Shown here piece by piece: positions 1 through 44,953 of a DNA stretch of 44,953 nt. Numbering within the stretch: the stretch's first letter is position 1; the number at the start of each line of letters is the position of its first letter. The stretch lies in NCBI GenBank assembly GCA_945862415.1, contig CAMAYP010000006.1:1-44953 (forward strand), in the 5' to 3' direction. This stretch comes from Chryseobacterium gleum (lineage in GTDB: Bacteria > Bacteroidota > Bacteroidia > Flavobacteriales_D > Sanyastnellaceae). The translations under genes were made by a program, and so were the position numbers. A model generated the notes under the pieces. The model did not search any database, was not told the origin of the DNA, and worked only from the letters and a program-made list of their open reading frames with translations.

Positions 1-1116
1 CACGCCTTTATCCCACAAACCCCAGGCTCCCTCGGCATTGGTGGTAATGGGGGAAATCCAAATGGTGTTGATGCCCAACTTTTCGAAGTAGCCATCCTTA
101 ATCTTTTGAGTAATCCCTTGCAGGTCACCGCCCAGGTTGTTGGCCTTCGGGTGAATGGTAGAGTCGGGTGTAGGTCTGTTGTTGCTTGCCTCGCCGTCCA
201 CAAAGCGGTCGACCATGACGAAGTACATCACCGTATTGCGCAAATCACTGCGTGTTAAGTCGGCAGCATTGGTGATGACTTTGCCCTTCTGCAAGGGAAC
301 CAAAATGTCGTTGTAGCGCTGGGTGTCATTATCGGCATACACGCGCAGATGTGAGCGCTCCAGTTGCTCGGCTGTTTTCGGGATATCAATGTTGATCTTA
401 CCATCCTTCAAAGACGCTGGTACGATCTGATTGTCGACGTAGGCCAACACATGCTTGCAAGCATCGCCATCCACAAGGGTCACGCTGCCTTGCGTGGATG
501 CTTCTGTAAACATCATGGGCTGTTTGTCGGTTGAAGCGCCTGCCTGAAAAGTGTTGTTGAGACCGCCCATGCCGTTGCTGATGGTGTTGGTATTGGAAGC
601 GTCCATCATTTCGGCACCGTCTTCCCAAATGCGATATTGATAAAATCCTTGGTTCAACACCAGTTCTATCGTCCAGGTATCGCCATTTTTCACCAACTGG
701 GATGCTTTCCGGTTCCAGCCGTTCATCGATCCGGATAGCTCAACTGTGGCAACGTCTGAACTCGAAGGAGTGTAGTTGAACGTGTAGCGAATTTTATTCG
801 TTGCGAACACCGGGATGTCATAGGCCGCGCCGTCGTAGGACACATGCAGGTTACTTACAGGAGAAGGAGCCGCGCCTATGAGCATCAACACACCTGTTGT
901 GTCTGTATTCCATGTCTTGTCATTCCATTGTACGCTTTCGATTTTATCTGCATCTGCGAAGTAGTCGGTCAGCATAACCAATGTAGTGTCGAGCTGCAGT
1001 CGAACGGGAGAGGCTAACCCCTGAATGGCCTTGGCTGTTTTGATCTCCTTTTTACTCGCTACGCAGGCTGCAAAAAGTGCAACAATAGTGGAGAGTATAA
1101 TAATCGTTTTTTTCAT
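1..1116 (-). CDS. GH13 alpha-amylase family lipoprotein, 3' end cut by window edge
   Basis: The visible 372 codons begin with a lipoprotein signal (LFAAC, Cys18), so the product is probably anchored in the envelope. Residues about 110-190 resemble a CBM48/E-set module (SGSMNGWN, then FYQYRIWEDG). From about residue 293 the protein enters a GH13 barrel (MYFVMVDRFVDGE, later GINTIWISPI); the catalytic Asp and Glu would lie beyond the window edge and are not seen. The family hydrolyses or rearranges alpha-1,4-glucans. The ATG overlaps the prmC stop in an ATGA, suggesting translational coupling. A second GH13 lipoprotein lies two genes upstream in the same operon, suggesting a maltodextrin or starch role. 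Exact specificity (amylase, neopullulanase, cyclomaltodextrinase) cannot be read from this fragment. Confidence 0.88.
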   Translation of the reverse strand, partial: MKKTIIILSTIVALFAACVASKKEIKTAKAIQGLASPVRLQLDTTLVMLTDYFADADKIESVQWNDKTWNTDTTGVLMLIGAAPSPVSNLHVSYDGAAYDIPVFATNKIRYTFNYTPSSSDVATVELSGSMNGWNRKASQLVKNGDTWTIELVLNQGFYQYRIWEDGAEMMDASNTNTISNGMGGLNNTFQAGASTDKQPMMFTEASTQGSVTLVDGDACKHVLAYVDNQIVPASLKDGKINIDIPKTAEQLERSHLRVYADNDTQRYNDILVPLQKGKVITNAADLTRSDLRNTVMYFVMVDRFVDGEASNNRPTPDSTIHPKANNLGGDLQGITQKIKDGYFEKLGINTIWISPITTNAEGAWGLWDKGV

Positions 1117-1988
1117 GGTCTGTTCGGTTGATAGTTCCACGACATCATGCGGTTTTTTCCTTGCGTGTCATCGTGAATTTCGGGTGATTGAATTGAAAGG
1201 AGGGAAGCGAGTTCCATCAAAGGCGCCGCCATTTGCTCATGTATTTCGCAGAATACTTGTCCTCCTTTAGTCAGCAAGGCGGGTGTCAGTTCCATTAACC
1301 TCCGATAGAATACGAGTGCGTCTGAATCATCCGTAAACAAGGCCAAGTGTGGTTCATGTTCCGTGACTCTTCGCGCCATGCTTTCCTGCTCCATCTTTGG
1401 AATGTAGGGAGGATTGCTTACAAGGATGTCATACGTTTTTTGAGGATGAGCTTCCAGAATATCCATCCGCAAAAAATCGATTTCAACGTCTAGCTTTTCA
1501 GCGTTTCTTCGGGCCAATCGCAATGCATCATCACTCACGTCAAGTGCGGTCACATCAGCTGCGGGAATGATTTTTTTAAGCGCAATGGCAATACATCCGC
1601 TGCCCGTTCCTACATCCAAGATGCGAGGATTTTGTTGCGTGTTTCTCTCGCCAATGAGTCGAACCAATTCCTCGGTTTCAGGGCGGGGTATCAACACACT
1701 TGGGCCAACCTCCAACTGCACATCGAGAAACCAGGCATAGCCCAGTATGTATTGAATGGGCTCGTGATTTAAAAGTCGCTTCAGTGCAAAATGGTAACGC
1801 AACAGCTCCGATTCTCCCAAGCGCTGCTCGGCATTCATCACCACTTCTGTGCGGCTCCAACCGTTATACGCTTCGAACAATTGCTGAACGAGATTTCCCG
1901 CCTCACGCGCGTCATAGCAGCCTTGAAGCTTCTCGATGAGGTAAGCACGCAGGGTGGAAGCCTTATTATCAGCAATGAGGTGATTCAT
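1113..1988 (-). CDS. prmC: Peptide chain release factor N5-glutamine methyltransferase PrmC (HemK)
   Basis: A 291-residue protein of the usual PrmC length. The N-terminal helical domain is followed by a Rossmann methyltransferase domain with the SAM motif GTGSGCIAIAL and the catalytic signature VSNPPYIP, which in this family binds the glutamine of the release-factor GGQ motif. The enzyme methylates RF1 and RF2 in the cytoplasm and aids translation termination. It starts 20 bp after the upstream amylase gene and its stop overlaps the start of the next amylase gene, so it is embedded in a glycan-degradation operon, an odd place for a translation factor. Function is assigned with high certainty from the motifs. 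Confidence 0.95.
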   Translation of the reverse strand: MNHLIADNKASTLRAYLIEKLQGCYDAREAGNLVQQLFEAYNGWSRTEVVMNAEQRLGESELLRYHFALKRLLNHEPIQYILGYAWFLDVQLEVGPSVLIPRPETEELVRLIGERNTQQNPRILDVGTGSGCIAIALKKIIPAADVTALDVSDDALRLARRNAEKLDVEIDFLRMDILEAHPQKTYDILVSNPPYIPKMEQESMARRVTEHEPHLALFTDDSDALVFYRRLMELTPALLTKGGQVFCEIHEQMAAPLMELASLLSIQSPEIHDDTQGKNRMMSWNYQPNRP

Positions 1989-2008
1989 TGGAAACCGAGC
2001 TCGTTCTA

Positions 2009-3418
2009 TTACTTCTTAACGAAAACCTGATAGCCATGCGGAGGAAGCTCTTGATGGCCTTTGGTGTAAAGCGTAAGCGACTGAGCATTGAAGATGCTGG
2101 GGTATTCGCCTTCCGGCATGTTTTCAATGAAGTCAACGCTTTGTGGTTTGTCGCTGAAGTTGAGCATCACAACTACCTGGTTGTTGTCTTTCGTGCGAGA
2201 GAAGCAATACAGCACATCGTCGCTGCTGGTTTTGATTTTCTTGAAAGCGCCACCAAACTCACCATTCCACAATGCAGGGTTTTCCTGGTGTACCTTGAAC
2301 AAGCGCGTGTAAAAATCCTGGAACTTATAATTGTTCCATTGAACCGTGTCTTTTTCAAAGAACGAGAGTCGGTGAGGGGTGCCGTCGGCCTTTTGCTCAC
2401 CACCTTCCTGGCCGGAGTATAATAGTGGCATACCGCCAATGGTCATAGCCAGCACATCCATAGTTTGTCGAAGAGAACCGAGGCGCTCATTGCCGGTTCC
2501 ATTCCACGAGTTTTCATCGTGGTTGGTGGTGAAGTACATGCGGTACGAGCTGCGTGGGAAGGCCGTGTCTTGCTTCGCCATATAAGCGTCGATATCGCTC
2601 AGCTTTTTTTCTCCTTTAGCAACCTCGTTGGTGATGTGCATAAACTCCCACGCATAGCTCATGTCGAATGCCTTCAGGTGATGCTCCTTGCGCTCTGCCT
2701 CAGCCAGCATGAAAACAGGCTTGATGCTGTCGAGCGCTGCACGCGCCTGATCCCAGAAAGGAGTGGGCACCTTCTCGGCCACATCGCAACGGTATCCGTC
2801 GATGTCGCACTCTTTCACCCAAAACTTCAAGGCGTCGGTCATGCCGGTCCAAAGTGCTTTGTTCTCGTAGTTGAGCTGCGCCACGTCCCACCAGTCGGTG
2901 CCGAGTGGAGGTTGAATCTTACCGGCGGTGTCGAGCAAGTAATACTCTAAGTGGTCCGTGGTCCACTGGTTATCGAATGCGCTGTGGTTGGCCACCCAGT
3001 CGATGATGACCTTCATGCCGTTGTCGTGCGCGGTCTTCACCAAGTTCATAAAGTCTGCAAGTGAACCATAGCTCGGGTTCACGGCCTTATAATCCTTCAC
3101 ACTGTAATGGCTGCCCAATCCACCTTTCCGATTCACTTCACCGATGGGGTGAATAGGCATGAGCCAAAGAATATCGACACCCATCGACCTCAGGCGAGGA
3201 ATGTCTTTGCTGAAAGCGTTGAACGTGCCCTCAGGAGTATGCTGACGAATATTTACCTCATAAATGGTCGCGTTTTTCGACCAGTCGGGGTGCTGCAGCA
3301 CACGGGTGTCGGAGTGACCAATAACTTTAGCTTCAGCATCAGATTGTGGAGCATTGCCGCAGGAAAGGATGAATCCGGCAAAAGACAAAGCCGCCAAGGA
3401 GCGCAGAATGGTTTTCAT
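2009..3418 (-). CDS. GH13 alpha-amylase family lipoprotein
   Basis: The 469-residue protein starts with a lipoprotein signal peptide (GFILSC, Cys20). All four conserved GH13 regions are visible: DWVANHS (region I), GYRCDVAE with the nucleophile Asp (region II), MLAEAE with the acid/base Glu (region III) and TTNHDENSW (region IV). A C-terminal beta domain follows. It should hydrolyse alpha-glucans at the cell envelope. It is the first gene of a probable three-gene operon with prmC and a second GH13 gene. A -10-like TAGATTTG lies at 3439-3446 on the minus strand, about 20 bp before the ATG, but no clear TTG partner is at the right distance. Substrate preference is unknown. Confidence 0.92.
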   Translation of the reverse strand: MKTILRSLAALSFAGFILSCGNAPQSDAEAKVIGHSDTRVLQHPDWSKNATIYEVNIRQHTPEGTFNAFSKDIPRLRSMGVDILWLMPIHPIGEVNRKGGLGSHYSVKDYKAVNPSYGSLADFMNLVKTAHDNGMKVIIDWVANHSAFDNQWTTDHLEYYLLDTAGKIQPPLGTDWWDVAQLNYENKALWTGMTDALKFWVKECDIDGYRCDVAEKVPTPFWDQARAALDSIKPVFMLAEAERKEHHLKAFDMSYAWEFMHITNEVAKGEKKLSDIDAYMAKQDTAFPRSSYRMYFTTNHDENSWNGTGNERLGSLRQTMDVLAMTIGGMPLLYSGQEGGEQKADGTPHRLSFFEKDTVQWNNYKFQDFYTRLFKVHQENPALWNGEFGGAFKKIKTSSDDVLYCFSRTKDNNQVVVMLNFSDKPQSVDFIENMPEGEYPSIFNAQSLTLYTKGHQELPPHGYQVFVKK

Positions 3419-3503
3419 AGAGTTTGATTTGGTAAGGGCAAATCTAAGTGTTGGAAGTACACTTTCGGCGTCGTGGATTTTGGGATCGTAGGGGAAGCGG
3501 TTG

Positions 3504-3530
3504 ACCCAGGACTGGTGACTGGCTGCTGGG
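3504..3530. repeat. Short GACTGG iterated motif
   Basis: GACTGG-like units recur here (CCAGGACTGG, then TGACTGG, then a degenerate GCTGGG). The same motif occurs at 5953-5968 and 11866-11899, each time between genes. Here and at 5953 it directly precedes a copy of the palindromic hexamer repeat. No function is known to me. Confidence 0.5.
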
Positions 3531-3545
3531 TACGTTTGGAGGCCG

Positions 3546-3616
3546 TTCTCATTGTGTTTCTGATTCTGATTCTCATTCTGGAATTTTTAGAATGAGAATC
3601 AAAAACACAATGAGAA
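3546..3616. repeat. Palindromic hexamer-arm repeat, copy A
   Basis: An imperfect inverted repeat. The outer 14-bp stem pairs 3546-3559 with 3603-3616 exactly, and the inner 12-bp stem pairs 3568-3579 (GATTCTCATTCT) with 3589-3600. The core is CTGGAATTTTTAG. The left arm carries one extra hexamer plus two bases, which would bulge. The conserved GGCGC tail seen in other copies is degraded here. It lies downstream of the four-helix-bundle gene and upstream of the amylase gene. Confidence 0.85.
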
Positions 3617-3654
3617 TTTGTATAGCGAATGGCTTTCCTTGAGCGTTGGGGTTG

Positions 3655-4026
3655 TTAATTCGATAAATTCCGAATCATAGCATACAGCATTTTTGAGATC
3701 TCGCTTGCTAGGGATAATTGAGAGTTGTGCGTTTGAATTTGGATGCTGTTTTCATGCCTTATTAAGTCTAGTATTGCAACACACTCGAATACCGAAGCTC
3801 TTGAGATGGTAAAAAAGTTCTTGCGGTCGGCAGGTGATTTTCGACCAGAGCCTTCAGCAATATTCAATACAATGCTGTATGATGCTCTGGACAGTTGATC
3901 TCTTACATGTCTCTCAAGTGATTTGTCTTTTGTTATAGCCCTGCAGCCAACATAGAAAATCTGAGCCTTTTTATATACTTCCAGTTTTTGGAAATCGAAT
4001 AGAATAGTTGTGGTTTCTACAGCCAT
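3655..4026 (-). CDS. Four helix bundle protein (S23/IVS-encoded family)
   Basis: The 123-residue protein matches the small family first described from intervening sequences of 23S rRNA genes. Its signature NIAEGSGR is present, preceded by the typical start FDFQKLEVYKKA and the helix RDQLSRASYSI. Relatives include the Avd accessory proteins of diversity-generating retroelements, but no reverse transcriptase or template/variable repeat is seen here. The biochemical role of the family is not established; Avd-type members bind nucleic acid. The gene is AT-richer than its neighbours and is flanked on both sides by the palindromic hexamer-arm repeats (copy A at its 3' side, copies B-D at its 5' side), which suggests it may have arrived or spread with them. 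Confidence 0.85.
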   Translation of the reverse strand: MAVETTTILFDFQKLEVYKKAQIFYVGCRAITKDKSLERHVRDQLSRASYSIVLNIAEGSGRKSPADRKNFFTISRASVFECVAILDLIRHENSIQIQTHNSQLSLASEISKMLYAMIRNLSN

Positions 4027-4135
4027 AACGTTTAGTTTTATGAGGCTAAACTAGCTCACATGCTTCAGGGCCTTGGCTCATAAAGTACTATAAATTATAG
4101 GAATATTATTCGGCAGTTATTCTGTTTCTTTCTCT

Positions 4136-4219
4136 CATTCAGTTTCTGCTTGTGTTTCTCTTTCTGGAAATTTTTAGAATCAGAAACAGAAACACAATGA
4201 GAATGAGTGGATGGCGCCC
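4136..4219. repeat. Palindromic hexamer-arm repeat, copy B (tandem array unit 1)
   Basis: The pyrimidine-rich left arm, core TTCTGGAAATTTTTAGAA and purine-rich right arm are made of 6-nt units (AGAATC, AGAAAC, ACAATG, AGAATG). A tail TGGATGGCGCCC ends the unit. Copies B, C and D follow each other at a period of about 80 bp and fill the 372-bp gap between the four-helix-bundle and photolyase genes. Confidence 0.88.
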
Positions 4220-4298
4220 TCATTCTGTTTCTGCTTGTGTTTCTCTTTCTGGAAATTTTTAGAATCAGAAACACAATGAGAATGAGGGGTCGGCGCTC
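4220..4298. repeat. Palindromic hexamer-arm repeat, copy C (tandem array unit 2)
   Basis: Same organisation as copy B, with one AGAAAC unit fewer on the right arm. The tail reads GGGTCGGCGCTC. The left arm is nearly identical to copy B, so the units probably arose by duplication followed by loss or gain of whole hexamers. Confidence 0.88.
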
Positions 4299-4390
4299 TT
4301 ATTCTGTTTCTGCTTGTGTTTCTCTTTCTCTTTCTGGAAATTTTTAGAATCAGAAACAGAAACACAATGAGAATGGGAGGTCGGCGCCCC
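4299..4390. repeat. Palindromic hexamer-arm repeat, copy D (tandem array unit 3)
   Basis: Same organisation as copies B and C, with one additional CTTTCT unit in the left arm. The tail AGGTCGGCGCCC ends less than 10 bp from the stop codon of the photolyase gene, which is read from the other strand. Confidence 0.88.
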
Positions 4391-4398
4391 CTTCAATC

Positions 4399-5907
4399 CT
4401 ACAAAAGACTCAACTGCTCACCCCCCTTTTTCTTCTTCACCACCGATTTTTTGCGAGCATGCGTCGCCACGATGCGCTTACCTTCTGCCTTCACGTCGTC
4501 TTTTTTGCGATGGCCCCAGATGGCTTCGCGAGCGTGGCGAGCGGCCGATTCAAGGGCAATGATCGGGGCAGGGTAGTCGGTGCTGATGTGCACGCCGCAG
4601 TGAGCTTGCTCTTCGGCCGTCATAAGATGGGGTTCGTGAATGTGTTCGGCAGGCACAGCGCGAAGTTCGGGCACCCACGCCTTGATGAATGCGCCTTCCG
4701 CATCGTGGTCGTGGCTTTGCTTCACAGGGTTGTACATACGCACGGTGTTGACGCCCGTGGTGCCTGCCTGCATCTGGAATTGCGGATAGTGTATGCCGGG
4801 CTCGTAGTCGAGGAAAAGTCGGGCCAGATGATAGGTTCCTGAACGCCAATCCTGATACAAGTGATGGCAGAAGAAACTCACCAACATCGCCCGCATGCGG
4901 AAGTTGATCCAACCGGTGGTGTGCAGGCATCGCATGCATGCATCGACGAGCGGAAAGCCCGTCAGTCCGTTTTCCCAGGCTTCGATAAGCGCGGAGTTGT
5001 GCGCTTTTACCAGTGACTCATAGCCGGCATTTACGCAACGCGTTTCGTAATCACATTCTACCTCGAACTTCTGGATGAAGTGATCTCGCCACTTGACACG
5101 CGTAAGAAAGCCATCGACCCAACGCTTACCCTCCGCAGCGCGGGGATGCTCCAAGGTATTTTGGTAAACCTGACGCACGCTCACGTTGCCCCATGCCAGA
5201 TAGGGCGAGAGGCGGCCACAGCTGATTCTGCTCTCTGCAGGTTTGGAGATGTGTTTATTATAGTTCACCCCGCGTTCTTCCATGAAGCTACTCAGGTAGC
5301 GAAGGGCTATGTCTTCACCTGCGGGTTGGAATTCGCGTGGATAGTCTGCCCAGGTTCTTTTTAATTCGTCGGGTAGGGCAAAGGGGTAATCCGGCATTAC
5401 AAGTTCCTGCCGACTGAACGTATTACGGATGATGGGGGCGTGCATGAATCCAAACCATTGCTTGTCCCACCCCTCGCGGTTTTTGATGCCGCGTTGAATG
5501 CCGTCGCGCTTACATTCATTCCAGCGAATGGCTCGCTCATCGCACCACCGTTGGACGGCCTTGTCGCGCAACCAGGTAAGGCGAACGCCGCTTTCGCGGT
5601 AGCTGAAGATGTTGAGGATGTCGAAATGTTCGGCTATGCCGGAGAACACATCCACCGCTTCACCATAGGATACGTGCACGCAACGGTTAGACGCTTTCAA
5701 TTTCTCGTTGACCTGCAACAGGCTCTGATATTGAAACTGAAGGTGACGCGTGCTGGTATCGGGGTGAGCAATCAACGACGGCTCGAAGCAATAGACAATG
5801 AAATAGTGCACACCCGCCTTCTCGGCCAGCATGAGCGGCTCATGATCCTGCGTGCGCAGGTCGCGCTTCATCCAGACGAGGTTGATAGGGTGCTTTGCTC
5901 GAGACAT
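4399..5907 (-). CDS. Cryptochrome/DNA photolyase family protein (FAD-binding)
   Basis: About 502 residues. The N-terminal alpha/beta photolyase domain begins INLVWMKRDLRTQDH. The C-terminal helical FAD domain carries TGFPLVDACMRCLHTTGW and NFRMRAMLVSFF, followed by the conserved YPQFQMQAGTTGVN and YNPVKQS. Photolyases use FAD and blue light to reverse UV pyrimidine dimers; a cryptochrome photoreceptor role is also possible and the motifs do not decide. The tail is lysine-rich and ends GGEQLSLL. I chose the ATG at 5907 because the longer frame begins only with a TTG at 5943 and adds non-homologous residues. It is flanked by palindromic repeats on both sides. Confidence 0.92.
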   Translation of the reverse strand: MSRAKHPINLVWMKRDLRTQDHEPLMLAEKAGVHYFIVYCFEPSLIAHPDTSTRHLQFQYQSLLQVNEKLKASNRCVHVSYGEAVDVFSGIAEHFDILNIFSYRESGVRLTWLRDKAVQRWCDERAIRWNECKRDGIQRGIKNREGWDKQWFGFMHAPIIRNTFSRQELVMPDYPFALPDELKRTWADYPREFQPAGEDIALRYLSSFMEERGVNYNKHISKPAESRISCGRLSPYLAWGNVSVRQVYQNTLEHPRAAEGKRWVDGFLTRVKWRDHFIQKFEVECDYETRCVNAGYESLVKAHNSALIEAWENGLTGFPLVDACMRCLHTTGWINFRMRAMLVSFFCHHLYQDWRSGTYHLARLFLDYEPGIHYPQFQMQAGTTGVNTVRMYNPVKQSHDHDAEGAFIKAWVPELRAVPAEHIHEPHLMTAEEQAHCGVHISTDYPAPIIALESAARHAREAIWGHRKKDDVKAEGKRIVATHARKKSVVKKKKGGEQLSLL

Positions 5908-5952
5908 GGTTTGGCGAAGAAAGTGAGGATGGGGGTTAAACAAGGTGGGGCG

Positions 5953-5968
5953 AGGACTGGGGACTGGA
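5953..5968. repeat. Short GACTGG iterated motif
   Basis: AGGACTGG followed by GGACTGG lies in the gap between the photolyase and hydroxyacid dehydrogenase genes, just before palindromic repeat copy E. It matches the motif at 3504-3530 and 11866-11899. Confidence 0.5.
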
Positions 5969-5982
5969 TGCGATTGGCGGGT

Positions 5983-6072
5983 ATTCTCATTGTGTTTCTG
6001 CTTCTGTTTCTCTTTCTGGAAATTTTTAGAATGAGAAACAGTAACAAAATGAGAATGAGTGGGGGCGCGCTC
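5983..6072. repeat. Palindromic hexamer-arm repeat, copy E
   Basis: A full copy: left arm starting ATTCTCATTGTGTTTC, core TTCTGGAAATTTTTAGAA, right arm of units AGAATG, AGAAAC, AGTAAC, AAAATG and AGAATG, then a tail AGTGGGGGCGCGCTC. It lies just upstream of the photolyase start and downstream of the hydroxyacid dehydrogenase. Confidence 0.85.
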
Positions 6073-6117
6073 TACAATCCTGAAATCCTTTCTCTGCGCC
6101 CCTTTGCGGTTAAAAAA

Positions 6118-6161
6118 AGAAACAGTAACAGAAACACAATGAGAATGAGTGGTCGGCGCCC
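6118..6161. repeat. Palindromic hexamer-arm repeat, half copy F
   Basis: Only the purine-rich right arm (AGAAAC, AGTAAC, AGAAAC, ACAATG and AGAATG units) and the tail AGTGGTCGGCGCCC are present. In place of the left arm stands CTCTGCGCCCCTTTGCGG (6092-6109), a sequence resembling the CTTTGCG motif in the hairpin at 16157-16209. The tail ends 8 bp from the stop of the hydroxyacid dehydrogenase gene. CAACTTTCAACTTTCAG follows it and overlaps the end of that gene. Confidence 0.75.
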
Positions 6162-6169
6162 TGCAACTT

Positions 6170-7117
6170 TCAACTTTCAGCCTTCAACCCCAGAATCTTA
6201 TCCGCCAGCACACTGCTCAGCTTCTCATACGACTCGTGTGTCCAACCGGCTATGTGCGGAGTGAGGACCACGTTCGGCAGGGCAATGAGATCGCGCATGG
6301 CCGTGAGCGATGGATCCTTTTCCAGACCTTCGAGCGAGGCTTTTTCATATTCAATTACATCGAGACAGGCTCCGCGCACTCGGCCGTTTTTCAATGCTTC
6401 GACCAATGCTGCTGTGTCGGTATTCTTTCCGCGAGCGGTGTTTATGAAATAGATAGGCTTGACAAACGAGTTGAAAAATTGCGCATCAGCATAATAGTGC
6501 GTTTCATCATTGAGCGGTAAGTGCAAACTCACGATATAGGCCTCTGCTTGAAGTTCTTCCAAGGAAACGGGAAGAGCCCATTCGTCACTAAACTGACTCT
6601 TATACTTGTCGTGGGCAATCACTCTCGCGCCAAAGCCGGAAAGCTTCTGGGCAAACGAACTTCCCATCAATCCATATCCGATAATACCAACGGTCTTGCC
6701 GGCTATCTCATAACCACGGTTCTCTTCGCGTGGCCAGCGCCCGGCGCGCACATCGGCATCGGCCTGTCGTAGGTTGTTCAGCAACATGAGCAACATACCC
6801 AAGGCATGTTCGCCCACCGCATCGCGGTTGCCTTCAGGCGAATTGTAAACAGCAATGCCTTTGCTCTCCGCATAGGCCACGTCGATGTTTTCCAATCCGC
6901 TACCGCTGCGTGCTATGAAGCGAAGGTTAGCAGCTGCGTCAATAAAGGCCTTGTCAATCTTAATGCGAGATCGCACCACCACACCGGCGTATTCGTGCGC
7001 CATAGCCAACAACTCTTCGCGTGTGGCTTCATACCGACAATCGCATGTATAACCTGCTGCTTCAAGCCGCCGGTGCAATACTTCGTGAACACTTTCAATG
7101 AATAATACCTTCGCCAT
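6170..7117 (-). CDS. D-2-hydroxyacid dehydrogenase, SerA-like
   Basis: A 315-residue NAD(P)-dependent dehydrogenase. Visible features are SGSGLENIDVAYAESKGI at the substrate domain edge, the nucleotide-binding VGIIGYGLMGSSFAQ, the catalytic Arg region INTARGK, and the catalytic His in LTPHIAGWTHES. The family includes 3-phosphoglycerate, glycerate and lactate dehydrogenases; with no ACT domain and no serC neighbour here, the substrate is open. The ATG at 7117 is preferred to the GTG at 7123 because it begins the conserved MAKVLFIE strand. The gene follows the glycosyltransferase by 23 bp, and that gap includes a -10-like TACTTTTG (7123-7130). Confidence 0.9.
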   Translation of the reverse strand: MAKVLFIESVHEVLHRRLEAAGYTCDCRYEATREELLAMAHEYAGVVVRSRIKIDKAFIDAAANLRFIARSGSGLENIDVAYAESKGIAVYNSPEGNRDAVGEHALGMLLMLLNNLRQADADVRAGRWPREENRGYEIAGKTVGIIGYGLMGSSFAQKLSGFGARVIAHDKYKSQFSDEWALPVSLEELQAEAYIVSLHLPLNDETHYYADAQFFNSFVKPIYFINTARGKNTDTAALVEALKNGRVRGACLDVIEYEKASLEGLEKDPSLTAMRDLIALPNVVLTPHIAGWTHESYEKLSSVLADKILGLKAES

Positions 7118-7140
7118 AAGCACAAAAGTAGGCGTATACG

Positions 7141-8148
7141 CTATTGCTTGAGCGCTGCCTTGAGAGTCGTCAGGTTCAGCTTGTGCTGATCCATTCGTCG
7201 ATGCGTGCCTTGCTTCGAATGATGGCGGGCCAGGTATTCTTGCTCCGATTGGCCGGGTGTAGGCACCAGCAATGCTTGCACTTCAAGGTTGTGCAAATCC
7301 ATGAGCGTGCTATACCCCGACCGGCATACCATGAGTTGAGCACCTTTGAGGGCAGTTGCCAGCTCAGAGTCGGGGAGGTCGTTCACAATGTGGACCATAC
7401 CGTTTTGCTCCTGAACGGGCTCTTCAGGCTTGCCGAGCACCAAAAGGGCAGGACATTCAAGTTGAGGTAACACGTTTCGAAGCTGATTTTCAAAACGAGT
7501 GCGCGTGGGCTCCGGTCCTGAAACGATGGCCACTACGCGATACGGTTTTTCGTCGGTATTGCTGGTTGCATGAAAACGGGAAAGTGGACCGATGAATAAG
7601 GCCTTCTTGTCCCACATCCCGCCGTGCGAGAGCAATCCGCTCAGGTTCGTTTCGCTTTGATAATCGGGCACCCAAAGTGCTCTGAATCGCTTGAGATAGG
7701 TATTCAGCCATTTCCCTACAAACCATCGAAACGGCCCTGGCACTCGAAGGTACAATTGATGAGTAATGAGTGTACAAGGCACACGGTCGTGATAAAGCCC
7801 ATACCGATTGTCGCTGCATACTTGATGGATGTTCTTCTCTTCAACGATGCGTTCCAACCACCGATGTTCGGCACGCACAACCCTACGCAATCTCAACAGT
7901 TGCTTTACCAGATGAGGAGTAATTGGGCCGTGTGTTGGATACGTAACGGCGTAGTCGGGAATGTCGGTGAGCAACTCCAGTTGCGGATAACGCGCCTTGA
8001 GCCAAGCTGCGCTTCTTCCGTTCGATGCAAGCACCACTTCGTGACCGGCTGCGAGCCAACGGTCAATAAGTGGTGCACACCGCGTTGCGTGTCCAAGTCC
8101 CCAATCGAGTGGGGCAACAAGAATCCGATGTGATGATTGCGACTGCAT
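7141..8148 (-). CDS. Glycosyltransferase, GT-B fold
   Basis: About 335 residues. The protein opens with HRILVAPLDWGLGHATRC, a GT-B style N-terminal nucleotide-sugar transferase motif, and has a C-terminal segment with LMVCRSGYSTLMDL and ALLVPTPGQSEQEYLA, like MurG-type UDP-sugar binding regions. It probably transfers a sugar from a nucleotide donor to an envelope acceptor; donor and acceptor are unknown. The ATG at 8148 is chosen: a longer frame starts at 8265 but would overlap the divergent tadA start and lacks homologous sequence. No membrane segment is evident. Confidence 0.8.
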   Translation of the reverse strand: MQSQSSHRILVAPLDWGLGHATRCAPLIDRWLAAGHEVVLASNGRSAAWLKARYPQLELLTDIPDYAVTYPTHGPITPHLVKQLLRLRRVVRAEHRWLERIVEEKNIHQVCSDNRYGLYHDRVPCTLITHQLYLRVPGPFRWFVGKWLNTYLKRFRALWVPDYQSETNLSGLLSHGGMWDKKALFIGPLSRFHATSNTDEKPYRVVAIVSGPEPTRTRFENQLRNVLPQLECPALLVLGKPEEPVQEQNGMVHIVNDLPDSELATALKGAQLMVCRSGYSTLMDLHNLEVQALLVPTPGQSEQEYLARHHSKQGTHRRMDQHKLNLTTLKAALKQ

Positions 8149-8203
8149 TGCACTAAAAAAGCGGTGCAAAGTACACGTATCTTGCTCACCAAATTGAGAT
8201 GTT

Positions 8204-8674
8204 GTGGAAGAAATTACCCCCGAGATTGATGAGAAATACATGCGCATGGCGATGCGAGAAGCCATGAACGCTTACGATGCCGACGAAGTGCCCATAGGGT
8301 GCGTCATTGTGTGCAAAGGCCAGATTATAGCAAGGGGATATAACCTTACGGAGCGGCTGCACGACTTTACGGCGCATGCGGAAATGCAAGCTTACACATC
8401 GGCTTCGGAGTTTCTAAATGGAAAGTCGCTGCACGAATGCACCTTGTATGTAACACTCGAACCTTGCGTGATGTGTGCGGGTGCAGCCTACAACACACGC
8501 ATCGGACGCATTGTTTTTGGTGCATACGATGAGAAGCGTGGTTTCAGCAAGTTTGGAGGCCATGCCGACAATGGTCAGGGCATAGTCCATCCACGTAGCG
8601 AAGTAGTAGGTGGTGTGCTGGCCGACGAATGCGCCGCACTGCTGACTAACTTCTTTCGAGACAAGCGCGACTGA
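8204..8674 (+). CDS. tadA: tRNA adenosine(34) deaminase TadA-like nucleoside deaminase
   Basis: The 156-residue protein has the zinc-dependent deaminase signature: HAE at residues 58-60 and PCVMC at 87-91, with His and both Cys as zinc ligands and Glu as the proton shuttle. It should convert A34 to inosine in tRNA-Arg(ACG). Guanine deaminase-like relatives exist, so substrate assignment is probable rather than certain. The frame opens with GTG at 8204; an ATG at 8240 (MRMAMREA) is the alternative. The GTG start gives a leader comparable to that of E. coli TadA. It is divergent from the glycosyltransferase gene. Confidence 0.85.
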   Translation: MEEITPEIDEKYMRMAMREAMNAYDADEVPIGCVIVCKGQIIARGYNLTERLHDFTAHAEMQAYTSASEFLNGKSLHECTLYVTLEPCVMCAGAAYNTRIGRIVFGAYDEKRGFSKFGGHADNGQGIVHPRSEVVGGVLADECAALLTNFFRDKRD

Positions 8675-8686
8675 CAAAGTTTTGCA

Positions 8687-8717
8687 TTTGGTTTTCATCT
8701 TGAATGAATTACCTTCG
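8687..8717 (+). promoter_or_regulatory. Bacteroidota-type promoter for mgtE
   Basis: TTTG (8687-8690), a 19-bp spacer and TACCTTCG (8710-8717) match the Bacteroidota sigma-A pattern TTTG/TAnnTTTG with one change in the -7 box. It lies directly after tadA and 42 bp before the mgtE ATG. Confidence 0.55.
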
Positions 8718-8759
8718 CGCTGCTAAAAACAAGTACCGTCCCTCAATGAACCCTCGATT

Positions 8760-10136
8760 ATGCAATTCTCACTATCTAAAGAGCTACTTTCTGAGCTCCG
8801 CGAGTGGATTGCGGACGGAAAAGACACAGCAATAGCCCAAGCTACTATCGATGCGCACGCGGCCGACATTGCCGAGTTGCTCAACGAACTCAAACGCGAC
8901 GAAGCCGTATACGTTTACCGTTTGCTCGATGAAGAGAAGGCCGCCGACGTCATGCTCGAGCTCGATGAGGACTTGCGCGAGAAGTTACTTTCTAGCCTCA
9001 CGAGTCGTGAAATTGCTGAGGAGCTTATCGAGAACATCGACTCCGACGATGCCGCCGACGTTATCGCCGAGCTTCCCGAGCAAAAGCAGGAGGAAGTAAT
9101 AGCCCTTCTTGGAGACGAGGAACAGGCTAGCGACATCATCGACCTGATGACCTACGCCGAAGGAACGGCAGGCGCCATCATGGGAACGGAATTGATCCGT
9201 GTAAATCAGAACTGGACGGTTACGCAAGCCATTCGTGAAATGCGCATGCAAGCCGAAGACCTCGATAACATCTACACCATTTATGTAGTCGACGATGAAG
9301 AGGTGATTCTGGGCACGTTGAGCGTGAAGTACATGCTTTTTAATTTATCGAGCTTACGCACGACCATCAAAGACCTCTACAAGCAAACCAAGGTAAGAAC
9401 CGTTCAGGTGGATGCCCCGCTCGAAGAGGTAGCCAAGGTGATGGAGAAATATGACTTAGTGGTATTGCCCGTTGTGAACGAGCATAACGTGCTATTGGGG
9501 CGTATTACCATCGATGACGTGGTAGACATCATTAAAGAAGAGGCCGACAAAGACTACCAGATGGCGAGTGGTATCTCGGAAGACGTTGAGCACAGCGACA
9601 GTGTGCGCACGTTAACCCGTGCACGATTGCCATGGTTGCTCATCGGCATGGCCGGGGGAATGATAAGCGCGAACATCATCGGTGTGTTCGATATCAGCGA
9701 AAACCCGGGAATGGCTGTCTTCATGCCCCTCATCGCGGCAATGGGAGGCAACGTTGGAGTTCAATCGGCTGCACTTGTAGTGAAGGCACTGGCCAACCAA
9801 AGTGCGCTCGATGAAAACTTGGGGCAGAAATTATGGAAGGAACTCCGAGTAGGCCTCATCAACGGATTTGTTTGCTCTGCGATTATTCTGGCGGTGAGCT
9901 TGCTCTTTCACATGGATCTTACCTTGTGCATCACCGCTAGCATTGCACTCTTTTTTGTAATCCTGTTTGCCAGTTTCTTTGGCACTTGGATACCGATGAC
10001 GTTGAATCGATTTAAGATTGACCCCGCCTTAGCAACAGGTCCGTTCGTTACAACGCTCAACGACATTTTCGGTCTCATTATTTATTTCTCCATCGGGCAT
10101 CAAGTCATGGAGAGGCTCGGGCATTTGACGTTCTGA
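8760..10136 (+). CDS. mgtE: Magnesium transporter MgtE
   Basis: The 458-residue protein has the full MgtE layout: an acidic helical N domain (about 30-130, with repeated DAADVIAELPEQKQEEV-type helices), two CBS domains (about 135-260, with VVLPVVNEHNVLLGRITID) and a C-terminal membrane domain of about five helices from residue 285. The membrane part contains MAVFMPLIAAMGGNVGVQ, the Mg2+ pore region. MgtE is a homodimeric inner-membrane Mg2+ channel whose cytosolic domains close it when Mg2+ is high. It appears monocistronic, with its own promoter after tadA. Confidence 0.96.
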   Translation: MQFSLSKELLSELREWIADGKDTAIAQATIDAHAADIAELLNELKRDEAVYVYRLLDEEKAADVMLELDEDLREKLLSSLTSREIAEELIENIDSDDAADVIAELPEQKQEEVIALLGDEEQASDIIDLMTYAEGTAGAIMGTELIRVNQNWTVTQAIREMRMQAEDLDNIYTIYVVDDEEVILGTLSVKYMLFNLSSLRTTIKDLYKQTKVRTVQVDAPLEEVAKVMEKYDLVVLPVVNEHNVLLGRITIDDVVDIIKEEADKDYQMASGISEDVEHSDSVRTLTRARLPWLLIGMAGGMISANIIGVFDISENPGMAVFMPLIAAMGGNVGVQSAALVVKALANQSALDENLGQKLWKELRVGLINGFVCSAIILAVSLLFHMDLTLCITASIALFFVILFASFFGTWIPMTLNRFKIDPALATGPFVTTLNDIFGLIIYFSIGHQVMERLGHLTF

Positions 10137-10188
10137 GCAAGACTGCATTCCCAAAAAGTACTATTCCGTTCAATCAGACGACGGCCGA

Positions 10189-10221
10189 TTGTATTCGATT
10201 CAACCTCTTCAAGTACATTCG
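10189..10221 (+). promoter_or_regulatory. Bacteroidota-type promoter for the P5C dehydrogenase gene
   Basis: TTG (10189-10191), a 22-bp spacer and TACATTCG (10214-10221), 17 bp before the ATG. The same TTG-N22-TACATT(T/C)G layout precedes rpsO and cmk. Confidence 0.55.
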
Positions 10222-10237
10222 CACCAAATTATTTTGT

Positions 10238-11866
10238 ATGCCAAAAGGAGTATTCCAAGTACCTGTGCCCGTCAACGAACCCGTGCGCAGCTATGCCGTC
10301 GGAACGGCCGATCGCGAGAATTTGTTGAATCAATACCGTGCTATGTACAACCAGGCTCCCATTGATGTGCCTATGTACATCGGTTCGGAATTGGTGCGCA
10401 CATCCGACAAGCGCACCATGTCGCCGCCACACGACCATAAGAAAGTACTTGGCCACTTCAATTGGGGCACAAAAGCGCACGTGTCGCAAGCCATTGATGC
10501 TGCTCTGGCAGCAAAAGGCCGTTGGTCGGCCATGGCATGGGAGCAACGCGCTGCCATTTTCTTGCGCGCTGCCGATTTACTCGCAGGTCCATACCGCATG
10601 CGCATGAATTCAGCAACCATGCTGGCTCAAAGCAAGAATGCGTTTCAGGCGGAAATTGATGCAGCCTGTGAGCTCATCGATTTCTTGCGTTTCAATGTAG
10701 CCTTTATGCAACAGATTTACCGCGACCAGCCGGGCAATCAACCCGGTGTTTGGAATCGCTTGGAGTATCGCCCGCTCGAGGGATTTGTATTTGCCATTAC
10801 ACCATTCAACTTCACGGCTATTGCAGCCAACCTGCCCGCCAGTGCCGCGCTGATGGGCAACACCGTTGTTTGGAAACCATCGGACACACAAGTCTACAGT
10901 GCGCATGTCATTATGGAACTTTTCCGTGAGGCAGGTTTGCCTGACGGCGTTATCAATATGATTACTGTAGAAGGCAAGGACGCCGGTGATGTGATTTTCA
11001 GTCACCCCGATTTCGCAGGACTTCATTTCACGGGATCCACGGGAGTGTTCAAACACTTGTGGAAGGAAATCGGGACCAACATCGAGAAGTATAAGACCTA
11101 CCCGCGCATAGTAGGGGAGACGGGAGGGAAAGACTTTGTCATAGCACATCCTTCGGCCAATCCGAACGAAGTTGCTACAGCACTCACTCGCGGCGCATTC
11201 GAGTTTCAAGGACAAAAGTGCAGCGCCGCAAGCCGTGGTTACATTGCCAAGTCGCTGTGGCCTGCAGTGAAAGAGCGTTTGATTCTAGATGGTGCAACCA
11301 TGAAAATGGGAACACCCGAAGATTTCGGCAACTTCGTCAATGCCGTAATCGACCAGCGCGCATTCGACAAAATCAAAGGATACATTGAGTATATCAAATC
11401 GCAGCCCGACGTTGAGATTATCACCGGCGGCAATTGCGACGACAGCGTGGGCTACTTCGTTGAGCCTACCATTGCTGTTACTACTAACCCGAAGTTCCGC
11501 ACCATGTGTGAGGAAATCTTCGGTCCGGTGCTTACCCTATATGTGTATGACGACGCGCAGTGGGCTGAGACCTTGCATTTGATCAACGATACGAGTGAGT
11601 ATGCGCTCACGGGAGCCATCCTATCGCACGACCGCTATGCCATAGAGCAGGCAACGCGTGTATTGGAAGGCGCATGCGGTAACCTCTACATCAACGACAA
11701 ACCAACCGGAGCCGTAGTAGGCCAGCAGCCCTTCGGCGGCGCACGCGCGAGCGGTACCAACGACAAGGCCGGCAGCTACCTCAACTTGTTGCGCTGGGTT
11801 TCACCGCGCACGATTAAGGAAACGTTTGTATCGCCGGTGGATTATCGGTATCCGTTCCTGGGTTAG
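10238..11866 (+). CDS. pruA: L-glutamate gamma-semialdehyde (1-pyrroline-5-carboxylate) dehydrogenase
   Basis: A 542-residue aldehyde dehydrogenase. The catalytic Glu motif GETGGKDFVI lies near residue 293 and the nucleophile Cys in GQKCSAASR near 326; FAITPFNFTAIAANLPASAA and FTGSTGVFK mark the NAD-binding region. Length and the C-terminal QQPFGGARASGTNDKAG agree with the stand-alone P5CDH type, which oxidises glutamate semialdehyde to glutamate in proline catabolism. No proline dehydrogenase (PutA/PRODH) gene is in the window, so the first step must be elsewhere. It has its own promoter-like sequence and no recognisable terminator; iterated GACTGG sequence follows the stop. Confidence 0.93.
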   Translation: MPKGVFQVPVPVNEPVRSYAVGTADRENLLNQYRAMYNQAPIDVPMYIGSELVRTSDKRTMSPPHDHKKVLGHFNWGTKAHVSQAIDAALAAKGRWSAMAWEQRAAIFLRAADLLAGPYRMRMNSATMLAQSKNAFQAEIDAACELIDFLRFNVAFMQQIYRDQPGNQPGVWNRLEYRPLEGFVFAITPFNFTAIAANLPASAALMGNTVVWKPSDTQVYSAHVIMELFREAGLPDGVINMITVEGKDAGDVIFSHPDFAGLHFTGSTGVFKHLWKEIGTNIEKYKTYPRIVGETGGKDFVIAHPSANPNEVATALTRGAFEFQGQKCSAASRGYIAKSLWPAVKERLILDGATMKMGTPEDFGNFVNAVIDQRAFDKIKGYIEYIKSQPDVEIITGGNCDDSVGYFVEPTIAVTTNPKFRTMCEEIFGPVLTLYVYDDAQWAETLHLINDTSEYALTGAILSHDRYAIEQATRVLEGACGNLYINDKPTGAVVGQQPFGGARASGTNDKAGSYLNLLRWVSPRTIKETFVSPVDYRYPFLG

Positions 11867-11899
11867 GGACTGGGGACTGGTTACTAGATACTGATGAGT
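11866..11899. repeat. GACTGG / TACTAGATACT iterated motif
   Basis: AGGGACTGGGGACTGG is followed by TTACTAGATACTGATGAG, directly after the dehydrogenase stop codon. It is the clearest copy of the GACTGG motif also seen at 3504 and 5953. Confidence 0.55.
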
Positions 11900-11935
11900 G
11901 GATGCTGAGCACTGGAGAAAGTTCGAATATCGCGA

Positions 11936-12058
11936 GGGATTAGCGGAGCGTAACCTTGGCGTAAAAGAATCGTGGTTTAAAACCAATTCAAACGTCTTGC
12001 ATATTGGCAAATGCCAACTAAAACTTCGGCACGGGTTACGCCTCGCTAAACCCGCGCC
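11936..12058. repeat. Inverted repeat pair and hairpins upstream of an orphan small gene
   Basis: A 20-bp sequence at 11936-11955 (GGGATTAGCGGAGCGTAACC) recurs inverted, with small changes, at 12033-12053. The right copy is itself part of a hairpin whose stem pairs GGCACGGGTT (12028-12037) with AACCCGCGCC (12049-12058). Between them is a short palindrome TTGGCAAATGCCAA (12004-12017). The block occupies most of the 211-bp gap before the small membrane protein gene. It resembles a cassette boundary, but classical attC consensus boxes are not present. Confidence 0.6.
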
Positions 12059-12077
12059 ATTGGGTAGATGTAATTAA

Positions 12078-12350
12078 ATGAACGAAGACGATTTTATGCT
12101 GCTTTTTTGCTACCTGATTTTCGGATTGACACTTGGTTTTTTGACAGTCAGGAGTAAAAACCGACTAAAAACCCTGACTATAAATTTGATAGTGTCGGGA
12201 CTGTATAGCGCACTTTTCCTTTACAACTTGACATTCAACAGCTCAGGAGGTTCGGGACTTGTATGGCTCATGTCTTTGCTGTTTTTCATTGGAGTGCATT
12301 GGATCATAAATTTGATAGGGGTAGTCTTAACTTTTTTCAAAAGACAATGA
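12078..12350 (+). CDS. Small membrane protein of unknown function
   Basis: A 90-residue protein I do not recognise. Three hydrophobic helices are predicted by eye: about 7-25, 34-52 and 62-86, separated by a basic loop (RSKNRLKT) and a Gly/Ser loop. By the positive-inside rule the first loop is probably cytoplasmic. Its codons are AT-richer than those of the flanking genes. It stands alone between the dehydrogenase and the SGNH hydrolase, preceded by an inverted-repeat block and followed by a CCCACGATT hairpin and a palindromic hexamer repeat; this setting suggests a recently gained gene. No function can be assigned. Confidence 0.65.
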   Translation: MNEDDFMLLFCYLIFGLTLGFLTVRSKNRLKTLTINLIVSGLYSALFLYNLTFNSSGGSGLVWLMSLLFFIGVHWIINLIGVVLTFFKRQ

Positions 12351-12360
12351 AAACAATAAG

Positions 12361-12410
12361 ACCTGTCCCTCTCACCGTCATCTGTAATCCGTCATCTTTT
12401 ATCTCGCATC
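12361..12410. repeat. Degenerate CCGTCATC / TAATCC iterated sequence
   Basis: Repeated ACCGTCATC, AATCCGTCATC and ATCTCGCATCC units follow the small membrane protein gene. A similar string (ATCATCCGTCATCACC) occurs at 21302-21317, before uvrA's 3' end. Confidence 0.4.
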
Positions 12411-12430
12411 CCCACGATTGAAATCGTGGG
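12411..12430. repeat. REP-like perfect hairpin
   Basis: CCCACGATT (12411-12419) and AATCGTGGG (12422-12430) form a perfect 9-bp stem with a 2-nt loop, followed by CTTGGCAACCCAACCC. Such short GC-capped palindromes are typical of REP-type intergenic elements. No T-run follows on either strand, so it is not a classical terminator. Confidence 0.65.
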
Positions 12431-12493
12431 CTTGGCAACCCAACCCTCTGCAAAATGAACCTGCTTGACTGAACTCTGCACGCAGTCTCCACT

Positions 12494-12579
12494 AAGCGCC
12501 ATCCATTCATTCTCATTTTGTTTGTGTTTCTCATACTAAAAAATTCCAGAAAGAGAATCAGAATCAGAAAGACAATGAG
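12494..12579. repeat. Palindromic hexamer-arm repeat, copy G (inverted orientation)
   Basis: Read on the minus strand it has the same order as the other copies: core TTCTGGAATTTTTTAGTA, units AGTATG, AGAAAC, ACAAAC, AAAATG and AGAATG, and a tail ATGGATGGCGCTT. It lies between two convergent genes, 18 bp from the SGNH hydrolase stop. Confidence 0.82.
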
Positions 12580-12597
12580 TACAGCCACCAATCGTCC

Positions 12598-14028
12598 TCA
12601 GTCCCCATTTCCCGCACCCCACGCATCATATTCATCCAATATCGCCTTGGCAAGAAGCTCCGCCATTTTGCGCGCGCCGGCAGGAGTGAAGTGCGTGTAG
12701 TCGGGTCCGGCGTATTGCGGATTGTGATTGACCCAGGCGATCATTGAATTGCGTCCGCCCATGACAGAGAACATATCCCAAAAGGCACAGCCTTCGGCAA
12801 ATGCGGCTTCCTTCATGCCTTGGTTCAACTCTTCCAAGTAGGGCCACGTTTGCATTACACCGTTCACACTGGTGCTCATGTCGGATGGACCGATTACGAT
12901 AACGGCGGCACCCGGATGCATCGACTTGAAGCGTTGGATGTGCGTGCGGAAGTATGCTCCGTGCTTGCGAGCCGACTCGCGACCGCTGAGGTAGGGCACA
13001 CTGTTGCCTCCAAACTGAAGTATGAAAAGTCCTGCTTGCAACTCTTTGAACGCTGGTTGCATCGAGCCGGAATTGACACGAAAAAATGCACTTCCGTCGT
13101 TGCCGCGCAATGCGATGTTGCTCATGCCGACACCGCTCATACTATTGAGACTGATACCATAGATATCGGGGCTCGAAACAGCTTCAAACACAAAGCGAAT
13201 GCGATTCGTTTGCGGTACGGTAAAGCTTCGTGATGCAATCGAGGAGGTAACAGGCAGTGTCTCGGTGGCTACCGGCACATCGTCGGCCAAGACTGTAAGC
13301 TGACACGGATGATTGCTGTTGCCAAAAAACAAAACCGCTTCCTGAAACTGCTTGCAACGGGAGGTAGCCATGGAAGACGGACGGAATTCGATGTAGGCTT
13401 CGGTTACTCCCGAACTATCGGCTGCAGCCTTCACGGGAGTGAAGCGCGTGAAAGCGCACATGGGACCGTAGTTCTGATGCCCGCATTTGCCGTTGTCGTA
13501 GCCATACGAAGTGTAGCGTTTCCAGTTACTGCTTTGAGTGAGTATAACAGAACTGGGCGGTGCAACCGGCAACGGACAAATAAGCCCGCAGCCCGAACCA
13601 CCAAAGCGCGATTGCAGTTTGTCGCGCACGATGTTGGTCATGCGATCGCCTTCAATCTGTGAGTCGCCGTAATGAAACACATGCACTTTTCTTCCATTGG
13701 AGGCGTTGCTCAACGCTTCAAAAAAAGGGAAGAAGGAAGCGGAGTTCGCTTCGGCAAATTGAAGCGATGCGATTGTTTCGGTTCGTTGAATGGAACGTGA
13801 GGTATCGGCAGTTGCTGTTGCCGTCGAATCGAACATGGCCAAATGCGCATCGATGTCTGTCACCGCAGGAATAGCCGCTGAATCGGGTTGCTCGTTCCAA
13901 CTCTTAAATCGAAACGTGTAGCCCGCTACTTGCAAGCCATCCGTTGGAAATACCATTGCAATAGCCCCGCATACCACGGCCACTGCAATGAGAAAAAGCA
14001 AAGTCTGTTGCGGACGAATAACCTTCAT
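12598..14028 (-). CDS. SGNH/GDSL-type hydrolase, membrane-anchored
   Basis: About 476 residues with an N-terminal hydrophobic anchor (about 10-28), so the bulk should be periplasmic. Block I is HYGDSQIEGDR (nucleophile Ser123), a Gly/Asn block is LQFGGNSVPYL, and the catalytic Asp/His pair is in GPDYTHFTPAG near residue 446. The insert between blocks (about 200-330) looks like a beta-sandwich. Relatives act as esterases on O-acetylated glycans or peptidoglycan. I use the ATG at 14028; a TTG two codons earlier is less likely. It follows the OmpA-family gene by 36 bp on the same strand, suggesting co-transcription and an envelope role. Confidence 0.85.
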   Translation of the reverse strand: MKVIRPQQTLLFLIAVAVVCGAIAMVFPTDGLQVAGYTFRFKSWNEQPDSAAIPAVTDIDAHLAMFDSTATATADTSRSIQRTETIASLQFAEANSASFFPFFEALSNASNGRKVHVFHYGDSQIEGDRMTNIVRDKLQSRFGGSGCGLICPLPVAPPSSVILTQSSNWKRYTSYGYDNGKCGHQNYGPMCAFTRFTPVKAAADSSGVTEAYIEFRPSSMATSRCKQFQEAVLFFGNSNHPCQLTVLADDVPVATETLPVTSSIASRSFTVPQTNRIRFVFEAVSSPDIYGISLNSMSGVGMSNIALRGNDGSAFFRVNSGSMQPAFKELQAGLFILQFGGNSVPYLSGRESARKHGAYFRTHIQRFKSMHPGAAVIVIGPSDMSTSVNGVMQTWPYLEELNQGMKEAAFAEGCAFWDMFSVMGGRNSMIAWVNHNPQYAGPDYTHFTPAGARKMAELLAKAILDEYDAWGAGNGD

Positions 14029-14064
14029 GGGCAATGAATCTCCAGGGCGCGAAGTAACGCTTAA

Positions 14065-16011
14065 TTATTCAATGACCTTGAATTCGGTGCGTCTGTTTTT
14101 TGCTCTGCCTGCGTCGGTATCGTTGGTAGCAATCGGCATCGTTTCACCATAGCCTTTGGCCGTGAGTCGGGTAGTGGCTATTCCTTTTTTGATGAGGTAG
14201 TCGACCACACTTTGCGCACGGTTATTCGACAAGGTAAGGTTGGCTTCGTCGGAACCAACATTGTCGGTGTGTCCGCCAATTTCAATCTTCTTTTCCGGAT
14301 TCCCTTTGAGAAGCGACACCAATCGATCGAGCTCAATCATCGACTCCGGCTTCAGTTCCCATTTGTTGGTTTCAAAGAACACGTTATTGAGAACTATGCT
14401 TGCGCCCGGGCGAAGCTTCTGCAGTTGCACATCCAATCGATACGGATCGTAACCGCTGAAATTTTTCAACGAGAAGTTTTCGGAATGGAAGAGGTAACCT
14501 TCCTTGCTAACATTAAGCGCATAGTCTTTACCTGCAGGCAGGCAAAGCAGATAGTCGCCCGTTCCCTTGTTGCTGTATGCTTCGGTTACGGTTTTGCCGG
14601 TTTCCAAATCGATGAGCTCAAGGCGTGCCTCGAGTTTTTTATAGCTCAGTTTATCGCTAATGATACCAGCAACGTATGTAACGAGTGAAGGCTGCACACG
14701 TTGTGGAAGGTTGAACTGATACAGATCGAGACCACCCTGACCACCAAAACGATCGCTGGCAAACAGGGCTATTTGTCCGCGGGCGGTAACTTGAATCGAG
14801 TTTTCGTCTTTGTGCGTGTTGATGGGGTAGCCCAGGTTAACAGGAGTATCCCAATCGCCACTGGGCAACAAGCGACTCATGAATATATCGAGTCCACCCA
14901 TGCCTGAGTGACCATTGCTGCTGAAGTAAAGGGTATGACCATCGGGGTGAATCATGACACTCTCTTCTTCGAATACTGTATTGATTCTTCCCGGTACCTT
15001 CACAGGCACGGCCCATTGTCCGTCTTCTCGCAGGTAGCTGTAATAGATGTCTTGCTCTTTGATGCCGGCTGCAGTGCGCTTACCCCGAACGAAGTACAAT
15101 GTGCGACCATTCGCTGCAAAGCTCGGCTGACTTTCCCATGTGTTGCTGTTTACGGTGTTGCCCATGTTTTCGGCGGCAGTCCAACCGGTGGCAGTTCGCA
15201 TGGAGAAGAAGAGGTCGCAGCTGCCCAGTCCCTGGCGTGTGCCGCCCCAAGTGCCATCGGCTGCTTCGCACGCAGTGAAGATGAGCATTTGCCCGTCGGC
15301 GCTGAGTGTAGGAGCTCCTTCGTTTTTGTTGGTGTTGATTTCGAGTACAGGCTTCGCATCGCCCCATTGCTCTCCACCTCGCTTGCTCAAATAAAAGTCT
15401 TCCTGTTTGCGACCTTGTGTTTGCGGATCATCGATGAGCCGCGTAAACAAGAGCGTCTGTTCGTCGGCAGTAATGCAAGGGTAGTACTCGTTGTCTTTGG
15501 TGTTCACGCCAGGACCCAAATTAATGGGCTCAAACGGAACGGGGTGTTGCAGTGCACTCTTCGCGAATATGCAGCTGCTCAGAATAAGCTGTGCGCGCTT
15601 CTCTTGTTTAACATCGTTTTTTGGCAAGGGAATAAATTTCGAAATGGCTTTCTCTGCTTCATCGTAGGTGCCTTGAGCGAAGTAACATTCGGCCAGCATC
15701 ATCCACGCAGCGGGGTAGAAAGTAGGGTCAATCGAGATGGCTTTTTTCAAAGGTTCAATAGACTTTTCTGTTTCTCCTGTTTCGTCGTATAGCTGCGCCA
15801 ACATGAGTTGCGCCTCAATAAATTCGGGTTTTTCCTTTACCAATGTTTCCATGGTAGTAATTGCTTTCTCATAATCGAACGCATCGTAAGCTGTCAAAGC
15901 CTCTTCGAAAGTCTTGATGGCTTTTTTATCCTTGATGGTGTATGTGCGATTGGGCTGAGCAACCAGCTGAAGAGCCGGTAGCAAGAAAAGTAGAAGGAGA
16001 AGTTTTTTCAT
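14065..16011 (-). CDS. PorE-like multidomain OmpA family protein (TPR, PD40 propeller, CRD, OmpA_C)
   Basis: About 648 residues. A signal peptide (MKKLLLLLFLLPALQLVAQ) is followed by TPR repeats (about 35-150), a WD40/PD40-type propeller (about 165-400; repeated LYFSSNGHSGMGGLDIF-like blades), a carboxypeptidase-regulatory-like domain (about 415-500) and a C-terminal OmpA peptidoglycan-binding domain (GGHTDNVGSDEANLTLSNNRA). This order is that of PorE, a type IX secretion component, but Bacteroidota carry several paralogues, so the T9SS role is a hypothesis. No lipobox is seen. The start at 16011 begins the signal peptide; a longer frame to 16080 lacks one. It is followed closely by the SGNH hydrolase gene. 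Confidence 0.9.
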   Translation of the reverse strand: MKKLLLLLFLLPALQLVAQPNRTYTIKDKKAIKTFEEALTAYDAFDYEKAITTMETLVKEKPEFIEAQLMLAQLYDETGETEKSIEPLKKAISIDPTFYPAAWMMLAECYFAQGTYDEAEKAISKFIPLPKNDVKQEKRAQLILSSCIFAKSALQHPVPFEPINLGPGVNTKDNEYYPCITADEQTLLFTRLIDDPQTQGRKQEDFYLSKRGGEQWGDAKPVLEINTNKNEGAPTLSADGQMLIFTACEAADGTWGGTRQGLGSCDLFFSMRTATGWTAAENMGNTVNSNTWESQPSFAANGRTLYFVRGKRTAAGIKEQDIYYSYLREDGQWAVPVKVPGRINTVFEEESVMIHPDGHTLYFSSNGHSGMGGLDIFMSRLLPSGDWDTPVNLGYPINTHKDENSIQVTARGQIALFASDRFGGQGGLDLYQFNLPQRVQPSLVTYVAGIISDKLSYKKLEARLELIDLETGKTVTEAYSNKGTGDYLLCLPAGKDYALNVSKEGYLFHSENFSLKNFSGYDPYRLDVQLQKLRPGASIVLNNVFFETNKWELKPESMIELDRLVSLLKGNPEKKIEIGGHTDNVGSDEANLTLSNNRAQSVVDYLIKKGIATTRLTAKGYGETMPIATNDTDAGRAKNRRTEFKVIE

Positions 16012-16156
16012 GTCCTGCGCGTTTGGCAACAATTGGGCCTCAAGGTAAAAACGTAGTCTCATGCTGAAGCAACGGCACATGCGAGTTATGAATTGTTGGC
16101 GTTGATAAGTGGATAGGAGAGCACTGACCTTGCGGGTTTGTTAATTTGATAGAAAC

Positions 16157-16209
16157 GCAAAAAGCGCAAAGTGCGTTGAGATGTTCTCTTCGCTCTTTGC
16201 GCTTTTTGC
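16157..16209. repeat. Perfect 15-bp inverted repeat between helicase and OmpA genes
   Basis: GCAAAAAGCGCAAAG (16157-16171) and CTTTGCGCTTTTTGC (16195-16209) are exact inverted copies separated by 23 nt. It lies 3' of the helicase gene and may stop or stabilise its transcript, but it is not followed by a T-run on the minus strand. The CTTTGCG core resembles the sequence at 6092-6109. Confidence 0.7.
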
Positions 16210-16232
16210 AAATATCAAGTGCTTAAATAGTA

Positions 16233-17666
16233 CTAGCTGGAACGTTTAAAAAACGAGCTCCAGCTCTTTTTCTTTGGCGGGTTATCGCCACCGCTGCTGC
16301 TGCCAGTTGCTGCAGAACTGGGGCTTTCACTTCTTGCGTTGCTGGTGCGTTGGTCGCTTTTCGGACGATTATCATTGCTTCGCGAATGTTGCCCCCTGTG
16401 GTTGTTTGGCTTTCGGCCACCGCCGCCACCCTGTCTGGGCGCTCCCTGACGCTGACCCTGGCCTTGGCGCTGACCTCGACCACTGTGTTCCGGTGGTGCA
16501 GGCACGCCCCTGGTAATGTCGAACGAAGGCTTCGGTAACTGACCTCTGTCTTCTCCTTGCGGAATAATCAAGCCTGTGAGCTTCTGAATGTCTTTGATGT
16601 ACGACACTTCTTCTGCTTCGCAAAACGAGATGGCAATACCCGATGCACCTGCGCGTCCAGTGCGACCAATGCGGTGCACGTAGGTTTCCGCAACGTTCGG
16701 TATTTCATAGTTGATCACGTGCGTGAGGTCGTCTACATCAATACCGCGAGCAGCAATGTCGGTAGCTACCAACACACGGGTCGCTTTGTTCTTGAAGTTT
16801 TTCAGAGCCAATTGACGCGCATTCTGTGACTTGTTGCCGTGAATGGCTTCAGCAGTAATGCCCTTGCTCTGTAGGTCTTTCACCACCTTGTTGGCGCCGT
16901 GCTTGGTGCGAGTAAACACCAACGCTCGCTCAATTGTATGGTCGCTAAGCACATGAAACAGCATGGTTCTCTTATCGGCCTTGTCGAGGTAGAAGATTGA
17001 TTGATTGATCTTCTCCGCAGTGGTAGCCGGAGGAGTTACTTCTACCTTCATCGGGTTGGTGAGAATGGTAGAGCTCAGTTTCTGAATTTCAGGAGGCATC
17101 GTTGCGCTGAAGAAAAGCGACTGACGCTTTTGCGGAAGCTTGGCAATCACCTTTTTCACATCGTGAATGAAGCCCATGTCGAGCATGCGGTCGGCTTCGT
17201 CCAGAATGAAAATCTCCAGGTGTTTCAAATCCACAAATCCTTGGTTCATCAAGTCGAGCAAACGACCGGGTGTAGCAATGAGCACGTCCACACCGCGCTT
17301 AAGAGCTTGCGTTTGTGGAAACTGTCCCACGCCTCCAAAGATGACGAGGTTCTGCAGTTTCGTGAAATTGCCATAGGCTTTGAAGCTCTCTTCAATTTGA
17401 ATGGCCAATTCACGGGTAGGGGTAAGCACCAGCGCTTGAATGACACGTTTGCCATTTTGCGGTTGTGCCTTTTCATGCAAAAGTTGAATAACAGGAAGTG
17501 CGAAGGCTGCCGTTTTACCGGTACCCGTTTGCGCGCAGCCCAGCAAGTCGCGTCCGTTGAGTACAATCGGAATAGCTTGCTCCTGTATGGGCGTGGGTTT
17601 TTCGTAGCCTTCTTTTTGCAAGGCCTTTAGTATGGGCTCAATGAGACCCAATGATTCAAAATTCAT
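16233..17666 (-). CDS. rhlE: DEAD-box RNA helicase, RhlE type
   Basis: 477 residues with all helicase motifs: the Q motif (GYEKPTPIQEQAIP), Walker A AQTGTGKTA, PTRELA, TPGRL, DEAD, SAT, then in domain 2 ARGID and HRIGRTGRAG. Residues after about 375 form a low-complexity Gly/Gln/Arg/Ser tail typical of RhlE-like proteins and probably an RNA-binding extension. The enzyme unwinds RNA in ribosome assembly and mRNA decay. A TATATTCG -10-like box is at 17769-17776, giving a leader of about 95 nt, though the nearest upstream TTG is 25 bp away. Confidence 0.93.
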   Translation of the reverse strand: MNFESLGLIEPILKALQKEGYEKPTPIQEQAIPIVLNGRDLLGCAQTGTGKTAAFALPVIQLLHEKAQPQNGKRVIQALVLTPTRELAIQIEESFKAYGNFTKLQNLVIFGGVGQFPQTQALKRGVDVLIATPGRLLDLMNQGFVDLKHLEIFILDEADRMLDMGFIHDVKKVIAKLPQKRQSLFFSATMPPEIQKLSSTILTNPMKVEVTPPATTAEKINQSIFYLDKADKRTMLFHVLSDHTIERALVFTRTKHGANKVVKDLQSKGITAEAIHGNKSQNARQLALKNFKNKATRVLVATDIAARGIDVDDLTHVINYEIPNVAETYVHRIGRTGRAGASGIAISFCEAEEVSYIKDIQKLTGLIIPQGEDRGQLPKPSFDITRGVPAPPEHSGRGQRQGQGQRQGAPRQGGGGGRKPNNHRGQHSRSNDNRPKSDQRTSNARSESPSSAATGSSSGGDNPPKKKSWSSFFKRSS

Positions 17667-17816
17667 TAGAATAAAATGTATAAATATGTTCGCGAAATGA
17701 TCCGAACAATCAGGTGACGGAAATGGTCCCCTTGGGACACGCCTGATAAGCGTAAATCAACTTCACGGCGAATATACGGCTACATGGCACAAGATGCCTC
17801 ACAATAATTACCCAAA

Positions 17817-19796
17817 CTACTCTGTCACAAGCTCAATGTGTTCTATTGTATCACCTATTTCAATTTGATTAACAACGTTCATGCCCTGTAATACATGAGC
17901 GAAAATGGTATAGCGACCCTCGAGATGCGGAGTTGGTGTGTGGGTGATGAACCATTGGCAACTTTCGGTGTCGGGCCCCGAGGAAGCAAGGCCAACAGAG
18001 CCTGTGCTGTAGTCGTGCAGGCGGAATTCGGAGCGCAACGTGTAATCCGTTCCGCCCATTCCATCGCCGCGCGGACACCCGCCTTGAATGACGAAATTGG
18101 GCACTACCCGATGAAACGACTTGCCGTTGTAAAAGCCTTCTCGGCACAATTGTACAAATGAGGCAACGCTACCCGGAGCGTCTTCCACATGCAGTTCAAT
18201 TTCGACAATGCCTTTGCTTGTGTGTATTGCGGCTCTCTGGCGGCGAGGAATCGAACGCACCAAGTTCCAATCGATTGGATGGTTGAATGCGACCTTTATT
18301 TCTTCCCGTTGTGTGAAACCCCACGTGTTGAGCGTCTTGACTATTTCGTTGGCAGTTTCTACTTCTTTTGGAAGCTGCAACTTCTGAAGAGCTTCAAGCA
18401 GAGCCCCATTCAACGCATTTAACTCATTTTCGGGCGAGGTCTTAAGAGAGAAATTTCTCAACTCAGCAGCACACAGTGCAGTGATGCCAATATCGCCCCG
18501 GTGCAAAAGGCTGAGCATAGCTTGCGCATATTTAATTTCAGTTGGAAAATCGGGTTGACCATGCGATTCAATGAAAGCTTCTGTATAGGCGTTGGCTTGG
18601 AGTATATCCGGATTGTTCAAGGCACGCTCGAGGCTTAGGGAGGAACTTTTCCCTGTTATACCCAATAGGCGAATACAAGCCAACCGTTCATAGTGAGCGA
18701 GGCTACCATCGATGGCCTGCAGCCATGTCTCGATATTCAGCGAATCACCGTGCTGGTGGAGCATGCGCGCGCAAGCAGCTCGAACAGGAGTTGAGCTCGA
18801 AGCTGTTCGAGTTTTGATTTCTAGAATTTCTTCCTGCACTAGTTGCTTGTTCTGCAAAGAATAGCAGGCTTCCTCTGCCACGGCACGTCTGCTGTCCTCG
18901 AGAAATGGTATAATAGCTGAGGCTGGAACACCCTTGTGTTTTCCAGCGGCGCGGCAAGTGGCAATGGTCCATTCACGAGATGACTTCGCATTCTGAAGGC
19001 TCTTTATTATAAAATTGGCAGCAGCAACTGACTCGGATCGTCCGGCGACAGCCATTGAAGCCGTCAGCGTAGTGGTGTCTTTTTCGAGTTCCAATGCTTG
19101 TATGAATCGGGCTGACTGAATTGTGTCTTTGAACCATTCTCCGCGATACCGCGACATCGAAAAGGCAATCACGCGACGGTTGATAACCGATTGATTTGGG
19201 AAGGCAAATGCCAGTTTATTGATGAGTCGTGTGTCGGGCCAACCACCGGAGTGCATCCAGAATGCAGCTTTCGCTATTGCGAGAACCCCAATGGAATCAG
19301 TTCTTTCGTAGTTAAAAAGCGCATTTGCTGCATCTTCAACAAATTCAGGAGCCGTCGACGAAGCGTGCAGACCACCCGCAATTTTCCCAATAGCCTCAGC
19401 CATGGCAATTATTGCCGCCGGATTTGCCTCATAGTTTAATTGAAGTGATAAGGGCTGTATGGAACTTGGGTGGAGTGTTTGACCCAATGCATAGGCTGCT
19501 CCTGCGCGCACTTCGGCAACAGGGTCAAGTATGGTCTTGTGTAACGCGTCAATGGCTCTTGGATCGCGAATACTAGCCAGAGCACAAGAAGCCTCAATCC
19601 TGAGTATTGGCTGTTTATGATTGAGATAGGAGAGCAAAGAGTCTGTAGACCGGTGATCACAGAAATCGGCAATTTTGACCAATTCCGGATCTAGGAATTT
19701 GTTGTAGGAAGTTGATTTATTGCATTGAGTGAGTCCAAAAGCAAGCATCCACATGAAGGCTCTGCTTGCAATTGAAGTTAGATAGGAAGGTTTCAT
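17817..19796 (-). CDS. HEAT-repeat lipoprotein fused to a cyclophilin-type peptidyl-prolyl isomerase
   Basis: About 659 residues. A signal peptide with lipobox LTQC (Cys at about 25) is followed by HEAT-like helical repeats (for example LRIEASCALASIRDPRAIDALHK split over two helices; AEVRAGAAYALGQ). From about residue 500 a cyclophilin domain follows: FHRVVPNFVIQGG, SVGLASSGPDTESCQWFIT and HLEGRYTIFAHVLQGM. The canonical QFFI is QWFI here and active-site Arg (FHRV) is kept. It would catalyse proline isomerisation on exported proteins, with the HEAT part as client or partner scaffold. The ATG at 19796 is used; the longer frame begins with TTG. It is unrelated in sequence to the FKBP lipoprotein at 36390-37079. 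Confidence 0.9.
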   Translation of the reverse strand: MKPSYLTSIASRAFMWMLAFGLTQCNKSTSYNKFLDPELVKIADFCDHRSTDSLLSYLNHKQPILRIEASCALASIRDPRAIDALHKTILDPVAEVRAGAAYALGQTLHPSSIQPLSLQLNYEANPAAIIAMAEAIGKIAGGLHASSTAPEFVEDAANALFNYERTDSIGVLAIAKAAFWMHSGGWPDTRLINKLAFAFPNQSVINRRVIAFSMSRYRGEWFKDTIQSARFIQALELEKDTTTLTASMAVAGRSESVAAANFIIKSLQNAKSSREWTIATCRAAGKHKGVPASAIIPFLEDSRRAVAEEACYSLQNKQLVQEEILEIKTRTASSSTPVRAACARMLHQHGDSLNIETWLQAIDGSLAHYERLACIRLLGITGKSSSLSLERALNNPDILQANAYTEAFIESHGQPDFPTEIKYAQAMLSLLHRGDIGITALCAAELRNFSLKTSPENELNALNGALLEALQKLQLPKEVETANEIVKTLNTWGFTQREEIKVAFNHPIDWNLVRSIPRRQRAAIHTSKGIVEIELHVEDAPGSVASFVQLCREGFYNGKSFHRVVPNFVIQGGCPRGDGMGGTDYTLRSEFRLHDYSTGSVGLASSGPDTESCQWFITHTPTPHLEGRYTIFAHVLQGMNVVNQIEIGDTIEHIELVTE

Positions 19797-19925
19797 TATC
19801 CGCAAAAATAGAAAAGCAGGGGAGGTACTATTCGGTGTTTGAATTCCGATACAATACCCAAGTTGACGTCACCAACTTGACGAAGGAATTAGCATATAAA
19901 TGAATAACGGGGGATCGGTAGAAGC

Positions 19926-20561
19926 TTAGGCGTTGGCGATAGGCACAGAAACATGTAGACGGAAGAATCCAAAATGTTCATCAATAGCGTCGATATCAAA
20001 TTTCACCTTATTTTCAGCACGTTTCACAATGGTTACCAATCCCAAACCAGCTCCACCTTGGCTACTATATTCTTCGTTACAAAGAATTTCGATGTACAGT
20101 TTGCGTAACGCAGTAGCATCCAGGTTTACCAATTGTTGCATGCGAGTTTGCATCGGTTCAATCATTTCGGAAAGAATAAGATTTCCGGAATAAAGGATGT
20201 ACTCTGTGCTTGTTTTGGCCACAATTAAGAAAGAATGCATGTGACCTTTGCTATCGCGGGCACCGTGTATTGAAATGTTTTGCAGCAACTCGATTAACAT
20301 ACCGCAAACGCGTTTCATGGTTGAACGTTTGTCGCCTGTTTCCAAAACACCACTCTCAATTAGCTTTAGTGTATTTTCAACTTTAACCACATCGAAATCA
20401 CCGAAGTGGGAGAACAAAAGAGTTGTGTTATCACCGACAGCAATAACGTTCGCAACCAAGTCGTGATAAATCGCTTTGAGCGTATCCAGTTTTTGACCTG
20501 TAATAGACGTCATACCGAGAGACGGAAAAGGTTGGTTGGGGTTAGCTATTTGTTCGCTCAT
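19926..20561 (-). CDS. SiaB family kinase-like protein (DUF6272)
   Basis: 211 residues with a GHKL-type ATPase layout: the N-box-like helix MLIELLQNISIHGARD and the G-box GGAGLGLVTIVKRA. It resembles SiaB, the serine kinase that acts on the STAS protein SiaC in a Pseudomonas threonine-phosphorylation switch. In Bacteroidota such genes usually occur with SiaC- or SiaA-like partners; none lies next to this one. It would be cytoplasmic. A full promoter match lies just upstream (20586-20615). Confidence 0.82.
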   Translation of the reverse strand: MSEQIANPNQPFPSLGMTSITGQKLDTLKAIYHDLVANVIAVGDNTTLLFSHFGDFDVVKVENTLKLIESGVLETGDKRSTMKRVCGMLIELLQNISIHGARDSKGHMHSFLIVAKTSTEYILYSGNLILSEMIEPMQTRMQQLVNLDATALRKLYIEILCNEEYSSQGGAGLGLVTIVKRAENKVKFDIDAIDEHFGFFRLHVSVPIANA

Positions 20562-20585
20562 CGGTAAAGAGTCAAATTCCGTCTA

Positions 20586-20615
20586 CAAAAGTAAACAAAA
20601 CAATGATGAATCCAA
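20586..20615 (-). promoter_or_regulatory. Bacteroidota-type promoter for the SiaB-like gene
   Basis: On the minus strand TTG (20615-20613), a 19-bp spacer and TACTTTTG (20593-20586) match the TTG/TAnnTTTG consensus, 25 bp before the ATG. Confidence 0.6.
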
Positions 20616-20793
20616 AATTATGTCCGACAAGTTTGTGCGAAAGATACAAAGCCAATTCCAAATACCTTCCATTTTTGGTTAAACGGAAAGTTGCTTTTAT
20701 AAACAGACGAAATTTTCAGTGATTGAGTTTAATATATTGTTTATCAGCTGTTTTATCTCGTCATAAAACAATGTGGTCGTTAATATCTCAACC

Positions 20794-20883
20794 ATGAAGT
20801 TTGATTTTGCATGTAAAAAATATGCATTGTATAAAGCAATTGTCATGAAAGAAGTTGATCAGAAAGAATTTTTCAGGTTGTAA
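20794..20883 (+). CDS. Possible 29-residue small protein
   Basis: An ATG-to-TAA frame of 29 codons in an AT-rich gap. It is lysine-rich and hydrophobic residues are scattered. Its length is within the range expected by chance, so it is listed only as a candidate leader or small-protein gene before the 84-residue gene 58 bp downstream. Confidence 0.2.
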   Translation: MKFDFACKKYALYKAIVMKEVDQKEFFRL

Positions 20884-20940
20884 ATCCATTACAATCCGGA
20901 GTGCATCCTTTGCGACATCAATCAAGTAAAACCGTTAAAA

Positions 20941-21195
20941 ATGCAAACGATGAACACATTGCCGGAAGTTAAAAAGTACGTGGACAGCTTCGCTCGTCCG
21001 GAAGGTTTTAACAATTACGCCTGGGAGGTAACCAAGAAATTGGCCCTTGAGGCATGGGAAAGCTACCTCGATAAGCGCCCATTCCGCCGCCAAATCAATT
21101 ACATGTGCAAGGAATTCTATGCGATGATTCGCCGTCCGGAGGATGGGGAGTACATCCTTCCAAGGAATAGCTTCCGGATGCTTGGGAATGTTTGA
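20941..21195 (+). CDS. Conserved-looking small protein of unknown function
   Basis: 84 residues, mixed charge, no membrane segment or signal peptide. The central part (YAWEVTKKLALEAWESYLDK) should be an amphipathic helix, followed by a basic segment RPFRRQINYMCKEFYAMIRR. Codon use looks coding, with G/C in third positions as in neighbouring genes. Translation could begin at the first ATG (20941) or the ATG at 20950. It is transcribed towards uvrA (convergent). I do not recognise the family; a small nucleic-acid- or protein-binding regulator would fit the composition, but that is only a guess. Confidence 0.6.
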   Translation: MQTMNTLPEVKKYVDSFARPEGFNNYAWEVTKKLALEAWESYLDKRPFRRQINYMCKEFYAMIRRPEDGEYILPRNSFRMLGNV

Positions 21196-21264
21196 GTTCG
21201 GGATGGTGAATGGCGTCAATTCTTCCAGCCTTGGCACTCGCGTATTACACGAAAAATAGCGCCT

Positions 21265-21320
21265 TGACCGTACTTAGTACTTAGTAATTTGCCATCGGAA
21301 ATCTATCATCCGTCATCACC
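21265..21320. repeat. Iterated TACTTAG / CCGTCATC sequence downstream of uvrA
   Basis: GTACTTAGTACTTAG is followed by degenerate ATC-rich units ending ATCATCCGTCATCACC. It is intergenic, between two convergent stops, and resembles the strings at 12361-12410 and 35231-35262. Confidence 0.4.
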
Positions 21321-21327
21321 AATACCC

Positions 21328-24207
21328 TCAAAGCTCCTCCTTCAGGAACTTCCCCGTCCAGCTGCCTTTCACCTTGCTGACTGCCTCGGGAGTACCTGTG
21401 GCGATGATTTGTCCGCCGCCTTCACCGCCTTCCGGCCCCACGTCGATGAGGTGGTCAGCGACTTTTATGACATCCATATTATGCTCAATAACCAACACTG
21501 TATTGCCTCGGTCAACCAATCGGTTGAGCACATTGATGAGCATCTGAACATCTTGAAAGTGAAGCCCGGTTGTGGGTTCGTCGAGGATATAGAACGTATT
21601 TCCTGTGTCACGTTTTCCAAGCTCGGTTGAGAGCTTTACACGCTGTGCTTCACCGCCGCTCAAGGTGGTGGAGTGTTGCCCCAGTGTGATGTATCCCAAC
21701 CCTACGTCCTGAAGGGTCTTTACGACATGGCGAATTTTAGGGTGGGCGTCAAAAAACTCAACCGCCTGATCTACCGTCATATCCAAAACATCGGAAATGC
21801 TTTTCCCCTTGTAACGAACTTCCAATGTCTCTCGGTTGTAACGTTTGCCTGCGCATATTTCACAACCCACCAGTACATCGGGTAGAAAGTTCATTTCGAT
21901 GGTTTTAACGCCGGCACCCTTGCATGTCTCACAGCGTCCGCCACTCACATTGAACGAGAATCGACCGGGCTGGTAGCCGCGAATCTTGGCTTCCGGAAGT
22001 GCCGCATATAAATTTCGGATATCGCTGAAAATACCTGTATAAGTGCTGGGGTTACTTCGAGGTGTGCGTCCAATGGGGCTTTGATCGATTTCAATAACCT
22101 TATCCAGATTTTCAAGTCCTTTAACTGCCTTATAGGGCAACGGTTTCTTCACTCCGTTGTAAAAGTGTCGGTTCAGAATAGGGTAGAGGGTATGCTCAAT
22201 CAGCGATGACTTGCCGCTGCCGCTTACTCCCGTTACTCCCACAAACATACCCAGGGGTATTTCGAGGTTTACGTTTTTTAGGTTATGCCCCGTGGCTCCT
22301 GTTAGTGTCAGCTTTTTCTTGTTGCCCTTGCGGCGTTCAGCGGGTACTTCAATGCGTAAATCACCCCGCAGGTATCTTGCCGTTACACTGTCTTGCTCTT
22401 TCAGTTCGTTTGGATTGCCCTGCGACATGATGCGACCTCCGTGCATACCTGCACCTGGACCAATATCGATGAGATGATCGCTTTGCAGCATCATATCGCG
22501 GTCATGTTCTACCACGATTACACTGTTTCCACCATCGCGCAACGCCTGCAGCGAGGCAATCAGTTTGTGATTGTCGCGCTGATGCAATCCAATGCTGGGT
22601 TCATCCAAAATATAAAGCACCCCCACCAGTTGTGAGCCTATTTGCGTAGCCAGTCGAATGCGCTGGGCCTCGCCGCCGCTGAGTGTTCGCGCACTGCGGT
22701 GCAAGGTGAGATAGTCCAAGCCCACATCGACCAAAAAGCGAAGCCGGTTTCGAACTTCCTTCAGTGATTCTTGCGCAATGGCCAACTGACGCTGGGTCAT
22801 CTTAAGTTCAACCCCTTCGAGCCATGCTATCAGCTCGTGCATGCCCATCGACGACAGTTCAGCGATGTTCTTATCCCCGATCCGGAAGAAGAGTGCTTCC
22901 TTCTTGAGGCGTGCACCCGAACACTCCGGACAAGCAATTTTGTTCATGAAGCTCTCCGCCCATCGACGCAATGCAGGTGAACTGTCTTCATCAATCTGCT
23001 TCTCTATTTGAGCTATGATGCCCTCATATTTTATTTGATAGGTAACATTTCCTCCCGTGGTAACATCAAACAATTCTTCTGAACCATAGAGCAACACATT
23101 GATAACCTCTTCATCGATATCGGAGATGGCTGTCGTCAGACTGTAGCCAAAGTGTTTTACTACAGCCTCGACTTGTTGAAACGACCAATTATTTTTGCCT
23201 TCTCCGAGCGGCGCGATGCCCCCCTTTTTAATGGATCGCGAAGGGTCGGGAATGATCTTCTCCATATCAACTTCTGCAACTTCACCCAACCCACTGCAAT
23301 GAGGGCAAGCCCCGTAAGGCGAGTTGAACGAAAAGAGATTCGGCTCCGGCTCCGCATAAGCCACACCCGAAGTGGGGCACATCAAATGGCGACTAAAGTG
23401 TTTCAGTGTAAGTGCTGCTGCCTTCTTTGCTGATTTTTTCTGATTTTCCTCCGCATGAGGCATCACCATGAGGGTGCCCTTGCCAAGTTTAAGCGCTGTA
23501 TTTACCGTTTGTCGTATACGCGTTAATTCGCTGTCGGAAGCGTTCTTTTTACTTTCCGGCAAAGGACCAATCGCCAATCGGTCGACCACCAATTCAATAT
23601 CGTGAATTTTGTAGCGATCCACTTTATGTCCTTTGGTGAGCTCGACTATTTCACCATCAATTCGCGCACGCAAATAGCCTTGCTTCATGATCGACTCAAA
23701 AAGCTCGCGGTAATGTCCCTTGCGGCCTTTGACCAACGGAGCCAGAATCACAATTTTACTGTTCGCGTATTCCTCACGTATGAGCTGTATGATTTGATCG
23801 TCGGTATACCGCACCATCGGTTGTCCCGTGACGTAACTATAGGCGTCGGAAGCGCGGGCATAGAGTAATCGAAGAAAGTCATAGATTTCAGTGATAGTAC
23901 CTACTGTTGATCGTGGGTTGCGGCTAACGGTCTTTTGTTCAATAGAAATAACAGGCGAAAGACCATTGATCTTGTCAACATCGGGTCGCTCCATTTCACC
24001 TATGAACTGTCGGGCATAGGCTCCGAATGTCTCAATGTATCTGCGTTGGCCCTCGGCATAGATGGTATCGAAAGCAAGCGACGACTTACCGCTGCCGCTC
24101 AACCCGGTAATTACGACCAGTTGATTGCGAGGAATGGTAACATCTATGTTTTTCAGGTTGTGCTCGCGCGCACCAATTACTTCTATTTGCTCTTCGCCAA
24201 TTTGCAT
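21328..24207 (-). CDS. uvrA: Excinuclease ABC subunit A
   Basis: About 959 residues, the normal UvrA size. Two ABC ATPase modules are visible with Walker A GLSGSGKSS (N-terminal) and GVSGSGKSS (C-terminal) and signatures LSGGEAQRIRLA and LSGGEAQRVKLS. Zinc-binding CxxC pairs occur as CPHC and as CETC with CEIC. UvrA scans DNA for bulky lesions and loads UvrB in nucleotide excision repair. The ATG at 24207 (MQIGEEQIEVIGAREHN) is chosen; the longer frame to 24258 adds a hydrophobic stretch not typical of UvrA. It is divergent from the MBOAT gene. Confidence 0.97.
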   Translation of the reverse strand: MQIGEEQIEVIGAREHNLKNIDVTIPRNQLVVITGLSGSGKSSLAFDTIYAEGQRRYIETFGAYARQFIGEMERPDVDKINGLSPVISIEQKTVSRNPRSTVGTITEIYDFLRLLYARASDAYSYVTGQPMVRYTDDQIIQLIREEYANSKIVILAPLVKGRKGHYRELFESIMKQGYLRARIDGEIVELTKGHKVDRYKIHDIELVVDRLAIGPLPESKKNASDSELTRIRQTVNTALKLGKGTLMVMPHAEENQKKSAKKAAALTLKHFSRHLMCPTSGVAYAEPEPNLFSFNSPYGACPHCSGLGEVAEVDMEKIIPDPSRSIKKGGIAPLGEGKNNWSFQQVEAVVKHFGYSLTTAISDIDEEVINVLLYGSEELFDVTTGGNVTYQIKYEGIIAQIEKQIDEDSSPALRRWAESFMNKIACPECSGARLKKEALFFRIGDKNIAELSSMGMHELIAWLEGVELKMTQRQLAIAQESLKEVRNRLRFLVDVGLDYLTLHRSARTLSGGEAQRIRLATQIGSQLVGVLYILDEPSIGLHQRDNHKLIASLQALRDGGNSVIVVEHDRDMMLQSDHLIDIGPGAGMHGGRIMSQGNPNELKEQDSVTARYLRGDLRIEVPAERRKGNKKKLTLTGATGHNLKNVNLEIPLGMFVGVTGVSGSGKSSLIEHTLYPILNRHFYNGVKKPLPYKAVKGLENLDKVIEIDQSPIGRTPRSNPSTYTGIFSDIRNLYAALPEAKIRGYQPGRFSFNVSGGRCETCKGAGVKTIEMNFLPDVLVGCEICAGKRYNRETLEVRYKGKSISDVLDMTVDQAVEFFDAHPKIRHVVKTLQDVGLGYITLGQHSTTLSGGEAQRVKLSTELGKRDTGNTFYILDEPTTGLHFQDVQMLINVLNRLVDRGNTVLVIEHNMDVIKVADHLIDVGPEGGEGGGQIIATGTPEAVSKVKGSWTGKFLKEEL

Positions 24208-24327
24208 AGCGCAAAGATGAACCAGCCACGGTAAAAACACGAATTGATTATGCGACAATTAGTCAACACCCACCATGACTCACAAGAGCTCCTTCTGTAG
24301 TATGTTTGTCACTCTTGGCCGCGTACT

Positions 24328-25773
24328 ATGCTTTTTCACACGTCTACTTTTCTTGTTTTTTTCCTGACGGTCTTTGCCTTGCATTGGTGGGTTGTTCAAC
24401 GCGCCGTGAAATGGCAAAACGTGTTGCTATTGCTGGTGAGTTATTTTTTTTATGGATGCTGGGATTGGCGCTTTGTTGCTTTGCTTTTGTTCTCTACATT
24501 GTTGGATTATTACACGGGCATTCAAATTGGTAATAACGAGAATGAGCATAAGCGTAAAATCTGGCTATGGATAAGCGTTGGTATTAACGTTGGACTTTTG
24601 GGCGTTTTCAAATACTATGATTTTTTCGCTCTTTCGTTGGCCGATTTAATGGCATCTATAGGGTGGAATGTGGATGTGGTGACGATTCAATTGATTTTAC
24701 CGGTGGGAATCTCGTTTTATACGTTTCATGGCCTTAGTTATGTGCTCGATATTTATCACAGGCGAATCACGGCCGATCGCAATTTGATTGATTATGCTCT
24801 TTTTGTGAGCTACTTCCCGCTGCTGGTTGCAGGACCCATTGAAAGGGCGACACACTTGCTGCCACAACTGAAGAAGGCACGCTGTTTTAATTCTACACAG
24901 GCGGTGGAGGGCTTACGCATTTTCTTGTGGGGGCTTGTAAAGAAAGTTCTCATAGCAGATAATTGCGGCATCATTGCAGATGCAATCTATGCCGATCCTT
25001 CTCAATGGAATGCGCCCATGCTTTGGTTGGGAGTAGCTATGTTCACGATACAGGTTTATGGCGATTTCTCTGGCTATTCCGATATGGCCCAAGGGGTTTC
25101 GCGTATTTTCGGCATTGAGCTCATACGCAACTTTAACTATCCGTATTTCTCGAAGAGTATTGCTGAGTACTGGCGGCGCTGGCACTTGTCGCTAACCGGT
25201 TGGTTTCGCGATTATATCTATTTTCCATTGGGGGGCAGCAGAGGCGGTAAATGGCAGCAAGCACGCAACATTTTTATCATTTTCTTGCTCAGTGGGTTTT
25301 GGCATGGTGCCAACTGGAATTACGTTGGTTGGGGATTCGTAAACGCCTGTTATTTCTTACCGGGAATCATCAGAGGGAAGAAGGAAGTATGGTATGAAAA
25401 ACATCTAGACACGAGTCTAAAAGGACGATTGCTTGAATGGGGGTTGATCCTGTTTACCTTCATTCAAATCATGTTGGCGCTGGTCGTGTTCCGAAATACC
25501 GGTATTCACAATATGCTGGTTTACTTCCAAAATATGTTTGCCGGAGATTGGAGCCTGCATGTTCCGCCAACACTCATCGGATTCAACAAAACCATGGTGC
25601 TGGTTTGTCTTTTTTTCGGGGCGGAGTGGTGGTCAAGATACAAAGAGCATCCATTGGATCGCCTCCATGATCATATGGGCAGACCGGTGCGCTGGCTTAT
25701 CTACTACACCATTATACTGATGCTCGCGTGGTTTGCCGGACATCAACAACAATTTATTTACTTCCAGTTCTGA
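24328..25773 (+). CDS. MBOAT family O-acyltransferase (AlgI-like)
   Basis: 481 residues with about ten hydrophobic helices. Diagnostic features are LPVGISFYTFHGLSYVLDIY, YFPLLVAGPIERA, EYWRRWHLSLTGWFRDYIYFPLGGSR and the catalytic His in SGFWHGANW. AlgI/DltB/PatA-type MBOAT proteins move acyl groups, usually acetyl, across the membrane to an exported glycan or cell wall polymer. The stop at 25773 is one base before the next ATG at 25775, and the SGNH-like partner encoded there fits the classical MBOAT plus SGNH pairing. A -10-like TATGTTTG is at 24301-24308. The acceptor polymer is unknown. Confidence 0.94.
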   Translation: MLFHTSTFLVFFLTVFALHWWVVQRAVKWQNVLLLLVSYFFYGCWDWRFVALLLFSTLLDYYTGIQIGNNENEHKRKIWLWISVGINVGLLGVFKYYDFFALSLADLMASIGWNVDVVTIQLILPVGISFYTFHGLSYVLDIYHRRITADRNLIDYALFVSYFPLLVAGPIERATHLLPQLKKARCFNSTQAVEGLRIFLWGLVKKVLIADNCGIIADAIYADPSQWNAPMLWLGVAMFTIQVYGDFSGYSDMAQGVSRIFGIELIRNFNYPYFSKSIAEYWRRWHLSLTGWFRDYIYFPLGGSRGGKWQQARNIFIIFLLSGFWHGANWNYVGWGFVNACYFLPGIIRGKKEVWYEKHLDTSLKGRLLEWGLILFTFIQIMLALVVFRNTGIHNMLVYFQNMFAGDWSLHVPPTLIGFNKTMVLVCLFFGAEWWSRYKEHPLDRLHDHMGRPVRWLIYYTIILMLAWFAGHQQQFIYFQF

Positions 25774-25774
25774 T

Positions 25775-26791
25775 ATGAAAGGGATCGTATTTCGTGCGCT
25801 TCTGTTTTTTCTGCCCATTATGGCTGTGCTGGCTATTTATGCATACCTCGACCCTTTTAAAGTCATTGGCTTATATGCCAATTACAAGCCGCCCGGACAA
25901 GTTTTAACTGTGCCACTCAACCAAAATAGAGTTAGTGCGGGTACATTTCTCTTTTACAACGACACGGCACGCTACAACTCATTCATTTTTGGCAGTTCAA
26001 GGTCCATGTTTTACGAGGTGGAGGACTGGAAAATGCACATTGGCAGTGACGCCCGATGTTTTCATTTCGATGCTTCGGCTGAAACGTTGGAGGGTATCCT
26101 GCATAAGCTGCAGTTCCTTCAACGTCGAAAGGTTGAGTTCAAGAATGTTTTACTAATTCTCGATGTGGATATTTTCCGGCCTTACAACTTACTCAATGAG
26201 CATTTGTACATGGAAGATCCAATGGTAGTAGGGTGGGGTAAATGGTTGCCTTTTCAAAGCAGCCATTTCATGGCATTCATGGACCGCAAATTTTTAAAGG
26301 CATATGCGGATTATAAAATTACCGGAACAGGGAAACCATACATGTCGCAACTGAGCCTGCTGGACGACAAGCCTTTTACGTACGACCCTTCGACCAATGA
26401 GATGAGCTATTCATTCTTTGAAAGTCAGGGCAATGACTACTACAATGCCGAGCGAATGAGTAAGTTCAAGCCCGAAAGGGATGGAAAGCTTCGCTTCTCA
26501 GCACCCGCAATTAATGAAGACATGATAGGTCAACTGAAAGAAGTTTCCGAAATTCTGACAGGTCAGGGAGGCGATGTACGTATTGTTATTAGTCCGCTCT
26601 ACAACCAAATCAACATGTCTTCAACCGATTTGGAAGCACTGCAATCGGTTTTCGGCAAGGAGTCGGTTTTTGATTTTTCGGGTATTAATGCTCTTACGGC
26701 TAGCTTCACCGGTTATTACGAACGATCGCACTACCGTCCGCACATTGCGAAAGCTGTTTTAGATTCAATCTATAAAGCCCAACCTCGCTAA
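25775..26791 (+). CDS. SGNH-like periplasmic partner of MBOAT acyltransferase
   Basis: About 338 residues with an N-terminal membrane anchor (FRALLFFLPIMAVLAIYAYL). FIFGSSRSMFYEVEDW resembles block I of DltD/AlgX-type SGNH proteins, and YERSHYRPHIAKAVLD near the C-terminus could give the catalytic His. The Gly-Ser-Ser in place of GDS is usual for these divergent partners. The protein likely hands the acyl group to the final acceptor in the periplasm. The ATG at 25775 follows the MBOAT stop directly; the longer frame overlaps the MBOAT gene. I did not recognise a named family. Confidence 0.78.
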   Translation: MKGIVFRALLFFLPIMAVLAIYAYLDPFKVIGLYANYKPPGQVLTVPLNQNRVSAGTFLFYNDTARYNSFIFGSSRSMFYEVEDWKMHIGSDARCFHFDASAETLEGILHKLQFLQRRKVEFKNVLLILDVDIFRPYNLLNEHLYMEDPMVVGWGKWLPFQSSHFMAFMDRKFLKAYADYKITGTGKPYMSQLSLLDDKPFTYDPSTNEMSYSFFESQGNDYYNAERMSKFKPERDGKLRFSAPAINEDMIGQLKEVSEILTGQGGDVRIVISPLYNQINMSSTDLEALQSVFGKESVFDFSGINALTASFTGYYERSHYRPHIAKAVLDSIYKAQPR

Positions 26792-26821
26792 GTGCTTATA
26801 TTCGCAAACGAAATTTGAACG

Positions 26822-27889
26822 ATGGCATCCTCATCCAACCGACTTATTGGCATAGACGTGGCCTATTTGGTTGCTCTCATGGGTAGTGTACTGTATGGAT
26901 TCACATACAGTATTGGTGATTTAGTAATGAATTCTCTGACGCACACCAAGTTCAACGTTATTTTCGATGTTTTTCCGGCTTTGTTTTTCTTTCTCAATGG
27001 ATTTACGGTAACGCTTACTATGCGCGACCGACGTATCAGTAATCGAAAATTGTTGAGTTACTCAGGCAAAAGGGGCTCTGTGCTGCTAATTAGCGGATTG
27101 ATCTTTTGCGGGATTTGGCCTATGAACATGCTTGTAGCTTCTGGGTTGATGTTCCTGATAATTCCATTCGTAGCGCAATGGAATGACTTGTTGATTCGAG
27201 TAATTACGCTTATTGCAATTGTACTGGGAGTCAGCTTATTGTTTTTAGATGTGCCCACACACATTGTCTATACGTTGCCTTCGCTGGGTGGTGGTGAGAT
27301 CTACAATGGATTGGGTTTTTTGTTTTTTAATGGTTACTATTCACTATTGCCTTGGGTTGTATTTTTCTTTGCAGGACTGGTTTTTGGGCGGACCGATGTA
27401 CGTCCAAAAGGATGGTTGGCTCCTTCGAGTTTAGTTGGATTGGTTTTGATAGGAGGAAGCCTTCTTGTAAATAGATATGCCAAAGCTTTAGATACGGATG
27501 TATTGATTCTTCGACGTTACGACTTGTTTTTCATGAACATTCGCTTGCTGTTTCCTGCTTTTTGTTTTTACGGAATCGGCGTTTCTATCGTTGTAATAAA
27601 TACATGTATATTCTCTTTTAGAAAGCTTTCTGCAGCGCAGCCATTGAAGTTCATACAGACTATTTCTTCAATGAAATACAGTGTGGTATTGTTTTACACG
27701 CTCATTGGAGCATTCACAGTTTCGGCAACTAATGTTGAGTTTTTCACCAAGCCGATAGCCTTAATATTATACGTAATACTAGCAACCACACTTACCTTTT
27801 ACCTGCCTTTTTTGTGGCGTAAGAAAGTTGCTGAGCAGGGGCCAATGGAATACTTCATTAAGCGTATTTCAGGCTCTGCCAAGAAATGA
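26822..27889 (+). CDS. Polytopic membrane protein, DUF418/HGSNAT-like acyltransferase fold
   Basis: 355 residues with about ten hydrophobic helices. The opening RLIGIDVAYLVALMGSVLYGF is like the R-x-x-x-x-D-x-x-R-G start of YeiB/HGSNAT-type proteins, and the ending GPMEYFIKRIS resembles the GPLEW motif of the DUF418 tail. Such proteins are suspected transmembrane acyl-transfer proteins. It lies 30 bp after the MBOAT partner, so it may belong to the same envelope-modification unit. A -10-like TATATTCG at 26797-26804 could give it an extra promoter. It overlaps menC by the ATGA. Confidence 0.65.
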   Translation: MASSSNRLIGIDVAYLVALMGSVLYGFTYSIGDLVMNSLTHTKFNVIFDVFPALFFFLNGFTVTLTMRDRRISNRKLLSYSGKRGSVLLISGLIFCGIWPMNMLVASGLMFLIIPFVAQWNDLLIRVITLIAIVLGVSLLFLDVPTHIVYTLPSLGGGEIYNGLGFLFFNGYYSLLPWVVFFFAGLVFGRTDVRPKGWLAPSSLVGLVLIGGSLLVNRYAKALDTDVLILRRYDLFFMNIRLLFPAFCFYGIGVSIVVINTCIFSFRKLSAAQPLKFIQTISSMKYSVVLFYTLIGAFTVSATNVEFFTKPIALILYVILATTLTFYLPFLWRKKVAEQGPMEYFIKRISGSAKK

Positions 27890-28923
27890 GCTTTCGTTTT
27901 CACCACCATACCCTTTTTTTTCACAGGCCAGCAGTGACCTCGCGCGACGTATTGTGCCAAAGAGATGTATATTTCCTACTAGTGCACTCTGAAGACCAAG
28001 AAATAAGGGGCGTCGGTGAATGTGCACCCTTATGGGGATTGAGCCCGGAATCAAAACCCGAACTTGAACGAACCATCTCTCATTGGCAGAATATCTTAAG
28101 CACACCCGATCTGTTGGTTTCGACCTTAAGTCGGATTTCTTCGCTTCGGTTTGGGTTGGAATCTGCCATGCGCGATCTAGCAACAGGCGGTCGAATGATG
28201 CCTTTTGAAGTCGATTTATCCAACAAAATCCCAATCAATGGATTGATTTGGATGTCGGACGCGCCAACCATGCTTGAAGAGTGCCGAGCGAAAGTTGAGG
28301 CGGGTTACACGACCATAAAGTTTAAAGTGGGCGCGCTCGATTTTGATCATGAGGTGGGGTTGATTCGCAAGGTGCGACAAGAGTTTTCACACCTTGACTT
28401 GGATATACGCTTGGATGCGAATGGAGCTTTTTCACCTTCCCAAGCAATGGGAAAACTGGAAGCCCTATCGGCATTTCGTATCCATTCAATAGAGCAGCCA
28501 TTGAAGGCAGGCAATCTGGAGGAAATGGCACGCCTGGTAGAAAAGACACCCATTGCAATAGCGCTTGACGAAGAACTGATTGGGGTGCATTCCATTGAAA
28601 AAAAGACGTCGTTGCTCGATGCAATACAACCGCATTACTTGGTGTTGAAACCAACCCTGCACGGGTCTTTTTCCGGATGTGATGAATGGATCGACTTAGC
28701 CGAGAAACGAAAGATAGGGTGGTGGGCAACCTCTGCACTTGAGTCAAACATTGGTCTGAATGCAATTGCGCAATGGGTGCTCACAAAAAAGATTACACTG
28801 CCCCAAGGCCTTGGAACAGGTGGCTTGTTTACCAATAATATTGAATCGCCCTGGGTTGCCGAGGCAGGAATATTGCGCTATGACGCATCGCTTAGCTGGA
28901 ACCTCAAACCGTTGCTCAAATGA
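27886..28923 (+). CDS. menC: o-Succinylbenzoate synthase MenC
   Basis: 345 residues of the enolase superfamily (muconate-lactonising subgroup). Visible are the KxK motif TTIKFKVG, metal ligands in IRLDANGAF, SIEQPL and IALDEEL, and a second catalytic Lys in HYLVLKPTLHGS. MenC dehydrates SHCHC to o-succinylbenzoate in menaquinone synthesis. The ATG overlaps the previous stop and its stop overlaps the menE ATG, so the genes are translationally coupled. The other men genes are not in the window. Certainty comes from the motif set plus menE adjacency. Confidence 0.93.
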   Translation: MSFRFHHHTLFFHRPAVTSRDVLCQRDVYFLLVHSEDQEIRGVGECAPLWGLSPESKPELERTISHWQNILSTPDLLVSTLSRISSLRFGLESAMRDLATGGRMMPFEVDLSNKIPINGLIWMSDAPTMLEECRAKVEAGYTTIKFKVGALDFDHEVGLIRKVRQEFSHLDLDIRLDANGAFSPSQAMGKLEALSAFRIHSIEQPLKAGNLEEMARLVEKTPIAIALDEELIGVHSIEKKTSLLDAIQPHYLVLKPTLHGSFSGCDEWIDLAEKRKIGWWATSALESNIGLNAIAQWVLTKKITLPQGLGTGGLFTNNIESPWVAEAGILRYDASLSWNLKPLLK

Positions 28924-29966
28924 ACATTCATCCGTCATTTTCCTACAACGGGGTTTCAATACAGGCCAAGTCAGGAAGCAAACTGATTGCTGAAATTCGG
29001 GCATCTTCTCCAGAATGGGAATACCCATATTTGGACTTTATGCTTGAATGGTTGAATGAGGAGGATAGTATAGAGATTTCGACCTCCGGCTCAACCGGTG
29101 CACCAATTATTTGGCGCGTCAGAAAAGCTGCTATGGAGGCGAGCGCCAAGCTCACAGGTGATTACTTCCATTGCCATGAAGGCACAACCGCAGTACTGGC
29201 ACTTCCCGGAAGTTTTATTGCGGGCAAAATGATGTTGGTGAGAGCAATGGTGCTTGGTTGGAGTTTATCATCTATCAAACCCACAGCCCGGCCTTTCGAA
29301 GAAATATCGAAATCGTTTGACTTTGCGGCGTTTACCCCCATGCAGGTGGCTCAATTAACCGCCCCGCAAGTGAATTTGTTGAGCACTTTTAAAACAGTCC
29401 TGTTGGGCGGGGCTGCCGTTTCTGATGATTTGCGCAAACTGTTGGCTGCCAGTTGCAACAATGTATATGAAACCTATGGAATGGCAGAAACGCTCAGCCA
29501 TGTGGCGGTCAGAAAAGTTCAGCGTGATGAAGCACCTTTTCATGCGCTGCAAGGCGTTTCCTTTTCAGTGGATGAGGAGCTGCGGTTGCAAATTGATGCG
29601 CCACATCTTTCGGATAGCATTTTGAAAACACAGGATATTGTTGAGTTAACGAGTGCTACAACGTTTTACTATCGTGGAAGGTATGACCGTGTAATCAATA
29701 GTGGTGGAGTAAAACTATTTGCAGAGGTTATAGAACGCAAGTTGGGAGCTATCATAGTAGAGCCATTTCAAGTGACAGCGCACCCCGATGCCTTGCTTGG
29801 TCAGCGTGTTGTGCTCTTCATAGAAAGCGATTCGATTCAGGATGAAAGGGTACTAAGAGATAAGATGGCTGATATCCTGGATCGATATGAAGTTCCCAAG
29901 GAAATAATCATTGTAAAGGAATTTGAACGAACGCATAGCGGAAAAATCAAACAAATCGGCAAATGA
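28920..29966 (+). CDS. menE: o-Succinylbenzoate-CoA ligase MenE-like (AMP-binding)
   Basis: 348 residues, shorter than the 450-500 of many MenE proteins but common in Bacteroidota. The AMP-binding P-loop is ISTSGSTGAPIIW, followed by YETYGMAETLSHVA, the adenylate-binding RYDRVINSGGVKLF, and the C-terminal lysine motif RTHSGKIKQIG. It activates o-succinylbenzoate with ATP and CoA. It overlaps menC and rdgB by 4 bp each, forming a tight menC-menE-rdgB unit. Confidence 0.92.
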   Translation: MNIHPSFSYNGVSIQAKSGSKLIAEIRASSPEWEYPYLDFMLEWLNEEDSIEISTSGSTGAPIIWRVRKAAMEASAKLTGDYFHCHEGTTAVLALPGSFIAGKMMLVRAMVLGWSLSSIKPTARPFEEISKSFDFAAFTPMQVAQLTAPQVNLLSTFKTVLLGGAAVSDDLRKLLAASCNNVYETYGMAETLSHVAVRKVQRDEAPFHALQGVSFSVDEELRLQIDAPHLSDSILKTQDIVELTSATTFYYRGRYDRVINSGGVKLFAEVIERKLGAIIVEPFQVTAHPDALLGQRVVLFIESDSIQDERVLRDKMADILDRYEVPKEIIIVKEFERTHSGKIKQIGK

Positions 29967-30541
29967 ATAGTGAATTGATCTTTGCATCCGGCAATGAAAA
30001 CAAAGTTGCCGAGGTAGAATATAAATTAGGAGGTGTTATAAAACTCAAAAGCCTGAATGCTATTGGCTGTAACGAAGAAATACCGGAAACGGGAAGTACG
30101 CTCGAGGAAAATGCACGCCTGAAGGCGCGCTATGTTTGGGAGACGTACAATGTCGATTGTTTTGCCGATGATACGGGGCTTGAAGTTGAATCGCTCGATG
30201 GAGCGCCAGGCGTTTTTTCAGCCCGCTATGCAGGCCCTCAGAAAAATCCTGCTGATAATATGGCGCTGCTGCTTTCCGAGTTAAAGGGCAAATCGAACCG
30301 CCGAGCTCGTTTTCGGACAGTCATTTGTTTGATTCAGGGCGGTCGCGAGCAGTTGTTTGAAGGGATTGTGTATGGTGAGATTATCGAAAGTGCGCGAGGG
30401 TCGGAGGGGTTTGGATACGATCCGATTTTTGTGCCCGAAGGATGCAGTAAGACATTCGCAGAAATGACGATGGAGGAGAAGAACACCATGAGCCATCGGG
30501 GACGCGCCATTGCTTCGCTGGCGGTTTTTTTGAAAGTTTAA
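29963..30541 (+). CDS. rdgB: Non-canonical purine NTP pyrophosphatase (RdgB/HAM1)
   Basis: 192 residues with the HAM1 signature: ELIFASGNENKVAEVEYKL at the start, ADDTGLEVESLDGAPGVFSAR in the middle and the C-terminal SEGFGYDPIFVP and MSHRGRA. It removes dITP, XTP and ITP from the nucleotide pool. It starts inside the menE stop (ATGA), an arrangement that links nucleotide sanitation to the menaquinone genes only by transcription. Confidence 0.95.
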   Translation: MNSELIFASGNENKVAEVEYKLGGVIKLKSLNAIGCNEEIPETGSTLEENARLKARYVWETYNVDCFADDTGLEVESLDGAPGVFSARYAGPQKNPADNMALLLSELKGKSNRRARFRTVICLIQGGREQLFEGIVYGEIIESARGSEGFGYDPIFVPEGCSKTFAEMTMEEKNTMSHRGRAIASLAVFLKV

Positions 30542-30612
30542 TTCGCATAGTACTTTCAGTTGCCTGTATTTTCGTTGAATAGAATCCTTAACCGTCAAAT
30601 CAACTCAAACTT

Positions 30613-31542
30613 ATGGAGATTATTACCGGAAATATCGTTGCAACTGTTATTGTGATGCTGCTACTTTTCAAATCGTTTGTTGTAATTCAACAGGGAATGA
30701 TGGGCGTAGTAACCGTTTTTGGAAAGTACCGTCGAGTGCTTTCTCCTGGTCTCAATTTTACAATTCCATTTATTGAAGTTATTTTCAAGAAAATCAGCAC
30801 TCAAAATAGGAGTGTGGAAATGGAATTCCAGGCAGTCACTTTCGACCAAGCGAATGTTTACTTCAAATCGATGCTGCTCTATTCTGTTATGAATGGTGAG
30901 GAAGAGGTGATTAAGCGAGTTGCATTTAAGTTCATCGATGAGCGTAGCTTGATGCAAGCATTGGTGCGCACCATTGAAGGCACTATTCGCGCCTTCGTTG
31001 CTACTAAAAGACAAGCGGAGGTATTGGGTCTTCGCAATGAAATAGTGGAACACGTGAAAGCTGAAATTGATAATCGCTTGGAAGAGTGGGGGTATCATTT
31101 GCAGGATCTTCAAATTAATGACATCACCTTCGATGAGGCCATCATCAAGTCGATGGCGCAAGTAGTTGCATCCAACAACCTAAAGGCAGCAGCCGAAAAT
31201 GAAGGACAAGCATTGCTAATCACTAAAACGAAAGCTGCTGAGGCGGAAGGAAATGCGATTAAAATTGCGGCACAAGCTGAGCGCGAAGCTGCGCAAATGC
31301 GTGGTCAGGGTGTAGCGCTATTCCGCGAAGAGGTAGCACGTGGTATGCAAAACGCCGCTCGTGAAATGCAACAAGCGAATTTGGACACTTCGGTAATCAT
31401 GTTCAGCATGTGGACGGAGGCTGTCAAGAATTTCGCGGAATACGGCAAGGGCAATGTGATCTTCCTCGACGGTTCTCCCGACGGTATGGAAAGGGTGATG
31501 AAGCAAATGATGGGCATGAACCACATGATGGACCGGAAATAG
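30613..31542 (+). CDS. SPFH/Band 7 (stomatin-like) membrane protein
   Basis: 309 residues. One N-terminal hydrophobic helix (IVATVIVMLLLFKSFVVI) is followed by the SPFH domain (VTVFGKYRRVLSPGLNFTIPF; IKRVAFKFIDERSLMQALVRTIEGTIRA) and a coiled-coil part rich in Ala/Glu (TKTKAAEAEGNAIKIAAQAE). The C-terminus is Met-rich (MKQMMGMNHMMD). SPFH proteins form oligomeric membrane scaffolds and often assist proteases. Its partner, if any, is not obvious: no NfeD-like gene is next to it. A terminator follows at 31577-31605. A -10-like TATTTTCG is at 30567-30574. Confidence 0.9.
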   Translation: MEIITGNIVATVIVMLLLFKSFVVIQQGMMGVVTVFGKYRRVLSPGLNFTIPFIEVIFKKISTQNRSVEMEFQAVTFDQANVYFKSMLLYSVMNGEEEVIKRVAFKFIDERSLMQALVRTIEGTIRAFVATKRQAEVLGLRNEIVEHVKAEIDNRLEEWGYHLQDLQINDITFDEAIIKSMAQVVASNNLKAAAENEGQALLITKTKAAEAEGNAIKIAAQAEREAAQMRGQGVALFREEVARGMQNAAREMQQANLDTSVIMFSMWTEAVKNFAEYGKGNVIFLDGSPDGMERVMKQMMGMNHMMDRK

Positions 31543-31576
31543 GGGAGATACCTCCAATCCGATTTTACGGAAAACA

Positions 31577-31605
31577 AAAAAGGGATTCACGTCGAACCCC
31601 TTTTT
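31577..31605 (+). terminator. Intrinsic terminator after the SPFH gene
   Basis: AAAAAGGG pairs with CCCTTTTT across a 13-nt loop, ending in a T-run. Confidence 0.7.
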
Positions 31606-31634
31606 GTAAACCTGCAAGGAAAATTTTGAAACCA

Positions 31635-31657
31635 ACGCAGTTCTGGAAAAACTGCGT
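31635..31657. repeat. Small hairpin in SPFH 3' region
   Basis: ACGCAGTT (31635-31642) pairs with AACTGCGT (31650-31657). It follows the terminator in the 240-bp gap before the next gene; no T-run, function unknown. Confidence 0.45.
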
Positions 31658-31827
31658 AACCGTTAATATGACGAATGCGTTAAGTGAGGGTTGCCTATTT
31701 TCTGCTGAAAATTTGTAAGTATCTACATAGTAGTCTTTTATTTCTTTACATGAGAAGTCTCCGATAGTTAGAAAAAGGCGAAATGAATCATAGATTGGAG
31801 GTTACTTTTGCGCCCGACACGTTCTTT

Positions 31828-32445
31828 ATGGCAGAATTATACAATCCTCTACAAGTTGAAAAGGTAATAGCTCTCTTGAACAGCAAGTTCAATTGCGCTG
31901 TGCATGCGTCAGAATTCAATAATAAGTCGTATTCCAAATCGAGTCTCGGCGATTTACTTGTGCAGCGCTACAGCGATGAATTGTCGGGTGAGTGGACCAC
32001 AGAAAAAGCTTTTGCAGTGTTAAAACGTGGGCTCTTGAAACTGGGAGTTTCTGAGGACGCTGTTACCAACGACGCATTATTGGAAACGTTCATTCCTCGC
32101 GAAAACCGTCGTGAGCGTGTAAAGGAATGGTCGCTGGCATCCGGCATGGAACTCGATGTTTTGAAGCCCAACGGCATTGTGAATGGGACGTTGATATTTC
32201 TGTTTTTCGCTTTCATACCATTGGGAATTGGCATGGACTGGTTTATAAGCGGCATCGGCATGCTGCTATGCGCAGCCGGTATTTTTCTATTCGGAAAAAC
32301 AGCTCGAAATTTCAAGATGGAAACACTTGGCCAAATGGCTGAATCCATCGCGTGGAAATTGTATTTGCAACAGCAAAAAACCAACGGTTCACACTCAACA
32401 GTATCTATTCAAGTTGAGGTTAAACAGGCTCTCGAACGTGTTTAA
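31828..32445 (+). CDS. Two-TM protein of unknown function
   Basis: About 205 residues. A charged N-terminal part (VEKVIALLNSKFNCAVHASE, later FIPRENRRERVKEW) precedes two hydrophobic helices (about 125-142 and 148-163) and a charged C-terminal helix. I do not recognise it. The frame opens at 31783, but a -10-like TACTTTTG at 31803-31810 lies inside that extension and the ATG at 31828 (MAELYNPLQVEK) starts the charged domain, so I prefer 31828; this start is uncertain. Its stop overlaps the stop of the response-regulator gene on the other strand by 4 bp. Confidence 0.68.
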   Translation: MAELYNPLQVEKVIALLNSKFNCAVHASEFNNKSYSKSSLGDLLVQRYSDELSGEWTTEKAFAVLKRGLLKLGVSEDAVTNDALLETFIPRENRRERVKEWSLASGMELDVLKPNGIVNGTLIFLFFAFIPLGIGMDWFISGIGMLLCAAGIFLFGKTARNFKMETLGQMAESIAWKLYLQQQKTNGSHSTVSIQVEVKQALERV

Positions 32446-33140
32446 TCGGTAAACCGATAACCAACACCGCGAACAGAGTGAAAGTGTTTCGGGTTGCGAG
32501 AGTCCAGCTCAAAATACTTGCGGAAAGCAAGAATGTAATTATCGATAGTGCGGGTGCTTGGAAACACATCGTAACCCCATATTTTTTCCAGAATTTCTTC
32601 TCTACTAACTACTTCGCCCTTCCGCTGAATGAGGAGCTTGAGCAACATGATATCCTTCTTGGTTATTTCCGACTCCTTGCCATGACAATCTCGGATGGTA
32701 AAGGTCAGAAAATTGATGTAATTACCCTTTCCAAAAGAGTATTCATTGAGTTCGGCCAGGCTATGAAGGCTGTCGTGGCGTTTAATCAGTTTACGCACTC
32801 GCAGCATCAATTCCTCTAAATCAAAAGGCTTTGTGAGGTAATCATCTCCTCCGATTTTCAAACCTTCCACGCGGTCTTTACCGGTGCCTTTAGCGGATAA
32901 AAAAAGAATGGGCGTGGTGTTGCCCTCCAACCGCACGGTCTGACAAACGGCGAAGCCATCCATCAAGGGTATCATTACATCCAGTATGGCAAGATCAAAA
33001 TGTTGGTTCCGAAATTTGTCAAGCGCCGAATAGCCGTCGCGAGCAGCAGCAACGTAATACCCCTCCATTTCAAGATTGAGTGTAAGAGCAGTAACGAGGC
33101 TGTCTTCGTCTTCTACCAATAAGATCCGGTATTTATCCAT
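32442..33140 (-). CDS. OmpR/PhoB-family response regulator
   Basis: 232 residues: a receiver domain (acidic pair in LLVEDEDS, phosphoacceptor Asp54 in LAILDVMIP, Thr/Ser position LSAKGTG, Lys in YLTKPF) and a winged-helix DNA-binding domain (EEILEKIWGYDVFPSTRTIDNYILAFRKY). It would bind promoter repeats when phosphorylated. Unusually, no sensor kinase is adjacent; the nearest genes are a DUF4920 protein and an unrelated convergent gene. Regulon unknown. Confidence 0.93.
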   Translation of the reverse strand: MDKYRILLVEDEDSLVTALTLNLEMEGYYVAAARDGYSALDKFRNQHFDLAILDVMIPLMDGFAVCQTVRLEGNTTPILFLSAKGTGKDRVEGLKIGGDDYLTKPFDLEELMLRVRKLIKRHDSLHSLAELNEYSFGKGNYINFLTFTIRDCHGKESEITKKDIMLLKLLIQRKGEVVSREEILEKIWGYDVFPSTRTIDNYILAFRKYFELDSRNPKHFHSVRGVGYRFTD

Positions 33141-33169
33141 ACGTTGCCTGACTTAAAAAGAAAAGGGGG

Positions 33170-33760
33170 TCAATGACCTCCCTCTTCGTTTGTTTCTTGG
33201 TGCTCATGATCATGCGATTCTGCATCGCCATGGTCATGGTTGCAGGTTCCTTGTTTCGCCCCGCCCTCGGGTTCTTTATAGCCTTGAATCATGATACCTG
33301 TGGCAACAAAATTCAGTACTTTCTTCGGTTCGGTAATCGCCGCGATTTCAGCTTCCGATTTTCCTTCTTCCTGAGCATAGTGCTTGAGCATTTCGACACT
33401 GATTTCGTCAAAGAAGGCCTTTCCTTTCGCCTTGGCGTTCAAGCCTTCACATCCTTCGATAGGAACAAAAAAGATATGGTCTGTAGTGATTTTCTGAACA
33501 CCGCTGTCCAACCGCATGTTGAGCCAACAACCGGCAGCGGGGCAGGTTTGGTCAATCACACCGTCAATGGTGGTGAAAATGGTGTCTTTACTTTCCAGTT
33601 GCGCCTCGATGGCTGATACAGGAATAGAGGCAGAAATATCAAATGAATCACCGTAAAACTCTCGGGTAACCGAGCCTTCATCGGCATTCGCATGGTTGTG
33701 ACCATGGTCGCAACCACCCATGAGCATTGCAGTCAATGAAAAGAACAAAATGTTTTTCAT
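33170..33760 (-). CDS. DUF4920 lipoprotein with His-rich tail
   Basis: 196 residues. Signal peptide and lipobox (LMGGC, Cys17) precede a short His-rich stretch HGHNHAN and a globular domain of the DUF4920 family, with GVIDQTCPAAGCWLNMRLDSG as its Cys motif. The C-terminus is also His/Glu-rich (CNHDHGDAESHDHEH). Both Cys and His clusters suggest a metal (Cu or Zn) or heme-handling role at the envelope, but no function is established for the family. A -10-like TACATTTG is at 33775-33782. Confidence 0.85.
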   Translation of the reverse strand: MKNILFFSLTAMLMGGCDHGHNHANADEGSVTREFYGDSFDISASIPVSAIEAQLESKDTIFTTIDGVIDQTCPAAGCWLNMRLDSGVQKITTDHIFFVPIEGCEGLNAKAKGKAFFDEISVEMLKHYAQEEGKSEAEIAAITEPKKVLNFVATGIMIQGYKEPEGGAKQGTCNHDHGDAESHDHEHQETNEEGGH

Positions 33761-33795
33761 GCCGGTATTTTAGTCAAATGTAATGGATTCGCATT

Positions 33796-34104
33796 TTACT
33801 TATCAGCTCCTTCGCTTACTTGTTTTGTAGCGCTCAGCCCAGCCTTTTCAACGCGCATGCGGCCTTGGTCGAGTTTGATAACCACGGTGGTTTCATCGGT
33901 TTCAATTACTTCACCGTGAATTCCGCCAATGGTCATAACGCGGTCACCCACTTTAACACCCTCTTGAAATTTGCGTTGATCTTTCGCCTTTTTCATCTGC
34001 GGGCGAATCATGAAAAAATAGAAAATGGCAAAGAAACCGACCATGAATAGCAGGGTGCCCATGCCGCCGCCTTGTCCTTGAGCTTGTAGAAGTGTGATAG
34101 TCAT
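33796..34104 (-). CDS. yajC: Preprotein translocase subunit YajC
   Basis: 102 residues: one N-terminal transmembrane helix (GTLLFMVGFFAIFYFFMIRPQ) and a small cytoplasmic domain with GDRVMTIGGIHGEV, diagnostic of YajC. It accompanies SecDF at the Sec translocon. The ATG at 34104 is used; the longer frame adds unrelated residues. It lies 19 bp after the DUF1573 gene, a pairing often seen in Bacteroidota. Confidence 0.93.
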   Translation of the reverse strand: MTITLLQAQGQGGGMGTLLFMVGFFAIFYFFMIRPQMKKAKDQRKFQEGVKVGDRVMTIGGIHGEVIETDETTVVIKLDQGRMRVEKAGLSATKQVSEGADK

Positions 34105-34123
34105 AACTGTTGTTGTTTTTATA

Positions 34124-34624
34124 TTAATGTGGTATTTCCATTTCCATGTGCACCGGTGATTGAACCGGAGCTGTATTGTCGACACCCACTACGGTGCCTT
34201 GTATGCGCAAAACTTCAACTGCAGGTATACAGTTGGTAAGCACTGATATGGACTTGTCGACCTTACCCGAGTTTCCTGTGCTATTAAACTCTACTGTAAT
34301 CTGTCCCGATTCACCGGGTGCAATAGGCTGATGTGGCCAATCCTTGGCGGTAGTGCAGCCACAAGATGGATTCACCTGCGTTATTAGAAGCGGGGACTGA
34401 CCGGTGTTGGTGAATCGAAACGTGTGCGGAAACTTCTCACCAATGGCCAGTGTTCCGAAGTTGCAGGTTGTTGAGTCGAAACTGATTATAGGAGCATTTT
34501 GTGATTGGCCACCTCCCGAAGGCGGGAAGTGAATCATGTCGGATGTAATTTGTTTATTGTCTGATTGACAAGCCAACAAAGCCATCGCAGCAATCAAGCA
34601 TGTTATGGTTTTATTAATGGTCAT
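34124..34624 (-). CDS. DUF1573 lipoprotein
   Basis: About 166 residues. Signal peptide and lipobox (ALLAC, Cys18 or so) precede an Ig-like ASH/MSP-type domain: FGTLAIGEKFPHTFRFTNTG, then the family motif PSCGCTTAKDWP. Function is unknown. The ATG at 34624 overlaps the end of the upstream gene by 11 bp, so the two are coupled; the longer frame is antisense-like sequence from that gene's acidic tail. Confidence 0.88.
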   Translation of the reverse strand: MTINKTITCLIAAMALLACQSDNKQITSDMIHFPPSGGGQSQNAPIISFDSTTCNFGTLAIGEKFPHTFRFTNTGQSPLLITQVNPSCGCTTAKDWPHQPIAPGESGQITVEFNSTGNSGKVDKSISVLTNCIPAVEVLRIQGTVVGVDNTAPVQSPVHMEMEIPH

Positions 34625-35204
34625 CGTAGCTGCTATATGAACCATTGAACTCGCTTTCATCAAAATAGTCTTCATCGGCATCAAACATGTCTTCATCCTT
34701 GTCATCGTCTTCCTCCACATCGCCATGCATTTCCGTAAACTCTTCCTCGCTGAATTCTGTTCCGAAGAGGTCCATTTCTTTTGAGTCTTGTGAAGGTGCG
34801 TCGCCATAAACCAATGCTACACGCGGATAAATCGTGCTAGGCATGTCTTTCTTAACTTCCATAAGCTCCACGTAGAAAATCCACATGCGCATGAAGTCAT
34901 ACACATATAGAACCTTTTCGGATGGTCGGCTCAACATATCGGCGAGCTTAGTCGACTTCATGCTTAGAGCAGCATCATCGGCCATATCCATGAGCGGAAT
35001 TTCTAGTCCCTTTTCCCACTGTTCATTACTCATATAGAAGCTGGCCATTTCGCCTGCTTCAAAATCGAAGGCGTCCAGAACAGCTTGATGCAGCTGTTCA
35101 AACGTTGCATCGGTTTCAATTTCTATATCACGAAACACATCTTGCTCGGTGTCGACTATTACACGGAACTTAAAGATGTTTACGTTAGTCAAATTCTTCG
35201 GCAT
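34614..35204 (-). CDS. Plasmid pRiA4b ORF-3-like protein
   Basis: 196 residues. The N-terminal half (IFKFRVIVDTEQDVFRDIEI; FEQLHQAVLDAFDFE; MASFYMSNEQWEKG; VLYVYDFMRMWIFYVEL) matches the pRiA4b ORF-3 / IS1096 passenger family, a domain of unknown function often linked to mobile elements but chromosomally conserved in Bacteroidota. The last 60 residues are extremely acidic (EDDDKDEDMFDADED). No transposase is nearby. It overlaps the DUF1573 gene. Function unknown. Confidence 0.82.
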   Translation of the reverse strand: MPKNLTNVNIFKFRVIVDTEQDVFRDIEIETDATFEQLHQAVLDAFDFEAGEMASFYMSNEQWEKGLEIPLMDMADDAALSMKSTKLADMLSRPSEKVLYVYDFMRMWIFYVELMEVKKDMPSTIYPRVALVYGDAPSQDSKEMDLFGTEFSEEEFTEMHGDVEEDDDKDEDMFDADEDYFDESEFNGSYSSYDDH

Positions 35205-35230
35205 GTTTTGAATTCAATTTTCTTTTACCC

Positions 35231-35262
35231 CTAAACCCGAGTTACCAGTACCTATTACCTGC
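35231..35262. repeat. Iterated TTACC / TACCT sequence
   Basis: TTACCAGTACCTATTACCTG and similar units fill the gap between the TPR and pRiA4b genes. The motif recurs at 35840-35860 (ACCTAATACCTATTCAC). Confidence 0.4.
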
Positions 35263-35774
35263 TAAAGCCCATTCACCATCTTGCTTACCTGCTTAATGTC
35301 GTTTTTCAAGTATCCCTTTGAATCGTATTTCTTGGCCTCATTGAGCAAGGTAATTGCTTCACGCTTTTTGCGTCGATTGGCAGAAATTACGGCGAGGTTG
35401 AGGTAAGCAGCAGCTTTATCATGATCAAGGCGCAAGCCGTGTTGAAGGGCCGTGCGGAAGTTCTTTTCCGATTGCGACAAACTATTGGTTTGAATATCTG
35501 CAGAGCCAAGCAAGAAATAATAGTACCCCTTTTGTTTTGCCCACAAGTGTTCTGGGTTGATCCGATTGAGCCAGATCTTGGCCTTGTCCATGCGTTGCAT
35601 GCGCATTTGGTAAAACACCATAATCATGCGTGTGCTTCTAAATACAACCAATACGAGAACGGCAGTAGCGAAAAGCAGTGTTATGCCCCAGCCCCAGCGA
35701 CCTTGAACGAAAAGGTAGGTATTGAAGGCGATAGCTGCAGCAGCAATGATAGATTTTATTATTCGAGTGTCCAT
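35262..35774 (-). CDS. Membrane protein with TPR domain
   Basis: 170 residues: two N-terminal hydrophobic helices (about 8-24 and 28-46) followed by a helical TPR-like part (YYYFLLGSADIQTNSLSQ; AYLNLAVISANRRKKREAITLLNEAKKY). It may anchor a protein-protein interaction surface at the inner membrane. I do not recognise a specific family. Iterated intergenic sequences lie on both sides. Confidence 0.7.
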   Translation of the reverse strand: MDTRIIKSIIAAAAIAFNTYLFVQGRWGWGITLLFATAVLVLVVFRSTRMIMVFYQMRMQRMDKAKIWLNRINPEHLWAKQKGYYYFLLGSADIQTNSLSQSEKNFRTALQHGLRLDHDKAAAYLNLAVISANRRKKREAITLLNEAKKYDSKGYLKNDIKQVSKMVNGL

Positions 35775-35776
35775 TG

Positions 35777-35816
35777 GGGAGGATTACGGATTTCAAATTA
35801 CGTATTACGAATTAGG
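35777..35816. repeat. Iterated ATTACG sequence
   Basis: GGATTACGGATTTC, then AAATTACGTATTACGAATTAGG, split into ATTACG-type units, upstream of the TPR gene. It is AT-rich, intergenic and of unknown role. Confidence 0.45.
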
Positions 35817-35866
35817 GCAATTACCAAAACACATATTCCCTAACACCTAATACCTATTCACTAACA

Positions 35867-35900
35867 TAAAAAAAGCTGCCATTTTTCTGACAGCTTTTCA
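35867..35900 (-). terminator. Intrinsic terminator of trxA
   Basis: On the minus strand AAAAGCTGTC pairs with GGCAGCTTTT (one G-T pair) around an 8-nt loop, ending in a T-run. It starts 18 bp after the thioredoxin stop. Confidence 0.85.
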
Positions 35901-35917
35901 AAAATTCTATCTGCCTG

Positions 35918-36235
35918 TTACAGCAGTGCATCCATTTTTTCGGTTAGAACATTTTTAGGTACGATACCTACGCTCTTATCCACTATTTCACCACCTTTCA
36001 GGAAGATGATAGTAGGGATGTTACGGATTCCGAAACGGGTGCTGATTTCAGGATTCTCGTCAACGTTTACTTTGCCTACTACAGCTTTGCCGTCGTAGTC
36101 GTTTGCAATTTCGTCAACGATGGGGCCTACCATGCGGCAGGGGCCGCACCATTCTGCCCAAAAGTCAATCATCACAGGCTTTTCGCTGTTTTGAACCAGC
36201 TCGGCGAAGTTTTGATCCGTGATTTGTGTTGCCAT
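35918..36235 (-). CDS. trxA: Thioredoxin
   Basis: 105 residues, the standard length. The redox motif is FWAEWCGPCRM and the cis-Pro loop is IRNIPTIIFLKGG. It reduces protein disulfides in the cytoplasm, fed by thioredoxin reductase (not in window). No signal peptide. It appears monocistronic, with a -10-like TACATTTG at 36334-36341 and a clear terminator downstream. Confidence 0.96.
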   Translation of the reverse strand: MATQITDQNFAELVQNSEKPVMIDFWAEWCGPCRMVGPIVDEIANDYDGKAVVGKVNVDENPEISTRFGIRNIPTIIFLKGGEIVDKSVGIVPKNVLTEKMDALL

Positions 36236-36333
36236 TCTATATTCGTTTTAATTTAAAATCTATTCCATCAAATACAATCAACAGGCCATTCAGTTTACGC
36301 TGTCAATTAGTCTGTTCTCTTCAAAATTGGCGA

Positions 36334-36341
36334 CAAATGTA
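36334..36341 (-). promoter_or_regulatory. -10-like box upstream of trxA
   Basis: TACATTTG on the minus strand, about 98 bp before the ATG. No TTG lies at the expected spacing, so this is a partial match only. Confidence 0.35.
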
Positions 36342-36389
36342 CATTCAGAAAACAAGTGCCGTTCGTTTTTTTGCTAACAGCACAGTTAC

Positions 36390-37079
36390 TTATTTATTGC
36401 CTGTTGAGTCGATGCTGATTAGTTCAACTTCGAAAATGAGCGTTGAGTAAGGCTTAATGACCGGGCTTGGTGATTGAGCGCCGTATGCCAGGTTTTCTGG
36501 AATGTAGAATTTGTATTTGCTACCCACGCTCATCAACTGAACGCCTTCTGTCCAACCCGGAATCACTTGGTTAAGACCGAACGATGCAGGCTCGCCGCGA
36601 TCAACCGAACTATCGAATACGGTGCCGTCGATAGTTGTTCCATGGTAATGTACTGTCACCATATCTGTTGCCTGAGGCTTCATTCCGGTTCCTTCATTCA
36701 TCACTTGATACTGAAGACCACTCGCGGTTGACATTACACCTGGCTTGCTCTTGTTCTCAGCCAGAAATTTCACCCCTGCGTCCTTATCAACAGCGGCCTT
36801 TGCTTCTTGTTTCTTCATCATAACCTCTTGGATAAAAGCCTCCGCTTCTTGCAACTCCATTGCACCGGTGCTATCCTTTTGGTCTTTCATACCCTTAATA
36901 AGCATTTCGTAGTTCAAGTCACTCAGTTCGCTCTGCATAAAGCTGCTACCGATACTCAGACCGATGGTGTAGCTCAAGCTGTCACGCTGATCTTTCATTT
37001 TGACATTGCTGACTTTGCTTTGTTCGCAGCTGCTGAGCATGCTACCGCAAGCAACGAGGCAGAGAATAAATTTTTTCAT
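36390..37079 (-). CDS. FKBP-type peptidyl-prolyl isomerase lipoprotein
   Basis: 229 residues. A lipobox (LSSCEQ, Cys18) follows the signal peptide. An N-terminal FKBP-N dimerisation region (about 30-110; SYTIGLSIGSSFMQSEL) precedes the FKBP domain (VTVHYHGTTIDGTVFDSS; GWTEGVQLMSVGSKYKFYIP; LAYGAQ; LIFEVELISI). It would fold exported proteins in the periplasm. Its promoter faces that of rpsO. Confidence 0.93.
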   Translation of the reverse strand: MKKFILCLVACGSMLSSCEQSKVSNVKMKDQRDSLSYTIGLSIGSSFMQSELSDLNYEMLIKGMKDQKDSTGAMELQEAEAFIQEVMMKKQEAKAAVDKDAGVKFLAENKSKPGVMSTASGLQYQVMNEGTGMKPQATDMVTVHYHGTTIDGTVFDSSVDRGEPASFGLNQVIPGWTEGVQLMSVGSKYKFYIPENLAYGAQSPSPVIKPYSTLIFEVELISIDSTGNK

Positions 37080-37111
37080 GGTAATAGTAGAATAATGGTA
37101 TTTTAAGGGCG

Positions 37112-37140
37112 CGAAAGTAGGGGCATTGGTTCAATTTCAA
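37112..37140 (-). promoter_or_regulatory. Bacteroidota-type promoter for the FKBP gene
   Basis: On the minus strand TTG (37140-37138), an 18-bp spacer and TACTTTCG (37119-37112), 33 bp before the ATG. It is divergent from the rpsO promoter. Confidence 0.6.
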
Positions 37141-37167
37141 GCGCATGTAAAAAAAACTTCACAAACT

Positions 37168-37200
37168 TTGGTGACAAAGCGAGGCCGTGTGCTACATTTG
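37168..37200 (+). promoter_or_regulatory. Bacteroidota-type promoter for rpsO
   Basis: TTG (37168-37170, within TTTG), a 22-bp spacer and TACATTTG (37193-37200). The -7 box matches TAnnTTTG exactly; it lies 69 bp before the ATG. Confidence 0.65.
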
Positions 37201-37268
37201 CACCCCTTAAAAACCGAAAGTTTTCGGCAAACAGGATTCACATAACAATCACTTACATAAGTATTAGC

Positions 37269-37538
37269 ATGTATCTTACATCAGAAAAAAAAGAAGAGAT
37301 TTTCAAGAAACACGGAAAATCTGAGAAAGACACTGGTTCATCTGAAGGCCAGATTGCATTATTCTCATTTCGCATCAGCCACCTCACAGAACACTTGAAG
37401 GTGAACAAGAAAGACTTTGGCACACAGCGCAGCCTTATCCGTCTTGTAGGTAAACGTCGCAGCTTGCTCGACTACTTGCAGAAGACAGATATTGCCCGCT
37501 ATCGTGCTATTGTTAAAGAGCTTGATCTCCGCAAATAA
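37269..37538 (+). CDS. rpsO: 30S ribosomal protein S15
   Basis: 89 residues, the usual length. Typical S15 sequence: GSSEGQIALFSFRISHLTEHL and GKRRSLLDYLQKTDIARYRAIV. S15 binds 16S rRNA early in 30S assembly. It stands upstream of pnp, the arrangement known from many bacteria, and ends in a strong terminator. Confidence 0.98.
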   Translation: MYLTSEKKEEIFKKHGKSEKDTGSSEGQIALFSFRISHLTEHLKVNKKDFGTQRSLIRLVGKRRSLLDYLQKTDIARYRAIVKELDLRK

Positions 37539-37557
37539 TATCGCGCAAACTGCGCTA

Positions 37558-37600
37558 GCGAAAGGGCAATTGAACACAATTGCCTTTTCGCGTTTTTTTT
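37558..37600 (+). terminator. Intrinsic terminator of rpsO
   Basis: GCGAAAGGGCAATTG pairs with CAATTGCCTTTTCGC (one G-T pair) around an AACA loop and is followed by a run of eight T. It lies between rpsO and pnp, so pnp either depends on read-through or has its own weak promoter. Confidence 0.9.
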
Positions 37601-37630
37601 AACCGACGTTTTTATCCGAAAAAAGAAGCA

Positions 37631-39775
37631 ATGAACTACGAATTGGTAACCCAAACCATAGACTTGGGAGATGGTCGCCCGGTCACAATTGAAACCGGTA
37701 AACTAGCCAAACAGGCCAATGGCTCTGTTGTGGTAAGACAAGGAGATACAATGTTGTTGGCTGCAGTTGTAGCTAGCACACAAGCTAAAGAAGGTGTCGA
37801 TTTTCTGCCGTTGACGGTGGAGTATCGCGAAAAATACGCGGCCGCAGGTCGTTTTCCGGGTGGCTACTTCAAGCGTGAAGCTCGTCCATACGATGACGAA
37901 ATTCTCGTAGCCCGCCTCATCGACCGCGCATTGCGTCCGATGTTCCCCGATGATTTTCACGCGGAGGTTCAAGTTGTAGTTAACTTAATTTCTGCCGATA
38001 AAGAGAACATGTCTGATAGCCTTGCCGGTTTGGCAGCTTCAGCTGCTCTTGCGGTTTCTGACATTCCATTCAACGGACCAATTTCAGAGGTTCGTGTTGC
38101 TCGTATCAACGATCAAATCGTAGTGAACCCAACTTGGGCTCAGCTTGCTACTGCCGACCTTGAGTTGATGGTTGCCGGTACTTTGGATAGCATCGTGATG
38201 GTGGAAGGAGAGATGAAGGAAGTTTCTGAAGCCGAAATGATTCATGCTCTCGAAATTGCTCACGAAGCAATCAAAGCCCAGTGTCGTGCTCAACAGGAAA
38301 TGGCCTCTAAGGTTGCTAAGTCAAGTCCAAAACGCAGCTACGATCACGAGCCGAAAGATGAAGAGTTGAAGAAGCGCGTATGGAGCGAGTGTTATGAGAA
38401 CTATTACACTACAGCTAAAACGCCGTCAGACAAGACTACTCGTTCGGATGCATTTCATGCTATACAAGAAGCATTCGAAGCTCAGCTTTCTGATGAGGAA
38501 AAGACTTCTAAACGTTTCTTAATCAATAAATACCACCACGACTGTTTGAAAGATGCCATGAGGAATATGATCCTCAATGAAGGTATTCGTTTAGATGGCC
38601 GCAGCACTACTCAGATTCGCCCAATTTGGAGTGAAGTAGGGTATTTGCCGGGTGCACACGGTTCGAGCGTTTTCACTCGCGGTGAAACGCAATCACTGAC
38701 CACGCTTACATTAGGTACAAAACTCGACCAACAGATGATTGACAGCGCGGTTATGCCACGCGAAGATCGCTTCTTGTTGCACTATAACTTCCCGCCATAC
38801 AGCACAGGCGAGGCGCGTCCTATTCGTGCAACCAGCCGCCGCGAAATCGGCCACGGTAACTTGGCTCTTCGTGCGTTGAAGCCAGTTATTCCACCTCAAA
38901 GTGTATGTCCTTACGCAATACGCATTGTGTCTGATATTCTTGAGTCGAATGGTTCTTCATCTATGGCAACCGTTTGTGCTGGTACATTGGCACTTATGGA
39001 TGGCGGTGTGCAGATTTCTGCACCTGTTTCCGGAATTGCGATGGGTATGATTACTAACGAGGACAACTCGAAGTATCAGATTCTCTCCGATATCTTGGGC
39101 GACGAAGATCACCTCGGCGATATGGACTTCAAAGTTACCGGCACTGCCAAAGGAATTACAGCATGTCAGATGGATATCAAGATCAAAGGCTTGAGCATGG
39201 ACATGGTGAAGAATGCGTTGGAACAGGCCCGTCAAGGTCGCCTTCACATCTTGGACGAAATGCTCAAGACCATGGATAAGCCGGCAGACGATTACAAGCC
39301 ACATGCACCACGCATTGTTTCGCTTGAAATCCCGAACGATATGATTGGCGCTGTAATTGGCCCCGGTGGTAAAATCATTCAGGAAATCCAGAAAACAACC
39401 AGCACAATCATCACCATCACAGAAGTGGATAACAAAGGTGTTGTTGAGATTGCGTCGGCCAATAAAGAGAACCTCGATGCAGCCTTGAAACGAGTGCGCA
39501 GCATTGTTTTCCCTCCGCAAATTGAAGTTGGGGAAATTTATGAGGGTGTAGTCAAGAATATCCAAGCTTTCGGTGCGTTCGTTGAGATCCTTCCGAAACA
39601 AGACGCGCTTTTGCACGTATCGGAAATCGACTGGAAGCGAATAGAAGATGTTCGTGATGTGCTCAAGGAAGGTGATAAGATTAAAGTTCAAGTGATTGGT
39701 AAAGACCCTAAGAACGGCAAGTACAAATTGTCGCGCAAGGTTTTGATGCCAAAGCCTGAGGCTCAATCGAACTAG
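37631..39775 (+). CDS. pnp: Polyribonucleotide nucleotidyltransferase (PNPase)
   Basis: About 714 residues. Two RNase PH cores are visible ([31 protein letters not shown], then [18 protein letters not shown]), then a KH domain ([15 protein letters not shown]) and a C-terminal S1 domain ([22 protein letters not shown]). It degrades RNA 3' to 5' with phosphate and can add tails. The ATG at 37631 is used, since the longer frame starts with TTG inside the rpsO terminator. A short hairpin follows the stop. Confidence 0.97.
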
Positions 39776-39785
39776 GCTGACATTG

Positions 39786-39809
39786 GATAGGTTTCAAACC
39801 TGTCTTTTT
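39786..39809 (+). terminator. Terminator-like hairpin after pnp
   Basis: GATAGGTTT and AAACCTGTC pair (one T-G) with almost no loop and are followed by five T. The minimal loop makes it a weak candidate. Confidence 0.5.
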
Positions 39810-39870
39810 AGCCAACTTGCTTGAATCAAAAATGCTTAAACAGGGTTTTCCCTACAATTGAAAACAATAG

Positions 39871-40740
39871 ATGAGGCAATTAAAAATCACTAAACAGGTA
39901 ACGAACCGGGAAACCGCTTCGTTGGACAAATACCTGCAGGAGATTGGTCGTGTAGACTTGATTACTGCAGAAGAGGAAGTGGAGTTGGCCAAGCGCATCA
40001 AGGCCGGAGATCAGGTTGCTTTGGAGAAACTTACAAAAGCCAACCTTCGTTTTGTGGTTTCTGTATCGAAACAATACCAAAACCAAGGCTTGAGCTTGCC
40101 CGATTTGATTAATGAGGGTAACCTCGGACTTATCAAGGCAGCACAGCGCTTTGACGAAACGCGTGGTTTCAAATTCATCTCGTATGCGGTATGGTGGATT
40201 CGTCAATCGATTTTGCAGGCGTTGGCCGAACAGTCACGTATTGTTCGTCTTCCCCTCAATAAGATTGGTTCCATCAACAAAATCAACAAGGCATTCGCCA
40301 AGTTGGAGCAGGAGTTCGAGCGTCCGCCTACACCCGCTGAATTAGCTGAAGTGTTGGAAATGACATTGGACGAGGTGAAGCAGTCGATGCGCAACAGCGG
40401 TCGTCACGTATCGATGGATGCTCCATTGAAAGACGGTGATGATAGCAGCAGCACGATGTATGACGTACTTCAGACAAATGATACTCCTTCACCGGATACT
40501 GATTTATTGCATGAATCGTTGCGTAAGGAAATCGAGCGTTCGTTGCGCACGCTTACCAGCCGCGAAGCAGATGTGGTTCGTTTGTACTTCGGTTTGAATG
40601 GTGAGCACCCACTTACCTTGGAAGAAATCGGAGAGCGCTTTGACTTGACACGCGAACGTGTGCGTCAAATTAAAGAGAAGGCAATTCGCCGATTGAAACA
40701 CACCAGCAGAAGTAAAATCTTGAAGTCCTATTTGGGATAA
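39871..40740 (+). CDS. rpoD: Primary sigma factor RpoD/SigA (sigma-70), Bacteroidota type
   Basis: 289 residues, beginning near region 1.2 with no region 1.1, as typical in Bacteroidota. Region 1.2: [25 protein letters not shown] (first part). Region 2: [20 protein letters not shown] and [20 protein letters not shown] (region 2.3-2.4). Region 3 follows, and region 4.2 is [20 protein letters not shown]. It directs RNA polymerase to TTG/TAnnTTTG promoters, several of which are seen here. It follows pnp by 95 bp and ends in a terminator. Confidence 0.96.
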
Positions 40741-40790
40741 CATCATTCAAAAGACCAGAGGCATTTTGTTCATTGCCGATAGGTTAAACA

Positions 40791-40826
40791 TAGCAAAGGC
40801 TCCGGAGACGGGGCTTTTGCTATTTT
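40791..40826 (+). terminator. Intrinsic terminator of rpoD
   Basis: TAGCAAAGGCTCC pairs with GGGGCTTTTGCTA (two wobble pairs) around GGAGAC and is followed by TTTTT. Confidence 0.8.
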
Positions 40827-40901
40827 TGGTACTGATCACTGGGTGACGATACCTAAATAGCGTTGACCGACACCTCGGCTCCAATCGGTGACTGCGCAAC
40901 G

Positions 40902-40985
40902 TCTCATTCTGATTCTAACTGTGTTTCTCTCTCTGGAATTTAGAAAGAGAGGCAGCAACAGAAACACAAACACAAACAGAATGAG
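40902..40985. repeat. Palindromic hexamer-arm repeat, copy H (diverged)
   Basis: CTCATTCTGATTC starts the left arm; the core is CTCTGGAATTTAGAAAGAG; the right arm is built of AGAAAG, AGAGGC, AGCAAC, AGAAAC, ACAAAC, ACAAAC and AGAATG units, one of the longest right arms seen. The GGCGC tail is replaced by AGGTTTGCCGAGG. It sits between rpoD and rpsA. Confidence 0.78.
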
Positions 40986-41068
40986 GTTTGCCGAGGGATG
41001 ACCTTTTAACGTCATTGTCCCCAGTACTTTTTTTTTACTTTTTCCGCTGAAAATCAACCCATCCACAC

Positions 41069-41076
41069 TATATTCG
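41069..41076 (+). promoter_or_regulatory. -10-like box upstream of rpsA
   Basis: TATATTCG, a -7 box variant also seen before other genes here. No clear TTG at the expected distance. It would give a leader of about 130 nt. Confidence 0.4.
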
Positions 41077-41152
41077 CGGCCCCTTTACCCGTAAGGTAAG
41101 AGGTCGTAGCTTCTGCATTCCGGCTGCGATAAACAACACAGTAAAACCCCTT

Positions 41153-41188
41153 CTGTCTTGGTGAATGCCTTGATTTTTCAAGAGACAG
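41153..41188 (+). promoter_or_regulatory. Structured rpsA 5' leader hairpin (possible autoregulatory element)
   Basis: CTGTCT (41153-41158) pairs with AGACAG (41183-41188), and inside it CTTGA (41169-41173) pairs with TCAAG (41178-41182), leaving a 10-nt bulge on the 5' side. It ends 23 nt before the rpsA ATG. S1 autoregulates its own mRNA in other bacteria; a similar role here is inference. Confidence 0.4.
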
Positions 41189-41211
41189 GATACAATTAAT
41201 ACCAAAGCCAG

Positions 41212-43206
41212 ATGGCTGAATCGAAACGCACAAAGGCTGAAGAAGCCGAAGAAAAAGACCTCAACATTGTCAATGAGGCAACCTCCACAAACGCTGAAGT
41301 ACCTGCTGAAGCATCTGCTGAAACACCTTCCGAGGCACCACAGGAAGAAGAAATCGGCGCGGAAGAACCGCTCGAGATTTTCAGCACTGCCGACGAGCAA
41401 ATGTACCTCAACGAAAAAGGAGAGTTCAACTGGGATGCTTATGAAGCAGTCGGTGGTTACAACAATGATGAGCGCCAAAAGCTTGACAAGATGTACGAGT
41501 CTACCTTGTCGGTTATTCGCGAGAGAGAAGTTGTAAACGGAACCGTAGTAAGCATTAACAAGAAAGAAGTTGTAGTAAACATCGGTTACAAGTCTGAAGG
41601 CGTTGTGCCTGCAGGTGAATTCCGTTACAACCCGGACCTGAAGGCCGGTGATTTGGTACCGGTATTCATTGAACAGACCGAAGATAAAAACGGACAACTC
41701 AATGTATCGCACAAAACCGCTCGCATATTCAGTGCTTGGGGCAATGTAAATGCTGCACTTGATAGCGGCGAAATCATCAAAGGTGAGGTTAAGAGCCGCA
41801 CTAAGGGTGGTTTGATCGTTGACGTATTTGGTATCGAGGCATTCTTGCCCGGTTCACAGATCGATGTGAAGCCAATCCGCGACTACGATCAATATGTAGG
41901 CAAGATCATGGAATTGAAAGTGGTGAAAATCAACAACGAATTCAAAAACGTTGTTGTATCGCACAAAGCATTGATCGAAGCCGAACTCGAAGAACAAAAG
42001 AAACTCATCATGAGTGGTCTCGAAAAGGGACAAGTACTCGAAGGTGTCGTGAAGAACATCACTTCGTATGGTGTGTTCGTAGACCTTGGTGGCGTAGACG
42101 GTTTGATTCACATCACCGACTTGTCATGGGGCCGCGTAACACATCCGGAAGAGATGGTTCAACTTGATGCTAAGATCAATGTAGTTATCCTCGACTTTGA
42201 TGATGACAAGAAGCGCATTGCACTTGGTATGAAGCAGCTTACACCGCACCCATGGGATGCTATCGAAGGCACAATGGAAGTAGGTCAGAAGGTGAAAGGA
42301 AAAGTAGTTGTTTTGGCTGACTATGGTGCATTTGTAGAGGTAGCAGCTGGCGTGGAGGGATTAATTCACGTAAGCGAAATGTCATGGAGCACTCACTTGC
42401 GCTCAGCTCAAGACTTCCTCAAGGTTGGTCAAGAGGTAGAGTGTGTTATTTTGAGTGTCGACAAAGACGAGCGTAAACTCTCTTTGGGCATGAAGCAATT
42501 GACACAAGATCCATGGGAAAACATCGAGTCACGTTTCCCTGTTACCAGCAAGCACAAAGCGAAAGTTCGCGCATTCACCAACTTCGGTGTATTCTGCGAA
42601 TTGGCTGAAGGCATTGACGGACTTATCCACATTAGCGATCTTTCTTGGAGCAAGAAAATCAAGCACCCGAGCGAGTTCTGTCACATTAGTGATGATCTCG
42701 AGGTAGTGGTACTTGAGCTTGATAAAGACAACCGTCGTATCAGCCTTGGTCACAAGCAAATTGAGGAAAACCCATGGGATGTATTCGAAACCGTATTCGT
42801 TGAAGGTTCGAAGCACCAAGGTACTATCATTCGTAAAGAAGGTTCACACGCTATCGTGGCATTGCCATACGGCTTGGAAGGTTTCTGCATGAATAAGAAC
42901 CTCAAGAAAGAAGATGGTTCAACTGCCAAAGTTGAAGATGTGCTCGATTTCATCATCGCTGAGTTCAACAAGAACCAACGTAAGATTTCAGTGAGTCACA
43001 CCGGCACTTGGAAAGAGGATGAGCCAGGAAGTCCGGAGGCAGCAAGAAAAGCAGCTCCACGTGCTAAGAAGCCGGAAGGAATTGATTCAAATGCTGTGAA
43101 AGCGGTAAACTCACAGGTTGAGAAATCAACTTTGGGTGACATCGGCGCTTTGGCCAGTTTGAAAGAGAAAATGGAAGGTAGCGAAGGCACCGAAGAGAGC
43201 AATTAA
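41212..43206 (+). CDS. rpsA: 30S ribosomal protein S1
   Basis: 664 residues, longer than E. coli S1 (557). An acidic, Ala/Glu-rich N-terminal extension of about 70 residues (EVPAEASAETPSEAPQEEE) precedes six S1-type OB repeats, for example GQVLEGVVKNITSYGVFVDL and GQKVKGKVVVLADYGAFVEV. The C-terminal tail is charged. S1 brings mRNA to the 30S subunit; in Bacteroidota, where Shine-Dalgarno pairing is little used, it is expected to be especially important. A long leader precedes it and a strong terminator follows. Confidence 0.96.
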   Translation: MAESKRTKAEEAEEKDLNIVNEATSTNAEVPAEASAETPSEAPQEEEIGAEEPLEIFSTADEQMYLNEKGEFNWDAYEAVGGYNNDERQKLDKMYESTLSVIREREVVNGTVVSINKKEVVVNIGYKSEGVVPAGEFRYNPDLKAGDLVPVFIEQTEDKNGQLNVSHKTARIFSAWGNVNAALDSGEIIKGEVKSRTKGGLIVDVFGIEAFLPGSQIDVKPIRDYDQYVGKIMELKVVKINNEFKNVVVSHKALIEAELEEQKKLIMSGLEKGQVLEGVVKNITSYGVFVDLGGVDGLIHITDLSWGRVTHPEEMVQLDAKINVVILDFDDDKKRIALGMKQLTPHPWDAIEGTMEVGQKVKGKVVVLADYGAFVEVAAGVEGLIHVSEMSWSTHLRSAQDFLKVGQEVECVILSVDKDERKLSLGMKQLTQDPWENIESRFPVTSKHKAKVRAFTNFGVFCELAEGIDGLIHISDLSWSKKIKHPSEFCHISDDLEVVVLELDKDNRRISLGHKQIEENPWDVFETVFVEGSKHQGTIIRKEGSHAIVALPYGLEGFCMNKNLKKEDGSTAKVEDVLDFIIAEFNKNQRKISVSHTGTWKEDEPGSPEAARKAAPRAKKPEGIDSNAVKAVNSQVEKSTLGDIGALASLKEKMEGSEGTEESN

Positions 43207-43226
43207 TTGTTTTCTTGATAGATTTC

Positions 43227-43257
43227 AAAAGCCCCAACCTTTCGGTTGGGGCTTTTT
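43227..43257 (+). terminator. Intrinsic terminator of rpsA
   Basis: AAAAGCCCCAACC and GGTTGGGGCTTTT form a perfect 13-bp stem with a TTTC loop, followed by further T. Confidence 0.92.
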
Positions 43258-43336
43258 GTTTCCTCCCAATTAAATTAAATAAATGCATTTGCAATGGCAA
43301 TTTCATATATTGCATAGAAACCAAATCAATTTGGAC

Positions 43337-44020
43337 ATGAAACATATAGTCGTATTTACCGGAGCAGGCATGAGTGCTGAAAGCGGCATTCCAACTTTTC
43401 GCGGCGGCAATGGCCTTTGGGAAAATTATCGCATTGAAGATGTTGCAACTCCGGAAGCTTGGGAGCGTGATTCGGAATTGGTACTAGAATTCTATAATCA
43501 GCGTCGAAAGGGAGTATTAGAAGCTGAACCCAACGAGGGCCACCGTCAAATCGCTGCCTGGCAAGAACATTTTCACGTGACAGTTATCACTCAAAACATC
43601 GACGATTTACACGAGCGAGCTGGCAGCCGTAACGTTGTTCATTTGCACGGAGAAATTCGAAAATCCAGAAGCACGGTCAATCCGCAATTGGTTTACGGTA
43701 TAGAAGGTTGGCAACTATTGATGGGTGATGTATGCGAGCAAGGTTCACAGCTTCGCCCTCACATCGTTTGGTTTGGAGAGGAGGTTCCCATGATGGAGAT
43801 TGCAGCAGGCATTATTGAGGAATCCGATATCTTCATAGTTGTTGGCACATCCTTGCAGGTTTATCCGGCAGCTGGGTTGGTTGATTTTGCTATGCGAGCA
43901 CAACAAAAATTTATTGTTGACCCCGAGGCGAATAGTCTGTTGTCGAAACCCGGGTGGATAAGCATTAACTCAGGAGCGGGGGAGGGCCTTCAGCGGATTG
44001 ATGCCGACTTCTTGCTCTGA
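43337..44020 (+). CDS. cobB: NAD-dependent protein deacylase, sirtuin (CobB-like)
   Basis: About 227 residues. NAD-binding GAGMSAESGIPTFRGG, TQNIDDLHERAG, catalytic His in VVHLHGEI, and RPHIVWFGE, GTSLQVYPAAGL are present. FYNQRRKG gives the Tyr-x-x-Arg pair that in class III sirtuins (SIRT5, E. coli CobB) favours succinyl- or malonyl-lysine. The four zinc-binding Cys of most sirtuins are absent: the module between HGE and RPHIVWF has only one Cys (GDVCEQG). The ATG at 43337 is used, as the longer frame lacks family similarity. Confidence 0.93.
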   Translation: MKHIVVFTGAGMSAESGIPTFRGGNGLWENYRIEDVATPEAWERDSELVLEFYNQRRKGVLEAEPNEGHRQIAAWQEHFHVTVITQNIDDLHERAGSRNVVHLHGEIRKSRSTVNPQLVYGIEGWQLLMGDVCEQGSQLRPHIVWFGEEVPMMEIAAGIIEESDIFIVVGTSLQVYPAAGLVDFAMRAQQKFIVDPEANSLLSKPGWISINSGAGEGLQRIDADFLL

Positions 44021-44044
44021 TTAGGTTGATTTGAATTACATTCG
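44012..44044 (+). promoter_or_regulatory. Bacteroidota-type promoter for cmk
   Basis: TTG (44012-44014), a 22-bp spacer and TACATTCG (44037-44044), 21 bp before the GTG start; it overlaps the 3' end of the sirtuin gene. Confidence 0.55.
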
Positions 44045-44065
44045 CATCCAACCTTTTCCAACGAC

Positions 44066-44776
44066 GTGAAATCCAAGATTAACATTGCTATTGATGGCTA
44101 CTCTTCTTGCGGGAAAAGCACCATTGCCAAAGCAATAGCACGCGAGCTGAATTACATCTACATCGATTCAGGCGCTATGTATCGAGCCATGACACTTTAT
44201 GCATTACAGCATGGGTATATCGGACAAGATGGTTTGGTCAAAGAACAAGCACTGATTTCATCGCTTGATTTGGTGATGATAAACTTTCGATACAACACAG
44301 ATACGTATCGTTACGAAACCTACCTCAACGGTCAAAATGTAGAACGAGAAATCCGCGCCCTGCAAGTGAGTAACAGTGTGTCACCTATTTCAGCTGTCAA
44401 GGAAGTTCGAGAAAAACTGGTGCGATTGCAGAAGCGAATGGCAGAGTCGAAGGGCGTTGTAATGGACGGACGGGATATTGGTACCGTCGTGCTTCCGAAT
44501 GCCGAACTGAAGCTGTTCATGACTGCCGATCCTCAAATTCGAGCTCAGCGACGTTTTGAAGAATTGCACAGCATGGGAGTTGAAACCACCAAGGAGGATG
44601 TTCTAAAAAACATCAATCAACGTGACCTTATCGATACAACCCGCGCTCACGACCCATTGGTGCAAGCCCCCGATGCAGTGGTGGTAGATAACACACACCT
44701 CACACTCGATGAGCAGTTTCAATTTGTTATGACGAAGGTGTCGCATAAGATTTCAGCCAGCAGTCTCGCTGATTAA
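44066..44776 (+). CDS. cmk: Cytidylate kinase
   Basis: 236 residues. The P-loop INIAIDGYSSCGKSTIAKAI, the CMP-binding IDSGAMYRAMT and the DGRDIGTVVLPNAELK segment are diagnostic. It phosphorylates CMP and dCMP. The start codon is GTG at 44066. It converges with the carboxyltransferase gene, with only 10 bp between the stops. In many bacteria cmk neighbours rpsA; here the sirtuin gene lies between them. Confidence 0.95.
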   Translation: MKSKINIAIDGYSSCGKSTIAKAIARELNYIYIDSGAMYRAMTLYALQHGYIGQDGLVKEQALISSLDLVMINFRYNTDTYRYETYLNGQNVEREIRALQVSNSVSPISAVKEVREKLVRLQKRMAESKGVVMDGRDIGTVVLPNAELKLFMTADPQIRAQRRFEELHSMGVETTKEDVLKNINQRDLIDTTRAHDPLVQAPDAVVVDNTHLTLDEQFQFVMTKVSHKISASSLAD

Positions 44777-44786
44777 ACTATTACAC

Positions 44787-44953
44787 TCAGGTTTGTATTA
44801 CTCCAACGTTGTAGGAGCGTTCAGCAGGTGCATTGCTGGCTGCTTCTAAACCCATGCTTATCCATTTGCGCGTGTCGGCAGGGTCGATGATCGCATCCAA
44901 CCATAAACGAGCAGCAGCGTAGTAGGGCGAAATCTGAGCATCATAACGATCTT
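44787..44953 (-). CDS. Acyl-CoA carboxylase carboxyltransferase subunit, C-terminal end only
   Basis: The last 54 codons before TGA read DRYDAQISPYYAAARLWLD and continue IIDPADTRKWISMGLEAAS to the end NVGVIQT. This is the characteristic C-terminus of biotin-dependent carboxyltransferase beta subunits (methylcrotonyl-, propionyl- or geranyl-CoA carboxylase type), where the Tyr-Tyr-Ala-Ala-Ala-Arg-Leu-Trp segment is conserved. The rest lies beyond the window, so the exact acyl-CoA substrate cannot be decided. Confidence 0.85.
   Translation of the reverse strand, partial: DRYDAQISPYYAAARLWLDAIIDPADTRKWISMGLEAASNAPAERSYNVGVIQT

Follow-up and report, generated by a model that had tools for sequence, protein, structure and literature searches.

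The palindromic hairpins dispersed through this 44,953-nt stretch of DNA (the window) are probably either the flanking repeats or, where no gene is present, the solo traces of a small intergenic element that carries a PF05635 gene. Because the hairpin arms are tied to one clade of this gene family, two orthologous sites show reciprocal states and the arrays of other clades follow the clade, the window arrays look like the ends or remnants of IVS-like S23 elements.

Hexamer hairpins and the gene between them

An earlier note, made from the sequence alone, counted seven complete copies plus a half copy, a count that a motif scan and inspection of the window bore out. The hairpins and the gene among them are arranged as follows.

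3544..3618, + strand: copy A, full hairpin (Y arm, GGAATTTTT loop, R arm), located 3' of the PF05635 gene
~3556..4141, unstranded: the gene together with the equivalent of one hairpin, missing at the orthologous photolyase/amylase site in genome G004 (whole-interval difference 588 nt)
3655..4026, - strand: PF05635 (23S_rRNA_IVP / S23) gene of the FDFQKLEVYKKAQ type, with hexamer hairpins on both sides (Pfam E 4.7e-22)
4118..4205, + strand: copy B, hairpin located 5' of the PF05635 gene; core part 4134-4205
4221..4284, + strand: copy C, full hairpin
4294..4375, + strand: copy D, full hairpin; B-C-D repeat with an 85-nt period
5982..6057, + strand: copy E, full hairpin
6118..6147, + strand: copy F, half copy (R arm) fused to AACCGC/GCAGAG-type sequence
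12508..12577, - strand: copy G, full hairpin with its core on the - strand
40905..40983, + strand: copy H, divergent full hairpin

The palindrome core TTCTGGAAATTTTTAGAA has five matches in the window at up to three mismatches, against an expectation of 0.19, and none of 100 shuffles yielded at least five. The arms keep a hexamer register and copies differ by whole hexamers, as do orthologous copies in the window's genome (G000) and G004; the commonest arm length is five words (19 of 38 copies on each side). The GGCGC tail is present in B, C, D, E, F and G and absent from A and H, as the earlier note described, but the final AGAATG that it called invariable is usual rather than universal: the two ends of copy A read AGAATT and AGAACG, and the Y side of G ends in ACAATG. 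The intergenic placement near gene 3' ends also held for the hairpin family, and no T-run directly follows the stem at the window copies, which are thus not ordinary intrinsic terminators. A known RNA family was rejected, with no Rfam match in the window at gathering score. When each copy was folded, the full copies other than G gave z-scores from -7.4 (A) to -3.2 (B, equalled by 1 of 200 shuffles); copy G hardly did better than chance (z -1.33, matched by 17 of 200).

What had to be corrected is the claim that the repeats come with no ORF: copies A and B-D flank a gene of the S23, or 23S-rRNA-intervening-sequence-protein, family, and this unit of gene plus hairpins, located in the window between photolyase and amylase genes, is found again at further sites and in further genomes. 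The AF2 model of the encoded protein (pLDDT 91) has its best matches in 2gsc and 2rld, both with listed chains A-E, followed by Avd and entries for diversity-generating retroelements (DGRs). The predicted structure is a four-helix bundle of the S23/Avd fold, and the protein is probably a pentamer. Avd functions in DGRs as a cofactor of the reverse transcriptase, and the window protein model has the same fold. Although the model matches Avd and the DGR reverse transcriptase complex by fold, with weak E-values, a retroelement built from a reverse transcriptase and an Avd-like cofactor seems very improbable here: RVT_1 (PF00078) is found in none of the eight genus genomes, whereas the same search finds it in 3 of 14 control genomes.

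Further copies occur elsewhere in the genome, with 37 matches to AGAAACACAATGAGAATGA at up to three mismatches against 3 for the reversed pattern, and the hexamer family is present in all eight genus genomes examined. For the hairpin detector, the control on reversed strings was not clean (27 versus 106 redundant hits). In a tally of 38 copies based on our own greedy ORF calls, some of them spurious, 18 lay between tandem genes, 6 between convergent and 3 between divergent genes, 6 at edges and 5 inside predicted ORFs; a preference of the hairpins for convergent genes is not clear from 6 convergent against 18 tandem settings.

Hexamer phasing itself is ordinary short-tandem-repeat behaviour, and one might see in the whole family neutral repeats grown by slippage, the palindrome being an accident of back-to-back arrays. 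The whole-word indels between orthologues fit such an origin, as does the lack of covariation between the arms of one copy: within-copy pairing was no better than pairing with the arms of other copies (p 0.65 for 15 own-genome copies, 0.98 for 23 others), which also lends no support to compensatory evolution between the arms of a copy or to copying templated by the hairpin. Slippage alone is nonetheless improbable as the full account, as the inverted architecture is ordered across the family with a similar loop from copy to copy, no arms of at least 22 bits occur in 378 kb of random stretches from three genus genomes, and the arms are coupled to one protein clade.

Coupling of the arms to one PF05635 clade

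At 24 of 25 FxF[Q/R]-type PF05635 genes a hexamer arm (AGAxxx) of at least 20 bits occurs within 700 nt, as against 0 of 17 FxF[E/K] genes, 4 of 8 other members of the subfamily and 0 of 78 PF05635 genes from outside it. The Q/R loci whose flanks are long enough, 24 in number, fall into 21 site clusters. The 50 subfamily loci comprise 30 returned loci and 20 from the top of the search, among them the window gene and three other genus genes, and leave out some similar-scoring matches (for example, G292:C33 and G198:C6); other PF05635 matches from a phylum-wide sample of 395 genomes served as controls. Within the genus, where 35 rows reduced to 33 distinct PF05635 loci, hairpins stand on both sides of 3 of 3 FDFQKLEVYKKAQ-type genes and a one-sided array at one MFEFQ-type gene, and the remaining 29 loci have no hexamer array at the same threshold; these 29 include a truncated, arm-less subfamily-like gene (G003:C13, L297). 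At six of the genus control loci, and at two from the subfamily, a flank was shorter than 100 nt.

Of the 50 subfamily genes, 25 have direct repeats at their flanks (11 of 17 in the FxFE type), compared with 9 of 78 other PF05635 genes; such repeats also occur at 7 of 29 genus control genes. A few FxFE flanks inspected by eye seemed to hold other hexamers, a candidate left unsupported at the lag-6 threshold (6% of 17).

One point against the favoured element is the distribution of gene and arms. The genomes compared are mostly fragmentary metagenome bins; in the genus the FxFQ-type gene was seen in only four of eight and hexamer arms in all eight; G007, with 22 seed matches second only to G000, has no FxFQ-type gene in an assembly that is 76% complete. 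The subfamily is patchy, because the 395-genome phylum sample gave no further strong FxFQ members (the next best match scored 60 bits). PF05635 was present in 4 of 11 genomes picked from a locus list.

G000 and G004 can be compared at two orthologous sites, and there they are reciprocal: one genome has hairpin-gene-hairpin, the other hairpin(s) alone. At the window site the junctions of the missing interval (3556..4141) fall within hairpin arms and, having been read by eye, are approximate. The third gene site, G006:C181, offers no clean empty site because the downstream neighbour differs too in the other genomes, in which hairpins and gene are both missing. The gene-carrying unit, present or absent at two sites, comes without a transposase; neither movement nor a mobilising enzyme was seen, and a target-site duplication could not be defined at the two present/absent sites.

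Short intergenic palindromes invite comparison with REP/BIME sequences and with REPINs and their RAYT, which are described in PMC3733652 as dispersed, mosaic intergenic hairpins that can supply stop codons and are linked to a small gene family. The window hairpins are likewise dispersed, intergenic, mosaic, stop-supplying and coupled to a small gene family, but a different one, with no GTAG/CGTC tag and a variable number of words. That the hairpins are REP/REPIN elements moved by RAYT (Y1) transposases is the least probable of the readings we weighed, even with Y1_Tnp genes in 8 of 8 genus genomes. Hexamer arms lie near only 1 of 17 Y1 loci, and there within a 3'-end array; by eye, about half of the Y1 genes sit amid GC-rich palindromes of their own, such as CCGAAGCCCGnAGGGCTTCAC, and the copy ends have no GTAG or CGTC tag, their recurrent end being AGAATGAGTG. 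The family fits none of the REP classes tested (RAYT/REPIN).

Words of other clades

Beyond the hexamers, arrays of 7- or 8-mers lie within 500 nt of PF05635 genes at 27 of 29 loci in the genus, 11 of 20 in the order and 19 of 29 in the phylum, compared with 3 of 17 Y1-transposase loci and 4 of 21 isolated ORFs. Genus arrays are mostly inverted, with a purine array before the PF05635 gene and its complement after it, and at 20 of 22 genus loci the inverted score of upstream against downstream flank exceeds the 99th percentile of mismatched pairs. Outside the genus this arrangement weakens (order 7/20, phylum 14/29) and upstream arrays are no longer purine-rich (4/7 and 6/12). FxF subfamily flanks show direct similarity (23/48) more often than inverted (13/48), in a scoring that covered the 119 of 128 loci with long enough flanks. 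Among loci labelled as outside Bacteroidota, 6-9-mer arrays lie within 500 nt at 9 of 12; with one Hymenobacter locus added the count is 10 of 13, against 2 of 13 for far windows.

The array words follow the PF05635 protein clade. Across different sites, flank similarity climbs with protein similarity, with 43/45 pairs in the highest class, then 65/124, 100/497, 45/796, 2/400 and 4/400, where whole 300-nt flanks rather than words alone were compared, 400 pairs were sampled in each of the two lowest classes and outer flanks cannot always separate independent sites from inherited ones. Branches of the S23/IVP family tend to have their own flanking word.

The window holds further arrays of this kind.

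4390..4401, - strand: TAGGATTGAAGG, start of an 8-mer array holding the TAG stop of the photolyase gene 4399-5943(-)
5954..5967, + strand: heptamer words GGACTGGGGACTGG adjoining copy E
6164..6188, - strand: GTTGAAA heptamer array holding the TGA stop of gene 6170-7123(-)
11864..11880, + strand: GGGACTG heptamer array at the stop of an aldehyde dehydrogenase gene
35783..35856, unstranded: two heptamer arrays, ATTACGG.. and ACCTAAT..

By eye, GTTGAAA is the word of genus VQRFEDL-type PF05635 genes and GGGACTG that of genus DFDKMSYAF-type genes, and the words at 35783..35856 resemble those of IKELSYSF-type and KSYAFAxK-type genes.

Arrays occur at the 3' ends of genes or directly after tRNA genes, and a host role at transcript ends deserves weight: the hairpins and arrays could be terminators, 3'-end stabilisers or BIME-like structures in which PF05635 genes merely land because arrays are safe spots. 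In the examples seen, arrays start at or just past stop codons; in other Bacteroidota the hexamers belong to a T-run terminator after tRNAs; all 35 seed-tRNA pairs, from loci chosen for containing the array seed, lie on the tRNA 3' side; and hairpins exist without a gene. The same choice of loci underlies a set of 13 ORFs, two of which are pieces of one gene (L104), whereas the PF05635 arm and 7/8-mer counts come from loci not so chosen. Unbiased gene samples give weak backing to the idea that every gene here ends in a word array: one lies near the stop (at least 12/14 matches) in 4 of the 21 window genes, 2 of 60 others in G000, 0 of 30 in G003 and 2 of 35 in G006. We consider such a host origin unlikely, as flank words track the PF05635 clade at different sites and a passive landing site could not know the clade; the split in hexamer arms between Q/R and E/K and the far fewer 7/8-mer arrays at genus Y1-transposase genes and isolated ORFs speak against it as well.

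Known systems and a possible protein-to-word code

The closest parallel to the PF05635-carrying element that we favour is the intervening sequence (IVS) of 23S rRNA with its S23p ORF, which PMC4990558 describes as a short, selfish-looking element with complementary ends. The window unit has an ORF of the same S23/IVP family (PF05635), and the RNA of a 7-mer element in G005 (L278) is predicted to form a single long stem around the gene. In contrast to an rRNA IVS, elements of the FxFQ clade carry a separate, complete and self-complementary hairpin at either end instead of a single stem around the gene, the window unit lies not inside an rRNA gene but between protein genes, the arrays in general are intergenic at gene or tRNA 3' ends, and the ends are clade-specific tandem words with many gene-less copies. 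Short-word arrays have also been described on their own. Heptamer repeats in Nostoc and Xanthomonas form intergenic tandem arrays, some overlapping stop codons (PMC4692102), and TAACTGA repeats occur in Beggiatoaceae, cyanobacteria and five Bacteroidetes (PMC4679880). These are likewise intergenic tandem arrays of short words, and GGGGACT is also a word here. The terms 'S23', 'intervening sequence' and 'four helix' are absent from the main texts of both papers, and their available portions link neither repeat to a PF05635-type gene.

We propose that the element would behave like rRNA intervening sequences and would be tolerated because it sits in transcribed but dispensable 3' regions. Its protein may recognise the word of its own clade, in RNA or single-stranded DNA, perhaps with one word per subunit, and the lasting association of word and protein would follow from that recognition. 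Solo hairpins would be what is left once the repeats recombine and the gene is lost, and slippage by whole words would produce the phase-locked changes in length. More tentatively, and with the odds somewhat against it, there may be a protein-to-word code in which each PF05635 clade recognises, maintains or spreads its own 6-9-nt tandem DNA or RNA word (AGAAAC, GAGTGGC, GGGACTG, AGGATTAC, GTGAAATG and others), the hexamer arms being lost with the change from FxFQ to FxFE.

To our knowledge, intergenic short-word arrays in bacteria have been reported for years with no cause given. These genomes commonly carry stand-alone S23/IVP genes, and the linkage of genes and arrays offers each a testable partner. 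Our findings suggest a broader class of small elements, located at transcript ends and next to tRNAs, of which rRNA intervening sequences are the conspicuous part. If the protein-to-word code is true, it would define a class of selfish element in bacteria that had not been recognised before, and would explain many orphan intergenic 6-9-mer arrays of Bacteroidota, perhaps also those of cyanobacteria, Xanthomonas and Beggiatoaceae.

Hexamer palindromes and transcript ends

All seven full palindromes (A–E, G and H) and the half copy (F) that an earlier note had read from the sequence were found in the window where it placed them, with five matches to the palindrome core against 0.19 expected (none of 100 shuffles reached five). 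Their arms are indeed built of hexamers (AGAxxx/ACAxxx), and copies differ by whole hexamers, as do orthologous copies in the window's genome (G000) and a second genome of the genus (G004). The rule that an arm always ends in AGAATG was slightly too strong: copy A ends in AGAATT/AGAACG, and copy G has no AGAATG on one side. Compared with their shuffles, six of the seven full palindromes are much more stable when folded, copy G being the exception (z −1.33, 17 of 200 shuffles equally good); we saw no covariation between the arms within copies. Further copies exist. The arm pattern matched 37 times across the 208 contigs (2.66 Mb) of the window's genome versus 3 for the reversed pattern, and at up to two mismatches it was present in all eight available genus genomes and in 15 of 40 genomes overall, with no match to the reversed control. 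In 378 kb drawn at random from three genus genomes there was no arm of at least 22 bits, by a hexamer profile and thresholds that we set for this analysis. Most of the genomes compared in this work are draft bins.

The exact array seed occurs in at least 115 stretches of named genomes, mostly labelled Bacteroidota; some of the other labels look like chance matches or mislabelled bins. The arrays are located at transcript ends. Among the matches listed (115 loci, 795 kb, 43 tRNAs, 138 seeds), 28 loci contain a seed and a tRNA within 200 nt of each other, 35 such pairs in total, and in all 35 the seed is 3′ of the tRNA. Many of these loci have an intrinsic terminator with purine hexamers within its hairpin and a pyrimidine hexamer array directly after the T-run, and several arrays are followed by an ORF with a start like MFDFQKLEVYKKAK, encoding the same kind of protein as window ORF 3655-4026(-), of family PF05635 (23S_rRNA_IVP, S23 family). 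At four loci (L310, L321, L331 and L347, in G214, G161, G212 and G150) the PF05635 gene follows a tRNA-Leu and has a second tRNA 3′ end and/or terminator downstream, a layout that would fit integration of an element at the end of the tRNA accompanied by duplication. Another locus (L327, G188:C3) carries terminator, word array and PF05635 gene twice in tandem, the second gene matched only in part. At 4390-4401, 6164-6188 and 11864-11880, a word array supplies or overlaps the stop codon of the preceding gene, and in G006:C5 (L264, 5723-8168) a near-perfect 8-mer palindrome, TAGGATTGTAGG ... CCTACAATCCTA, stands alone between two convergent stop codons.

PF05635 clades and their words

Clade-linked word arrays flank PF05635 genes. 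Among the 115 loci listed, 11 of 13 PF05635 ORFs lie within 600 nt of a seed, a zone holding 17.5% of bases, although two of the 13 are pieces of one gene and their loci were selected for containing the array. The genus set, 33 distinct PF05635 loci in eight genomes, is independent of that selection. Here all three FDFQKLEVYKKAQ-type genes (window, G004:C187 and G006:C181) have hairpins on both sides, and a fourth gene, of MFEFQ type (G003:C32), is preceded by a tRNA terminator and array; only one of the other 29 loci has even a 19-bit arm. In the order set (299 genomes; 50 subfamily loci taken from the top of the match list), arms of at least 20 bits within 700 nt accompany genes starting FxF[Q/R] in 24 of 25 cases, those starting FxF[E/K] in 0 of 17 and the remaining subfamily members in 4 of 8, versus 0 of 78 controls (20 lower-similarity PF05635 loci, 29 other genus loci and 29 from a phylum-wide sample). 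Grouped by outer-flank homology, the 24 Q/R loci whose flanks were long enough fall into 21 site clusters. tRNA 3′ ends face 21 of 50 subfamily loci versus 0 of 78 controls, and direct repeats flank the gene in 25 of 50 versus 9 of 78 (0/20, 7/29 and 2/29).

Other clades have other words. Additional intergenic arrays of the window (GGGACTG, GTTGAAA, AGGATTGT, ATTACGG and ACCTAAT) are, by eye, the same as or similar to arrays around other PF05635 clades. Arrays of 7- or 8-mers lie within 500 nt of 27 of the 29 other genus genes (on both sides of 19), the comparison figures being 3/17 for Y1-transposase genes and 4/21 for isolated ORFs taken from random regions; the order and phylum samples gave 11/20 and 19/29, and 1.3% of random genus windows (n = 300) hold period-7 arrays. 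Arrays of 6–9-mers were found within 500 nt of 10 of 13 PF05635 loci in genomes labelled UBP7, Caldiserica, Fodinibius and Hymenobacter (9/12 without Hymenobacter; far windows 2/13), a sample in which 4 of 11 genomes tried contained PF05635.

Words of PF05635 clades in the genus (within a clade, some loci may represent one inherited site)
KSFEFG/KSFVFG clade: word GAGTGGC, 4 genus loci
DFDKMSYAF clade: word GGGACTG, 2 genus loci
IKELS[FY]SF clade: word GGATTACG, 2 genus loci
VKSYRDL clade: word AGGATTAC, 2 genus loci
IRSY[KN]DL clade: word GTGAAATG, 3 genus loci
VQRFEDL clade: word GTTGAAG, 3 genus loci
FDFQKLEVYKKA clade: words AGAAAC/AGAATG, genus

For pairs at different sites, ordered by falling protein similarity, similarity of the whole 300-nt flanks exceeded the 99th percentile in 43/45, 65/124, 100/497, 45/796, 2/400 and 4/400; the two lowest classes were sampled, and tRNA-linked and truncated loci may still have a common site history.

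The arrays before and after a gene are complementary to each other. In the genus, the preceding array is purine-rich in 22 of 23 cases and the following one pyrimidine-rich in 20 of 23, a pattern lost or partial beyond it (order 4/7 and 4/10, phylum 6/12 and 13/14). The inverted upstream/downstream score exceeds the 99th percentile of mismatched pairs at 20/22 genus, 7/20 order, 14/29 phylum and 13/48 FxF-subfamily loci; the direct score does so at 3/22, 0/20, 2/29 and 23/48, respectively.

About half of the 17 genus RAYT (Y1) loci (L228-L244) have GC-rich palindromes of their own around them, for example CCGAAGCCCGnAGGGCTTCAC or AGCCCCATAGGGGCG, which are a separate REP system of the same genomes. 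A minisatellite within a MITE is reportedly present in Porphyromonas (PMC4596501). In the open PMC library, our searches found no link of PF05635/S23 genes to intergenic word arrays; the sources compared, in part, were PMC4990558 (23S rRNA intervening sequences, IVSs), PMC4692102 (Nostoc/Xanthomonas heptamers), PMC4679880 (TAACTGA repeats), PMC3733652 (REP/BIME, REPIN, RAYT) and PMC5041132.

Sites with and without the gene

Gene presence is variable at fixed sites, and solo arrays and hairpins are common. An FxFQ gene was seen in only four of the eight genus genomes, hexamer arms in all eight; G007 (76% completeness) has 22 seed matches and no FxFQ gene that we could find. G004:C187 reads hairpin–gene–hairpin, and the orthologous G000:C123 site has one hairpin and no gene, with flanks 92% and 79% identical and an interval differing by 610 nt; in alignment, the single hairpin corresponds to the first G004 hairpin in its 5′ part and to the second in its 3′ part. 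The photolyase/amylase site shows the reciprocal state: hairpins–gene–hairpin in G000 (the window) versus three hairpins and no gene in G004, a 588-nt difference with both junctions within hairpin arms (placed by eye, since the computed alignment misplaced the gap). Together the two sites resemble solo-LTR footprints or insertion with duplication. In G001, G005 and G007 the photolyase/amylase site holds other word arrays and neither gene nor hexamer hairpins, and for the gene's third site (G006:C181) we found no cleanly empty equivalent.

At the GDSL-lipase 3′ end (12598-14034; L282), G001 has a GGGACTG-type PF05635 gene, and G000 only a GGGACTG remnant and copy G. The terminal word array of the 2-hydroxyacid dehydrogenase gene in G001 is unlike that in G000 and G006. 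GGCGCC-like linkers between different word modules at G000 and G004 loci suggest a fixed joint between elements.

The protein and a possible mechanism

The AF2 model of the window protein (pLDDT 91) matches 2gsc and 2rld of the S23 family and, with weaker E-values, Avd (4dwl) and DGR RT–Avd complexes; a search of the eight genus genomes for PF00078 reverse transcriptases gave no match. Chains A–E are listed for both 2gsc and 2rld, which fits pentamers, and A, B, D and E for 4dwl. On either side, arms are most often five words long (19/38 each). TRAP reads triplets, and a protein ring reading five words in a similar manner would be an attractive possibility.

For the hexamer element, the predicted fold is one hairpin per end. 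RNA of a GAGTGGC-type element is predicted to form one long stem around the gene (z −10, 20 shuffles), and such a gene-enclosing stem is like an rRNA IVS. We propose that these are small IVS-like elements, probably retained at harmless 3′ positions, in which protein and word would be partners, and that recombination and slippage among words may have given rise to the solo, tandem (B–C–D) and half (F) copies.

What the first reader, a model, noticed from the sequence alone, without database searches (positions are those of the whole stretch)
3546..4390. Four-helix-bundle gene framed by palindromic repeats
The S23/IVS-type gene (3655-4026) has copy A on one side and three tandem copies (B-D) on the other, and is AT-richer than its surroundings. 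In rRNA intervening sequences, members of this family are encoded inside a stem formed by flanking inverted repeats. Here a protein of that family again sits between palindromic DNA, but outside any rRNA gene. The protein may bind or help spread these repeats.
Basis: partly seen in the sequence, partly recalled or inferred. Interest (0 to 1): 0.7.

Follow-up and report, generated by a model that had tools for sequence, protein, structure and literature searches.

The report
Hairpin-framed mobile four-helix-bundle gene
A small gene known until now mainly as a parasite inside ribosomal RNA genes turns out, in this bacterium, its relatives and other phyla, to sit in the loop of a giant hairpin built of short repeated DNA words, in units that sit at unrelated sites in different species and look mobile, so the rRNA cases appear to be one special case of a widespread, undescribed mobile element.

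Summary
In detail: a PF05635/TIGR02436 (S23, 23S-rRNA-IVS-type) gene at 3655-4026(-) lies between one hairpin (3543-3617) and three tandem ones (4127-4389).
This hairpin family alone is weak evidence. Only 1 of 4 such genes in the genome is near it, and it also frames the photolyase.
Solitary four-helix-bundle (4HB) genes sit between INVERTED arms of short tandem words, usually 7-mers and here 6-mers. The word differs from locus to locus but matches between the two arms. Own arm pairs beat swapped pairs in four sets: the genus, Bacteroidota, a second phylum, and plasmids (mainly cyanobacterial); 0/10,000 permutations each. The genus count is 17/23 against 20/1014 other genes.
Arms, leader and gene form one unit: near-identical units occupy four unrelated sites in four species, and orthologous sites without the gene exist, among them a relative of this very site with the hairpins but no gene.
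A classical 23S rRNA IVS (Azospirillum) has the same heptamer arms, and published Coxiella data show heptamers upstream of its IVS ORF.
Best reading: an IVS-like mobile element outside rRNA. How it moves and what the protein binds are untested.

The parts
3655..4026 (-). four-helix-bundle (S23 / 23S-rRNA-IVS-protein family) gene, 123 aa
   Evidence: PF05635 78.7 bits, TIGR02436 77.3 bits; AlphaFold2 pLDDT 96, Foldseek to 2GSC/2RLD then Avd; 74% identical relative in G004 (L150) and 52% in G003 (L161)
3543..3617 (.). copy A: hexamer-word hairpin 3' of the gene (right arm side)
4127..4389 (.). copies B-D: three tandem 85-bp hexamer-word hairpins 5' of the gene, directly after the photolyase stop codon
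4088..4111 (-). leader motif GAATAATATTCCTATAATTTATAG shared with other 4HB genes of the genus whose proteins are only about 25% identical; possible promoter or operator
3619..4118 (-). segment (4HB gene plus leader) absent from the orthologous photolyase-amylase interval of G004, which has three tandem hairpins and the same outer junction but no gene
3542..4395 (.). whole framed unit between the photolyase and amylase genes
5975..6162 (.). further hexamer-word hairpins (one complete, one partial) 3' of the dehydrogenase gene, without a 4HB gene
12490..12590 (.). further hexamer hairpin, inside the slot 11866-12606
40895..40990 (.). further hexamer hairpin
11866..12606 (.). slot framed by GGGGACTGAGGAC (12588-12606) and CCAGTCCCCAGTCCC (11866-11880); in G001 the orthologous slot with the same words holds a 4HB gene, here it holds other repeats

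Best explanation
The framed gene is an IVS-like mobile element living outside rRNA. SHOWN by sequence: the unit consists of a 5' arm of purine/G-rich short tandem words, a leader, a ~120-codon 4HB gene, and a complementary 3' arm; in folded transcripts the arms pair and the gene lies in the loop. The arms of one locus match each other although words differ between loci. Near-identical units with the same word lie at unrelated sites in different species, and orthologous sites without the gene exist. INFERRED: the unit moves as a piece (by transposition or transfer) and prefers the space just behind stop codons or rRNA hairpin tips. It is tolerated because the transcript's long stem can be cut out by RNase III, as shown in the literature for rRNA IVSs. 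The ring-forming, Avd-like protein binds the element's stem or leader and helps copy or protect it. Arm identity is kept by slippage plus arm-to-arm copying on the hairpin. In the window the arms are full hexamer hairpins that pre-date or outlive the gene at this site.
For: Inverted-arm scores (250-bp flanks): genus 23 loci, own mean 29.5 against 15.0 permuted; Bacteroidota 30 loci, 17.6 against 12.1; another phylum 29 non-rRNA loci, 24.8 against 13.9; plasmid loci 15, 24.8 against 12.9; 0/10,000 permutations reach the observed mean in any set. Score >=25 in 17/23 genus 4HB loci against 20/1014 other genes, Fisher p 3e-22. Pooled 57 arm pairs with score >=20: period 7 (self-match 0.45 at lag 7, 0.43 at lag 14, 0.29 shuffled), 5' arm G-rich in 53/57, 3' arm starts a median 11 nt after the stop. 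MFE folds put 30-81 pairs between the arms. Unit mobility: L144, L149, L151, L152 carry near-identical proteins and the same (GAGTGGC)n arms at four unrelated sites, with homology ending at the arms. The window's sublineage keeps its hexamer hairpins at three different sites (window, L150, L161). Sites without the gene. rRNA link: L206 lies in 23S rRNA with heptamer arms; Coxiella IVS has (GACAGAT)2-3 upstream of its ORF (PMC4990558).
Against: No transposition was observed and no target-site duplication or mobilising enzyme was identified. 'Unit moved' rests on comparing draft genomes (MAGs), where horizontal transfer or loss could give similar patterns. About 40% of the pooled loci score below 20, most of them in Bacteroidota outside the genus. 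At the HU-aldolase site a species without the gene has a hairpin of another word, and at the sdhA-sdhB site 4HB genes have different words in different species, so arms can be replaced or can belong to the site. Nothing here tests protein binding. In Coxiella the IVS protein seems not to be made (PMC4990558).
Confidence: 0.6

Rival explanations
1. Passenger / target preference: word hairpins and word tracts are independent, fast-changing intergenic repeats, and a 4HB gene inserts by an unrelated route into them. The arms belong to the site, not to the element.
For: The same words and hairpins exist without the gene: G004 at the photolyase-amylase site, G002 at HU-aldolase, the window slot 11866-12606, one-armed tracts in G001/G004/G006. 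Words differ between species at the sdhA-sdhB site.
Against: The same word accompanies the same 4HB lineage at four unrelated sites, and the hexamer word accompanies its lineage at three sites. Sites without the gene usually lack matched two-sided arms.
Confidence: 0.22
2. Y1 (IS200/IS605, RAYT-like) transposases mobilise these hairpin-ended units in trans, as RAYTs are thought to do for REP/BIME; the 4HB protein is cargo or a chaperone.
For: Across 118 Bacteroidota genomes 4HB and Y1_Tnp gene counts correlate (Spearman 0.61) while RVT_1 counts do not (0.08). The window genome has two Y1_Tnp genes.
Against: Seven of 54 genomes with four or more 4HB genes have no Y1_Tnp hit, and four of these have no RVT_1 hit either. 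The own Y1 gene at L027 is flanked by GC-rich AAGCCCGAAGGGCTT hairpins, not by the word arms. The correlation is not corrected for genome size or kinship.
Confidence: 0.13
3. No mobility: the hairpins are bidirectional terminators, insulators or mRNA stabilisers placed behind genes, and the 4HB gene is an ordinary chromosomal gene that happens to need strong insulation.
For: Hairpins in the window genome lie just 3' of stop codons.
Against: Inverted two-sided arms are rare around other genes (20/1014 score >=25). Units with the same sequence lie at unrelated sites, and the gene is absent from orthologous sites. Arms stay matched while the word changes, which insulation would not require.
Confidence: 0.04
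4. Local coincidence: a common hairpin family happens to lie on both sides of a 4HB gene in this window.
For: The hairpin family has about 15 other loci in the genome, it also frames the photolyase, and only 1 of 4 own 4HB genes is near it.
Against: The closest relative of this gene (L150, 74% identical) is framed by the same family at another site in another species, and the general association is found in four independent sets.
Confidence: 0.01

Closest known systems
23S rRNA intervening sequences (IVS) with an S23-protein ORF (Leptospira, Coxiella, Alphaproteobacteria)
   Same: Same protein family; ORF in the loop of terminal inverted repeats. Heptamer words in the arms in Azospirillum (L206) and upstream of the ORF in Coxiella (PMC4990558).
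   Different: Those lie inside 23S rRNA genes and are excised from rRNA by RNase III; the units here lie between protein genes, are many per genome, and their words differ from locus to locus.
PF05635 / TIGR02436 solitary 'four helix bundle' genes; solved members 2GSC (XCC0516) and 2RLD (BT_0352)
   Same: Sequence and predicted fold match.
   Different: No function or genetic context had been assigned; the inverted-arm context is new as far as the papers held here show.
Avd, accessory protein of diversity-generating retroelements
   Same: Same four-helix-bundle fold (Foldseek to 4DWL and 8UB*, TM about 0.7).
   Different: No reverse transcriptase or template/variable repeat was found with the window gene; the own genome has no RVT_1 hit.
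Heptameric short tandem repeats (STRR; Calothrix, Nostoc, Xanthomonas GGGAATC)
   Same: 7-nt tandem words in intergenic DNA. In Xanthomonas 70-75 convergent (inverted) pairs were reported (PMC4692102).
   Different: That work did not link the repeats to 4HB genes; the window's own copies have a 6-nt period.
REP/BIME with RAYT (Y1) transposases
   Same: Intergenic palindromes, 3' of genes, present in many copies.
   Different: Arms here are tandem words and the framed gene is a 4HB gene, not a Y1 transposase; the own Y1 gene has other hairpins.

Membership tests
PF05635 / TIGR02436 four-helix-bundle (S23 / IVP) family | profile score over the curated cut-off | tested here: met
   78.7 vs 33.8 bits and 77.3 vs 24 bits
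PF05635 / TIGR02436 four-helix-bundle (S23 / IVP) family | four-helix-bundle fold like 2GSC/2RLD | tested here: met
   AlphaFold2 pLDDT 96 and Foldseek TM 0.75-0.85
rRNA intervening sequence (IVS) | located inside an rRNA gene | tested here: not met
   No Rfam match in the window at gathering threshold; the neighbours are a photolyase and an amylase
rRNA intervening sequence (IVS) | S23-family ORF in the loop of flanking inverted repeats | tested here: met
   Window inverted score 35; relatives fold with 30-81 arm-arm pairs
rRNA intervening sequence (IVS) | excision of the transcript by RNase III | not testable with these tools
   no RNA data
DGR accessory protein (Avd) | adjacent reverse transcriptase with template and variable repeats | tested here: not met
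   No RVT_1 in the own genome at E<=1e-5 (assembly 87% complete); neighbours are a photolyase and an amylase
REP/BIME with RAYT | framed gene is a Y1 tyrosine transposase | tested here: not met
   The framed gene is PF05635
Insertion sequence / MITE | target-site duplication and terminal inverted repeats shared with a transposase element | tested here: inconclusive
   Unit ends coincide with word arms, but repeats at the ends hide any duplication and no parent transposase element was found
Heptameric STRR | tandem 7-nt units | tested here: inconclusive
   Met for most relatives (lag 7 = 0.45), not met for the window copies, which have period 6

The most novel reading that the evidence does not exclude
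Solitary 4HB genes, rRNA IVSs and part of the unexplained heptameric repeats of bacterial intergenic DNA are one widespread class of hairpin-framed mobile elements. The 4HB protein acts on the element's own hairpin, the arms are copied from one another so that they stay complementary while their word drifts, and rRNA IVSs are simply the copies that landed in 23S rRNA.
Probability: 0.35. Interest if true: 0.9.

Novelty: new variant of a known kind. Interest (0 to 1): 0.76.

Why it matters
The origin and function of rRNA intervening sequences have been open since about 1990 (PMC4990558), the S23/4HB family has solved structures but no function, and heptameric repeats are over-represented in bacterial genomes with little explanation (PMC4692102). 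Finding that 4HB genes in several phyla sit in the loop of locus-specific word hairpins, and that at least one classical rRNA IVS is built the same way, ties these three loose ends together. It gives direct tests: transcript excision, stem binding, marked-element mobility, arm co-evolution.

Tried and rejected
Association of 4HB genes with this one hairpin family: weak (1 of 4 in the own genome; 2 of 30 genus loci by BLAST), so I widened the test to any inverted word arms.
Trans-acting reverse transcriptase: gene counts do not correlate and the own genome has no RVT_1 hit.
Leader motif as a diagnostic element end: 7 of 9 exact matches in the genus lie before 4HB genes, but one lies before a sugar-isomerase-like gene and the reversed-pattern control gives 6 matches. 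It is more likely a promoter or operator and was not used as an argument.
Rfam on the window and on 30 loci of the other phylum: no known RNA family.
Further rRNA-inserted 4HB genes in the other phylum: none among the 30 loci returned.
No paper in the held library linked 4HB genes to inverted tandem words.

Full report
1. What is there. The window is a contig of a 2.66-Mb metagenome assembly (G000:C6). The closest named records are Flavobacteriales/Bacteroidetes MAGs. At 3655-4026(-) lies a 123-aa four-helix-bundle protein gene of the S23 / '23S rRNA intervening sequence protein' family (fold confirmed). It lies between an alpha-amylase-type gene (2009-3418) and a photolyase (4399-5943). Copy A (3543-3617) and three tandem 85-bp copies (4127-4389) are strong hairpins whose arms have a 6-nt period. 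The coordinates and the AT-richness in the finding are right (38% GC against 47%).

2. The narrow association is weak. The hairpin family has about 15 further loci in the genome, typically just 3' of a stop codon, and it also flanks the photolyase. Of the four 4HB genes of the genome only this one is beside it.

3. The general association is strong. Reading all ~30 4HB loci of the eight available genomes of the genus showed that nearly every gene lies between arms made of short tandem words in inverted orientation, with a different word at each locus: (CGAGGTG)n, (GAGTGGC)n, (GGGACTG)n, (GGTGATA)n, (GGATTAC)n, (GTGAAAG)n, (GTTGAAA)n. I scored the best local alignment of the 250-bp upstream flank with the reverse complement of the downstream flank. 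In the genus the mean is 29.5 for own pairs, 14.3 for swapped pairs and 12.7 for neighbouring ORFs. In 1.2 Mb of Bacteroidota DNA only 20 of 1014 non-4HB genes reach 25, against 17 of 23 genus 4HB loci (Fisher 3e-22). The only two 4HB genes in that unbiased set rank second and third, behind the photolyase next door.

4. It reaches beyond the genus. Thirty Bacteroidota loci, 29 loci from the phylum of genome G175 (its record is titled Gammaproteobacteria; none in rRNA) and 15 plasmid loci, mainly cyanobacterial, all show the effect. In each set no permutation of partners in 10,000 reaches the observed mean. Among 57 pairs scoring at least 20 the period is 7 (0.45 at lag 7, 0.43 at lag 14, 0.29 shuffled). 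The 5' arm, read in the direction of the gene, is G-rich in 53 of 57, and the 3' arm starts a median 11 nt after the stop codon. The effect is weakest in Bacteroidota outside the genus (8 of 30 reach 20). Folding puts 30-81 base pairs between the two arms with the gene in the loop.

5. Link to rRNA IVSs. In L206 (Azospirillum lipoferum plasmid) the 4HB gene lies inside a 23S rRNA gene (LSU_rRNA_bacteria, 2151 bits). Its arms are GGACGGATGACAGAGGACGG / CCGTCCTCTGTCTTCTGTCATCC (inverted score 27, shuffles at most 13). The Coxiella IVS paper reports two or three tandem GACAGAT heptamers just upstream of its S23 ORF, varying among strains, and says that IVS origin and function remain unclear (PMC4990558). 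So the classical IVS and the intergenic units share their architecture. This rests on one locus tested here and one from the literature.

6. The unit looks mobile. L144, L149, L151 and L152 (four species) have nearly identical proteins and the same word at four unrelated sites; the alignment shows homology from the left arm through leader and gene to the right arm and nothing outside. Orthologous sites lacking the gene exist. Photolyase-amylase: G004 has three tandem hairpins and the same outer junction but no gene, while G001, G005 and G007 have other short repeats. ABC-transporter site: short word tracts only in three species. HU-aldolase site: G002 has a hairpin of another word. L154 site: the window at 11866-12606 has the same GGGACTG/CAGTCCC frame with other contents. 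The window's own sublineage (window, L150, L161) keeps hexamer hairpins at three different sites in three species. Both arms of L144 carry the same extra block in complementary form. Words thus tend to travel with the gene lineage, yet they can also be replaced at a site (sdhA-sdhB: GGATTACA words in two species, GTGACTA in a third).

7. Mechanism. Shown: architecture, arm matching, polarity, unit boundaries, sites without the gene. Inferred: movement as a unit; a transcript stem that RNase III can cut, making the insertion harmless (as shown for rRNA IVSs in the literature); a ring-shaped Avd-like protein acting on the element's own nucleic acid; arm identity kept by slippage and arm-to-arm copying. 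The mobilising agent is open. Y1 transposase gene number correlates with 4HB gene number (rho 0.61) and reverse transcriptase number does not (0.08), but four 4HB-rich genomes have neither, and the correlation is not corrected for genome size or kinship.

8. Known or new. IVSs with S23 genes, Avd proteins and heptameric intergenic repeats are each known. The papers I could search do not join them; most subscription journals are not in that library. I therefore call it a new variant of a known kind: IVS-like elements outside rRNA, framed by locus-specific word arms.

9. Limits. The genus data are draft MAGs; the other phylum is unnamed by the tool; about 40% of pooled loci fall below the score cut; the windows scored are 250 bp; no RNA, binding or transposition data exist here.

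Noticed in passing
window 11866-12606: Slot framed by GGGACTG / CAGTCCC words that holds a 4HB gene in G001 but a hexamer hairpin and other palindromic repeats here.
   Followed up: partly
window 4399-5943 vs L059: The photolyase region is 97.8% identical in DNA to G001 while both flanks are about 91.6% identical, suggesting recent recombination of this gene between species.
   Followed up: no
L027 (G000:C40), 180-1330: A Y1 (IS200-like/RAYT-like) transposase gene surrounded by GC-rich REP-like hairpins of the AAGCCCGAAGGGCTT type, unlike the word arms of the 4HB units.
   Followed up: partly
L196 and L204 (cyanobacterial plasmids), L201: 4HB genes inserted inside CRISPR-cas operons: between cas6 and cas4 in Anabaena sp. 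90 and Pseudanabaena galeata, between cas10 and the Cmr3 gene in Picosynechococcus.
   Followed up: no
L144 and L152, both sides of the 4HB gene: Block GGGCTGAGCGGAGTCGAAGCC inserted in the left word arm of both loci; in L144 the complementary block is also in the right arm, a sign of arm-to-arm copying.
   Followed up: partly
L163 (G005:C5): 4HB gene at the sdhA-sdhB site broken by a stop/frameshift, with arms of a different word than the orthologous site in G001 and G006.
   Followed up: partly
L224 (G004:C55:3131-3151): The leader motif of the 4HB genes occurs before a sugar-isomerase-like gene (recognised by eye), so it may be a promoter or operator rather than an element end.
   Followed up: partly
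L161 (G003:C32): 4HB gene next to a tRNA gene, with a partial second 4HB copy about 200 bp downstream.
   Followed up: no
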